From a virus: a stretch of 32,925 nucleotides of DNA. The notes under the pieces are model-generated. The model was not told the DNA's origin, did no database searches, and was given only the letters and a program-made list of their open reading frames with translations. The DNA lies in the IMG/VR virus record IMGVR_UViG_3300025151_000158, positions 1 to 32,925 of that record; one strand, written 5' to 3'. Shown piece after piece: positions 1 to 32,925 of this stretch. The position numbers and the translations under genes are program-made. The number at the start of each line of letters is the position of its first letter. Position 1 is the first letter of the stretch.

Positions 1-21
1 GCTAAGGGTTTATCTTTTCTT

Positions 22-1677
22 TTAATCAATTTTCCTTCTATTCTTGTTATCATATTTTTTCATAAAAATTAAATAGTCTTCACCTATTGGGTAGTGGTAT
101 TTGTAATCTGTACTCAAAATATGCAAAGTATCTTTTGCACGAGTTCCGCCTGTATACCAAACTTTTTTTTCGTGAGACTTTTCTTGTTTATTTTTGTGCC
201 TGTAACTAGCTGGCCAATTAGCCTTAGAATATAATACAACATGATTTGCTTCATCACCTTTAACACTGTGTATTGTATCAATTACTACTCTTGGTGCTTC
301 ATCTAATGTTTTAGTTCCATATCTTTTTAATAGTCTTAAAAAATATATAGCTTGTCTTGGTGAAAAATTTCTTTTTAATATCCACCACCATTGTTTATTT
401 TGCATTTCGTCTTGCATATCAAGACCACACCATTCTCTCAAATCATTAAAATTATATTCTTGAAAGTCTGGTACACCCTTCCAAAATTTTGGTGTTCTAA
501 AATCAGAATCTTTAAGTTCTCTAATATATTTGAACATAACTTCAGCATCTTTTTTACCTATTTTTTTTCCATTACTCACAGCTGTCCATGCTTTTATTGC
601 TTGCCATTGTTTTATATCAAATGATTTGTTGCCTTCATTATCAGAAAAATAAATACCTGCGTCTTTTGCTAAAGATTTAAGTTCATTCACGGTATTGTGC
701 ACTCTACCTAACAAAAACCATGTGCCCTCAAGATTAAATGGTATCTCTTTAAAATTTAAATATCTTTTTACAGCACTTTCCTTATCTTGTGGACTAAACG
801 TTTTATCAATACTATCTAAAATTCCTTGACGCATAACCTGTGTAAATTCATGTATAGCTTTGCCATATCTTCTTGTCTTTTTCAAAACAACTTTTCTACC
901 TGGAAAATAATGTGTAAAGTATTTAGAATCTGCTCCATTCCATTGATATATTGCTTGGTCATCATCACCTGCTAAATAAATTCTTTTAACATTGTCTACC
1001 ATTTTATAAATTACTGACCATTGAAGTGGTGTAAAATCTTGAGCTTCATCTAAAATTAAAACTTCCAATTGTGGGAAATCTATAGAATCTATTGCCCTTT
1101 CGATCATGTCTGTAAAGTCTATAAAAGAAACTTCTCCGCCTGCTCTTTTGTAATGTTCATAAGTATCTATCTTTCTCAAAAAAACATCTAATGAATCTTG
1201 TCTATTACTTTCTTGTTTGTAAATACGAATTGGATCTTGCATCATATTTCTTGCTTTATCATAAACACCAAGAGACCAGTCTTTATAAGTAAAGTTATCT
1301 TCAGCTAATCTCGAATCACTTCTTTTTACAAAACTATTTTGTAGAGCGTAATCAATCATACAAGCTTTTGTATCAAAAATTTCCTCCTCAAAATATCTTC
1401 GACAGTAAGAATGCAATGTTCTAAATCTGCTAAATTGTTTATCACTTATATGTGGAAATGCTTCAGAAGCTCTTTTTATTGCTGTGTTTACAGCTTTGTT
1501 TGTAAAAGATATAAATGCTATTTTTTCTGGATCTACACCAAGTTTAATATATTTTTTAACAACTCTCTCAATCAATGTCCAAGTTTTACCTGTACCAGGA
1601 GGACCAAATATTTTTATGGTCTTATGATAAAGTTTTTTATGTTTTTGGAGTTCTGAATTTTGTATGATACTGGTCAT
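22..1677 (-). CDS. UvrD/Rep-like superfamily 1 DNA helicase
   Basis: This 551-residue protein has the ordered motifs of an SF1A ATP-dependent 3'-5' DNA helicase. Visible are the Walker A GPPGTGKT at about 25-32, motif Ia FTNKAVNT at 59-66, RTLHS at 86-90, the Walker B LILDEAQD around 207-214, the GDDDQAIYQW motif at 237-246, and C-terminal TIHSVKGDEANHVVL (motif V) and GGTRAKDTLHIL (motif VI). It is shorter than cellular UvrD (about 720 residues), as is common for phage helicases. It probably unwinds DNA during phage replication or recombination in the cytoplasm. It is the last gene of the minus-strand replication block here and overlaps the 3' end of the primase gene by 41 bases. The ATG at 1677 is the only reasonable start upstream of Walker A; its ribosome site is weak, so coupling to the primase is likely. 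Biochemical polarity is inferred from the family. Confidence 0.92.
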   Translation of the reverse strand: MTSIIQNSELQKHKKLYHKTIKIFGPPGTGKTWTLIERVVKKYIKLGVDPEKIAFISFTNKAVNTAIKRASEAFPHISDKQFSRFRTLHSYCRRYFEEEIFDTKACMIDYALQNSFVKRSDSRLAEDNFTYKDWSLGVYDKARNMMQDPIRIYKQESNRQDSLDVFLRKIDTYEHYKRAGGEVSFIDFTDMIERAIDSIDFPQLEVLILDEAQDFTPLQWSVIYKMVDNVKRIYLAGDDDQAIYQWNGADSKYFTHYFPGRKVVLKKTRRYGKAIHEFTQVMRQGILDSIDKTFSPQDKESAVKRYLNFKEIPFNLEGTWFLLGRVHNTVNELKSLAKDAGIYFSDNEGNKSFDIKQWQAIKAWTAVSNGKKIGKKDAEVMFKYIRELKDSDFRTPKFWKGVPDFQEYNFNDLREWCGLDMQDEMQNKQWWWILKRNFSPRQAIYFLRLLKRYGTKTLDEAPRVVIDTIHSVKGDEANHVVLYSKANWPASYRHKNKQEKSHEKKVWYTGGTRAKDTLHILSTDYKYHYPIGEDYLIFMKKYDNKNRRKID

Positions 1678-3214
1678 CCATTTCGCTCACTATGTTTTTA
1701 GTATTAGTTTGTGTCTGTTTAATTGCCTGATGATTTACAAACTCAGGCATTGTAACATACCAAACATTTTTTTCTCCTTCATGATAATCATGTTTATCAC
1801 ATTTAAGTAATCTTAACGCTTCCACAACAGATGCGAAAGCCTTATTTGAATTTCTCTTTAAAAACCTATCTAATGTTGCTCTTTTAAAATACACTATATT
1901 TGATTTAGAGTCCAAAACAGTATAGCCATCTTTTAATTTATTAAAATCATCCTGTTCAATTGTAGTTTCAAAAAAATCTTTTAACGTTTGATATTGTTCT
2001 TCTTCCAATGTATCTTCATATTTTAATTTAGTATTTTCAACTGCAGACTCAACGATGTGTTTCATTAATAGTTCAAATGGATCGGGACCTTTTTTAGGTC
2101 TAGGTAAAGTCAACCAATACAATCTATGTTTAGCTAAACAAGTTCTCCAAGTTTTTTGATCTTTAATATCCTCTGCTCTGAAAGATATGTGTGTATCTCT
2201 AAAATCACATTCCCATATAATTCCTTTTGTATCTTGAGTATAAATAATATCTTTAAAGTCATTTTTAATATCAGGAGCTTGTACTCCAATACCTAACTTC
2301 CTTAGTTTACAAGTTTCTTTGTCACAAATAGAAGCAACAAATCCATGTTTAGGGGGACAAAAATATTCATAACCTTTAGTATGAACTGATTGTGCAACCA
2401 TATCACTTTCTGATCTTTTTAATGGTCCTTTTGGGTGATTAGCATATATGCTTCTTTGTCTTTCCCAAGCTACATCTTTTAATTGTTTTACTGTAAGACT
2501 ACCCTCAGACTTCTTCATTTCAGTAACACAAATATTAAACAACATATTGTTTCTTTCACCTGTCCAACCTTCTTGTATTACTTTTTGCACACAAGGAGGG
2601 TATTCTCTCCAATCAGTTTCTGCATTGTATTCTGTAATTTTGGATTTTAAAAATTCATTTGGTTCAACTGTTTTTTTCTTTGCTAATTCTATAAAACCAC
2701 CTAACATTAAAGGTGTGTTTTGATCATCAAATGCATATTCAATTGCAGCATCTGCTTTGTGATATGGCATGCCTACTGCTTTGTTTAATGGAAATACTTC
2801 TTTTGATAAAAAATATTCTTTATTTATTTCTTCAAGTTTTTCTTTTACCTTTACTTTATCTGCCCAATCAGAGAAGAAAATAAATAAGTGTAGACCGCCA
2901 GATTTAGATTTAACAGGGACAAGTGGTAAATCAAAATCTCTAATTATGTCGACATACTTTTTTTGTGAATATGCTTTATAATTAGCAGGATCAATATCAA
3001 TGCAAGACCACCTCAACTTATCACCGTTCTCAGGACGGATCCCTATTAAGACGTCACCCTTAATATGATCTGACCAAAGTTGTTCGGTAACTGGTTCGTG
3101 AACCGTGAGGTAGTCTGCTTGTTTCTTACCCCGTTCATCAGTTTCCCCCGTCAGAGAAACTGTGATGAACTGAGAAGAGTCACCCTCAAAAAGTTTGAGT
3201 AACTCTTTTTGCAT
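1637..3214 (-). CDS. Archaeo-eukaryotic-type (AEP) primase / primase-polymerase
   Basis: The N-terminal domain carries AEP active-site signatures: the metal-binding Asp pair in CIDIDP (D73, D75) and the nucleotide-binding SGGLHLFIFF (H109). A later AAIEYAF at about 156-162 could supply a further acidic residue. A second region begins PPCVQ (C208) and continues through GERNNMLFNICV, followed by C286, C297 and C302 in a C-x10-C-x4-C arrangement ending KLGIG. This recalls the cysteine-bearing C-terminal region of many phage AEP primases, which may bind zinc or an Fe-S cluster (inference). At 525 residues it is a typical two-domain length. It should make primers for phage DNA synthesis, and some family members also polymerise DNA. 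The ATG shares one base with the stop of the preceding gene (TAATG), so translation is probably coupled. No DNA polymerase is seen in the window. Confidence 0.83.
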   Translation of the reverse strand: MQKELLKLFEGDSSQFITVSLTGETDERGKKQADYLTVHEPVTEQLWSDHIKGDVLIGIRPENGDKLRWSCIDIDPANYKAYSQKKYVDIIRDFDLPLVPVKSKSGGLHLFIFFSDWADKVKVKEKLEEINKEYFLSKEVFPLNKAVGMPYHKADAAIEYAFDDQNTPLMLGGFIELAKKKTVEPNEFLKSKITEYNAETDWREYPPCVQKVIQEGWTGERNNMLFNICVTEMKKSEGSLTVKQLKDVAWERQRSIYANHPKGPLKRSESDMVAQSVHTKGYEYFCPPKHGFVASICDKETCKLRKLGIGVQAPDIKNDFKDIIYTQDTKGIIWECDFRDTHISFRAEDIKDQKTWRTCLAKHRLYWLTLPRPKKGPDPFELLMKHIVESAVENTKLKYEDTLEEEQYQTLKDFFETTIEQDDFNKLKDGYTVLDSKSNIVYFKRATLDRFLKRNSNKAFASVVEALRLLKCDKHDYHEGEKNVWYVTMPEFVNHQAIKQTQTNTKNIVSEMDDQYHTKFRTPKT

Positions 3215-4035
3215 TAGAATGGTGTGGCTTCTTTTTTGACTTCTTTCTTAGCAGCTTCTTCTTTACCGAAGTCGACCTTACCAAAGATGTCCGATTTCAT
3301 CGCACTCTCATAAAACGCTTTTGACGCTTCTAATGTACTCGCCAATTTTGGATCATCTAGATATCTATCGAATTCGACAATCCACCCATACCAAGAGTTT
3401 TGTGAGTTACTTTCTTTAGTGGTCTTCAATCTATAGGCAGTAGCCCAAGACGGTGGAGTAAAGAAACCTTTTTTACCTTTAAGTCTTCTACTTGCAATCA
3501 TTGAATTCCAAGTTTTAGATTTCTTCTTTTGAGTAGATTTCATAGTAATCAATGCGGTCTCCACAGGCACATAATTACTATCTAAGATTTGTACAAAATG
3601 ATTTCCTGTGTCTTCAACATAGTTACCATTTTCTAGTCTATCTTTACCGTCATCACCTCTTGTAGTTTGAGATAATATTGAAGGTTCAGTATGTATACCA
3701 ACAGGTCTACCAGGACTATCCCCTCTATCTTTCCACTCATTAAAGGTATTGATGTATAAACATGGTACAACGATTAAACCATCTTTACCTTTGTATAAGG
3801 AACCAGTTATCTCATTGTAGATGTCACCTTGTTTAGCTGTCTCAATATACTTGCCATCTGATTCGTCAAGTACAGGTGAGTTTGCATAAAGGATTTTTAA
3901 AATAGGGAGTCTAGTATCCCTAGCAGTAACAAATTCTTGACCTTGTCCTGCTGACTCTTCCAAATTAAATGTAGTTGGAAGGGACGCTTCTTTTTTAACT
4001 GCTACATCCTTGGCAGCTGCTTTTGCTTGTTGCAT
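3214..4035 (-). CDS. Possible single-stranded-DNA-binding or replication accessory protein
   Basis: The 273-residue protein has a charged, Ala/Lys-rich N-terminus (about 1-17) and a Lys/Glu-rich acidic tail (about 250-273). The conserved-looking core includes LPILKILYANSPVLDE and DGLIVVPCLYI. This core type recurs in phage proteins that sit beside primases and nucleases, and the position directly before the primase suggests a DNA-binding role; no diagnostic OB-fold signature can be read by eye. The start is firm: AAGGAG lies six bases before the ATG. The gene is three bases downstream of the preceding gene and its stop overlaps the primase start by one base. Function is inferred from context; it could also be a recombination mediator. 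Confidence 0.5.
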   Translation of the reverse strand: MQQAKAAAKDVAVKKEASLPTTFNLEESAGQGQEFVTARDTRLPILKILYANSPVLDESDGKYIETAKQGDIYNEITGSLYKGKDGLIVVPCLYINTFNEWKDRGDSPGRPVGIHTEPSILSQTTRGDDGKDRLENGNYVEDTGNHFVQILDSNYVPVETALITMKSTQKKKSKTWNSMIASRRLKGKKGFFTPPSWATAYRLKTTKESNSQNSWYGWIVEFDRYLDDPKLASTLEASKAFYESAMKSDIFGKVDFGKEEAAKKEVKKEATPF

Positions 4036-4038
4036 TGT

Positions 4039-4584
4039 TTACTCCTTCGTTTTTATCTTCGTTCGTGTTGCTACGTAAACACCGAATAAATCGGCAGGAA
4101 CATTACGACCATTTTCGATTTCATCTCTTACGAAACCTTTTAATGTCATAGGTTCTACCTTTTCGGCTTGCTTAACATTATGCCCTTTATTTCTTAATTC
4201 GTCAACCAAAGTTTTAGCTTCATTATCTTGGCTTCTTCCAAAAGTTAAAGTAACATTATTTTTGATTAAATCTCCGTGACCATTATCACGTAACCAATCA
4301 AAAGCTTCTTCCTGTCTGGATACAGGTATCCTTGCTGCATAGTAAGGTTTTACTTCTACAGAGGAACCATCATTAAGTTTTAATAATTGTATCCCAGCTT
4401 GTTGCATGAGATTTGGAATATCGTTTTCAGAAAGTTTTGCTTCAGTCGCTTTTACTTTTTTTAATTTATCTTCTAGATCTGATAGTTCTTTCTGGACGTC
4501 CAATAACTCATTACATTTTTTTGCTATGTCTGCTGACATGCTAGTATCGATTTTTACGTCTTTCGATAACTGTTCTAAGTCCAT
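4039..4584 (-). CDS. Conserved phage protein with N-terminal coiled coil, replication-module leader
   Basis: A 181-residue protein. Residues of roughly 20-55 form a heptad-like, Lys/Glu-rich helix (LDVQKELSDLEDKLKKVKA), followed by a compact domain with SSVEVKPYYAARIP and a C-terminal DLFGVYVATRTKIKTK. That C-terminal style is familiar from uncharacterised phage proteins encoded next to ssDNA-binding-like genes, but I cannot assign a reaction. I chose the ATG at 4584 over an in-frame ATG at 4632: a GGAGG sits four bases before it, and a well-formed promoter (4610-4638) lies between the two, so the upstream ATG would fall in promoter DNA. It is the first gene of the four-gene replication operon ending with the UvrD-like helicase. 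Confidence 0.75.
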   Translation of the reverse strand: MDLEQLSKDVKIDTSMSADIAKKCNELLDVQKELSDLEDKLKKVKATEAKLSENDIPNLMQQAGIQLLKLNDGSSVEVKPYYAARIPVSRQEEAFDWLRDNGHGDLIKNNVTLTFGRSQDNEAKTLVDELRNKGHNVKQAEKVEPMTLKGFVRDEIENGRNVPADLFGVYVATRTKIKTKE

Positions 4585-4609
4585 ATGACCTCCTTGTTTA
4601 TGTGAGGAT

Positions 4610-4638
4610 CTTATAAATATGTTATTTGACAATGTAAA
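4610..4638 (-). promoter_or_regulatory. Sigma70-like promoter for the minus-strand replication operon
   Basis: Read on the minus strand: TTTACA (4638-4633), a 17-base spacer, then TATAAG (4615-4610). Each hexamer matches the sigma70 consensus at 5 of 6 positions, with ideal spacing. The predicted transcript would begin near 4603, giving a short leader of about 19 bases that contains the GGAGG site before the ATG at 4584. Assignment is by sequence match only. Confidence 0.6.
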
Positions 4639-4654
4639 GAAAAAAATATATTAA
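4626..4654 (+). promoter_or_regulatory. Sigma70-like promoter for the plus-strand helicase gene
   Basis: A perfect TTGACA at 4626-4631 is followed by TATTAA at 4649-4654 (17-base spacer) or TATATT at 4647-4652 (15-base spacer). The start of transcription would be near 4660, leaving about 23 bases before the helicase ATG at 4683. It overlaps the divergent minus-strand promoter, so the two polymerases cannot both occupy the site. Assignment is by sequence match only. Confidence 0.55.
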
Positions 4655-4682
4655 TGGGACAACTCATTAGAGATTTACACGA

Positions 4683-6092
4683 ATGACGGAACAATACATA
4701 TATAAAACAAAACCTTTTGAGCATCAGCGCCAAGCTCTGATTCAAGGCGCAGAAAAAAGAAATTTTGCATATTTTATGGAAATGGGTACTGGTAAAACCA
4801 AGGTTGCCATTGATAACGCCTGTTGGTTGTATCAAAAAAATAAAATAGATACTGTAATAGTTATTGCACCTAATTCAGTTTATAGAAATTGGATTAAAGA
4901 AATAAAAACACATGCACCTATAAATGATTTAAATATATGTGCACATAAAATGGAACCTTTTAGATGGAAAGATGGTTATTTAAATTGGTTTTTAATTAAT
5001 GTTGAAGCGTTATCACATGCAAGTGGTGTAAAGGTATTACAAGAAATTACTCTAAATCATGCTTCTTCATGTATGATGATTCTAGACGAAAGTACAACCA
5101 TAAAAAACAGATCAGCAAAACGATCAAAAAACATTTGTAGATTAGGTAGACCAATCCAATACAAAAGGATACTAACAGGCTCGCCAATAACAAAATCTCC
5201 ATTAGACTTATTTACTCAATGTGCCTTTCTAAGCGAATCACTTCTAGGATTCAAATCTTTTTTTACTTTTAGAGCAAGATACGCTGTAATGCAACAAATA
5301 GAAATGAATGGCAGAGCAGTTCTTTTTCCCAAATACTATACAAATCTTAATGAACTTGAGGAAAAACTTAAAACATTTTCATATAGAGTAAGAAAACACG
5401 AGTGTTTAGACCTTCCTGAAAAACTATATCAAGTAAGACAACTCACTATGTCCACTGAACAGAATGAAGTGTATCAACAATTAAGAAGAAATGCGTTTGC
5501 TATTTTACAAGATAAAGAAGTGAGTTTTGCAAACAAACTTACAGAGATAATTAAACTACACCAGGTTTGTAATGGTTATGTAAAAGCTGATGATGGAACT
5601 GTTACGCCTTTTGATAATTGTGCTAAAATCAAAGACTTGATGACAATAATTGATGAAGGAGAAGGTAAGTTTATTATCTGGGCTAATTATGTTTACAACA
5701 TTAAAACGATTATTGAAACGTTACAAAAGTCTTACGGTCATAGCTCTGTGGTTGCTATTTATGGAGAAGTTTCAACAGAAGATAGGACACAGGCTGTCGA
5801 ACGGTTTCAAAATGATGATAGCTGCCGTTTTTTTGTTGGTAATCCTTCCACTGGTGGTTATGGTCTCACTCTTACCAATGCTAGTTATGTTATTTATTTC
5901 AGCAATTCGTATAATTTGGAAGTACGTCAACAATCTGAAGATAGAGCTCATAGAATTGGTCAAAAGAAAAATGTGACTTATATCGATTTAATAATGAGAG
6001 ATACTATTGATCAATTAATTATTGGATCTTTAAAAAGAAAAATTAAAATAAGTGCAGAAACTTTAGGTGAAGAAGTTCTTAAGTGGCTTTAA
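4683..6092 (+). CDS. SNF2/DEAD-like superfamily 2 helicase/ATPase
   Basis: The only plus-strand gene in the window. The 469-residue protein has the SF2/SNF2 motif order: FEHQRQAL (12-19), Walker A MGTGKTK (34-40), IAPNSVYRNW (61-70), the DEST form of the DEAH/DEAD box (135-138), LTGSPI (164-169), and near the C-terminus GGYGLTLTNASYVIYFS and DRAHRIGQ (about 420-427), the latter diagnostic of SNF2-type ATPases. Such phage enzymes are thought to translocate on double-stranded DNA in replication, recombination or transcription control; the exact role here is unknown. The ATG at 4683 is preceded by only a weak purine stretch. The 3' end overlaps the convergent nuclease gene by 14 bases, with no terminator between them. 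Base composition looks like that of its neighbours, so recent transfer is not evident despite the inversion. Confidence 0.9.
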   Translation: MTEQYIYKTKPFEHQRQALIQGAEKRNFAYFMEMGTGKTKVAIDNACWLYQKNKIDTVIVIAPNSVYRNWIKEIKTHAPINDLNICAHKMEPFRWKDGYLNWFLINVEALSHASGVKVLQEITLNHASSCMMILDESTTIKNRSAKRSKNICRLGRPIQYKRILTGSPITKSPLDLFTQCAFLSESLLGFKSFFTFRARYAVMQQIEMNGRAVLFPKYYTNLNELEEKLKTFSYRVRKHECLDLPEKLYQVRQLTMSTEQNEVYQQLRRNAFAILQDKEVSFANKLTEIIKLHQVCNGYVKADDGTVTPFDNCAKIKDLMTIIDEGEGKFIIWANYVYNIKTIIETLQKSYGHSSVVAIYGEVSTEDRTQAVERFQNDDSCRFFVGNPSTGGYGLTLTNASYVIYFSNSYNLEVRQQSEDRAHRIGQKKNVTYIDLIMRDTIDQLIIGSLKRKIKISAETLGEEVLKWL

Positions 6093-6795
6093 GTTTATAG
6101 TATTGTTCTACTCTTTCAAACCAAAGCTCTTCATATTCTGCCAGTCTTGTCTCATCTAACTCAAAACTTTGAAACTGTAAATCTTTGGTACACATCGCAA
6201 CTAAACCACCCATTATAGGCCCGTGATTCTTCTTATGTGCTAAAGAATAAGCAGCTAACTGATAGTAATAATCTGTTACCCATTCTTCTCTTTTTAATTT
6301 ATTGCTTTGTTTAAAGTCTATTATGTAAGGTTTATCTTTATACAAACCAACAAGATCTGTGCTTCCTGCCCATCTTTGATCATATTCTAAACTAACTTCA
6401 CTACCATATATGATTTTTAATGGCTCAAGATTTTCTACAATTCTGTGTGCCATCATTCTTGCCTGGGCACCGTCTTTAGAATCATTCCAATATCCTATGC
6501 CTTTTATATAGTTTTCTAACACATAATGCATTTCTGTTCCCCTTGTTGCAGCTTGAGTGGTTATTTTCTGTGCCTCTTGATAACCAACTCTAGCTCTCCA
6601 TGCATCAAGTGATTTTCTTTTTTCCTCTGATTGTGTAGCTGATAATATTGTTGTAACTGAAGGTACTTTTTTTTCGCCTACAGCATAGGTTCGTGGGCCG
6701 TGATCATCGTCACGTGTAAATTGTTTGTAGGTATACTTATCGTCCCATTTTAAATCTGTTATTGTGAATGTAGTATCAGTGCGAATAATCTTCAT
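6079..6795 (-). CDS. RecB/Cas4-like PD-(D/E)XK nuclease
   Basis: The 238-residue protein shows the ordered signature of the RecB-type nuclease superfamily: RGTEMHYVLE (85-94) with the upstream His, an acidic E133 in GSEVSL, GSTDLVG (D147), the catalytic IIDFKQSNK (D160, K162), and YYYQLAAYS (Q179). It likely degrades or trims DNA ends in phage replication, recombination or host-DNA breakdown. The ORF has no clear ribosome site; the start at 6795 lies just after a small membrane-protein gene. Its last 14 bases overlap the end of the plus-strand helicase, making the two genes convergent. Four-cysteine Fe-S motifs of true Cas4 proteins are absent, so a RecB-like exonuclease is the better description. 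Confidence 0.87.
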   Translation of the reverse strand: MKIIRTDTTFTITDLKWDDKYTYKQFTRDDDHGPRTYAVGEKKVPSVTTILSATQSEEKRKSLDAWRARVGYQEAQKITTQAATRGTEMHYVLENYIKGIGYWNDSKDGAQARMMAHRIVENLEPLKIIYGSEVSLEYDQRWAGSTDLVGLYKDKPYIIDFKQSNKLKREEWVTDYYYQLAAYSLAHKKNHGPIMGGLVAMCTKDLQFQSFELDETRLAEYEELWFERVEQYYKLKAT

Positions 6796-6798
6796 GCA

Positions 6799-6811
6799 GT
6801 AGTAATACTAC
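6799..6811. repeat. Short palindrome before the nuclease gene
   Basis: GTAGTA and TACTAC flank a single central base. It overlaps the stop codon of the small membrane-protein gene and lies four bases before the nuclease ATG, where a ribosome site would normally be. It could be a small operator or an RNA hairpin, but six-base arms can occur by chance. Confidence 0.3.
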
Positions 6812-6984
6812 ATATGATTGGAAAGTACAGCTAAAAGTATTGCACCTAGCCCACCTACTATAAACTTCTCCATTCTAGCGATACGTGCTTCCATTCTATC
6901 TATTCTATCAAATGTTTGTTTTTGCATGTATCTGCAAATTTTTTCATGATGTTCTATTTTTTGTAATGCTGATTTCTTAGCCAT
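6808..6984 (-). CDS. Small coiled-coil/transmembrane protein, holin-accessory (XhlA-like) candidate
   Basis: A 58-residue protein with a charged helical N-terminal part (about 1-40, with heptad-like FDRIDRMEARIARMEKF) and a single hydrophobic segment near the C-terminus (about 41-56, VGGLGAILLAVLS). This amphipathic-helix-then-anchor layout is that of XhlA/haemolysin-type phage lysis helpers. The start is supported by a one-base TAATG overlap with the upstream gene. It lies between internal virion genes and the nuclease, far from the endolysin at 32146, so a virion or membrane-docking role is also possible. Confidence 0.6.
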   Translation of the reverse strand: MAKKSALQKIEHHEKICRYMQKQTFDRIDRMEARIARMEKFIVGGLGAILLAVLSNHM

Positions 6985-7223
6985 TATAGTAAATCCTCAT
7001 CTACATTTTTACCAATATAAACTTCTCCACCACCTTTTAGTTTTGTAGGAAATTCATATAAATAAGAATATTTATTTTCAATATCGCTTGTACCAATGTT
7101 TTCTGCTATGACAGGAACCGTTTTTACAGTCGCTCCAGTTAAAGTTTTACTTTTGCCTAACCCACTTAAAGCAGCTCCTATGGCTATAGCTTTACCTAAT
7201 TTTTTTAATTTTTTTCTAGACAT
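6984..7223 (-). CDS. Small hypothetical protein, likely virion-associated
   Basis: A 79-residue protein with a basic N-terminus (MSRKKLKKLGK), a short Ala/Gly-rich hydrophobic stretch (about 12-23) and an acidic C-terminal end. No family is recognised. It overlaps the preceding 1040-residue virion-type gene by eight bases, and its stop overlaps the next start by one base, so it is made with the structural block. The position suggests a minor virion or morphogenesis role; this is inference only. Confidence 0.6.
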   Translation of the reverse strand: MSRKKLKKLGKAIAIGAALSGLGKSKTLTGATVKTVPVIAENIGTSDIENKYSYLYEFPTKLKGGGEVYIGKNVDEDLL

Positions 7224-10200
7224 TTGGTTTCTCCGCTATTAACTGACCTAAAGTATCATTTGGATTTAAGGCTGCAAATGTTTTGGCTCTATCTGCAGAT
7301 ACTGGTTGTATTGGTTGTACAGGTGTTATTGGGGCAACTCCTGATTGATTACTTTCTGCACTTTTTCCTAGCGCAATTGCTTCATTGTCTATTTGATTTA
7401 TTGCATCATTTGTATTAGCTGCAATTTCATTGCCTCTAAAAAAGTTTTCTGCGTTATTAATTACTTCTGTTGATGAATTTTTAATTTGCTTAAGTTCAGG
7501 ATACATTCTGTTTTTAATATCATCTGCTATGCCCTCTATGCTAAAATTGTTCTGTGGAACTTTGGTTGGTAATGTAAGTAAATATTGAGATATTTCGTTA
7601 AAATTTATTTTTTGTGGATCAACTCTTGGTGCATCTTTTTCTTCATCTAAAACATAATTATATAAGTCTGCAAATGATTTTGATTGTGCTTTAGTCATAG
7701 GTTGGCTTACATAACTTTTAAACTCGCCAGTTCCAGCTAATTGATCCATTCTTTTCATAGGATCAAAAACTAGATCATAAAATTGTTTTACTCTCTTAGG
7801 ATCTGATAAAATTTTACCTGCATATCTTCCAAGTAGTATGAAAGAAACAGTTGGTAAAAGACCTACTGTAGCAACCCCTGCTCCAGCTGCAATTGTTCCT
7901 GACATAGGTAGTATTCCTCCCATAACACTTCCTAAACCACCCATTTGAAATCTTCTTTTTAAATAAGTTGATGCATCTCCTAAATCATATGAATACTGAC
8001 CTTCCATAACTTCTAAGATATCTTCAATTTGTCTAACTGCCTTAGAACCTTCTGCACCACCTCCATACATACTTATTAATCTATTTCTTGCTGTAGCAAC
8101 TTCAGATGTTGTACCAACAAGACCTAAATTTTTTCTAAATCTAGCAGGATCGAATTGTGCTACTTCATCTGTTTTTAATCTTAATTGATCGAAAGGTATG
8201 TCAGCAACGCCAGCTTTCATAACCTCATCAACTTTTAAACCTCTTTTTGTTAATTCATCAGACAGTATTTCTTCATTAACATTATGCAAAAACTTATTAT
8301 GCATAAAACCTTTATCTCTTATAGTTTCTAATTTATTGAACAAAGGCACATCATTTAGTTTAGGTTTCATCATGTAAGCATCATTGAAAGCATCAAAAAA
8401 ATAAATTTGTCTAAATCTATCAAAAATGGCTTGACCAGTTTTACCTGTTTGTCCGCCTCTATCTACTCCCAAAAGTTTTCTTACATTTGTGATTGAAGAA
8501 TCACTTCCATTCTTAAAAACATTTAATAATCCATCTGACCATAATTTATCAGGATCTAAATTTTGTCTACCTGCAATATTCAATAAACCTTTTTGTGTAA
8601 AAATATTAGAATCAAATTTATTAAATATAGCTGTTCCTTTTAATGCTGAACCCTCTGATTTAAATGTTCTAACACTTCTTGTGAATATTTCATTTGCTTT
8701 TAAAAGATCTTCTTCAAGCATTTTAACATCACCTACTAAATCTTGTAAATATTTATTGCCTGCATCAGGACCAAAATCTTTTACTTGTTGGTCAAAAGCT
8801 TCTTTTACTCTTTCATTTTTAAGTAAATCATCTATGTTTTCTGGATTAGCTAAAGCATTAAAATCCTTTTTCATAGCACTGTCTAATCTTCCTGCAATTC
8901 CTAAAGGGTTTTTAAAATTAGTTAAAGAGATTGCTTCTTTCATTTGTCTATGAAAATCAACATATTGTTTACCTGTAACTCCACTTACGTTGTATTCGAA
9001 AGTGTTTTGAATTGCATCTAAATACTTCAATAGTGGATCCATAGATACATCTACTTCTTGTCTTATTCTTGGATCTTCAATTCTACCTCCAACAGGACTA
9101 GCAACTTCAGAATAATATTGTTTAATAGCTTTTGCTTCTTTAAGTAAATTATCCATTCTAATAAAAGGAATATTTCCTCCACCAATATTTTCAGCAGTTC
9201 TCATTACACTTAGGTATTGTTGATCGATAATGTTATTCCATTCTTTGAAATTCTTTTTCACCTGATTGATTGCACCATAACTTAGAATTTGAGCATCCGC
9301 ATATGGAACTGATGAATCTAAAATATCAATCATTCTACCGTAAGTTTCTTTTTCTATAGCTGCTCTTGCAGCTTTTTGTGGACCACCAACTGCAGGGAAA
9401 ATAGTAATTGTTTTTCCTGCATCTTTTAAACCTTTAGCTACAAAACCTACATTCTCATCTATGAGTGCTTGAGTGTTTATAGGAATAGATTGTTCTCTAG
9501 CTTTTTTTGCTAAGTCATAAGCTCTATCGCCTTCTAAACCAATTGCAGATCTATATCCTTTTGTCATAAGCGAAAGCATAGGGGCTAATGCAAATGCTCC
9601 AAAATTAAAGTACAAAGCATTTTTCATTGCATCTGCTGCGTGAACTAAAGATCTTTCTCCAACAGGTAAAGCTCTAATATCATCTTCACTTACGTTCGCT
9701 AAATCTTCAGAAGTTGTTGCAGCAAAATCAGTCATTAAATTAGCTGCATCAAATGTTAATGAACCTAAACCAGCTCCTACAGAACCACCAATTTGAGAAA
9801 GTGTTTCTGTATATAGAAATGGAGTAGGGCCTTTCAATCTAATATTACCTGGACCTTGTCTTACAAAATCACGCATTTTACCAGCAACATTAGCTAATCT
9901 TCCTAATAACTTAGAACCTCTTACCATCGGTAGTTTTGCAAGTAGTTTTTGATATTTATCTATTTTACCAGGTGAAATAATAGCTCTTTCATCTACACCA
10001 AATTCTGCTTTAGCATTGTTTGCAATTAAAGATTTTACAAGCATATCTCTATTTTTAATATATGGAATTATAGAACCTGTAACATCTCCTACTAATTCTA
10101 AATCTGCTCTACCTATTCCTGTAGCAGTTTCAAACGGCTGTAATTTTTTTTGTTTTTGTGCTGCTAGAATTTCCATAGCAGCATTTTGTTCAGCAGCTAC

Positions 10201-10338
10201 TTCGTTGATACCCCCATACCCTTTAAGTTGACCTGATTTCAATAATGCGTCTACCGCAAACTTTTGATCATCGTTTAGAGTTCTTACATCGAGGGATTTG
10301 TTATCTAAAGCCTCTTGTATTTGTTTTACAGTAGCCAT
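7216..10338 (-). CDS. Large internal virion / DNA-ejection-type protein
   Basis: At 1040 residues this is the largest protein in the window. It is mostly charged and helical in look, with hydrophobic, Gly/Ala-rich patches: one in the N-terminal third (around 170-190) and a strong one in the last third (GSVMGGILPMSGTIAAG onwards, to VSFILLGRYAGKIL). That pattern of a long soluble helix-rich body with potential membrane-inserting segments matches ejection proteins of short-tailed phages (T7 gp15/gp16- or P22 gp16/gp20-type) in style, though no catalytic transglycosylase motif is visible. It follows three further internal-type proteins in the same operon. The ATG shares one base with the preceding stop. 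The assignment rests on size, composition and context. Confidence 0.62.
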   Translation of the reverse strand: MATVKQIQEALDNKSLDVRTLNDDQKFAVDALLKSGQLKGYGGINEVAAEQNAAMEILAAQKQKKLQPFETATGIGRADLELVGDVTGSIIPYIKNRDMLVKSLIANNAKAEFGVDERAIISPGKIDKYQKLLAKLPMVRGSKLLGRLANVAGKMRDFVRQGPGNIRLKGPTPFLYTETLSQIGGSVGAGLGSLTFDAANLMTDFAATTSEDLANVSEDDIRALPVGERSLVHAADAMKNALYFNFGAFALAPMLSLMTKGYRSAIGLEGDRAYDLAKKAREQSIPINTQALIDENVGFVAKGLKDAGKTITIFPAVGGPQKAARAAIEKETYGRMIDILDSSVPYADAQILSYGAINQVKKNFKEWNNIIDQQYLSVMRTAENIGGGNIPFIRMDNLLKEAKAIKQYYSEVASPVGGRIEDPRIRQEVDVSMDPLLKYLDAIQNTFEYNVSGVTGKQYVDFHRQMKEAISLTNFKNPLGIAGRLDSAMKKDFNALANPENIDDLLKNERVKEAFDQQVKDFGPDAGNKYLQDLVGDVKMLEEDLLKANEIFTRSVRTFKSEGSALKGTAIFNKFDSNIFTQKGLLNIAGRQNLDPDKLWSDGLLNVFKNGSDSSITNVRKLLGVDRGGQTGKTGQAIFDRFRQIYFFDAFNDAYMMKPKLNDVPLFNKLETIRDKGFMHNKFLHNVNEEILSDELTKRGLKVDEVMKAGVADIPFDQLRLKTDEVAQFDPARFRKNLGLVGTTSEVATARNRLISMYGGGAEGSKAVRQIEDILEVMEGQYSYDLGDASTYLKRRFQMGGLGSVMGGILPMSGTIAAGAGVATVGLLPTVSFILLGRYAGKILSDPKRVKQFYDLVFDPMKRMDQLAGTGEFKSYVSQPMTKAQSKSFADLYNYVLDEEKDAPRVDPQKINFNEISQYLLTLPTKVPQNNFSIEGIADDIKNRMYPELKQIKNSSTEVINNAENFFRGNEIAANTNDAINQIDNEAIALGKSAESNQSGVAPITPVQPIQPVSADRAKTFAALNPNDTLGQLIAEKPNV

Positions 10339-12443
10339 TATTTTGTTCCTATATTAATAGTTTCTAATATTGCATTTATATTATCTTGCGCTTTTTTAGA
10401 ATCTTTTTTAAATGTGTAGTCTTGAACTAAAGGTATATTAGTTAAACCTTCAACAAACTTGTTACTTCCACCTGCATTTTGATAACTGTTTAATGTTTCA
10501 GCAAATTTTTCATTTAAGTCATTCATAATTGCAACATAGTTACCTTTGATTTTTCTTGGTGAGTCAAGTGTGAATATTTTAGTAAGCTCACCAGCAGCAT
10601 CGATATCTCTTTGTGTTAAACGGTCTTCTTGTTTATTTGCGTTTGCAAGTAAGTATTTTAATCTAACTTCAATTAATTTTGCTTTTGTAATTTTTGCTAG
10701 TTCTTCGTCATTTGGTCTAAGTATATTAAACCTTGCTCTATCTTTCAGAGTATACTCCCTAGCTTTTTCTAAATCTTTTCTTAAATTTTCTTGTATTAAT
10801 GCTTTCTCATCTTCTTTTGCATTATTTGAAACTAATGATTGAATATAAGCGTCTGGGTTTGAACCTGCTTCACCTGTAATAATTGCATCAGCAGCACCAA
10901 TAACTGATTCTGAACCAGATAAGAACAATCCTCTTGGACCTATTAAATTTTCAGGTAAGTCATTTACAAATTTAGCCATACCGTAACCTAAATTTTGTCC
11001 TGATAATTGTGTTCTAAGTTTTCTCAAACTTGCATTATCTCCAGCTTTACCAACATTTACTGCACCCTCTAAATCCAAATTAGTTGCTAACACCCAAGTA
11101 AAAGTGCCATCACCATTATCTCTTTTTACAGCTTCATAACCTTTGTAAGGGCCACTATCAAAATTTTTAATATCAATTACTTTTTGACCACCAATTGCTT
11201 CAGGATCTTGTACTAAGAATCTATTTGTTGCTGCGGTAACTTGAAATTGGTTTGTTCCATCTTTTTTAGCTTTTAAATAGGCAACAGCTAAATCATTTTT
11301 TCTATCTTTTTCTTTTGCTTTAAGAGCTATAGCAGTATCAACTGTTTCGCCTACCGCTTGTCCTGTAACATCTAATAAACCTCTTACTCCCTTTTCACCT
11401 GTTTTTTTGGTTACTAAACCTGAAGCTAACTTAAGTAAAATCAAATTGTTTGTATCATCTTTAGTGCCTGTTAAGTCTTCTAATTCTTTTGAAAATTTTT
11501 GAAACTCTAATGTTTGTTTAGATAATTTTTTACCTGATTCTTCTTTGTTACTTGTTCTTACAATTTCTTCTTCAACTTCTTCTGCTGAAGCATCTCCAGA
11601 TGGTGAAGTTACTTTTTGTGTTTTTTGTATCTGTGGAACTAAATTTGAAGGATCAGCACTTGTAAGTTTTTCATCTGTTTGTGCAGCTACTAATCGATCT
11701 TTTACTGCTTGTTTCTGAGCATCAGTCAATTTTACATTGTTATCTTTTTCGTATTGTTTAATTTGTATATCGATTGGATCTCCCAACACTTGATTTTTAC
11801 CTGCAGTATCAGGTTGTGCAAACACAGCTCCTGTGCCAAGAAGTGCACCACCAGCAAGCAATGAACCTTTCGGTGTCAATTTTGTTATACCTTTACCAGT
11901 AGCCCCCACTGCTTCTTTTACTTTACCAATCTTTCCTGTTCTTTTACCCATTCCAGCCATTCTCAATGCTCTTCCCATTAAAGGTGCTGAAAGTAAAAGA
12001 CCTCCTAAACCACCTGCAACTTGTCCGTAGTCACCTTTCATTACTCCTGATCCTATTTCGTTGACACTTCCAGCTGCAATAGGTGCACTAAGGGCTAACT
12101 CAGCACCTGTAACTGCTCCTCTTGGTATTCTACCTGCTTTTATAGCTCTTGATTCTAACCCACCTACGCCTGTCGTTCTTAAACCTTTTTGTGTTCCCAT
12201 TATTCTTGTAGCTAAATTAGGTTGATTACCACCTGTCATAAATCCAGAAGGTTGTTTTGGTACAGCTCTCGCAGCTTTGAATGCTCTGTATCCTCGCACA
12301 GCTGCAGGTCCTACTCTACTTAAAATATTAAAAGCTGTTCCTATACCACCTAAAAAGTGACCTGGAACATTACCTGTTTGTATTTGATTAAAGTGTCTTG
12401 CTCTGTTAGCAAACAGTTTTCTTTTTAAAACTGGATCATTCAT
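10338..12443 (-). CDS. Internal virion / ejection-type protein
   Basis: A 701-residue protein. The N-terminal third is rich in Gly, Ala, Arg and Pro with hydrophobic patches (ELALSAPIAAG, GGLLLSAPLMGRALRMAG, GSLLAGGALLGTGAVF). A charged, Lys/Glu/Asp-rich helical region follows from about residue 220. No enzyme motif is recognised. It sits between the Gln/Ala-rich protein and the 1040-residue protein, with one-base stop/start overlaps on both sides, the usual location of ejection proteins in short-tailed phages. The membrane-active patches support a DNA-delivery role. A scaffold-like role is less likely given its place among late genes. Confidence 0.57.
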   Translation of the reverse strand: MNDPVLKRKLFANRARHFNQIQTGNVPGHFLGGIGTAFNILSRVGPAAVRGYRAFKAARAVPKQPSGFMTGGNQPNLATRIMGTQKGLRTTGVGGLESRAIKAGRIPRGAVTGAELALSAPIAAGSVNEIGSGVMKGDYGQVAGGLGGLLLSAPLMGRALRMAGMGKRTGKIGKVKEAVGATGKGITKLTPKGSLLAGGALLGTGAVFAQPDTAGKNQVLGDPIDIQIKQYEKDNNVKLTDAQKQAVKDRLVAAQTDEKLTSADPSNLVPQIQKTQKVTSPSGDASAEEVEEEIVRTSNKEESGKKLSKQTLEFQKFSKELEDLTGTKDDTNNLILLKLASGLVTKKTGEKGVRGLLDVTGQAVGETVDTAIALKAKEKDRKNDLAVAYLKAKKDGTNQFQVTAATNRFLVQDPEAIGGQKVIDIKNFDSGPYKGYEAVKRDNGDGTFTWVLATNLDLEGAVNVGKAGDNASLRKLRTQLSGQNLGYGMAKFVNDLPENLIGPRGLFLSGSESVIGAADAIITGEAGSNPDAYIQSLVSNNAKEDEKALIQENLRKDLEKAREYTLKDRARFNILRPNDEELAKITKAKLIEVRLKYLLANANKQEDRLTQRDIDAAGELTKIFTLDSPRKIKGNYVAIMNDLNEKFAETLNSYQNAGGSNKFVEGLTNIPLVQDYTFKKDSKKAQDNINAILETINIGTK

Positions 12444-13288
12444 TATCTTCCTCTTCCCATCATGTTGTAAGCAGCATATGCTCCTATCCCTGATCCTGCC
12501 GCTTGTGCTAACGGGTTAGTGCCTGGGGCCGTGGTTGCTGTTACAGCAGACTGGGTAGTAGGTAAATTTGTCATGATACCTTTTAAAAATTCTAATCTTT
12601 GATAAGGCTCATATGATCTTGCCAATTGAGTTTGTCTTGATGCATCTAATGCTTGTTGTCCTAATTGTCTTTGAACACCTCCTGCTTGCAATAAACTTTG
12701 AATGTCTGCTTGTTGCATGGCTTGTTGTTGTCCACCTAAAGCACCTAGTAATTGTCCAGCAGATTGTTGTATGCCTTGTTGTTGTGCAGCTAATCCTGCT
12801 GCATTTTGAAATCCTGCAGCTAAAGATTGTCCAATGTTCGATTGTGTAGCTCTTTGTAACTCAGCTTGTTGAACACCTTCTCTGCCTCCACCAAAAGCTC
12901 CTGCTTGAACTGCGTTTGCTGCAAGTTGATTTTGTGCCATCTGACCTTGTCTTGCTATTTCATCAGTTACATAAGATTGATAAGGATTTAAAAACTGTGC
13001 AATGTTAGGACCTTGCATAGAACCAAGAACTGAACCTATACCTGCTGCAGTTGTTCCAGCTCCAACGCCTGTTGTACCTGCTTGAGTAAATCCTGCTTGT
13101 TCTAATCCACTAGGACCTGCAACTTGAAATGCAGGAATATTTACAGGGTTAGTAGCAAGTTTAGCTGCTTGATCGTATAAAGCTAGTTTTCGGCTTTCTA
13201 CTTCTGGTGCTTCTCTAGCTATCGATACTTGAGTGCCTGAAGTGGAGCCACCTCCACCGCCACCCCCGCCTCCGAAGATGAAACTCAT
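12443..13288 (-). CDS. Gln/Ala/Gly-rich internal virion protein
   Basis: A 281-residue protein starting with a run of nine glycines right after MSFIF, then a Gln/Ala-rich, helix-forming body (AQNQLAANAVQAGAFGGGR, and many QQ pairs between 130 and 215) and a Gly/Ala-rich C-terminus with GIGAYAAYNMMGRGR. Such low-complexity Gln/Ala-rich proteins are common among ejected or internal virion proteins of marine short-tailed phages. The ribosome site AAGGAG lies 11 bases before the ATG. Its stop overlaps the next start by one base. No catalytic motif is visible. Confidence 0.57.
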   Translation of the reverse strand: MSFIFGGGGGGGGGSTSGTQVSIAREAPEVESRKLALYDQAAKLATNPVNIPAFQVAGPSGLEQAGFTQAGTTGVGAGTTAAGIGSVLGSMQGPNIAQFLNPYQSYVTDEIARQGQMAQNQLAANAVQAGAFGGGREGVQQAELQRATQSNIGQSLAAGFQNAAGLAAQQQGIQQSAGQLLGALGGQQQAMQQADIQSLLQAGGVQRQLGQQALDASRQTQLARSYEPYQRLEFLKGIMTNLPTTQSAVTATTAPGTNPLAQAAGSGIGAYAAYNMMGRGR

Positions 13289-13289
13289 T

Positions 13290-13751
13290 TTATTTTAACT
13301 CCTTTGTATATAAATATCTTTTTACTTCCCATTGTTTACTCTTTAAAAAATTTTTCCAACCAGGACGAGCATGAACAGCAATTTTTTGACAATCCTCTTG
13401 TATCGCTAAATTTTCTATTGCATCCGCTGCTTCGTCTTGCCATAATTCTCTTTTTTCTCCTTTTAACAATATGACTTCACATTGTTTATAGTTTGGTAAC
13501 TCCATTATTCTAGTGACAAATACACCAAACACTTTGTACTTTTCACCATCGTCAGATCCAAACATCATAAATAGTTGATAGGATCTGTCTAAAAGACCTG
13601 CTTTAAGATCTTCTATGTTCATAGGGTAGCCATCAAACTTCAAGCCTTCCCTAAGCATGAAATCAACAAGATTCCAATACTCATTAACCTTTTTACTATC
13701 AATGTATAATACATTGACTTCCTTTTTAATTCTTTTCTTTTCTGGCAGCAT
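13290..13751 (-). CDS. GNAT-like protein, possible T7 gp13-type internal protein
   Basis: A 153-residue protein with the size and layout of small GNAT-fold proteins: a helix with EYWNLVDFML, a central strand YKVFGVFVTRIMEL, a region with CEVILLKGEKRELW, and a terminal strand-helix-strand CQKIAVHARPGWKNFLKSK-W. The classic acetyl-CoA loop (Q/RxxGxG/A) is not clear, so catalysis is doubtful. Podovirus internal core proteins of the T7 gp13 type have been linked to this fold, and the location among internal virion genes agrees. It overlaps the preceding gene by 26 bases; the ATG at 13751 has no clear ribosome site, suggesting coupling. Confidence 0.5.
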   Translation of the reverse strand: MLPEKKRIKKEVNVLYIDSKKVNEYWNLVDFMLREGLKFDGYPMNIEDLKAGLLDRSYQLFMMFGSDDGEKYKVFGVFVTRIMELPNYKQCEVILLKGEKRELWQDEAADAIENLAIQEDCQKIAVHARPGWKNFLKSKQWEVKRYLYTKELK

Positions 13752-14685
13752 CTAATAAATCAAAAATTCTTTTAAATTTTGCTTGTTGACTATAAAAGAA
13801 GGCTGCACCCTTTTTTCTCATATCTTTCATATCACTTGGGTTTCCTCCTTCTAATATACCTGCTCCTAGAATTGCATCAGCTCTTGATACAAACTCTCCG
13901 TCAGCAAGTTGTGCAAGCATAGTATCTTCATCTTTATCTCCAGCACCAGCTCCATCTTCTACGTATCCTGAAGCTCTTACATAATTGTTAACATCATGTT
14001 CATCATGATCAGCTTTAGATGGTAAATAGTTTATGCCACCTGTATTATAAGTAGGTAAAGTACTTACAATTCCTCCTTTATTAAAAGTGTAAGGTGTATC
14101 TTGAGATGTATAATCATAAATGTTTGATTGAGGCTGGACATCCGTGCCATAATCATACCCTTCAGTTATACCCTCTAATTCTTTTTTATTTTTTTCATAA
14201 GCTTTTTGATAATCTTCATCGGTAAAAGGTGGTTTAACTTCTTCGTCACCTTCCAGTAATGAAGTTGCAGCTAATGTTAATCCTAATTTTTCTCCTGTAC
14301 CTAATCCCATAAATCCTGAACCTTTAGCTGCTTTTTCAGCCGCTGCTCCTTTTAATTTAGCTGCTTTTATTTGATCAGCTGTCATAGCTTTGTTTCCAAT
14401 TAATTTATCTATACCGCCCCCTGCAGTAGTCGATGCAAATTGTTCTCCAAAAGTAGGAGCTGTTACAGGACCCACTGTTCCTGCTGCAGGATTTGCTCCT
14501 AAAAATTGTCCTGTCATTCCAGGTAATGATGTTGAACCAAAAGCTTTGAAAGGACCAAAGCCTGCCATACCTGCAAACTGTCCTAAGCCACCCATTAGGG
14601 CAGCATCTTTCAATGCCATTCTAGTTGATTTTCCTCTAAGTTTTTGTACGCCAAAAGTGGCAAGGGCTATTGTAAATGGATCCAT
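13726..14685 (-). CDS. Virion-associated protein with Gly/Ala-rich N-terminus and ADGEFV-type motif
   Basis: A 319-residue protein, first in the internal-virion operon. Residues 1-130 are Gly/Ala-rich and partly hydrophobic (ALMGGLGQFAGMAGFG). An acidic stretch follows, then repeated NKGGI/NTGGI elements (about 205-220) and a conserved-looking block LAQLADGEFVSRADAILGAG (about 257-276). That last motif recurs in many marine phage structural proteins, often near tail or internal proteins; its function is unknown. A promoter-like sequence and a perfect inverted repeat lie just upstream. The ribosome site is weak. Confidence 0.6.
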   Translation of the reverse strand: MDPFTIALATFGVQKLRGKSTRMALKDAALMGGLGQFAGMAGFGPFKAFGSTSLPGMTGQFLGANPAAGTVGPVTAPTFGEQFASTTAGGGIDKLIGNKAMTADQIKAAKLKGAAAEKAAKGSGFMGLGTGEKLGLTLAATSLLEGDEEVKPPFTDEDYQKAYEKNKKELEGITEGYDYGTDVQPQSNIYDYTSQDTPYTFNKGGIVSTLPTYNTGGINYLPSKADHDEHDVNNYVRASGYVEDGAGAGDKDEDTMLAQLADGEFVSRADAILGAGILEGGNPSDMKDMRKKGAAFFYSQQAKFKRIFDLLDAARKEKN

Positions 14686-14687
14686 AA

Positions 14688-14721
14688 TTAAAATAATAAC
14701 ATGTTAATTTTATTATTTTAA
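14688..14721. repeat. Perfect AT-only 12-base inverted repeat at the internal-virion promoter
   Basis: TTAAAATAATAA (14688-14699) and TTATTATTTTAA (14710-14721) are exact reverse complements around a 10-base loop. The right arm covers the predicted -10 box and the left arm ends three bases before the ATG at 14685. It could bind a dimeric regulator or form a hairpin in the leader. In very AT-rich DNA such repeats can arise by chance. Confidence 0.55.
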
Positions 14722-14743
14722 CTGTTATAGAGCATTTAATCAA
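14715..14743 (-). promoter_or_regulatory. Sigma70-like promoter before the internal-virion operon
   Basis: On the minus strand TTGATT (14743-14738), a 17-base spacer and TAAAAT (14720-14715). The -10 box matches 5 of 6 and the -35 box 4 of 6 consensus positions. The transcript would start near 14708, about 23 bases before the ATG at 14685. It lies in the only real gap (about 60 bases) of this part of the window, which supports a role. Confidence 0.5.
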
Positions 14744-14745
14744 TA

Positions 14746-15504
14746 TCAGCCTGTTTTTACGAATTCATTAAACATCTTACCTGAGTACTTAAACTCTCCA
14801 ACATGCGCTATATCCTCGTCTATTAGAGCATGTATTTTACCTCCCATAGAGGTCCATAATTTACAGAAATAAAAGTCTTCTCCTGTATATGTTTTTGTTT
14901 TTGGGCTGTAATACGAATCGAAAAAATTAAAGTAAAACGGTCTTTCTGTCATCTCACCGTTGACCATGGTTTGTTGAATAATGTTTAATTCATTATATTC
15001 TTTCATTAATTTTTCAAAAGCAGATCTTTGAATCATCATCATACCAGTTGGTCCTTTAATTACCTCAACAAAACCATTTTTTGGTTCAATTTTATTTTCA
15101 TCACCAAATGTTACAGGGTAAATTAAACCGTATGTATTTGAGTTATCATCAGGTCTTTTTTCTAAGTCTTTTCTAAACTTTGTTTCATTAACTGTTTTCA
15201 TTGGATAAGGAATTAAAGAAACCTCATGTTCACACTTAAAAAGTCTAAGAGCAGATCTTGTTGTAAAATCAATATCTGAATCTATAAACAGCATGTGTGT
15301 AGCATCAGATTGTAAGAAAGCTGATACACACAAGTTTCTTCCCTGTGTAACTAGACTAGACTTCATTAACTGAAACGTAACTTTTATCTTATTAAGTAAA
15401 CATTCCTTTTGTAAATCAAGACAAGCTTTCATGTAATGCATTGACACTTCTGAATGAATAGGTGTGCATACCATTAAACTCTTTTTATTTGTTTCTGTAG
15501 ACAC
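14746..15504 (-). CDS. GT-A fold glycosyltransferase-like protein (DXD motif)
   Basis: A 252-residue protein resembling GT-A/family-2-like sugar transferases. It opens with strand MVCTPIHSEV (11-20), has SLVTQGRNLCVSAFL, and the metal-binding DSD in HMLFIDSDIDF (D75, D77). A later GEDFYFCKLW and the IHALIDEDIAHVGEF region fit the acceptor half. It should move a sugar from a nucleotide-sugar donor to an unknown acceptor (virion protein, DNA or cell envelope). The start is a GTG at 15504, chosen because AAGGAG lies six bases before it; it overlaps the upstream glycosyltransferase gene by 20 bases. The two transferases therefore form a unit, followed by a promoter for the next operon. Confidence 0.77.
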   Translation of the reverse strand: MSTETNKKSLMVCTPIHSEVSMHYMKACLDLQKECLLNKIKVTFQLMKSSLVTQGRNLCVSAFLQSDATHMLFIDSDIDFTTRSALRLFKCEHEVSLIPYPMKTVNETKFRKDLEKRPDDNSNTYGLIYPVTFGDENKIEPKNGFVEVIKGPTGMMMIQRSAFEKLMKEYNELNIIQQTMVNGEMTERPFYFNFFDSYYSPKTKTYTGEDFYFCKLWTSMGGKIHALIDEDIAHVGEFKYSGKMFNEFVKTG

Positions 15505-16423
15505 TTAATGCTCCTTTTAAAAAATTAGTCCAAAAATTTCCTATTACTTTCCAATCATAAAACCTTTTATAATAAGATTGTTGAAATTTAAGACCTTGTG
15601 AAATATCTCTTTTTAATATTTCTTTTGTTTCTATTATAGCTTCTGCTAGTTGTATCTTTAAATTTTTTTTATTTGATGTGTAAGGTATGTATATTGGAAA
15701 TTCTGCACATGTTTCTGGAAGAGCGCCAAGGTCAGTAGTTATAAGCATTTGACCAGCAGCTAAAGATTCCATAGCTGATATACAAAAAGTTTCTTCCCAT
15801 ATACTTGGAAAACAATTAACTTGATAGTCTTTAAGCTTTCCCAATAGTTTGTCGTGAGGGCAATACCCCATATAGTTTACATTTGATAAACTTTTTGCTT
15901 TTTCGTAGAGCTCTTTATACGGCTCATCGTTATTTTCGTAAAAAGTTTTTCCATAAATAATTGTTGATGAGAATACATCAAGAGATATATCAGGATCTTT
16001 TATTGCTTCCATAGAGTCTAAAGCAATTTCTAAACCTCTCCATGGTGTAGAAATGTAACACATCTTAAGTTTTGGCTGTGGAGTGAAATCATTTTTTAAA
16101 ATAAGTTCATCATAATCTATTCCATTTTTTATTACAGTACATTTATCTTCTGGTATTTTAAAAAAATACCTATATTTCTCGTAACTCCAATGACTATTAA
16201 ATACATACCAATCATACTTGTCATGATTTTTTTTATCTTTAAACCAGTTGTGTAAGTTAGGTTGATCATAAGAATTTTTTAACCAAAGAATATTTGGTTT
16301 TACAGGATGTAAAGGTTCTTTTTCAGGAACAGATGTTGTTATTTGAACAGCGTCTAATAAAGAATACTCAACAAATTTTTTTAAATAATCAAATTGGATT
16401 TCAGTTCCACCGTATGGTTGCAT
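15485..16423 (-). CDS. GT-B fold (GT4-like) glycosyltransferase
   Basis: A 312-residue protein with an N-terminal GGTEIQ (5-10), an NSHWS and IKNGID (98-103) linker region, and the C-terminal donor-binding segment with the E-x7-E motif (E211, E219) in EETFCISAMESLAAG. These are marks of retaining GT-B enzymes of the GT4 group. It is slightly short; the usual first beta strand before the GGxE loop is missing, so it is a compact form. The ATG shares one base with the preceding stop. With the adjacent GT-A enzyme it probably adds sugars to a phage or host target; substrate cannot be told from sequence. Confidence 0.8.
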   Translation of the reverse strand: MQPYGGTEIQFDYLKKFVEYSLLDAVQITTSVPEKEPLHPVKPNILWLKNSYDQPNLHNWFKDKKNHDKYDWYVFNSHWSYEKYRYFFKIPEDKCTVIKNGIDYDELILKNDFTPQPKLKMCYISTPWRGLEIALDSMEAIKDPDISLDVFSSTIIYGKTFYENNDEPYKELYEKAKSLSNVNYMGYCPHDKLLGKLKDYQVNCFPSIWEETFCISAMESLAAGQMLITTDLGALPETCAEFPIYIPYTSNKKNLKIQLAEAIIETKEILKRDISQGLKFQQSYYKRFYDWKVIGNFWTNFLKGALSVYRNK

Positions 16424-16644
16424 TATTCGGTTTTACCAAAAACTTCTAAAGAATCAACTGTTATTTTTTGGTTGATTTGTAAATCATCATTAGTAGTGTC
16501 ACTATTGGGATCAGCAACATCATTATCAAAATCAGCTTTACTAGCATATTTTTTTCCTGTTCTTTTATTTAATATTTCTTCAGTTGCTGTGGCTTGGACT
16601 ACAGGAACTTCTTGTCCACCGATATTAACAGTTTTATTTGTCAT
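16423..16644 (-). CDS. Small hypothetical phage protein
   Basis: A 73-residue acidic protein (VNIGGQEVPVVQATATEE, then KYASKADFDNDVADPNSDT). No membrane segment or enzyme motif is visible. The type is familiar from uncharacterised marine phage gene sets, but I do not recognise a family name. AAGG lies upstream of the ATG. It is sandwiched between a tiny basic gene and the GT4 gene, with a one-base overlap to the latter. Confidence 0.65.
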   Translation of the reverse strand: MTNKTVNIGGQEVPVVQATATEEILNKRTGKKYASKADFDNDVADPNSDTTNDDLQINQKITVDSLEVFGKTE

Positions 16645-16646
16645 TA

Positions 16647-16775
16647 CTACCTTCCTTGACGGTTGTAGCGCTTATAACATCTTTTTTTATGTTTGTTAAG
16701 TCTTTTTGTATGACGCCTTGGACGTTTTCTTGGCTTTGGTCTAGGTGTGAAATTAAGAAATTTTACCTTAGCCAT
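16647..16775 (-). CDS. Tiny arginine/lysine-rich protein
   Basis: A 42-residue protein reading MAKVKFLNFTPRPKPRKRP at the start; about half of its residues are Lys, Arg or His. It overlaps the preceding gene by eight bases and ends two bases before the next ATG, so it fills the junction exactly, which supports it as a real gene. The strong positive charge suggests nucleic-acid binding or a packaged DNA counter-ion; there is no direct evidence. Confidence 0.6.
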   Translation of the reverse strand: MAKVKFLNFTPRPKPRKRPRRHTKRLNKHKKRCYKRYNRQGR

Positions 16776-17118
16776 TTTCTTGTGATCTATCTATCAATGC
16801 ATAACTTACAGCACCCTGAATTTTATTACTTCCTGTAGCTGCTGTTACTGTTATTGCATCTCCCGATTCTAAATTTAAACCTTGAGGGGTGGCGTTGATT
16901 TGTGATTTAGCTGGAACATCATCCCTAAAAAATTCATATTCAGTGCTTGAAGCAGAAGAATCTACTAAATTCATGTTAACTAATATAGCTGATGAGGCAT
17001 CATTATTTGCACAGTAAACACTTTTAATAATTATTGTTGCATCAGTTGGACAAGTCAGCACCGTAGTTTTACTTGTATCGGCTTGTTTGAAACCTTGATT
17101 TTTATATTGAATTGTCAT
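16768..17118 (-). CDS. Small beta-rich virion protein (paralogue-like to 24036-24401)
   Basis: A 116-residue Thr/Ser/Ala-rich protein with alternating hydrophobic strands: TTVLTCPTDATIIIKSVYC, then SAILVNMNLVD and LNLESGDAITVTAATG. The layout resembles the small protein at 24036-24401, including the late LxxGDxI turn, suggesting a shared jelly-roll-like decoration fold. Its start overlaps the upstream gene by four bases (ATGA). A virion role is inferred from the family resemblance and from the nearby tail genes. Confidence 0.6.
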   Translation of the reverse strand: MTIQYKNQGFKQADTSKTTVLTCPTDATIIIKSVYCANNDASSAILVNMNLVDSSASSTEYEFFRDDVPAKSQINATPQGLNLESGDAITVTAATGSNKIQGAVSYALIDRSQENG

Positions 17119-17279
17119 GATATAAAATAATTAAACGCTTCTTGTTCATCTTTCAAGTCTTTTTGATATGAAAAATTTAATTGTTGTTTTATTACGTCAA
17201 CTGATTCTAATATTTGTCTTTGATTAGAAACATCGTATTGTTCTTTTGGTTCTGGTATGTATGCTGTTATTTTTGCCAT
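17115..17279 (-). CDS. Small hypothetical phage protein
   Basis: A 54-residue protein starting MAKITAYIPEPKEQYDVSNQ with a predicted helical C-terminal half (ILESVDVIKQQLNFSYQK). It overlaps the oxygenase gene upstream by 13 bases and shares an ATGA with the gene downstream. The exact tiling and even codon use support it as real. Function unknown. Confidence 0.6.
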   Translation of the reverse strand: MAKITAYIPEPKEQYDVSNQRQILESVDVIKQQLNFSYQKDLKDEQEAFNYFIS

Positions 17280-17779
17280 TTAATATTACCACTTACTATT
17301 AGTCTAACATTATCTTTATTTGGGTCAACCGAGTGAGGTAAAAAACAAGGAAACAGTGTGCACAATCCTATCTCAGGTTTAATTTTTTTTGCATAATAAC
17401 TCAAATAAGGATAACCTGGATTATATAAATTTAAGTGAGAAGAATCTTCGGTACAATCAATAATATATGAAAAAGAATAGAAATCTTTAATTGATTCGTG
17501 AGTATGCAGATCGTGAAAATGACCCTTCTCATAATGTTGTATCCAAGCTTTTACTAAACCATATTTTTTATAACCTAGATAAATACCTACTTCTTTGAAA
17601 AAAGGATCAAGCTGTTTAAGCGTAAGATCTAACAGTTCTTTATTGGGTTCGTCATAATCATAATTATTGTTTTGTGTCTCATGATGATTGAGTTTTTGGT
17701 TTTTTACAAATTCTAAATAGTCCTTTGAAAAAGGTATTGTCTTTTTGAAATACTCAATAGAGATATCTTTTACTTGCAT
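17267..17779 (-). CDS. 2OG-Fe(II) oxygenase-like protein
   Basis: A 170-residue protein fitting a minimal double-stranded beta-helix dioxygenase. The proximal metal-binding segment is GHFHDLHTHE (86-95), followed by FSFSYII-like strands; the distal His is H149 in LFPCFLPHSV, and R159 in VRLIVSGNI would bind 2-oxoglutarate. Family members hydroxylate amino acids, peptides, nucleic acids or small molecules using O2 and 2-oxoglutarate. It stands alone between the large tail protein and a group of small genes, separate from the two clusters. The ATG shares one base with the tail gene stop. Substrate unknown; the exact pair of proximal ligands is uncertain because several His lie close together. 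Confidence 0.7.
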   Translation of the reverse strand: MQVKDISIEYFKKTIPFSKDYLEFVKNQKLNHHETQNNNYDYDEPNKELLDLTLKQLDPFFKEVGIYLGYKKYGLVKAWIQHYEKGHFHDLHTHESIKDFYSFSYIIDCTEDSSHLNLYNPGYPYLSYYAKKIKPEIGLCTLFPCFLPHSVDPNKDNVRLIVSGNIKWQK

Positions 17780-19698
17780 TATCTACGTCCGTCAGGCTGA
17801 ATGTCGAATCTAAATAACCCTAATCTCCAATTTTGATCTACAGCGTCATTTTCAATCTTAACACTAGCTAATCTTGACCTTGCACGTGTATGAATTTGTT
17901 TTGTTGTTGGTGTTACTGTAAACGGACCTAAAGGTGAAGATGCTTGTGTATCATTTGGAAAAGCTCTTAAATTTAAAGTCACCTTTGCTTGACCCGATAG
18001 AATACCGAAGTCAGGAATAAACCTTCTAATCTTAATAAAATACTCACCGTTTCCTTCAACGTCTAATTCAAAGTCTCCTGATTGTATAAAGGCTTGTATT
18101 GCAGTAGTAGTTCCATTAGCATCAACTTCGTTTAAACCACTTTCATGTTCATACAATCTACTGGCGCCTTGGTTCGTGATCCCTTGTACAGTAGGAAAAG
18201 TCCCTGTTCCTGTTGTGTAAAATCTTGTTGCATAAGGTAACGGAAATACACCTTGATCAAAATAAGTTGTTCTAGCTAAAGTTCCTACAGTCCATACATT
18301 CTCGTCATAATTATAAGTTACTACTCTATCTATATTATTTGAACCTGCTTTAGGATAAAACCAATTTATTTCACTAAACAAACTATTATGTGAAGCAAAT
18401 GTTATTTTACCTGCAGAAAAATTTAATCCTAAATTATTTCCATTTGATGTAAAAACAAAGTCTTCTACTAAACATGGTAAAGCTTTTACAGTACCGTCAA
18501 AAACAAAAAAGCCACCCTCATCACTTATCCAATATACAGCTCCGTTGACGTATACTGCAGCATTCGGACCCAAACAACCACAATTAGTCCCAACTTGTTT
18601 TATACTAAATGTAAAAGGTGGGCCTACAAATTGCATAATATAGGCGGCTGTATCTGTAAGAATAAAAATGTAATCTTTACCTTTTACCGCTGCAATAATT
18701 TCACTTCCACTATCTAATCTAAAAGTTCCAGCAGTGTTAGTAGAAGTAGGTGCATAAGTGTTTAAATCTTCTTGGTCAGAGAATCTTATAAACATTTTAT
18801 CTTGTGTCGTAGTTGTTCCAATTGTAGTTTCTGTTCCTAAATGAACTAAGTGCCTATCTCTGTCAGAAACAATGGTAGCCACACTTTTTGTAGGGTTACC
18901 AGATAAAGCTACCGCTCTTGTAACAAGAGCATTTGTATCTGCTGCAACAGGATTCCAAGAAAAACTTGGGCCGTTATGAACAGTAGCTATTAGTGTTTGA
19001 CCATAATTGTCTAATGACCACAGGCCTGGATCAAGGATTAAGTTAGAAGATGTTCTTGATGTGCCCCATGTAGATAGACCCCAAGTACCAGTACCAAAAC
19101 CATAAGCAGGCTGTTGGATGTAGTTACCTATATCAATGTATGGTGTAAGTGTTAAAGATCCATTATTTGTTACGGATCCTGTCGATTCGTTTGATGGCAT
19201 TTGAATAGTAAAAGTAGTTGTTGACGGAACCGTCAAAACTTCAAAAAGATTATCGGTAAAATTAGCAGATGTAAAACTAGTTCCTGATAATCCTGTAGCA
19301 GCAGAAAATGCTACAAGTTCTGTGATTTGTAAATTATGATCAGCTGGTGTAGTGATAGTCACTATGTTACTACCATTAGTAGTGGTGATGTCACAGTTCG
19401 CTTGTGTTCTAACTGAATCTAACGGAGTTATATCATAAAATATTTCATCATAATAAATAGCTAAAATTCTATTTGTTCCAATTGCAGAGTACCTTCTACC
19501 ATCTAAATCAAACCAATTGTGCATTTGCCTAGCAACACCTACTAAATCATTTGCATTTAATTGATTCCATCCTCCTATTTTTTCAGGCATGCCGTATCTA
19601 AAACGCACGTTATCACCATCAATCCAAACATTTTGAGCCTGGGTTGCTGTGATTTGTTTGTTAAAACCTGCTGCGAATGGTACTTTAGCTAATGGCAT
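17779..19698 (-). CDS. Large tail / nozzle-like (P22 gp10-type) structural protein
   Basis: A 639-residue protein. Its opening, FAAGFNKQITATQAQN followed by NVRFRYGMPEKIGGW (about 31-45), is typical of a family of short-tailed phage tail proteins that I associate with P22 gp10-like stabilisation or T7 gp12-like nozzle parts. The body is Thr/Asn/Gly-rich with repeated beta strands, as expected for a beta-propeller nozzle. It contains YGFGTGTWGLSTWGTS, a Trp-Gly pattern shared with the 25110-26576 protein. It follows oxygenase cluster A and is 8 bases from the preceding gene. The exact equivalence to gp10 or gp12 is uncertain. Confidence 0.55.
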   Translation of the reverse strand: MPLAKVPFAAGFNKQITATQAQNVWIDGDNVRFRYGMPEKIGGWNQLNANDLVGVARQMHNWFDLDGRRYSAIGTNRILAIYYDEIFYDITPLDSVRTQANCDITTTNGSNIVTITTPADHNLQITELVAFSAATGLSGTSFTSANFTDNLFEVLTVPSTTTFTIQMPSNESTGSVTNNGSLTLTPYIDIGNYIQQPAYGFGTGTWGLSTWGTSRTSSNLILDPGLWSLDNYGQTLIATVHNGPSFSWNPVAADTNALVTRAVALSGNPTKSVATIVSDRDRHLVHLGTETTIGTTTTQDKMFIRFSDQEDLNTYAPTSTNTAGTFRLDSGSEIIAAVKGKDYIFILTDTAAYIMQFVGPPFTFSIKQVGTNCGCLGPNAAVYVNGAVYWISDEGGFFVFDGTVKALPCLVEDFVFTSNGNNLGLNFSAGKITFASHNSLFSEINWFYPKAGSNNIDRVVTYNYDENVWTVGTLARTTYFDQGVFPLPYATRFYTTGTGTFPTVQGITNQGASRLYEHESGLNEVDANGTTTAIQAFIQSGDFELDVEGNGEYFIKIRRFIPDFGILSGQAKVTLNLRAFPNDTQASSPLGPFTVTPTTKQIHTRARSRLASVKIENDAVDQNWRLGLFRFDIQPDGRR

Positions 19699-19706
19699 AT
19701 GGCTTA

Positions 19707-20384
19707 TTATACTATTTTTTTACCAAGTATTCTATCTTTCAGTATAGAAAACTTATAGCTTAAAGTATTGGTATGGCTTGTTAGATCAAACTTTTTATTA
19801 GAAAAATGTAGTTCAATATCATCTTGTGTTTCAAAAGACATATAAAATAATGGTTCGTCCTTTTTGATAACTATTTTATCAGTCTCTTTCCTAACAGGTA
19901 AAAACATATTTAAATCAGTTGGTATATCTTTAGGATGTATTACACCAGGAAGACATTCCCAATTTCTAAACTCCCATGAAGCATTATGAAAATATAAAGG
20001 TGCATCTGATTGAATATAATTAAACATACATATCTTTATTACAAATTGATAATTATCGTTTTGTACATAATCCAACAGCTGTGAGTTACTATGAGTTGTC
20101 ACACTCATAAGATTATTAAAATCGCCATTACCCATTGCCCACTGCTCTAACCTATTATTAGACACTAGAAACTCCATATCAAAAGGAGATGTGAAAACTA
20201 ATACTTTTCTAAAATAGTTTACGAATCCAGGACAAGTTTTAATTGTAGTGCTTGTCTCTGAACGATTAAAAAGCCTTGGTATATTTTTGTAGTATTTTGG
20301 TAGATTTTGTGGAAAGCTTAAAAAATTATTCTTTAATATTTCTATGGGTATTATGTTGCTATAAATTGTAAGGTTATTTTTCAT
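19707..20384 (-). CDS. Unrecognised protein at the end of oxygenase cluster A
   Basis: A 225-residue protein with no HxD...H oxygenase motif. Notable segments are NNLTIYSNIIPIEIL, KTCPGFVNYFRKVLVFTSPFDME, PLYFHNASWEFRNWECLPG (about 130-148) and FLPVRKETDKIVIKKDEPLFYMSF. Several aromatic-rich strands suggest a compact beta fold that may bind a small molecule. It overlaps the preceding oxygenase gene by 11 bases and is therefore co-translated with the cluster. It could be a partner or downstream enzyme of the oxygenases; I do not recognise the family. Confidence 0.6.
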   Translation of the reverse strand: MKNNLTIYSNIIPIEILKNNFLSFPQNLPKYYKNIPRLFNRSETSTTIKTCPGFVNYFRKVLVFTSPFDMEFLVSNNRLEQWAMGNGDFNNLMSVTTHSNSQLLDYVQNDNYQFVIKICMFNYIQSDAPLYFHNASWEFRNWECLPGVIHPKDIPTDLNMFLPVRKETDKIVIKKDEPLFYMSFETQDDIELHFSNKKFDLTSHTNTLSYKFSILKDRILGKKIV

Positions 20385-20994
20385 TTTTAAAAGAAACAGG
20401 TAAACCTATAAAAGGTCTTGTGTCAAATTTATTATACTCTGCGTTTTCAGTATCTACAGAATTATAATGCAAAAACACTTGACCACATAATTCTCCTTCA
20501 AATTTATTTCTCCAATGTTCTAGGATGTTACCTTTGTAAACTAACATATCTCCTTCTTCTAGATTGACTTCAACATCTGTATTCTCATTCTTAATATATA
20601 TAGGCCAAGGGTCGCCTCCTAAATAAAGTGTAGTTGATATCTCACAACTAAACCTATCAGTGTGTTTTTTTAATTCATCTCCTTTTTCATAAACTCTTGA
20701 GTATGAGTATGTTGGATATAATTTTTTATTTGTTATTTTTTCCATTATATTTTTAAGCTCTATCAAAAAAACTTCATTTTCTATTGATGCATAAATTGAG
20801 AACGTACCAGGCACTTGAGCATCATTCCATGTTCCAAAATCTATACTATCTTTTTTTAAATAATTTGTTTTGAACATATGGTCAGTAACCTTTCTTCTTA
20901 ACAATAAACATCTAAGAGCAAAATCTGCTATCTCCTTAGAGACAGCGCTCTTAATTATTGTAAAACCATCTTTATGAAAATTATAATTTGTCAT
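20374..20994 (-). CDS. 2OG-Fe(II) oxygenase-like protein (HTD type)
   Basis: A 206-residue protein with an N-terminal FHKDGFTIIKSAVS, as in phytanoyl-CoA-hydroxylase-like or prolyl-hydroxylase-like enzymes. The iron-binding pair is H111 and D113 in KKHTDRFSCEISTTLYL; the distal His is H160 in LEHWRN. The usual Arg or Lys about ten residues later is not clear (GQVFLHY at 171-177), so 2-oxoglutarate binding may use another residue. GDMLVYKGN before the distal His is typical. It overlaps the preceding oxygenase gene by 14 bases. Substrate unknown. Confidence 0.75.
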   Translation of the reverse strand: MTNYNFHKDGFTIIKSAVSKEIADFALRCLLLRRKVTDHMFKTNYLKKDSIDFGTWNDAQVPGTFSIYASIENEVFLIELKNIMEKITNKKLYPTYSYSRVYEKGDELKKHTDRFSCEISTTLYLGGDPWPIYIKNENTDVEVNLEEGDMLVYKGNILEHWRNKFEGELCGQVFLHYNSVDTENAEYNKFDTRPFIGLPVSFKNEK

Positions 20995-21487
20995 GTAAGT
21001 TGAAATGTATAAATCTTAAAATATTATTATTTTTCTGTACAGTAAACATGTGGGGTAAGTACGATGGAAATATTATTAAATCACCTTGTTGCGGTTTTAT
21101 ATTTACTCTCTCTGACATAGCGGATACCTCGTCTTTATTTTCTAATTCATTTATATCTTTGTATAAAAGTGTATTAGATCTTGGATCACAAAAAATAGGG
21201 AAGGATGTATCTTTGCCTACCTCTAAAAATAAAAAACCACTTACTAAACTATTATAATGAACATGATATTCTTGATTAGAATATTCTTTAAATGTTTCTA
21301 TCCATATATCTTTAATTTTAAGAGAACTATAATCTGTTTTTAAACCCATTCTTTTTATAAGTTCAAAGCCTTTGTCCAATAAAGTGTCTGACACAATTTT
21401 AAAATCATTTTGTGAACTGTTAAATCTATCACATAAATGTTTATGATTCTCATGAAACACAGGCGTTGGAAATAGACTATACATCAT
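20981..21487 (-). CDS. 2OG-Fe(II) oxygenase-like protein (Oxy_5 type)
   Basis: A 168-residue protein. MYSLFPTPVF at the N-terminus and YHVHYNSLVSGFLFLEV (H75, H77) are signatures of the 2OG-FeII_Oxy_5 group; the distal His is H146 in PSYLPHMF and R158 lies in ILRFIHFN. I take the ATG at 21487, which makes a four-base ATGA overlap with the preceding stop and gives the family-typical N-terminus, rather than the upstream ATG at 21511. The protein at 30480-31046 is the matching member in cluster B. Substrate unknown. Confidence 0.77.
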   Translation of the reverse strand: MMYSLFPTPVFHENHKHLCDRFNSSQNDFKIVSDTLLDKGFELIKRMGLKTDYSSLKIKDIWIETFKEYSNQEYHVHYNSLVSGFLFLEVGKDTSFPIFCDPRSNTLLYKDINELENKDEVSAMSERVNIKPQQGDLIIFPSYLPHMFTVQKNNNILRFIHFNLHDKL

Positions 21488-22146
21488 TTGAAAGGGTATC
21501 CTAAAAACCAAGAGACAAGAGAATATCGAGTTCCTTGTGTCACTGGTGTTATTCTATGCCAAACAAAAGATGGAAAAACTATCACGCTTCCTTTTGGTTT
21601 GAATCTATCTTCTTTTGTAACTATGAGTGCATCATCCTTATTTCTAAATTGAAACTCTAGTTCACCTCCTTGATAGTCACATGGGTCACTTAAATTAACA
21701 CACATAGATAATTTTCTTATTTTCTTATAAAAGTTTTCTTGTTTTGGATTTTCATAAGCCCCATCAAAAGAATCTGGATGCCAATTATAAAATTGATTAA
21801 TTTTGTATTTAGTGAATTGCACTGATTCAGAATGATTCACTTCGAAGTTCCATTCTGCATTTTTGTTAGCTGTATTAACATAAGGCCAAAGTTCTTTGTA
21901 AAGCCATTCTTCGTCTATCCAAGCAACATCTGAATCTCGCTTTTTTTTAGTTTTTTCTTCAAACTCTTTTAACAACTGGTTCTTTGTAACGTCAAATCTA
22001 TTTACAAGCTGTTCTTCAATGTATTTATCGGCATCTCCTGTTGTGCCCTTTCGTTCTCTTAAATTGTTTCCGTGTGTAATAAGTTTGTTACAAAACTCTT
22101 CAGACAAAACTTTTTCGAAAACCCAATAATAATTTTTTAGAATCAT
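21484..22146 (-). CDS. PKHD-type 2OG-Fe(II) prolyl/lysyl hydroxylase-like protein
   Basis: A 220-residue protein with the most classic motif set of the cluster: H123 and D125 in NWHPDSFDG, the strand RKLSMCVNLSD, the YQGGELEF turn, and distal FPSFVWHRITPVTQGTRYSLVSW (H197, R207). This is the P4Hc/PKHD hydroxylase pattern, whose members hydroxylate prolyl or lysyl residues or small molecules. It overlaps neighbours by four bases (ATGA) on each side. The protein at 29938-30480 is the cluster B counterpart. Actual substrate cannot be told. Confidence 0.88.
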   Translation of the reverse strand: MILKNYYWVFEKVLSEEFCNKLITHGNNLRERKGTTGDADKYIEEQLVNRFDVTKNQLLKEFEEKTKKKRDSDVAWIDEEWLYKELWPYVNTANKNAEWNFEVNHSESVQFTKYKINQFYNWHPDSFDGAYENPKQENFYKKIRKLSMCVNLSDPCDYQGGELEFQFRNKDDALIVTKEDRFKPKGSVIVFPSFVWHRITPVTQGTRYSLVSWFLGYPFK

Positions 22147-22628
22147 AAATAATTAAAAACCAAAGTAACTCTTGCTTTTTTATCTGTACATGTCGTACTA
22201 GCATGAGGTTTTGAAGAATCAAATAAAACTAAATTATTCTGTTTACTCTCTATTTCTTGATCTTCAATTATGGTTTTTCCATTATTTGTATTAAAAAAGA
22301 AGAGTGCACCTTTATGTGGATATTCAAAATCAGTGTGCATTCTATGTTTAATTATTTTTTGTTGATTCAAATATAAATTTGCTTTTATTCTTATTATTGC
22401 TTTAGGTTTTAATCTATCCAAGAAAGGCCGACAAACCATGTCATAAAATTCGCTATTGGGTCTATTATCTTTATAAAATAAATGTGCTAAGAAAATATTA
22501 TCTAGAGGATCTTTTTCATCAATCACAAAGTCTTGATAAAACCACGGAAAACTATTATTCATTACAAATTTTTGTAAATTTGTAAAAGCGTCTTGTGGTA
22601 AAAAATCTTCTATGATTTCAATTGACAT
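22143..22628 (-). CDS. 2OG-Fe(II) oxygenase-like protein, first gene of cluster A
   Basis: A 161-residue protein. After EIIEDFLPQDAF comes FPWFYQDFVID and NIFLAHLFYKDN, then iron ligands H98 and D100 in HRMHTDFEYPHKGALFFFN, the LVLFDSSKPHAS segment (H142) and R153 in KARVTLVFNYL. It is clearly the same subfamily as 31506-31997, which shares the WFYQ, FAHxF and NLYL/NMYL blocks in the same order. It has no ribosome site; instead a hairpin (22630-22649) abuts the ATG. It overlaps the next gene by four bases. Substrate unknown. Confidence 0.83.
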   Translation of the reverse strand: MSIEIIEDFLPQDAFTNLQKFVMNNSFPWFYQDFVIDEKDPLDNIFLAHLFYKDNRPNSEFYDMVCRPFLDRLKPKAIIRIKANLYLNQQKIIKHRMHTDFEYPHKGALFFFNTNNGKTIIEDQEIESKQNNLVLFDSSKPHASTTCTDKKARVTLVFNYL

Positions 22629-22629
22629 G

Positions 22630-22649
22630 AGTAAGTTTATACACTTACT
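22630..22649. repeat. Inverted repeat abutting the first gene of oxygenase cluster A
   Basis: AGTAAGT (22630-22636) and ACTTACT (22643-22649) are exact reverse complements around a six-base loop. On the minus strand the hairpin ends one base before the ATG at 22628. No T-run follows on the minus strand, so it is not an obvious terminator; it may control access to the start codon or stabilise an RNA end. Confidence 0.5.
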
Positions 22650-22664
22650 TTAATTAAAAGGCAA
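22636..22664 (-). promoter_or_regulatory. Weak promoter-like pair before oxygenase cluster A
   Basis: On the minus strand TTGCCT (22664-22659), 17 bases, then TATAAA (22641-22636). Transcription would begin at about the ATG at 22628, giving a leaderless message, which would explain the missing ribosome site. The -35 box is only a 4 of 6 match, so this is tentative. Confidence 0.25.
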
Positions 22665-22665
22665 A

Positions 22666-23181
22666 TTAACTTGGTATTTCCCAAGAAGTAGAAGTAGAAC
22701 TCCAAACTAAAGATGTAGTATTTTCAAAATCTTGACCAATCCATCTTGCATTCTCATCATCCCAAGTCCAATTCATTGCTTTTTCACCATGGTTTCTTGT
22801 TGGAAAACCGAAGCTTGGTTCCCAATCACATCTACTAGTGTTAAACACCCAACTAGAATAAGGTTTTGGTGGTATGAATTTATCTGTTGCAGAATCGTAA
22901 GTATATCCTTGTGCAGGATAATTTCCTCTTAATGGAGTACCTCCATCAACATGTTCATTGTTTTGAGTTTTTTTATCACATCTTTTAACGTATGTGTTTT
23001 GCGGATAGTTTCCATCGTAATATGTGTCTGCAGTCCATGCATCATCAGGAATAGTAGAATTTACCCAAGTTGCGCACTGATCAGAATCAACTCCTCCATT
23101 AGCAGCGCATTGTGCATCGTCCATTATGACTACTTTAATTACAATATTATCGTCTGAATTAATTTGTGCAAAATGTGCCAT
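22666..23181 (-). CDS. Tail-fibre-associated hypothetical protein (MAHFAQI type)
   Basis: A 171-residue Trp- and Tyr-rich protein starting MAHFAQINSDDNIVIKVVIM, a start found in a widespread family of marine phage proteins beside tail fibres. It contains paired Cys (C-x10-C around NGGVDSDQC), a repeat-like NYPQNTYVKRCDKKTQN, and a C-terminal set of strands with SSWVFNTSRCDWEP and MNWTWDDENARWIGQ. I use the ATG at 23181, which shares one base with the preceding stop and gives the family N-terminus, rather than the in-frame ATG at 23196. Probably a virion or fibre-linked protein; function unknown. Confidence 0.68.
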   Translation of the reverse strand: MAHFAQINSDDNIVIKVVIMDDAQCAANGGVDSDQCATWVNSTIPDDAWTADTYYDGNYPQNTYVKRCDKKTQNNEHVDGGTPLRGNYPAQGYTYDSATDKFIPPKPYSSWVFNTSRCDWEPSFGFPTRNHGEKAMNWTWDDENARWIGQDFENTTSLVWSSTSTSWEIPS

Positions 23182-24020
23182 TATCCTGATTTCCAATTTC
23201 CATCTTTAATTGCTTCAAAGACTTGTTTAGTTGGCCATACACCAGAAGCTGAAAAAGCATCAAGTTCTCTTACGATTACAATACCATCTCCGCCACTTCT
23301 TGTGCCGCCACCGTGATTCGCTCCTGCTCCACCACCTCGGCCATCGCCTCCATTTTGGCCTCCAGGTGAACCTTCACCTCCGCCTCCTGTACCTCCAGCA
23401 TAATTTCCGTCAGAGCCGCCTCCGCCTCCAGCGTAAAAATTTCCAGGTGATGAAATTGCATTTTCTGAACCTTGTCCTCCAGCAGAAGCTCCTGGTTGGC
23501 TAGCACCTCCGCCACCTCCACGGCTATTGTTATTTCCTCCAGGATTTCCTTGAGGTGGACTTACAGGTGGAATGTTACCATTTCCTCCGCTTCCACCCTG
23601 AGAACCTCCGCCTCCCGAGCCGCCAGGTCGTCCAGCTTGGCCATTCCATGAGCCGCCACCTCCGCCTCCAGCAGATGTAATTCCAAATACACTTGAAGAA
23701 CCACCATTGTTTGCTTGTTGATAGTCACCGCAGAAACCTCCGCCTCCGCCTCCAACTGAGACAGGGTAGCTTGATCCACCTGATACAGGTTGAGCATTTG
23801 CTACAGGAGATGGATAGTTTGTTCTATATCCTCCTGCTCCTCCGCCACCAATTCGGGCTGCGCCACCGCCACCACCGACAATAAGATATTCTACAAATTT
23901 AGTGCCTGGTGATGCAGTATAAGTTCCGCCTGAAGTAAATGAATTAACTGCAGGTGATCCAGCTACAGAATTAACTGGAATGTTTGGAGTGCCTATAATA
24001 CCACCTTGTCCTTGTGCCAT
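23181..24020 (-). CDS. Glycine-rich tail fibre / adhesin-like protein
   Basis: A 279-residue protein. The N-terminal part (about 25-50) reads FTSGGTYTASPGTKFVEYLIV, the usual lead-in to phage glycine-rich domains. Residues of about 50-248 are dominated by Gly runs broken by short Ser/Asn/Pro/Ala stretches, followed by GDGIVIVRELD and a C-terminal tail. This resembles glycine-rich fibre-tip proteins that form polyglycine-II-like packs, as in S16/T2-type adhesins, so receptor binding is plausible. AGGAGGT precedes the ATG. The Gly-rich part is GC-rich for this genome because glycine codons require it, so transfer need not be invoked. Confidence 0.72.
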   Translation of the reverse strand: MAQGQGGIIGTPNIPVNSVAGSPAVNSFTSGGTYTASPGTKFVEYLIVGGGGGAARIGGGGAGGYRTNYPSPVANAQPVSGGSSYPVSVGGGGGGFCGDYQQANNGGSSSVFGITSAGGGGGGSWNGQAGRPGGSGGGGSQGGSGGNGNIPPVSPPQGNPGGNNNSRGGGGGASQPGASAGGQGSENAISSPGNFYAGGGGGSDGNYAGGTGGGGEGSPGGQNGGDGRGGGAGANHGGGTRSGGDGIVIVRELDAFSASGVWPTKQVFEAIKDGNWKSG

Positions 24021-24035
24021 TATTAAGACCTCCTA

Positions 24036-24401
24036 TTAACTTAGTTCTTCGTAATTTATAGTGATAGTCAAGTCACTAGCTGCACTAGCTCCTGCTTCGA
24101 TATTATCTCCCTCTTCTAAGTACAGAGAAGAATTTTTATCAATTAATATTAAAGTTGAGTCTGCTGCTACAGCAATTGTGCTTGCAATTTTAATTGGTGA
24201 ACCACCACTTTTTGTAATAGCCACAGTCGCATCAGCAGAGTTACTGCCGTCTATGTTAGCTATAATAATACTGTTAATTTTAAAAACTTTGTTTGATGAT
24301 GATGCGTTCGCTAAAATTTCTGTTGTTACAGTAGTGCCCAAAGTAGCTTGAACTGACTTAGCTGTAATCGTTGAAACGTTAACTAGATTTGGTGCTGCCA
24401 T
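24036..24401 (-). CDS. Small beta-rich virion protein
   Basis: A 121-residue Ala/Ser/Thr/Ile-rich protein made of alternating strands (VFKINSIIIANIDGSN, TVAITKSG, STLILIDKNSSLYL, EEGDNIEAGASA). It resembles the 116-residue protein at 16768-17118 in length, strand order and the late GDxI turn. Such proteins are usually small decoration or tail parts. AAGGAG precedes the ATG by 11 bases. No catalytic motif. Confidence 0.65.
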   Translation of the reverse strand: MAAPNLVNVSTITAKSVQATLGTTVTTEILANASSSNKVFKINSIIIANIDGSNSADATVAITKSGGSPIKIASTIAVAADSTLILIDKNSSLYLEEGDNIEAGASAASDLTITINYEELS

Positions 24402-24425
24402 TTTTTATATCTCCTTAATTATAAT

Positions 24426-25076
24426 TTATCCGAAAACTAGTGCCATTGCAATAGCTTTTCCTGTTGAAGCTACATCAGAAAAAGATAACGCTCCTGCGCC
24501 ATTTGTTGTTAACCCATTACCACTTGAGCCATCTGCTGTTGGTAAGGTCAAAGAAAAACTAGAACCCACAGTAGCAGGTGCTTTCAAACCTACATACTCT
24601 CCTCCAGTAGAATCTTCGAATCTTACTTCATTTTGATTAGTCAAATTTAATTGTGATAATTCTGAAAATAAATCTGTAACATTAGTCCCATCAGCGTAAA
24701 GAATTTTTGTACCTTTATCAGTGGTAGCAAAAGTTGGTCCTGTGCCACTTACTGTTTTAAATTGAACAGTATACGCGCCTGAAGTTGTGTTTTTGACTAT
24801 GTATACTTTTTCAATGCTGTTAGGAATTGTTACAATTTGGTTACCTGTAATAGTTCCTGTTAATTCAATTACTGCGTTTCTTGCATTTGAAAGAGTTGCA
24901 TTTGTCATTGCTAACGCTGTCGTTTGTGCGCCACCTGCAATAGAAACTGCTTCATAACCTGCAATCGCTTGTTGAACTAAGTTTAAATTTGTATTAGTTT
25001 TATCACCCCAAGTACCAGAGTTTTCCCCTGTTACCATTAATTCGAGTTTCAAATCTGTAGAATAACTTGATGCCAT
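24426..25076 (-). CDS. Tail fibre protein
   Basis: A 216-residue protein beginning SYSTDLKLELMVTGENSGTWG, then NTNLNLVQQAIAGYEAVSI. This opening is widespread in marine phage tail-fibre-like proteins. The rest is Thr/Ser/Gly-rich with beta repeats (VTIPNSIEKVYIVKNT, SSFSLTLPTADG) and ends in a short hydrophobic strand. It probably forms a trimeric fibre or fibre-attachment piece and lies in the same block as the cupredoxin-like and glycine-rich proteins. AAGGA precedes the ATG. Confidence 0.72.
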   Translation of the reverse strand: MASSYSTDLKLELMVTGENSGTWGDKTNTNLNLVQQAIAGYEAVSIAGGAQTTALAMTNATLSNARNAVIELTGTITGNQIVTIPNSIEKVYIVKNTTSGAYTVQFKTVSGTGPTFATTDKGTKILYADGTNVTDLFSELSQLNLTNQNEVRFEDSTGGEYVGLKAPATVGSSFSLTLPTADGSSGNGLTTNGAGALSFSDVASTGKAIAMALVFG

Positions 25077-25109
25077 ATATTAATCCTTGTTTTAAAAAGT
25101 ATAGTTTAT

Positions 25110-26576
25110 CTATGCTGCCTCGTCAATAACCGTCCAAGTGTTAGTTATATCTGGATCTACTACTGCCCAGGCATTTATGTTAATTGTACCAACAGAACCG
25201 TTGATTTGCAATCCTGTTACTGGTGCTTCAGCACTTGCTCCAGCTACCGCACTCGCAAGAGTTGGTGTTAGAGATATTCCTGAAGGAGAAGCTATAGTAT
25301 TTGCGTCTAATACGGCTGTTCCTAAAGAGAAAGTTGTTGATAGTCCCGTTAAAGCACCTGTGTTTGCGTCCGCTGTTACGCTTACTGAACTTACATTTGT
25401 AGTTAAGCTTTGTCCCGTAGTAATAGTGTCTACTGATGGGATTATGACTTCAACACCTGTTATTAAAGTATTTCCATCACCATTACCCCAAAGGCTATTT
25501 CCCCATGTGTCATTTCCCCAAGGGTCATTAGAAGGAGATGTAACTTCAACAATTGTAAGTTCTCCACCAAAAGCACTTCCTTGAGAAGCTGTTGCGTTTG
25601 TTCCTGATAAAGAATAAATAGAAGCTTGACCAAGAGTTCCAAGTGATGAAGACATTCCTTGTCCTGTTAAAGAAACATTCGCTTCTCCAATACCAACTTC
25701 AACACCACTTACTAACGAAATTCCGTCACCTATACCCCATAATCCATTACCCCATGCTTCATTACCCCATGGATCATTTGAAGGAGATGTAACTTCAACA
25801 GTTACAAGCTCTCCAGCAAATACTGTGCCTCTGCTCGAAGTCATGCTTTGACCTGTGACTGGAGCCTCGGCACTTGTTCCAGCAACTTCGTTTCCTACAG
25901 CTGATGTTATGGATGCGCCTGTTGGTATAATGTCTGCGTTTGCTGTAACGCTTTCAGTTCCAATAGCAAATGTACCAATGCTGATACCTGTAACAGCTGC
26001 TTCAGGACTTTCAAATTCACCCCATTCTTGAGAACCCCAAGTTAATGCACCCCATCCAACAGATGGAAAATACGAAACAGAACTTACTGCTGATGTAACG
26101 TTTACACCAGTTGCAGAAACAGATTGATCCCCTAATAAATTCCAAGTACCAAATCCCCATGTTTTTGCTCCCCATGTATTTTGAGTAATATCAAAAACAC
26201 CTCCCATGCCAATTCCATGGATATAACACAAATAATAAAAATCTGTTTCGGAAGATGGTGTTACCTCAATGTATCTTGTAGTAGCAGCATTGAATGTAGT
26301 TGTGTTTGTGTAGTTTGCTTGGTTGCTAGCTCCGTCAAGATAATAAGTTATTCCTGAAGAAATAATTCCAGACGTACTAGTATTTGTTGAAAAAATTAAC
26401 GGATGACCGTCATTAGATGCATCACTTTGTTCAAAACGTAAAGTTGCACCTGAAACCCAGCTTACAGTTCCTGGACCTGTAGAATTTCTAGCACCGTCCA
26501 AATAAAAGACGTTGCCCGTTCCTCCGCCATAAAGGTTACCCGATGCTACGGTAACTGTGTAAGTAAGTTCTGCCAT
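25110..26576 (-). CDS. Tail protein with cupredoxin-like N-terminal domain and Trp-Gly repeats
   Basis: A 488-residue protein. Residues 1-130 look like a plastocyanin/azurin-type beta sandwich: H58 in NDGHPLIF, and C117, H120 and M124 in FYYLCYIHGIGMGGVFDI, the His-Cys-His-Met set of a type 1 copper site (C-x2-H-x3-M spacing). After this come four Trp-Gly clusters (TWGAKTWGFGTW, GWGALTWGSQEWGEF, and two near-identical DPWGN...WGNGLWG-type units 83 residues apart) and Ala/Thr/Val-rich beta repeats with VTGISI/VTGQSMTSS elements. A tail-fibre role is inferred from neighbours and repeat style; metal binding is inferred from the motif. AGGAG lies ten bases before the ATG. Confidence 0.72.
   Translation of the reverse strand: MAELTYTVTVASGNLYGGGTGNVFYLDGARNSTGPGTVSWVSGATLRFEQSDASNDGHPLIFSTNTSTSGIISSGITYYLDGASNQANYTNTTTFNAATTRYIEVTPSSETDFYYLCYIHGIGMGGVFDITQNTWGAKTWGFGTWNLLGDQSVSATGVNVTSAVSSVSYFPSVGWGALTWGSQEWGEFESPEAAVTGISIGTFAIGTESVTANADIIPTGASITSAVGNEVAGTSAEAPVTGQSMTSSRGTVFAGELVTVEVTSPSNDPWGNEAWGNGLWGIGDGISLVSGVEVGIGEANVSLTGQGMSSSLGTLGQASIYSLSGTNATASQGSAFGGELTIVEVTSPSNDPWGNDTWGNSLWGNGDGNTLITGVEVIIPSVDTITTGQSLTTNVSSVSVTADANTGALTGLSTTFSLGTAVLDANTIASPSGISLTPTLASAVAGASAEAPVTGLQINGSVGTININAWAVVDPDITNTWTVIDEAA
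25532..25800. repeat. Internal direct repeat, 249-base period
   Basis: The 20-base unit AAGGAGATGTAACTTCAACA occurs at 25532-25551 and again at 25781-25800. Similar sequence continues on both sides, encoding the two EVTSPSNDPWGN units. The period equals 83 codons, so it reflects duplication of a protein module inside the tail gene. Confidence 0.8.
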
Positions 26577-26593
26577 AGCAACGGGCTCCTAAA

Positions 26594-27022
26594 TTATGCG
26601 ATTCTTAAAATAGCAGCAGTAGAGGTAAAGTTAGGAAATTGAATTGTAAACGTTCCTGATGTTGCAGTTTTATCTGCGCCAAAATCTAAAACACAAACTG
26701 CTTTTTTAGAGTCAGTTGAGTTATAAATTAAAGCACCTCTTGCAGTTAAAGTTACTCCAGTAAAAGATAAGTCTGCGAAATCTACAATAGCTGTTGTAGA
26801 TGATAATGATGTTTGTTGCGATTGTAATTGTTTACCTTTAGCAACATACGTACCAGAAGCAGAAACTTCGTTACCTGTAGTGTATGAAGTTGTTGCTGCA
26901 CCTAGAGATGCTTGTGATGTATATAATGCTAAATTAAAATTGTCCCCGCCTGTATCCAGATCATGGACACCGTCTAATAATTCTTTTTTGAAAGAATTAC
27001 AAACTGCTTGTGTTATTGCCAT
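26594..27022 (-). CDS. Small conserved phage structural protein
   Basis: A 142-residue protein: MAITQAVCNSFKKELLDG, then NFNLALYTSQASLG, a Thr/Ser-rich middle and late GALIYNSTDSKKAVCVLDFG. The LALYTS and ALIYN blocks recur in phage virion proteins of unknown role. It is placed between the adaptor genes and the tail fibres. AAGGAG precedes the ATG at 27022. Function is inferred as a small tail or head-tail part. Confidence 0.62.
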   Translation of the reverse strand: MAITQAVCNSFKKELLDGVHDLDTGGDNFNLALYTSQASLGAATTSYTTGNEVSASGTYVAKGKQLQSQQTSLSSTTAIVDFADLSFTGVTLTARGALIYNSTDSKKAVCVLDFGADKTATSGTFTIQFPNFTSTAAILRIA

Positions 27023-27040
27023 AAAATTTCTCCTTAATAA

Positions 27041-27736
27041 TTAATTATTTGGTGATGGTGAAGGAATTTTAACCCTTGGCACACCATCGGTATACTCGTC
27101 TCTACGTCTAGCTCCCATTTGCTCCAACGCAAAACTTTGTATAGCTATATTATACTTGTCTGAATAGAGTTTGTACATATCCATGGGCCCTTTCAAAAAC
27201 TCATAGGCGTTCATCATCGTAGCTACAAATAATAGATCTTGATAGTTGTTAGACAGATATGTCGTAGTGTTAGTTGATGATAAATGATCAGGGTTCATTA
27301 CATAGTCTATCTCAACTTTATACGCACTGTTAGGCGTAGGAGCCACTATTAAGTAGGTTTCTTTCCAATTAGAATAGTATTTTGGCACTCCTGTAGCTTC
27401 AGTTGAATTATATTCATCTATAAAAGATACATCTCTTTTGACCAAAGTTTCAGTTGTAGTTGGAGAATTATTTGTGTTAAAAACTTTTACCGCTCTTACA
27501 GACAAACTAAATCTAGATGTATTACCTTGAAAAACAGCATTATTAGGTAGTTCTAAATATCTGTTTGAAGGTTTAAAATTACTTGTAACATACTGTCTTT
27601 CGTAATCTGCATCTACTTCTCTTGAAATTCTTAACTCTGCATCTTTAATCATAGAGTCAAGGATAGAATCAGTTAATACTGTACTATCAACCTCTGTGTA
27701 ATCTCTAATCTTTTGAATTAATTCTGCAAACGTCAT
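27041..27736 (-). CDS. Head-tail adaptor-like protein
   Basis: A 231-residue protein with an N-terminal helix pair (FAELIQKIRDYTEVDS, LTDSILDSMIKDAELRISREV), a beta-rich centre with RYLELPNNAVFQGN and YLIVAPTPNSAYKVEIDYVM, and a C-terminal helical region (LLFVATMMNAYEFLKGP). This helix-beta-helix layout is that of phage head-tail adaptors and T7 gp11 / P22 gp4-like connectors. It follows two other connector-block genes and overlaps the preceding one by four bases. Which ring of the neck it forms is uncertain. Confidence 0.62.
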   Translation of the reverse strand: MTFAELIQKIRDYTEVDSTVLTDSILDSMIKDAELRISREVDADYERQYVTSNFKPSNRYLELPNNAVFQGNTSRFSLSVRAVKVFNTNNSPTTTETLVKRDVSFIDEYNSTEATGVPKYYSNWKETYLIVAPTPNSAYKVEIDYVMNPDHLSSTNTTTYLSNNYQDLLFVATMMNAYEFLKGPMDMYKLYSDKYNIAIQSFALEQMGARRRDEYTDGVPRVKIPSPSPNN

Positions 27737-28077
27737 GATATAGTTATTGTAACACTCCCTAATGAACCTCGTAACTCTCTTTTGTTATTTTCTTCTAATG
27801 GAGGAGTTTGAGGCTGCATTCCATTTGATAAAAATTGACCATCCCAATATTGAGGATCCAAATACACTGTGACAGGAGCAGCTCTTTGTGGTCTTGCATT
27901 AGACAATGCAACAGGATCAGCTTTCTTTGGTTTAGGATCTAACTGAGGATGTTTTGCTTCAAATTCAGACGTATGTACAAAAGAACCATTCCATTCTTTT
28001 ACCATTTCTCTATAAGGAAAAGCTTGACCTGATCTATCTGATATTGATTGTGCAAATTTACCCTTTGAATAAGCCAT
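27733..28077 (-). CDS. Hypothetical neck/head-tail protein
   Basis: A 114-residue protein with FPYREMVKEWNGSFVHTSEFEAKHPQ-type sequence: aromatic/charged at the front, Pro/Lys-rich in the middle (DPKPKKADPV), and TVYLDPQYWDG then SLGSVTITIS at the end. No family name recognised. It lies between two adaptor-type genes, overlapping one by one base and the other by four, so a small neck or connector role is likely. Confidence 0.58.
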   Translation of the reverse strand: MAYSKGKFAQSISDRSGQAFPYREMVKEWNGSFVHTSEFEAKHPQLDPKPKKADPVALSNARPQRAAPVTVYLDPQYWDGQFLSNGMQPQTPPLEENNKRELRGSLGSVTITIS

Positions 28078-28751
28078 TAGGATCCTTGTGGGTAATAAAC
28101 ATTAGGTGTTATATATACAGATGTTCTTTGTCCGTCTTCATCTAATGCTCTTTTCAATTCGTCTTCGTATAATAATTTTAATGCTTGAATTCTTTCTGGT
28201 GCTATTTTTTGAGCTAAATAGAAAGCTAGACCTGATACCATACATGGAAAGAATCTAAAAGGCATATCGGAGGTATTAGTATATGCTCCTACATCTTCAA
28301 TTCTAGCTAAATAGTAATAAAAAATATTAGTTACAGAACCTGTGCTTGGAGCTAAATATAAACTAATTGTAGGTGTAAGTTGTCTATCAACATAATATTG
28401 AGAGGGAGTGCCTGTATCAGATTTATTAGGGATAGCAATGTATTCTGATCTTGAAATTTTAGTCAAACTTTGTTGAGTTCCACCCGTTGTAGTTACAACA
28501 GCTTCTAGAACATCATTACAATCGCTCGGTGTATCGTAAGTTATTTGTCCGTTAACTAACGTTTCTGTTTTCGATTTAACTTTCCAAAGGTTTATACCTC
28601 TGTTACCCCATTCAGAAAAAAGTAAATTTAAACTTCTTCTAGCTGACTTAATATCGTTACCAGAATTAGTTCTTACGCCACATCTTTCGTAAGCTTCTTC
28701 GATAACTTCATCAATTGTGATATTAAAACTTGTAGTTCCTGATGTAGCCAT
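28077..28751 (-). CDS. P22 gp4-like head-tail adaptor / tail accessory protein
   Basis: A 224-residue protein. The N-terminal ITIDEVIEEAYERCGVRT, then SARRSLNLLFSEWGNRGINLW, is a signature opening of P22 gp4-type tail accessory factors in many phages. Later come beta strands with YDTPSDCNDVLEAVVTT and YIAIPNKSDTGTPSQYYVDR, and a C-terminal helical AFYLAQKIAPERIQALKLLYE. It should form the ring under the portal. AAGGATG precedes the ATG. The portal gene itself is not in the window. Confidence 0.77.
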   Translation of the reverse strand: MATSGTTSFNITIDEVIEEAYERCGVRTNSGNDIKSARRSLNLLFSEWGNRGINLWKVKSKTETLVNGQITYDTPSDCNDVLEAVVTTTGGTQQSLTKISRSEYIAIPNKSDTGTPSQYYVDRQLTPTISLYLAPSTGSVTNIFYYYLARIEDVGAYTNTSDMPFRFFPCMVSGLAFYLAQKIAPERIQALKLLYEDELKRALDEDGQRTSVYITPNVYYPQGS

Positions 28752-28758
28752 TTCATCC

Positions 28759-28923
28759 TTACGCTAATATTTTTTCTTGTAAATGTTTTGGTAGATTTTT
28801 TTGTTTACCAATTAGCTTTCCTGTTTTAGCCATTGTTGGTTTCTTTTTCACAGAGCCACCGCCCATGTATTTATTCATTCCACCACCCATTTTACCTTGT
28901 ACTTTAATTCTTCCATTTTTCAT
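28759..28923 (-). CDS. Small Lys/Gly-rich protein
   Basis: A 54-residue protein: MKNGRIKVQGKMGGGMNKYM then GGGSVKKKPTMAKTGK and a basic tail. AAAGGAG lies seven bases before the ATG, and the start overlaps the preceding stop by one base. High Lys and Gly with no hydrophobic core suggests an unfolded nucleic-acid-binding or assembly peptide; function unknown. Confidence 0.6.
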   Translation of the reverse strand: MKNGRIKVQGKMGGGMNKYMGGGSVKKKPTMAKTGKLIGKQKNLPKHLQEKILA

Positions 28924-29084
28924 TACATTACTCCTTTGAAGTTTCCTCCTTTAATGGCTATACCCATGCCACCACAAGAGAGTTGTTTTGGTTTAATTGG
29001 TTTTGTTTTTTTCTTATCTTTAGCTGCTTGAGTTGCTTTTCTCAATGCCTCAAGATATTTTTTATATTCTGTTGCTTGCTCCAT
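28923..29084 (-). CDS. Small Lys-rich protein
   Basis: A 53-residue protein with a helical basic first half (EYKKYLEALRKATQAAKDKK) and a Gly-rich end containing LSCGGMGIAIKGGNFKG. It is bounded by one-base TAATG overlaps at both ends, strong support for a coding role. The ending resembles the Met/Gly-rich pieces of its neighbours. Function unknown. Confidence 0.6.
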   Translation of the reverse strand: MEQATEYKKYLEALRKATQAAKDKKKTKPIKPKQLSCGGMGIAIKGGNFKGVM

Positions 29085-29476
29085 TATAGATCTATCATAC
29101 CACCATAATATAGTTTAGTAAACTCGCCTTTCGATGCAAATGTCTTAACATTTGTAGGTTTACCACCTACTCCTTGTGCTCTACTTCTTTTTCTCGCAAC
29201 CGCAGAACGCCTTTGCGATTCTGTCATTCGGGCGGCTTTTGCAGCAGGCACGCATTTGGGGTATTTTCTTTTTGATCCATCTGCAGATTTTCTTCCACAT
29301 TCTTTATATCCTCCACCTTTTTTTGGTGATCCTATATCTACCCATTTTTCTGAAAACCATTTTTTAAGTCCACCTTTTTTCATACCTGCTGGGACACAGT
29401 TTGGAACCATTTTGTTCCCTTTTTTCTTCATACCTTTTTGGACATATCCTTGCCAACATGTACCTCGTTCACTCAT
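29084..29476 (-). CDS. DUF5872-like basic Cys/Lys-rich protein
   Basis: A 130-residue protein with two halves. The first has CWQGYVQKGMKKKGN and PNCVP; the second has the WFSEKWVDIGSPKKGGGYKE, CGRK and YPKCVP blocks and a basic AARMTESQRRSAVARKRSR tail. The KWVDI..PKKGGG..CGRK..YPKC pattern is what I associate with DUF5872, seen in marine phages and some large viruses. Paired Cys may bind metal. Its start overlaps the upstream gene by four bases. A nucleic-acid-associated or virion role is inferred from charge. Confidence 0.65.
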   Translation of the reverse strand: MSERGTCWQGYVQKGMKKKGNKMVPNCVPAGMKKGGLKKWFSEKWVDIGSPKKGGGYKECGRKSADGSKRKYPKCVPAAKAARMTESQRRSAVARKRSRAQGVGGKPTNVKTFASKGEFTKLYYGGMIDL

Positions 29477-29820
29477 TTTAACAAGTCGCCATAGTACTCA
29501 ATTGAACTTGGATTTGATAAATTAATATCAGCTGAGTCATGTTTAATAAATTTTCCTTGATAAGCTGAAATAGAATCTAATTGATTTGCTTGTTTTTTGT
29601 GGGTTGCAGATGCTTTATGTAATCCTTTTGCAACTTCTTTAATTTTTATTTCGGCACCTTTACTAGCTTTTTTAGGTCCCCAATCTTTTCTTTTTGTACC
29701 CGATGGATCTTTTATTTTGCCCGCACAAATCTTACTAGCATATGCATTCGCGTATGCACTGGGATATACCTTAAATTTTCTTTTAGCGGCCGCTTTGCCT
29801 CTAGCACATAGTTTTGTCAT
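29473..29820 (-). CDS. Basic Cys/Lys-rich protein related in style to DUF5872
   Basis: A 115-residue protein starting MTKLCARGKAAAKRKFKVYP, with SAYANAYASKICAGKIKDPSG (trimmed here) and a KDWGPKKASKG segment. The KxCARGKAAAKRKF...KICAGK pattern is common in marine phages. I use the ATG at 29820 instead of the in-frame ATG at 29910: the added 30 residues lie inside a better-supported small gene (29801-29941) in another frame. Its stop overlaps the next ATG by four bases. Positive charge and paired Cys suggest nucleic-acid or virion association. Confidence 0.65.
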   Translation of the reverse strand: MTKLCARGKAAAKRKFKVYPSAYANAYASKICAGKIKDPSGTKRKDWGPKKASKGAEIKIKEVAKGLHKASATHKKQANQLDSISAYQGKFIKHDSADINLSNPSSIEYYGDLLK

Positions 29821-29941
29821 AGTGTCTAAGCCTTTTTCGGTTGTACAACTTCTTTGATTGTACCACTTTTTGTTTGAACAGTAAACTTCCCACCCTAAGC
29901 ATTTTAGCAATAGGATTTCTCTTTTTTTCTTTATTTTTCAT
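29801..29941 (-). CDS. Tiny basic protein, NPIAK type
   Basis: A 46-residue protein beginning MKNKEKKRNPIAKMLRVGSL, then FKQKVVQSKKLYNRKR. The NPxAK...FxxKVVxxKKxYxRK layout is one I recognise from small phage proteins of unknown function. Its ATG overlaps the preceding oxygenase stop by four bases (ATGA), and it overlaps the next gene by 20 bases. This explains the apparent gap and argues for the short start of the next gene. Confidence 0.68.
   Translation of the reverse strand: MKNKEKKRNPIAKMLRVGSLLFKQKVVQSKKLYNRKRLRHYDKTMC
29857..29885 (-). promoter_or_regulatory. Possible extended -10 promoter inside the tiny basic gene
   Basis: On the minus strand TTTACT (29885-29880), 17 bases, then TGG-TACAAT with TACAAT at 29862-29857. 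The -10 box matches 5 of 6 and has the extended TGn. It would start transcripts near 29850, feeding the basic-protein and adaptor genes. It lies in coding sequence, so it may be chance. Confidence 0.33.
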
Positions 29942-30480
29942 CTTAATCTCGGTCCTTTAAAAAATATTACCAGAGTTCTTCTCGATCCGTAAGTGACAGG
30001 TAATACTTTGTGAGGATGATAAGATTTAAATAAAATTGCGTCACCGCCTTGTGAAAATTCAGTTATTTTATTTTTTTGATGTATTAGTTGAAACTCTCCT
30101 CCTTCATACTTTGATTCTGAAAGATTAATTATAAAAGTAAGTTTTAAATCAAATGGTTTATCTCTTTCACCATCCACATGCCAATCATATTCTCCTTTTT
30201 CAGAACCATCATAATCATTAAGAGTTGCAAATTCGTTAGGTGTAATTTCAAATATATCCATACCAAAGTTGAAAGAGTTAACAGTTACAGCAGCGTTGAT
30301 ACATGGTTTTATTTCATCCCAAATGTGACCTAATTGAATTGTCTTAACATTTGTAATTTTCGTTGTATTAGCTGCACGTTTATCCTCACAATCCTCTACA
30401 TAATAATTAATTTTTTCATTAAGTTTTTTTACATCAGGTGGAGATATTATTTTATTCCAATACCAATAAGTGAAAGACAT
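29938..30480 (-). CDS. PKHD-type 2OG-Fe(II) oxygenase, last gene of cluster B
   Basis: A 180-residue protein with H101 and D103 in EYDWHVDGERDKPFDLKLTF, the YEGGEFQL turn, and distal YHPHKVLPVTYGSRRTLVIFF (H157, R167 or R168). This is the same subfamily as 21484-22146 but with a shorter N-terminal part. The V-T-x-G-S/T-R spacing after the distal His is shared by both. The ATG overlaps the preceding stop by one base, and its stop overlaps the next ATG by four. Substrate unknown; prolyl/lysyl-type hydroxylation is the family default. Confidence 0.87.
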   Translation of the reverse strand: MSFTYWYWNKIISPPDVKKLNEKINYYVEDCEDKRAANTTKITNVKTIQLGHIWDEIKPCINAAVTVNSFNFGMDIFEITPNEFATLNDYDGSEKGEYDWHVDGERDKPFDLKLTFIINLSESKYEGGEFQLIHQKNKITEFSQGGDAILFKSYHPHKVLPVTYGSRRTLVIFFKGPRLR

Positions 30481-31046
30481 TAATTATAATTAAAAGAAAA
30501 AGACATTCTTTTATCCTCTGTTAAATTTGGTTTTACTCTGTGTTTTAACCAACTTGGAAACAAAATCAATAGGTTATCTTCAGGAACTACAAAATATTTA
30601 GAAGAATTGTATATATTATATTCTTTATGTTTAATCTTTTGTAAATGATATTCTATGGTTTCAAAATCATTTACAAATTCAATTGCACCAGAATCTTTTT
30701 TTGTTTGTACATAAAAAACACCAGATATAAAAGAATCTATATGACAATGAAGTATATTATAATTTCCATAGTAATTAATGTTAGCCCATAAATTGTCAAG
30801 TTTTGTATTTTCAATATTAAAAACTTTTTTAAATATTTCTACATTTTTATTTAATTCCTCAATTAATTCTTGAAGTTCTTCTTGTTTATTATCTAAGTCT
30901 TTTGATTGAAAGCCACCTTCATTTGATATTACTCTTTTGTTATTCTGTCTTTCTATATTTTCTATGAACAATTTTAATTTATTTAAATTTAAATTTAATT
31001 TTTTAATATAGATAGGAGTGCTAAAAATGTTAATTAGTTCATTCAT
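30480..31046 (-). CDS. 2OG-Fe(II) oxygenase-like protein (Oxy_5 type)
   Basis: A 188-residue protein. It opens with INIFSTPIYIKKL, has a Lys/Glu/Asn-rich helix (about 55-85), and the metal-binding ILHCHIDSFISGVFYV (H100, H102). The distal His is H169 in FPSWLKHRV, and R180 in KRMSFSFNYN may bind 2-oxoglutarate. This is the 2OG-FeII_Oxy_5 layout, matching 20981-21487. It overlaps the preceding gene by eight bases. Substrate unknown. Confidence 0.78.
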   Translation of the reverse strand: MNELINIFSTPIYIKKLNLNLNKLKLFIENIERQNNKRVISNEGGFQSKDLDNKQEELQELIEELNKNVEIFKKVFNIENTKLDNLWANINYYGNYNILHCHIDSFISGVFYVQTKKDSGAIEFVNDFETIEYHLQKIKHKEYNIYNSSKYFVVPEDNLLILFPSWLKHRVKPNLTEDKRMSFSFNYN

Positions 31047-31506
31047 TTGTTTTAAAAGCTATTGATATTCTTGGTAAACTTGAATTTGAAGATAATCCTC
31101 TATGTGATAATTCTGATGGAAAAGCTATAAGTTGATTTTGAATAAAATTAATCTTTTTATCTTTTATTTCTAAACAGCCTTCTCCTTTTTGTAATGTATC
31201 TGAAACCATAAGTAAGTATGTCGTTGTCCCATTATCTTGGTGCCATGAACCACTCATGTCGGAGTGTTGAATATTTGCATAAGCTTCAATTACTTTTATA
31301 TTTTTCTTAAAAGTTTTAATTAACTTAAAATGTAAAAATTCAAGATCTTCTTTTTTCAAGTCTGATCTATAAAATTGTTTATGTTTTGGATCTGATATTA
31401 TAGATTTTTCACCATAGTAGTGAGGGTAGTTATAAAGTATTTTATAATGTAAATATTTTATATAATCATCATCTAACCAATCATTTATGCAAACTATGTT
31501 AGACAT
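31039..31506 (-). CDS. 2OG-Fe(II) oxygenase-like protein (HQD type)
   Basis: A 155-residue protein with H89 and D91 in SWHQDNGTTTYLLMV, the GEGCLEI strand, LIAFPSELSHRG (H135) and R146 in LPRISIAFKTN. The WHxD...G.. layout and the FPS..xHRG distal motif are good evidence of a dioxygenase fold. It has a different N-terminal helical part from its neighbours and is not an obvious match to 20374-20994. The ATG overlaps the preceding stop by one base. Substrate unknown. Confidence 0.8.
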   Translation of the reverse strand: MSNIVCINDWLDDDYIKYLHYKILYNYPHYYGEKSIISDPKHKQFYRSDLKKEDLEFLHFKLIKTFKKNIKVIEAYANIQHSDMSGSWHQDNGTTTYLLMVSDTLQKGEGCLEIKDKKINFIQNQLIAFPSELSHRGLSSNSSLPRISIAFKTNE

Positions 31507-31997
31507 TAAAAATAATTAAAATTTATGACTATCCTGTTTGGTGTAGAAAGCTGAGTTTTAACTCTATGTTGTGTCTCACTTGGAAATATAACTATTCTAT
31601 TTTCTTCTGATTGAACAAATTCATTAGTATCTTTAAATTCTGTTCCACCATCATTAGAATTTACATAAAGAACTGCAGTGGTTGCACCTTTTAATTTATT
31701 ATCAGTATGCCAATTAGAATAATATCTTTCACCAGTTCTTAAATACATGTTAGCTCTCACACTAATGGTCGCTGCAACCTTCAATCTTTCTAAACACTCT
31801 ACTATAAAAGGATCATAAAATGGAGAGTTAATTGTATTTTTGTGAAAAAAAATATGGGCAAAGTAAAAATTATCAGGATTTTTACCAGTCTGTACCATGT
31901 GTTTTTGGTAAAACCAATTTATATCACTACTTGTTAGAATGTTTCTAAACTGATTCCACTTAGATCTTTCTATGAAATTGTCAATTACTCGAAGCAT
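31506..31997 (-). CDS. 2OG-Fe(II) oxygenase-like protein, first gene of cluster B
   Basis: A 163-residue protein with INWFYQKHMVQTGKN, NFYFAHIFFHKN, ANMYLRTGERYYSNWHTDNK (H97, D99), FPSETQHRV (H144) and R155 in NRIVINFNYF. It shares these blocks in order with 22143-22628, and both lead their cluster. A hairpin (32001-32039) begins four bases before the ATG, and the only ribosome-site-like GGA sits in the hairpin arm. Substrate unknown. Confidence 0.85.
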   Translation of the reverse strand: MLRVIDNFIERSKWNQFRNILTSSDINWFYQKHMVQTGKNPDNFYFAHIFFHKNTINSPFYDPFIVECLERLKVAATISVRANMYLRTGERYYSNWHTDNKLKGATTAVLYVNSNDGGTEFKDTNEFVQSEENRIVIFPSETQHRVKTQLSTPNRIVINFNYF

Positions 31998-32000
31998 ATT

Positions 32001-32055
32001 AAATCCATTTAAGCTGTGAAAGTTTTGCTTAATGGATTTTTTTTATTTTTTTTTG
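32001..32055 (+). terminator. Hairpin with T-rich tail before cluster B (intrinsic-terminator-like on plus strand)
   Basis: AAATCCATTTAAGC (32001-32014) pairs with GCTTAATGGATTT (32027-32039) with one bulged base and a 12-base loop. On the plus strand a long T-rich tract follows to about 32054, the form of an intrinsic terminator. No plus-strand gene is seen here, so it would stop antisense reads. On the minus strand it lacks a T-run and instead lies between the stop of one gene and the start of the next. Confidence 0.5.
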
Positions 32056-32146
32056 CGTATAATTTCTTTTTGTCTTTTTTCTTATCTTTAGCGCCTCTTA
32101 ATTGACCCTCAACTTGCTTTGTCATCTGTGATCTTGTTATTGCCAT
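32009..32146 (-). CDS. Tiny Lys-rich protein
   Basis: A 45-residue protein: MAITRSQMTKQVEGQLRGAK, then a run with KDKKKDKKKLYAKKNKKNP. Its ATG shares one base with the endolysin stop. Nearly every residue between 20 and 37 is charged. The stop lies in the hairpin before cluster B, so its translation would open that hairpin. The MAITRSQMxKQ start is seen in small marine phage proteins; function unknown. Confidence 0.62.
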   Translation of the reverse strand: MAITRSQMTKQVEGQLRGAKDKKKDKKKLYAKKNKKNPLSKTFTA

Positions 32147-32622
32147 TAAACTAAATCCTTTGCTTTTCCTATAATAGGTTTGTATTTAGTTTTACCATCA
32201 GATTTATAAGCATGCAAGAATTGTTTTCTTGGTTGATCAGGGGTATAGCTGCAATGTATCCAGCCACTGTTTGGCTCGCCTGGTGTATAGAATTCCAATA
32301 TCAATTGATCATAGTCTAGGTTTTGGTTGATCCAATCAGCTAGCTCTGCATTGTCTGTACCCATCACTTCAAAATCGGCCGCCTCGGCTTTTGCATGCTG
32401 GCTGTTGATTGAGCTACCTATTTTTACACACAGTTGTTCACTCCGAAATCCGCTAGTGACTTTTACTCTGCCAAAGTGATCACGTACAGGCTGTAAAATA
32501 TTTTCACAAAGTGCTTTTAATTTTTCAATCTGACCTGAGTTTGGATTATTATTTATGTCCAATCTGATTGCTGTGTCTGATTTGATTAACTCTTGAAGAC
32601 TGAAATTACGTGAAAGATTCAT
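32146..32622 (-). CDS. Endolysin: M15-type zinc peptidase
   Basis: A 158-residue protein with the full M15_3 D-Ala-D-Ala-type peptidase pattern: NFSLQEL at the N-terminus, VTSGFRS (55-61), SQHAKAEAADFEV with H76 and D83, and WIHCSY with H123 as the third zinc ligand. It should cut peptide cross-links of the host wall at lysis. It lacks a signal peptide, so release needs a holin-type partner. The ATG shares one base with the preceding stop. The location upstream of structural genes, not in a lysis cassette with a clear holin, is common in marine phages. Confidence 0.87.
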   Translation of the reverse strand: MNLSRNFSLQELIKSDTAIRLDINNNPNSGQIEKLKALCENILQPVRDHFGRVKVTSGFRSEQLCVKIGSSINSQHAKAEAADFEVMGTDNAELADWINQNLDYDQLILEFYTPGEPNSGWIHCSYTPDQPRKQFLHAYKSDGKTKYKPIIGKAKDLV

Positions 32623-32831
32623 TATTCTAATATTAAAGCTTTAATGTATTTTCTTCCTTGATACAACTCTATTTTTGCCTTACCTTTATAGCATTTATAA
32701 GTTACAGATTCTGAGAACTCCCTCTCCGCGTGGCGCTTGCCCCGAAGGCAATGGGCCATATTTTTTTGAACCAAGTGCTCTTTGATTTCTCCGTTTACAA
32801 ACATTAATAGTGCTACTACAGTTTCAATCAT
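32622..32831 (-). CDS. Small protein with hydrophobic N-terminus
   Basis: A 69-residue protein starting MIETVVALLMFVNGEIKEH, then a basic centre with two Cys (C28, C47) and YQGRKYIKALILE at the end. The short hydrophobic N-terminus (about 2-12) is a weak signal or anchor; one segment is too short for a classic holin. Lying directly before the endolysin, it could have a lysis role, but this is only a positional guess. The ATG overlaps the upstream stop by four bases. Confidence 0.55.
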   Translation of the reverse strand: MIETVVALLMFVNGEIKEHLVQKNMAHCLRGKRHAEREFSESVTYKCYKGKAKIELYQGRKYIKALILE

Positions 32832-32925
32832 TGTCCGTTACCATTTTTATAATGCATATCTCTAGCTTCGTCTTTTAATTTTTCAATATCTAACAAAACT
32901 TTGTCCATTTGTTTTCTCAAAAATT
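32828..32925 (-). CDS. Partial or very short gene at the window edge
   Basis: An open frame runs in from the right edge with no stop and ends at 32828 with an ATGA overlap to the next gene. It could start at the ATG at 32908, giving a 26-residue peptide (MDKVLLDIEKLKDEARDMHY then KNGNGQ), or be the tail of a longer protein that continues outside the window. The sequence looks helical and charged. Confidence 0.45.
   Translation of the reverse strand, partial: FLRKQMDKVLLDIEKLKDEARDMHYKNGNGQ

Follow-up and report, generated by a model that had tools for sequence, protein, structure and literature searches.

Two oxygenases of a marine phage, phrog_61 and phrog_2954, probably hydroxylate prolines in a Gly-rich tail-region protein that the phage itself encodes, and the two glycosyltransferases of the same region appear to constitute a separate system. 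The window, the whole 32,925-nucleotide stretch of DNA analysed, is a fragment of a relative of HTVC023P-type pelagiphages. An earlier note had placed two glycosyltransferases, five oxygenases and a Gly-rich ORF on one strand, and all of these ORFs are present at their positions, on the minus strand.

Organization of the oxygenase cassette

Five 2OG-Fe(II) oxygenases lie within positions 14746-24020 (17267-17779, 20374-20994, 20981-21511, 21484-22146 and 22143-22628), and four more are found at 29938-31997. The Gly-rich tail-region protein, the predicted client (23181..24020), matches PF21722 Gly_rich_2 (E=3.5e-16) and phrog_2295/863. It is followed by its partner phrog_7759 (22666..23196), assigned by PHROG match and closeness to Gly-rich ORFs. 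phrog_61 (21484..22146; PF13640, E=1e-14) and phrog_2954 (20374..20994; library label 'ferrochelatase') form the pair discussed below. The three remaining oxygenases are variable members. These are phrog_274 (22143..22628; HxD H98/D100, H142, R153; weak PF13640 match) and two phrog_81/PF13759 proteins, one in the cassette with HxH replacing HxD (20981..21511) and one downstream of the stabilisation protein (17267..17779). The name given to phrog_274 in PHROGs is DNA endonuclease V. A phrog_7084 protein (19707..20384; PHROG match) is a rare cassette insert with no recognisable oxygenase features. The virion structural/stabilisation protein phrog_3287 (17779..19698; E=2e-89) is 55% identical to its HTVC023P counterpart and served as the phylogenetic anchor. 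A megablast search of the region against the phage collection matched nothing. The gene order is shared by many independent contigs, and the arrangement is therefore beyond chance.

The Gly-rich ORF, phrog_7759, phrog_61 and phrog_2954 adjoin in HTVC023P, 023Pt_psg01, HTVC033P and most IMG/VR relatives, and the same four-gene neighbourhood is found in T4-like HTVC008M and P-RSM4. The linkage is kept where the oxygenase pair is inverted onto the opposite strand (L260, L269). phrog_61 lies 3.6 genes from the Gly-rich ORF, versus 6.0 for random genes (0/2000), and phrog_7759 lies at a mean of 1.3 genes, versus 5.3. In one cyanophage protein both domains of the pair are fused. In several marine phage groups unrelated to one another, the pair, the Gly-rich ORF and phrog_7759 make up one module, and the four genes would move as a single exchangeable unit. 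In Syn9, S-RIM44 and S-RIM32, phrog_2954 is located 7-14 kb from the Gly-rich ORFs, and those ORFs are Pro-poor.

Active sites and folds of the oxygenase pair

In phrog_61, H123-x-D125, H197 and R207 are kept at 95-100%, the HxD...H-plus-Arg pattern of the 2OG-Fe(II) oxygenase superfamily. The protein matches the PKHD hydroxylase PiuC (E=3e-5) and was reported to resemble human EGLN3 (PMC12774648). In phrog_2954, the iron-binding triad H111, D113 and H160 is invariant across 37 sequences. Its AF2 model, like the other structure models based on alignments built from IMG/VR loci, is confident (pLDDT 93.5) and adopts a double-stranded beta-helix (DSBH). The top Foldseek match is Pseudomonas putida P4H (2e-9), and P4H and PHD2 both align with Z about 16 over 161-169 residues. 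The closest folds are thus P. putida P4H, which acts on EF-Tu (4iw3, 4j25), and HIF PHD2/EGLN, at 10-12% identity; this closeness to known prolyl hydroxylases is not exclusive, since SnoN and like small-molecule oxygenases reach equally high structural scores. Unlike the phage protein, these hydroxylases are cellular and have other targets, and phrog_2954 lacks Arg at the usual 2OG-binding position, having C170/Q172 where Arg usually follows the distal His. The invariant R100, R114 and R162 are candidate residues that could bind 2OG instead. Searched as a single protein against PDB sequences, phrog_2954 gave no meaningful match; its profile gave a weak match to a Tet-like dioxygenase (0.065), on which we do not rely.

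The mostly beta DSBH model of phrog_2954 differs from HemH ferrochelatase, which has an alpha/beta Rossmann-like two-domain chelatase fold. Given the invariant HxD...H and the confident model, phrog_2954 is predicted to be a 2OG dioxygenase and its 'ferrochelatase' label to be wrong. This bears on the published view of the pair. A 2OG-Fe(II) oxygenase and a 'ferrochelatase' were described as an AMG pair in HTVC023P-type pelagiphages (PMC9599517); these genes, and phrog61/phrog2954 of PMC11561400, belong to the same families as the pair in the window. For such genes in cyanophages and pelagiphages it has been proposed that they alter how the host metabolises 2-oxoglutarate, nitrogen or iron, the ferrochelatase serving as iron partner (PMC3037559, PMC9599517, PMC11561400). 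We consider this role quite unlikely for the present pair, because the supposed ferrochelatase appears to be a 2OG dioxygenase and because a metabolic function would predict neither proline covariation nor linkage to tail genes. Where the published view sees metabolic genes, we re-read the two as a putative tail-protein hydroxylase pair.

Virus-encoded enzymes of this kind have a precedent. The prolyl 4-hydroxylase of PBCV-1 is a 2OG enzyme thought to target viral proteins (Eriksson 1999, as cited in PMC9301287), as predicted here for the phage pair. PBCV-1, however, is an algal virus, whereas in the marine phages two enzymes form a module that is linked to a single Gly-rich tail-region protein.

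Proline content of the Gly-rich proteins

The Gly-rich ORF at 23181-24020 encodes 279 aa, including 94 Gly, 18 Pro and six Pro-Gly; proline makes up 6.4% of its Gly-rich part. An example of a Gly/Pro peptide is GNTPPVSPPQGNPGG, and a comparison peptide is GNTPSTSPSQGNNGG. Gly-rich ORFs at the same position contain 7.2% Pro in loci with phrog_61 and phrog_2954 (n=119) versus 2.5% in loci without (n=12; p=4e-8, AUC 0.98), the pair-negative group being small, with 12 dereplicated ORFs and 9 independent pairs. Proline is the residue that best separates the two groups. It is higher with the pair in 22/22 nearest-relative comparisons and tracks the pair in all nine path-independent pairs at strict position, a contrast that supersedes a tree-paired one (15/15) in which two types of Gly-rich ORF were mixed. 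Fresh loci gave a median of 6.7% with the pair (n=88) and 0.8% in the single locus without it. The GC content of the loci is alike with and without the pair.

The earlier note had suggested that the oxygenases may act on Gly-rich or other fibre proteins. For the Gly-rich protein, this gained independent support for phrog_61/phrog_2954 and for proline, where conserved adjacency, a prolyl-hydroxylase-like fold and Pro content that follows the pair speak for it. It gained none for the other three enzymes or for lysine. The other oxygenase families do not follow proline, which rules out joint action of all five; pair-less loci stay Pro-poor despite up to five other oxygenases (1.1% in one of them, L131). 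Lysine content is the same with or without the pair, ruling out lysyl hydroxylation as the main reading. A second proposed target, the fibre at 25110-26576, was not borne out, with no clear signal (2.7 vs 2.3% Pro, p=0.076); the control fibre f24426 is slightly richer in proline with the pair (2.2 vs 1.5%). The Gly-rich ORFs have neither Gly-X-Y repeats nor an X-Pro-Gly preference: PG/P is 0.29, not above expectation from Gly content, which rules out a collagen-type X-Pro-Gly hydroxylation motif.

Proline covariation is not decisive by itself, because a Pro-rich ORF type co-inherited with the oxygenases could produce it. Since the genes are physically linked, Pro-rich Gly-rich ORFs and the pair might simply move together, with the targets of the enzymes lying elsewhere. 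We regard this as rather unlikely. The adjacency survives strand flips and spans podo- and myoviruses, and the covariation centres on one residue, the one that fits the closest folds of the enzymes. Moreover, a Pro-poor Gly-rich ORF remains so within the same genome: HTVC023P, whose host is HTCC1062, has four Gly-rich ORFs in its cassette (gp59-gp62), with 7.8-11.3% Pro, and a stabilisation-adjacent one (gp70) with 2.0%. HTVC027P has neither a Gly-rich match nor phrog_2954. The covariation is indirect evidence for protein prolyl hydroxylation by the pair. On the preferred reading, phrog_61 and phrog_2954 would post-translationally hydroxylate prolines of the Gly-rich domain with Fe(II), O2 and 2-oxoglutarate, the Gly-rich protein being their presumed substrate and a presumed component of the virion. 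The modification would probably stabilise the domain or change its surface.

A probably separate glycosyltransferase pair

The two glycosyltransferases are a GT4-like enzyme, phrog_2170 (15485..16423; Pfam Glycos_transf_1 PF00534, E=2e-11), and phrog_1574 (14746..15504). The latter has no Pfam match over the cut-off and, as a single protein, no meaningful match to PDB sequences. Its DxD (D75/D77), ED (E209/D210) and H234 are invariant, and its AlphaFold model (AF2, pLDDT 90) has a GT-A fold. The top structural match is the STIV A197 glycosyltransferase (Z 16.9), which is also matched by the profile (6e-4, not relied on).

The earlier note had proposed a collagen-like route in which oxygenases hydroxylate the fibre and the GT4 and GT-A enzymes glycosylate the new hydroxyl. 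Mimivirus L230 and human LH3 and COLGALT1 exemplify such coupled hydroxylation then glycosylation, on lysine. The likeness extends to structure: STIV A197, LH3 (residues 293-519) and COLGALT1 score Z 14.6-16.9 against the GT-A model, above generic GT-A enzymes (about 12-13). The matched LH3 segment, however, is one that we take to differ from the N-terminal GT domain of LH3. Most phages of the HTVC023P-type lineage possess both pairs, but each pair also occurs without the other (Fisher p=0.46), and the position of the glycosyltransferases is fixed whether oxygenases are present or not. They lie no closer to the Gly-rich ORFs than random genes do, a search for glycosyltransferase-oxygenase fusions found none, and Pro, Ser and Thr of the Gly-rich protein do not differ with their presence. 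Unlike in L230, LH3 and COLGALT1, the phage signal is proline, with lysine unchanged, and the glycosyltransferases are genetically uncoupled from the oxygenases. The coupled route is accordingly improbable.

Glycosylation of DNA following its hydroxylation, as in T-even phages with hydroxymethylated pyrimidines or thymidine-hypermodified phages, is highly improbable. Relatives of the GT-A enzyme do sit among replication genes in Cr30, phiM7 and DLP_6, and thymidine hypermodification genes are known from some HTVC023P clades (PMC9599517). Against this, the oxygenases are grouped with tail genes, and no thymidylate-synthase-type hydroxymethylase was found in 8 related records, which include contigs of about 61 kb with a GT4 95-97% identical to that of the window; control genomes gave matches. 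A TET/JBP search had no matches anywhere and is uninformative as to DNA modification.

The GT4 and GT-A enzymes appear to be a glycosylation system separate from the oxygenase pair. Their genes would belong with the adjacent virion-gene block, and their acceptor would in general be something other than a hydroxyl made by phrog_61/phrog_2954. Given the likeness of the GT-A fold to viral A197 and to LH3/COLGALT1, this separate system may glycosylate proteins. Phage glycosyltransferases proposed to modify virion proteins, as suggested for mycobacteriophage Maravista (PMC11256854), may offer a parallel.

The 2OG oxygenases are common and conspicuous in marine phages and have so far been unexplained; the explanations published are DNA repair and a role in the nitrogen or iron metabolism of the host. 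phrog_61/phrog_2954 are enriched in seasonal ocean viruses (PMC11561400). In the open-access literature (subscription papers being outside the scope), we found no earlier suggestion of a Gly-rich tail protein being hydroxylated by phage oxygenases. The chances are about even that one mobile module is common to marine podo- and myophages and that its two prolyl hydroxylases modify a tail adhesin that is Gly/Pro-rich and possibly of polyglycine-II type. Should the pair indeed hydroxylate a tail protein, a large class of genes now regarded as auxiliary metabolic would shift category and the widespread 'ferrochelatase' annotation would be wrong. This gene pair, among the commonest of the 'metabolic' ones in ocean viruses, would then be virion-modifying and tied to host recognition.

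Oxygenases of the window and their active sites

The window record is a linear IMG/VR entry of 32.9 kb. Among named phages, its closest relatives are pelagiphages HTVC023P and HTVC027P, whose stabilisation proteins are 54-55% identical to that of the window (17779-19698, phrog_3287, minus strand), and IMG/VR relatives on ~61 kb contigs encode a GT4 95-97% identical to its own. All genes listed in the earlier note were found; both glycosyltransferases are genuine, GT4-like (15485-16423, phrog_2170) by Pfam and GT-A (14746-15504, phrog_1574) by invariant DxD/ED/His and structure, and the count of five 2OG-type oxygenases within 14746-24020 holds if phrog_2954 (20374-20994, minus strand), named 'ferrochelatase' in PHROGs, is included. 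Oxygenases, 'ferrochelatases' and glycosyltransferases of this lineage have already been reported as auxiliary metabolic genes (PMC9599517), and several papers on marine phages list the phrog_2954 'ferrochelatase' among metabolic genes.

phrog_2954 is a 2OG dioxygenase, since H111, D113 and H160 are invariant among 37 aligned relatives, including T4-like cyanophage proteins, its AlphaFold model (pLDDT 93.5) is a double-stranded beta-helix, and structural matches agree. The top Foldseek match is the EF-Tu-bound prolyl-4-hydroxylase of P. putida (E=2.4e-9), followed by Dictyostelium PHD; with VIA-align, Z is ~16 against P4H and PHD2, tied by the small-molecule enzyme SnoN. Judged from the model, phrog_2954 is prolyl-hydroxylase-like, a putative rather than a proven prolyl hydroxylase. 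Its partner phrog_61 (21484-22146, minus strand) has active-site residues H123-x-D125, H197 and R207, resembles PKHD hydroxylase PiuC in sequence and is structurally like human EGLN3 (PMC12774648). Both domains lie in one ORF of Synechococcus phage S-T4 (L322:7881-9041), which suggests that they function jointly.

phrog_274 (22143-22628, 31039-31506, 31506-31997) is named 'DNA endonuclease V' in PHROGs, a name that looks wrong: the copy at 22143-22628 shows the HxD...H...R pattern typical of 2OG oxygenases, with active-site residues H98-x-D100, H142 and R153. In phrog_81/PF13759 oxygenases (20981-21511, 17267-17779, 30480-31046), H-x-H replaces the expected H-x-D, is nearly fully conserved and, with a distal His, possibly forms a three-histidine iron site. 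A second oxygenase run (29938-31997), with four different members, lies upstream of the tail genes. The phrog_7084 protein (19707-20384) recurs in only a few close relatives and L331. Tryptophan halogenase genes occur in or near oxygenase islands of HTVC008M, Syn9 and S-RIM44 (L315, L317, L318), hinting at additional modification chemistry.

Gene neighbourhood and proline content of the Gly-rich protein

Several hundred loci, retrieved with a range of query proteins, usually run in the order Gly-rich ORF (23181-24020 in the window), phrog_7759 (22666-23196; both minus strand), phrog_61, variable oxygenases, phrog_2954 and stabilisation protein. The phrog_61/phrog_2954 pair adjoins the Gly-rich ORF even when inverted (L260, L269), and this adjacency also holds in HTVC033P, a different pelagiphage podovirus, and in T4-like phages HTVC008M and P-RSM4. 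The nearest Gly-rich ORF is 3.6 genes away from phrog_61, versus 6.0 for random genes of the same loci (0/2000 draws as close); phrog_2954 alone is less tightly placed (76/2000) because variable oxygenases intervene, and GT4 and GT-A show no closeness to Gly-rich ORFs (1276/2000 and 1716/2000). The site is occupied by a different module in HTVC027P (L004:13292-14953) and L121, which have no Gly-rich ORF and whose oxygenase cassette is encoded on the opposite strand.

Proline hydroxylation of the Gly-rich protein by the pair would predict a Pro-rich protein where the pair is present, and we compared the residue make-up of Gly-rich ORFs between pair-bearing and pair-free loci. Among dereplicated ORFs, Pro is 7.2% with the pair within four genes (n=157) versus 2.6% in loci without it (n=28; p=4.5e-16), with equal locus GC and no change in Gly, Lys, Ala or Gln. 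When all 20 residues were compared in ORFs directly before phrog_7759 (strict position), Pro is 7.2% (n=119) versus 2.5% (n=12; p=4e-8, AUC 0.98), a difference robust to how the Gly-rich part is defined; Asn, Asp and Ser show a modest decrease. A homologous stretch reads GNTPPVSPPQGNPGG with the pair and GNTPSTSPSQGNNGG without, and Pro precedes GG in the homologous motif in 48/151 versus 0/20 cases.

Linked inheritance is a possible alternative cause of this covariation. When no-pair loci are matched one-to-one with the pair-bearing loci closest to them in stabilisation protein (44-98% identity), Pro is higher with the pair in 22/22 comparisons, and in 9/9 strict-position tree pairs with non-overlapping paths (p=0.004). 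As control proteins, phrog_7759, GT4 and GT-A show no Pro difference by pair presence, the stabilisation protein differs in the opposite direction and a fibre protein (f24426) rises slightly with the pair. Four cassette Gly-rich ORFs of HTVC023P have 7.8-11.3% Pro; the fifth, beside the stabilisation protein, has 2.0%. Pair-free loci with several other oxygenases stay Pro-poor (L131, 1.1%), yet L124 reaches 5.0%. Loci fetched later repeat the contrast on the pair-bearing side (88 ORFs, median 6.7%) and hardly probe the other, with a single ORF (0.8%).

From linkage, folds and proline content we infer, with good support, a predicted two-enzyme module in which phrog_61 and phrog_2954 would hydroxylate prolines of the Gly-rich tail-region protein, although the no-pair sample is small, phrog_2954 lacks the canonical 2OG-binding Arg and in several cyanophages is separated by 7-14 kb from Gly-rich ORFs that are Pro-poor, and the virion location of the Gly-rich protein is presumed.

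Glycosyltransferases as a probable separate system

Glycosyltransferases and the pair occur independently among 43 dereplicated loci reaching both sides, few of them GT-negative (34 both, 3 pair only, 5 GT only, 1 neither; Fisher p=0.46). Phages L328, L403 and L467 carry glycosyltransferases with no oxygenase detected, no GT-oxygenase fusion was found among ~600 loci, and Gly-rich proteins of pair-bearing loci, some of them cut, show no difference in Pro, Ser or Thr with or without GT.

The GT-A model ranks closest to STIV A197 (Z 16.9), LH3 residues 293-519 (16.4) and COLGALT1 (14.6), above the ~12-13 of generic GT-A, a modelled likeness compatible with protein glycosylation. The LH3 match does not point to a hydroxylysine or hydroxyproline acceptor, because residues 293-519 are not its N-terminal GT domain. 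In Cr30, phiM7 and DLP_6, distant GT-A relatives are surrounded by replication genes, and in ACG-2014f by tail-collar, GT and sugar-epimerase genes, so that context does not fix the acceptor of the family. DNA hydroxymethylation is unlikely here, since eight related records hold no thymidylate-synthase-type gene.

The earlier note had joined these genes in a single route, with oxygenases hydroxylating Gly-rich or fibre proteins and glycosyltransferases using the hydroxyl. Hydroxylation of the Gly-rich protein, by two enzymes, stands as a prediction; the coupling to glycosyltransferases gives way to their independent occurrence. Two systems fit the evidence better than one route: a predicted prolyl hydroxylation module and a glycosyltransferase pair independent of it.

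Follow-up and report, generated by a model that had tools for sequence, protein, structure and literature searches.

The window analysed here is a 32,925-nucleotide stretch of viral DNA that carries nine genes of the Fe(II)/2-oxoglutarate (2OG) oxygenase type, all on the minus strand and all without internal stops from the starts given in the sequence-only reading, which had described them as two clusters plus one singleton. Cluster A consists of a phrog_274 oxygenase (A1, 22143..22628; H98xD100...H142...R153), a phrog_61, PKHD-like 2OG-FeII_Oxy_3 protein (A2, 21484..22146; H123xD125...H197...R207), a phrog_81 2OG-FeII_Oxy_5 protein (A3, 20981..21511; H83xH85...H154...R166), and a phrog_2954 protein with a predicted oxygenase fold (A4, 20374..20994; H111xD113...H160, with Gln172 where Arg is usual). 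A3 has a TTG start, and its ATG codons lie only further inside the gene. Cluster B contains a phrog_274 oxygenase (B1, 31506..31997; H97xD99...H144...R155), a divergent phrog_274 oxygenase (B2, 31039..31506; H89xD91...H135...R146), a phrog_81 2OG-FeII_Oxy_5/TIGR02466 protein (B3, 30480..31046; H100xH102...H169...R180), and a phrog_61, PKHD-like 2OG-FeII_Oxy_3 protein (B4, 29938..30480; H101xD103...H157...R167). The single gene, S, encodes a phrog_81 oxygenase (17267..17779; H92xH94...H149...R159). Neighbouring genes within the clusters overlap by 1-28 bases.

Cluster A lies between tail-fibre/adhesin-like genes and the gene for a virion structural protein of phrog_3287 (17779..19698; 1.9e-89), here called the tail gene, which marks the downstream end of the oxygenase island; a phrog_7759 protein (22666..23196) marks its upstream end. 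A phrog_7084 gene (19707..20384), considered as a possible tenth oxygenase and with relatives found only within the species, sits between the island and the tail gene. The tail-fibre/adhesin-like genes (23181..26576), to which an adhesin role is assigned provisionally, encode a Gly-rich protein (Gly_rich_2, 60.3 bits), a small protein, a phrog_31104 protein, and a 488-aa repeat protein. S lies just beyond the tail gene and overlaps its end by 1 base. It is followed by a glycosyltransferase of group 1 (15485-16423) and, at 14746-15504, by a phrog_1574 protein without a Pfam hit that we read as a family-2-like glycosyltransferase. All of these genes are on the minus strand, and cluster B lies between endolysin and tail genes.

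All nine proteins match PHROGs profiles, and the same subfamilies do recur in both clusters, with phrog_274 leading each and phrog_81 and phrog_61 present in both. Five exceed the curated Pfam cut-off of 27 bits for 2OG-FeII_Oxy_3 or _5: A2 (55.4 bits), A3 (54.1 bits), B1 (Oxy_3, 34.1 bits), B3 (81.9 bits, with TIGR02466 at 103 bits against a cut-off of 62.5), and B4 (48 bits). Three have 2OG-FeII_Oxy matches below the cut-off (A1; S, 25.1 bits; B2, 18 bits), and A4 has no such match; the family assignment of S and B2 rests on the phrog_81 (2.6e-26) and phrog_274 (3.2e-18) profiles. The metal triad HxD/HxH...H is kept in 9/9, with HxD...H in six, five of which continue to the co-substrate Arg while A4 has an invariant Gln there. 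The three phrog_81 genes have HxH...H...R, the pattern of nearly all phrog_81 homologues examined, so that the Arg is present in 8/9. Two His plus Asp/His/Glu are retained in 683 of 719 profile hits from the fetched loci. These hits are not independent of each other, since the window itself, named phages, and contigs fetched more than once with overlap are counted among them, and some of those that miss a ligand are ORFs truncated at the end of a contig. AlphaFold models were made for A4 (pLDDT 96.5) and A1 (pLDDT 95.8), and both are double-stranded beta-helices with Z 14-16 to human PHD2, Pseudomonas putida prolyl-4-hydroxylase (P4H), and PiuC (15.8 for A1 to PiuC); the other seven were assessed by profiles.

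Two related contigs from other metagenomes, 61,525 and 60,868 bases long, carry the same nine oxygenase-type genes, and neither contains a tenth gene of the four PHROG families. Compared with these contigs, all nine are under purifying selection (dN/dS 0.01-0.19). The intact ORFs in relatives and the dN/dS values rule out chance ORFs or pseudogenes, and the recurrence of the whole set at low dN/dS in contigs of other metagenomes excludes an assembly artefact. On profiles and models together, we are close to certain that the nine genes encode intact enzymes of the Fe(II)/2OG oxygenase fold, predicted to be catalytically active and to use 2OG.

Some of these genes carry other names. PHROGs and phage records label phrog_2954, the family of A4, as ferrochelatase, while phrog_274 carries the label DNA endonuclease V; among the matches listed, many cyanophage and pelagiphage records use one or other label for such genes. 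The top Foldseek match of the A4 model is P. putida P4H (4.2e-9), the best Z of this model is 16.8, and the 50 matches listed are oxygenase-type enzymes, SnoN, EvdO1, and human ABH8 among them. P. putida P4H and human PHD2 share the HxD...H motif and the fold of the models at about 10-20% identity, but A4 has Gln172 at what we take to be the position of their co-substrate Arg; R100, Y102, R114, and R162 are conserved in the A4 type. HemH has an alpha/beta fold. The ferrochelatase profile PF00762 matched 0/11 phage records compared with 8/14 control genomes, the phrog_2954 profile matched 0/14 control genomes, and none of the 54 members of the A4 alignment had a ferrochelatase match at E 0.01. 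In view of these profiles and the oxygenase fold of the model, we give practically no credence to A4 and its relatives being true ferrochelatases that supply heme, despite the label in phage records, PHROGs, and two papers (PMC9599517, PMC11561400). A comparison of the phrog_2954 and phrog_274 profiles with hhalign gave E 0.0037 but a probability of 8.9, and is not counted as proof of kinship. The endonuclease V label is wrong as well: PF03013 (T4 DenV, Pyr_excise) has no match within the window, and the A1 model has the oxygenase fold. One PF03013 match each was found in P-SSM2, P-HM2, and Mosig, away from the "endonuclease V" genes in the regions viewed. PiuC ranks among the best fold matches of both A1 and A4, and A2 and B4 hit the PiuC/YbiX families NF003974 and NF003972; these scores are far under the curated cut-offs (at best 54.5 bits against 143, for A2 with NF003974), and A2 and B4 were not accepted as YbiX/PiuC members.

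By sequence, the window represents part of the genome of an HTVC023P-like pelagiphage. Its 639-aa tail protein is 55.0% identical to that of HTVC023P and 54.4% to that of HTVC027P, and the gene order around the island is that of the HTVC023P type. Pelagiphages infect the ocean's commonest bacteria, and the HTVC023P type is described in PMC12753301 as the most abundant known. In Wittmers et al. 2022 (PMC9599517), these phages are reported to have eight non-orthologous 2OG oxygenase genes near each other, in variable order, with an oxygenase always adjacent to the "ferrochelatase." The oxygenase genes there are nearby but non-adjacent, while those of the present phage overlap and include a second cluster elsewhere in the genome; here, the "ferrochelatase" has a predicted oxygenase fold, and position and shuffling were counted.

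In a census anchored on the phrog_3287 tail gene, an oxygenase island lies upstream of that gene in all 34 related loci with 5 kb of upstream sequence, and oxygenases are found there in 20/21 loci with 2-5 kb. On the downstream side, an oxygenase is present in only one of the 37 loci that extend at least 2 kb in that direction. The 34 loci show 31 distinct gene orders, and sets differ even between loci whose tail proteins are 95-98% identical (L021/L025, L040/L046/L050, L059/L060). L076 and L077 each have nine oxygenases at the island and 100% identical tail proteins, and are probably the same phage. The phrog_7759 gene is present in 27/34 loci, and in each of these 27 at least two oxygenases separate it from the tail gene. 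In 5/34 loci all island genes are opposed to the tail gene, as in HTVC027P. Homologues of both glycosyltransferase genes are found in all 22 loci that extend at least 3 kb downstream; none was detected in 023Pt_psg01 or HTVC033P, both of which have islands. A relative of 57,381 bases (G003), whose tail protein is 63% identical, lacks all four oxygenase families but keeps the tail, adhesin, and glycosyltransferase frame, with two other genes preceding the tail gene. The island can therefore be absent, provided that no genes dropped out between the contig ends. Within this phage group, oxygenase genes are gained and lost at the island, and nearly every lineage has its own combination.

The sequence-only reading had seen a heavy investment by a compact genome. 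Nine genes are a high number for a podovirus of ~60 kb (HTVC023P has 4, HTVC027P 3, HTVC033P 3, and 023Pt_psg01 4), but an exceptional load is ruled out by the census and by counts in other phages: every one of the 34 loci has an island, L076 and L077 also hold nine, and HTVC008M, with 20-21 oxygenase places, has the same density per kb. P-SSM2 has 23. Shuffled oxygenase sets are normal in this virus group.

Either duplication of a cluster or repeated recruitment had been suggested for the two clusters, and the second fits better. Cluster A has the gene order of phage 023Pt_psg01. Cluster B differs in order, contains two phrog_274 genes, and lacks phrog_2954. In none of the three family trees (phrog_274, phrog_61, phrog_81) does an A member stand as sister to a B member. 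These trees were made by a quick method with few starred branches from rows thinned at 75% identity, taking the first 75 of 178 hits for phrog_274 and the first 80 of 179 for phrog_81 (low-scoring relatives being missing), and 65 rows from 133 hits without further cut for phrog_61; the phrog_81 tree contains long rows. Both B1 and B2 are placed in groups containing HTVC008M genes; for B2 this is a starred group of five rows with an SH-aLRT of 99. Five forced pairings were tested, and two were rejected at 0.05 (phrog_61 A2/B4, p-AU 0.0295; phrog_81 A3/B3, 0.0348). That cluster B is a duplicate of cluster A is consistent with the shared subfamilies and with the three pairings not rejected (phrog_274 A1/B1, 0.19, and B2/B1, 0.11; phrog_81 S/B3, 0.08), but appears improbable. 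The evidence against duplication is modest because it comes from five tests, and cluster B looks to have been recruited separately.

For function, the reading we prefer, at a probability of roughly 0.4, is that the oxygenases hydroxylate tail or adhesin proteins. The enzymes would be produced together with the tail genes, and each would hydroxylate particular residues, most likely on the phage tail or adhesin proteins; these residues may be sites for the two nearby glycosyltransferases, and a changed oxygenase set would change the surface of the virion or infected cell. In favour of this reading are the profiles and ligands, the similarity of the two models to prolyl hydroxylases and PiuC, the island position, the 31 orders in 34 loci, the overlapping genes, and the dN/dS values. 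The same PHROG families are clustered in pelagimyophages and cyanomyophages, in the pelagimyophages HTVC008M and Mosig also beside tail-fibre or baseplate genes, although the genomes of all these phages are 2-4 times larger and some cyanophage copies lie among replication genes. Against this reading, P-SSM2 has a "ferrochelatase" and five oxygenase genes of this kind amid the replication genes gp45, gp44, dam, and gp62; also against it are island-less G003, the opposed island genes in 5/34 loci, the two islands without detected glycosyltransferase homologues, and the use of the fold on small molecules, antibiotics, and nucleic acids. Bacterial relatives of A4 were viewed in a chosen sample, with Pfam run on genes from 12/59 loci, and some of them fit the preferred reading: one neighbours a lanthipeptide synthetase gene (L238), another SapC (L223), and at L239 (and, by eye, L246) the relative follows genes for an Lcl_C protein and a very long protein of repetitive sequence, which has no Pfam hit and is read as filamentous-haemagglutinin-like. 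Some neighbourhoods point elsewhere: radical-SAM/UPF0004 and PhoH genes (L236) and a UPF0176 rhodanese (L259), which we take to suggest RNA modification, and a SET-domain gene (L245).

It is less likely, but deserves weight, that the targets are host proteins or host metabolism, such as a translation factor or the iron/2OG economy, and that the tail-side site simply tolerates insertions. The P. putida P4H that tops the Foldseek matches of A4 has a structure determined together with EF-Tu, host iron-uptake genes go up during infection by HTVC027P (PMC12753301), such genes lie in other modules in cyanophages, and G003 has no island. However, the same tail-side position in 34/34 loci is unexpected for general metabolic genes, and no partners from a metabolic pathway were recognized among the island genes. 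Modification or repair of nucleic acids, whether AlkB- or Tet-like or by RNA hydroxylation, is rather improbable. One of the 54 members of the A4 alignment matches 2OG-FeII_Oxy_2 (E 0.001), a family presumably linked to AlkB, and the P-SSM2 copies and the L236 and L259 neighbours fit this reading. PDB sequence searches gave nothing significant, the best hits being a Naegleria Tet-like dioxygenase for the A4 profile (E 0.17) and a DNA N6-methyladenine demethylase for phrog_274 (E 0.37). A repair route has been proposed for 2OG-type proteins of Syn9 (PMC2984593). None of the nine genes has an AlkB- or Tet-type Pfam match above the cut-off (B4 reaches 17.6 bits with Oxygenase-NA, cut-off 26.2), and the tail-module position and greatly varying number and order are unlike those of repair genes. 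A similarly doubtful reading has the enzymes modify cell-surface polysaccharide or other small molecules together with the neighbouring glycosyltransferases. Homologues of both follow the tail gene in 22/22 loci, a bacterial 2954-61 pair adjoins a glycosyltransferase (L222), and a P-SSM2 oxygenase sits between glycosyltransferase genes, but 023Pt_psg01 and HTVC033P have islands without a detected homologue and G003 has both glycosyltransferases without an island.

More speculatively, the HTVC023P-type locus might be a hypervariable protein-hydroxylation locus: a reshuffled tail-side slot, including the "ferrochelatase" clade with its atypical co-substrate site, that gives each lineage its own adhesin hydroxylation. 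Such a locus would do with enzymes what other receptor-binding proteins achieve by sequence diversification. The published pairing of oxygenase and ferrochelatase, read as a heme-side partnership in PMC9599517, looks like oxygenases beside an oxygenase, because the A4 model has the oxygenase fold and the true-family profiles fail; PMC11561400 reads the same "ferrochelatase" as a seasonal marker. No published correction of the label was found in the literature searched, which included few subscription papers; the one match concerns, by its title, a diplomonad. If the A4 type is indeed an oxygenase, the statements of both papers concern a single superfamily of enzymes, and a role in heme supply would be without basis. 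With the island, the loose term "auxiliary metabolic gene" gives way to a question that can be tested: which targets are hydroxylated, and why nearly each lineage keeps a different set at one tail-side place.

All nine of the oxygenase-like genes claimed in the sequence-only reading stand as open reading frames on the minus strand and fall into four PHROG families: phrog_81 (genes starting at 17267, 20981, and 30480), phrog_61 (21484 and 29938), phrog_274 (22143, 31039, and 31506), and phrog_2954 (20374). Pfam profiles match five of the nine above the cut-off and three below it, with 20374 unmatched. Two histidines plus an aspartate or histidine are kept as metal ligands in 9/9 genes, and the later arginine is present in eight, with glutamine instead in 20374. 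HxH, giving a three-histidine metal site, replaces HxD in the three phrog_81 genes, as it does in nearly all of their homologues here. The metal triad is kept in 683 of 719 profile matches from fetched loci (phrog_81, 213/226; phrog_61, 157/160; phrog_274, 194/205; phrog_2954, 119/128), a set that contains repeats of the same contigs and part of which went into building the profiles. Comparison of the window with two relatives gave dN/dS values of 0.01-0.19 in each of the nine genes, and a third sequence set gave values identical to the second. Enzyme fold, ligands, selection, and usual place are the established part of the reading.

The correction of two PHROG labels, “ferrochelatase” for phrog_2954 and “DNA endonuclease V” for phrog_274, is new here. 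The structure model of 20374 (pLDDT 96.5, pTM 0.91; 54-row alignment) matches P. putida prolyl-4-hydroxylase (E 4.2e-9), Dictyostelium PHD, SnoN, and PHD2, and realignment to 1000 chains gave Z of at least 5 for all 1000 (best 16.8). H111, D113, and H160 are invariant in 54/54 alignment rows and in 60/60 sequences that were taken from contigs of bacterial genomes and aligned to the profile. In profile searches, the true ferrochelatase domain PF00762 was found in 0/11 phage records versus 8/14 control genomes, and phrog_2954 matched none of the 14 controls; with the oxygenase-fold model, these results speak strongly against 20374 being a ferrochelatase. The name is carried by many of the 40 phage records listed among the 156 matching 20374, and by the P-SSM2 gene at 140630-141223, which is a phrog_61 match; the syn9 counterpart of 20374 is “gp54” in its GenBank record and “ferrochelatase” in RefSeq. 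A 2022 paper reports a 2OG oxygenase adjacent whenever a phage had a “ferrochelatase” gene and treats the two as partner genes, with the latter read as a heme enzyme (PMC9599517); according to a 2024 paper, seasonal viruses are enriched in phrog61 and phrog2954 (PMC11561400). Structures matched by the 22143 model (pLDDT 95.8; 42-row alignment) are PHDs, aspartyl hydroxylase, and PiuC, with Z up to 15.8. PF03013, the domain of true DenV, occurs in 3/11 phage records (P-SSM2, P-HM2, and Mosig), at positions different from those of the genes labelled endonuclease V, which match phrog_274. The PF03013 genes of P-SSM2 (131640-132170) and P-HM2 (129598-130098) are annotated “DNA binding protein” and other genes there bear the denV name. 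The 22143 fold and the location of PF03013 elsewhere speak strongly against endonuclease V for phrog_274. A 2010 review knew of no cyanophage homologue of denV and noted 2OG-type proteins in Syn9 (PMC2984593).

The record, 32,925 bases long, is classed as linear, and IMG/VR records of this class are often fragments. Its phrog_3287 virion structural protein (17779-19698, 639 aa; here the tail gene) has 55.0% identity to that of HTVC023P and 54.4% to that of HTVC027P, both isolated pelagiphages of SAR11. Two contigs of 61,525 and 60,868 bases encode proteins that share 93-99% identity with the window's own; profile searches with the four families found the same nine genes in both and no tenth. 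The usual gene order, or frame, runs from tail genes through adhesin-like genes, a phrog_7759 protein, the oxygenase island, and the tail gene to a small protein and two glycosyltransferase-like genes. The census took the best 80 loci by tail-gene similarity among at least 600 candidates (598 of the first 600 encode a relative), a choice that biases it toward closest kin. Oxygenases lie within 9 kb upstream of the tail gene in all 34 loci with at least 5 kb there, three or more in 32 of them, and 31 distinct family orders occur among the 34, some of which are close kin by tail protein. With less upstream DNA the proportions were 20/21 (2-5 kb), 8/10 (0.7-2 kb), and 6/15 (less), and an oxygenase lies downstream in one of 37 loci with at least 2 kb on that side. 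L076 and L077 (nine each; tail protein 100%) are probably one phage; island content differs within L021/L025, L040/L046/L050, and L059/L060 despite tail proteins 95-98% identical. Whole records hold four matches in HTVC023P, three in HTVC027P, four in 023Pt_psg01, three in HTVC033P, 21 places in HTVC008M (two of them adjoin and are possibly a single gene), 12 in Mosig, 23 in P-SSM2, seven in P-HM2, six in viral contig G004, and none in G003. The last, a 57,381-base contig that includes locus L054, has no phrog_81, 61, 274, or 2954 gene in a profile search of the whole contig; its ends (L262:1-14000 and L263) keep the frame, with adhesin-like genes, the tail gene, and glycosyltransferases in place and two other genes preceding the tail gene. 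It may be a natural islandless phage, provided that no genes have dropped out between the contig ends. The counts behind this hypervariable island, and its islandless exception, are also new. Separately, one 6.9 kb viral contig (L191) holds eight oxygenase-type matches in succession, two resembling 29938. The gene at 19707-20384 (minus strand, 225 aa), between island and tail gene, has dN/dS of 0.07-0.08 within its species, and one scan found no relatives outside it.

Two origins had been proposed for cluster A (22143, 21484, 20981, 20374) and cluster B (31506, 31039, 30480, 29938): duplication of a whole cluster or repeated recruitment. None of the quick trees (75 rows for phrog_274, 65 for phrog_61, 80 for phrog_81) places an A gene as sister to a B gene. 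Duplication is disfavored, with two of five forced pairings below 0.05 and none far below: 21484/29938 gave p 0.0295, 20981/30480 0.0348, 17267/30480 0.0798, 31039/31506 0.11, and 22143/31506 0.19. Gene 31039 joins an HTVC008M gene in a starred five-member set, and 31506 falls in a weaker group that also contains HTVC008M genes. Topology, pairing tests, and these groupings favor separate recruitment without proving it, and the likely separate origin of the clusters is a further new point. The cluster A order 274-61-81-2954 is identical in 023Pt_psg01; the cluster B order 274-274-81-61 was observed in this species only, in 14 overlapping loci.

Hydroxylation of tail or adhesin proteins is a tentative function for these enzymes, at a probability near 40%. 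It stays there because the fold serves many substrates, one relative (G003) has no island, P-SSM2 keeps some oxygenase genes in its replication region, island genes are reversed in 5/34 loci, searches of 023Pt_psg01 and HTVC033P turned up no glycosyltransferase homologue, and two of the bacterial neighborhoods scanned (L236 and L259) presumably point to RNA modification. The tail-fiber-like protein at 25110-26576 (minus strand) appears by eye to have a cupredoxin-like N-terminal part, in which YYLCYIHGIGM could be a type 1 copper site, and WGN motifs recur after that part; the protein has no Pfam match at 0.01 and no PHROG match at 0.001. An HTVC027P transcriptome study offers the phage's gp73 oxygenase as a possible explanation, among others, for the induction of host iron-uptake genes (PMC12753301). 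Tail-protein hydroxylation is favored by position, since oxygenase genes adjoin tail genes in the window and, in HTVC008M and Mosig, genes for tail fibers or the baseplate, and by the neighbors of some bacterial 20374 relatives. One in Mycobacterium persicum (L238:7995-8936) follows the gene of a LanM-type lanthipeptide synthetase, lies close to one for an ABC transporter, and is possibly a peptide-tailoring enzyme; another (L223) adjoins SapC, and those in L239 and, by eye, L246 have a very long repetitive protein and an Lcl_C protein alongside. Three or more oxygenase matches occur in 18 of 59 such bacterial loci, several of which resemble phage contigs binned with bacteria. A 2954-type gene directly beside a phrog_61-like gene is common in bacterial contigs, as in phages (L239, L240, L243, L246, and others), which suggests an old functional pair. 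Overall, the nine genes are a real observation and a rich example of a gene cluster whose kind is already known; its oxygenases may hydroxylate tail or adhesin proteins.
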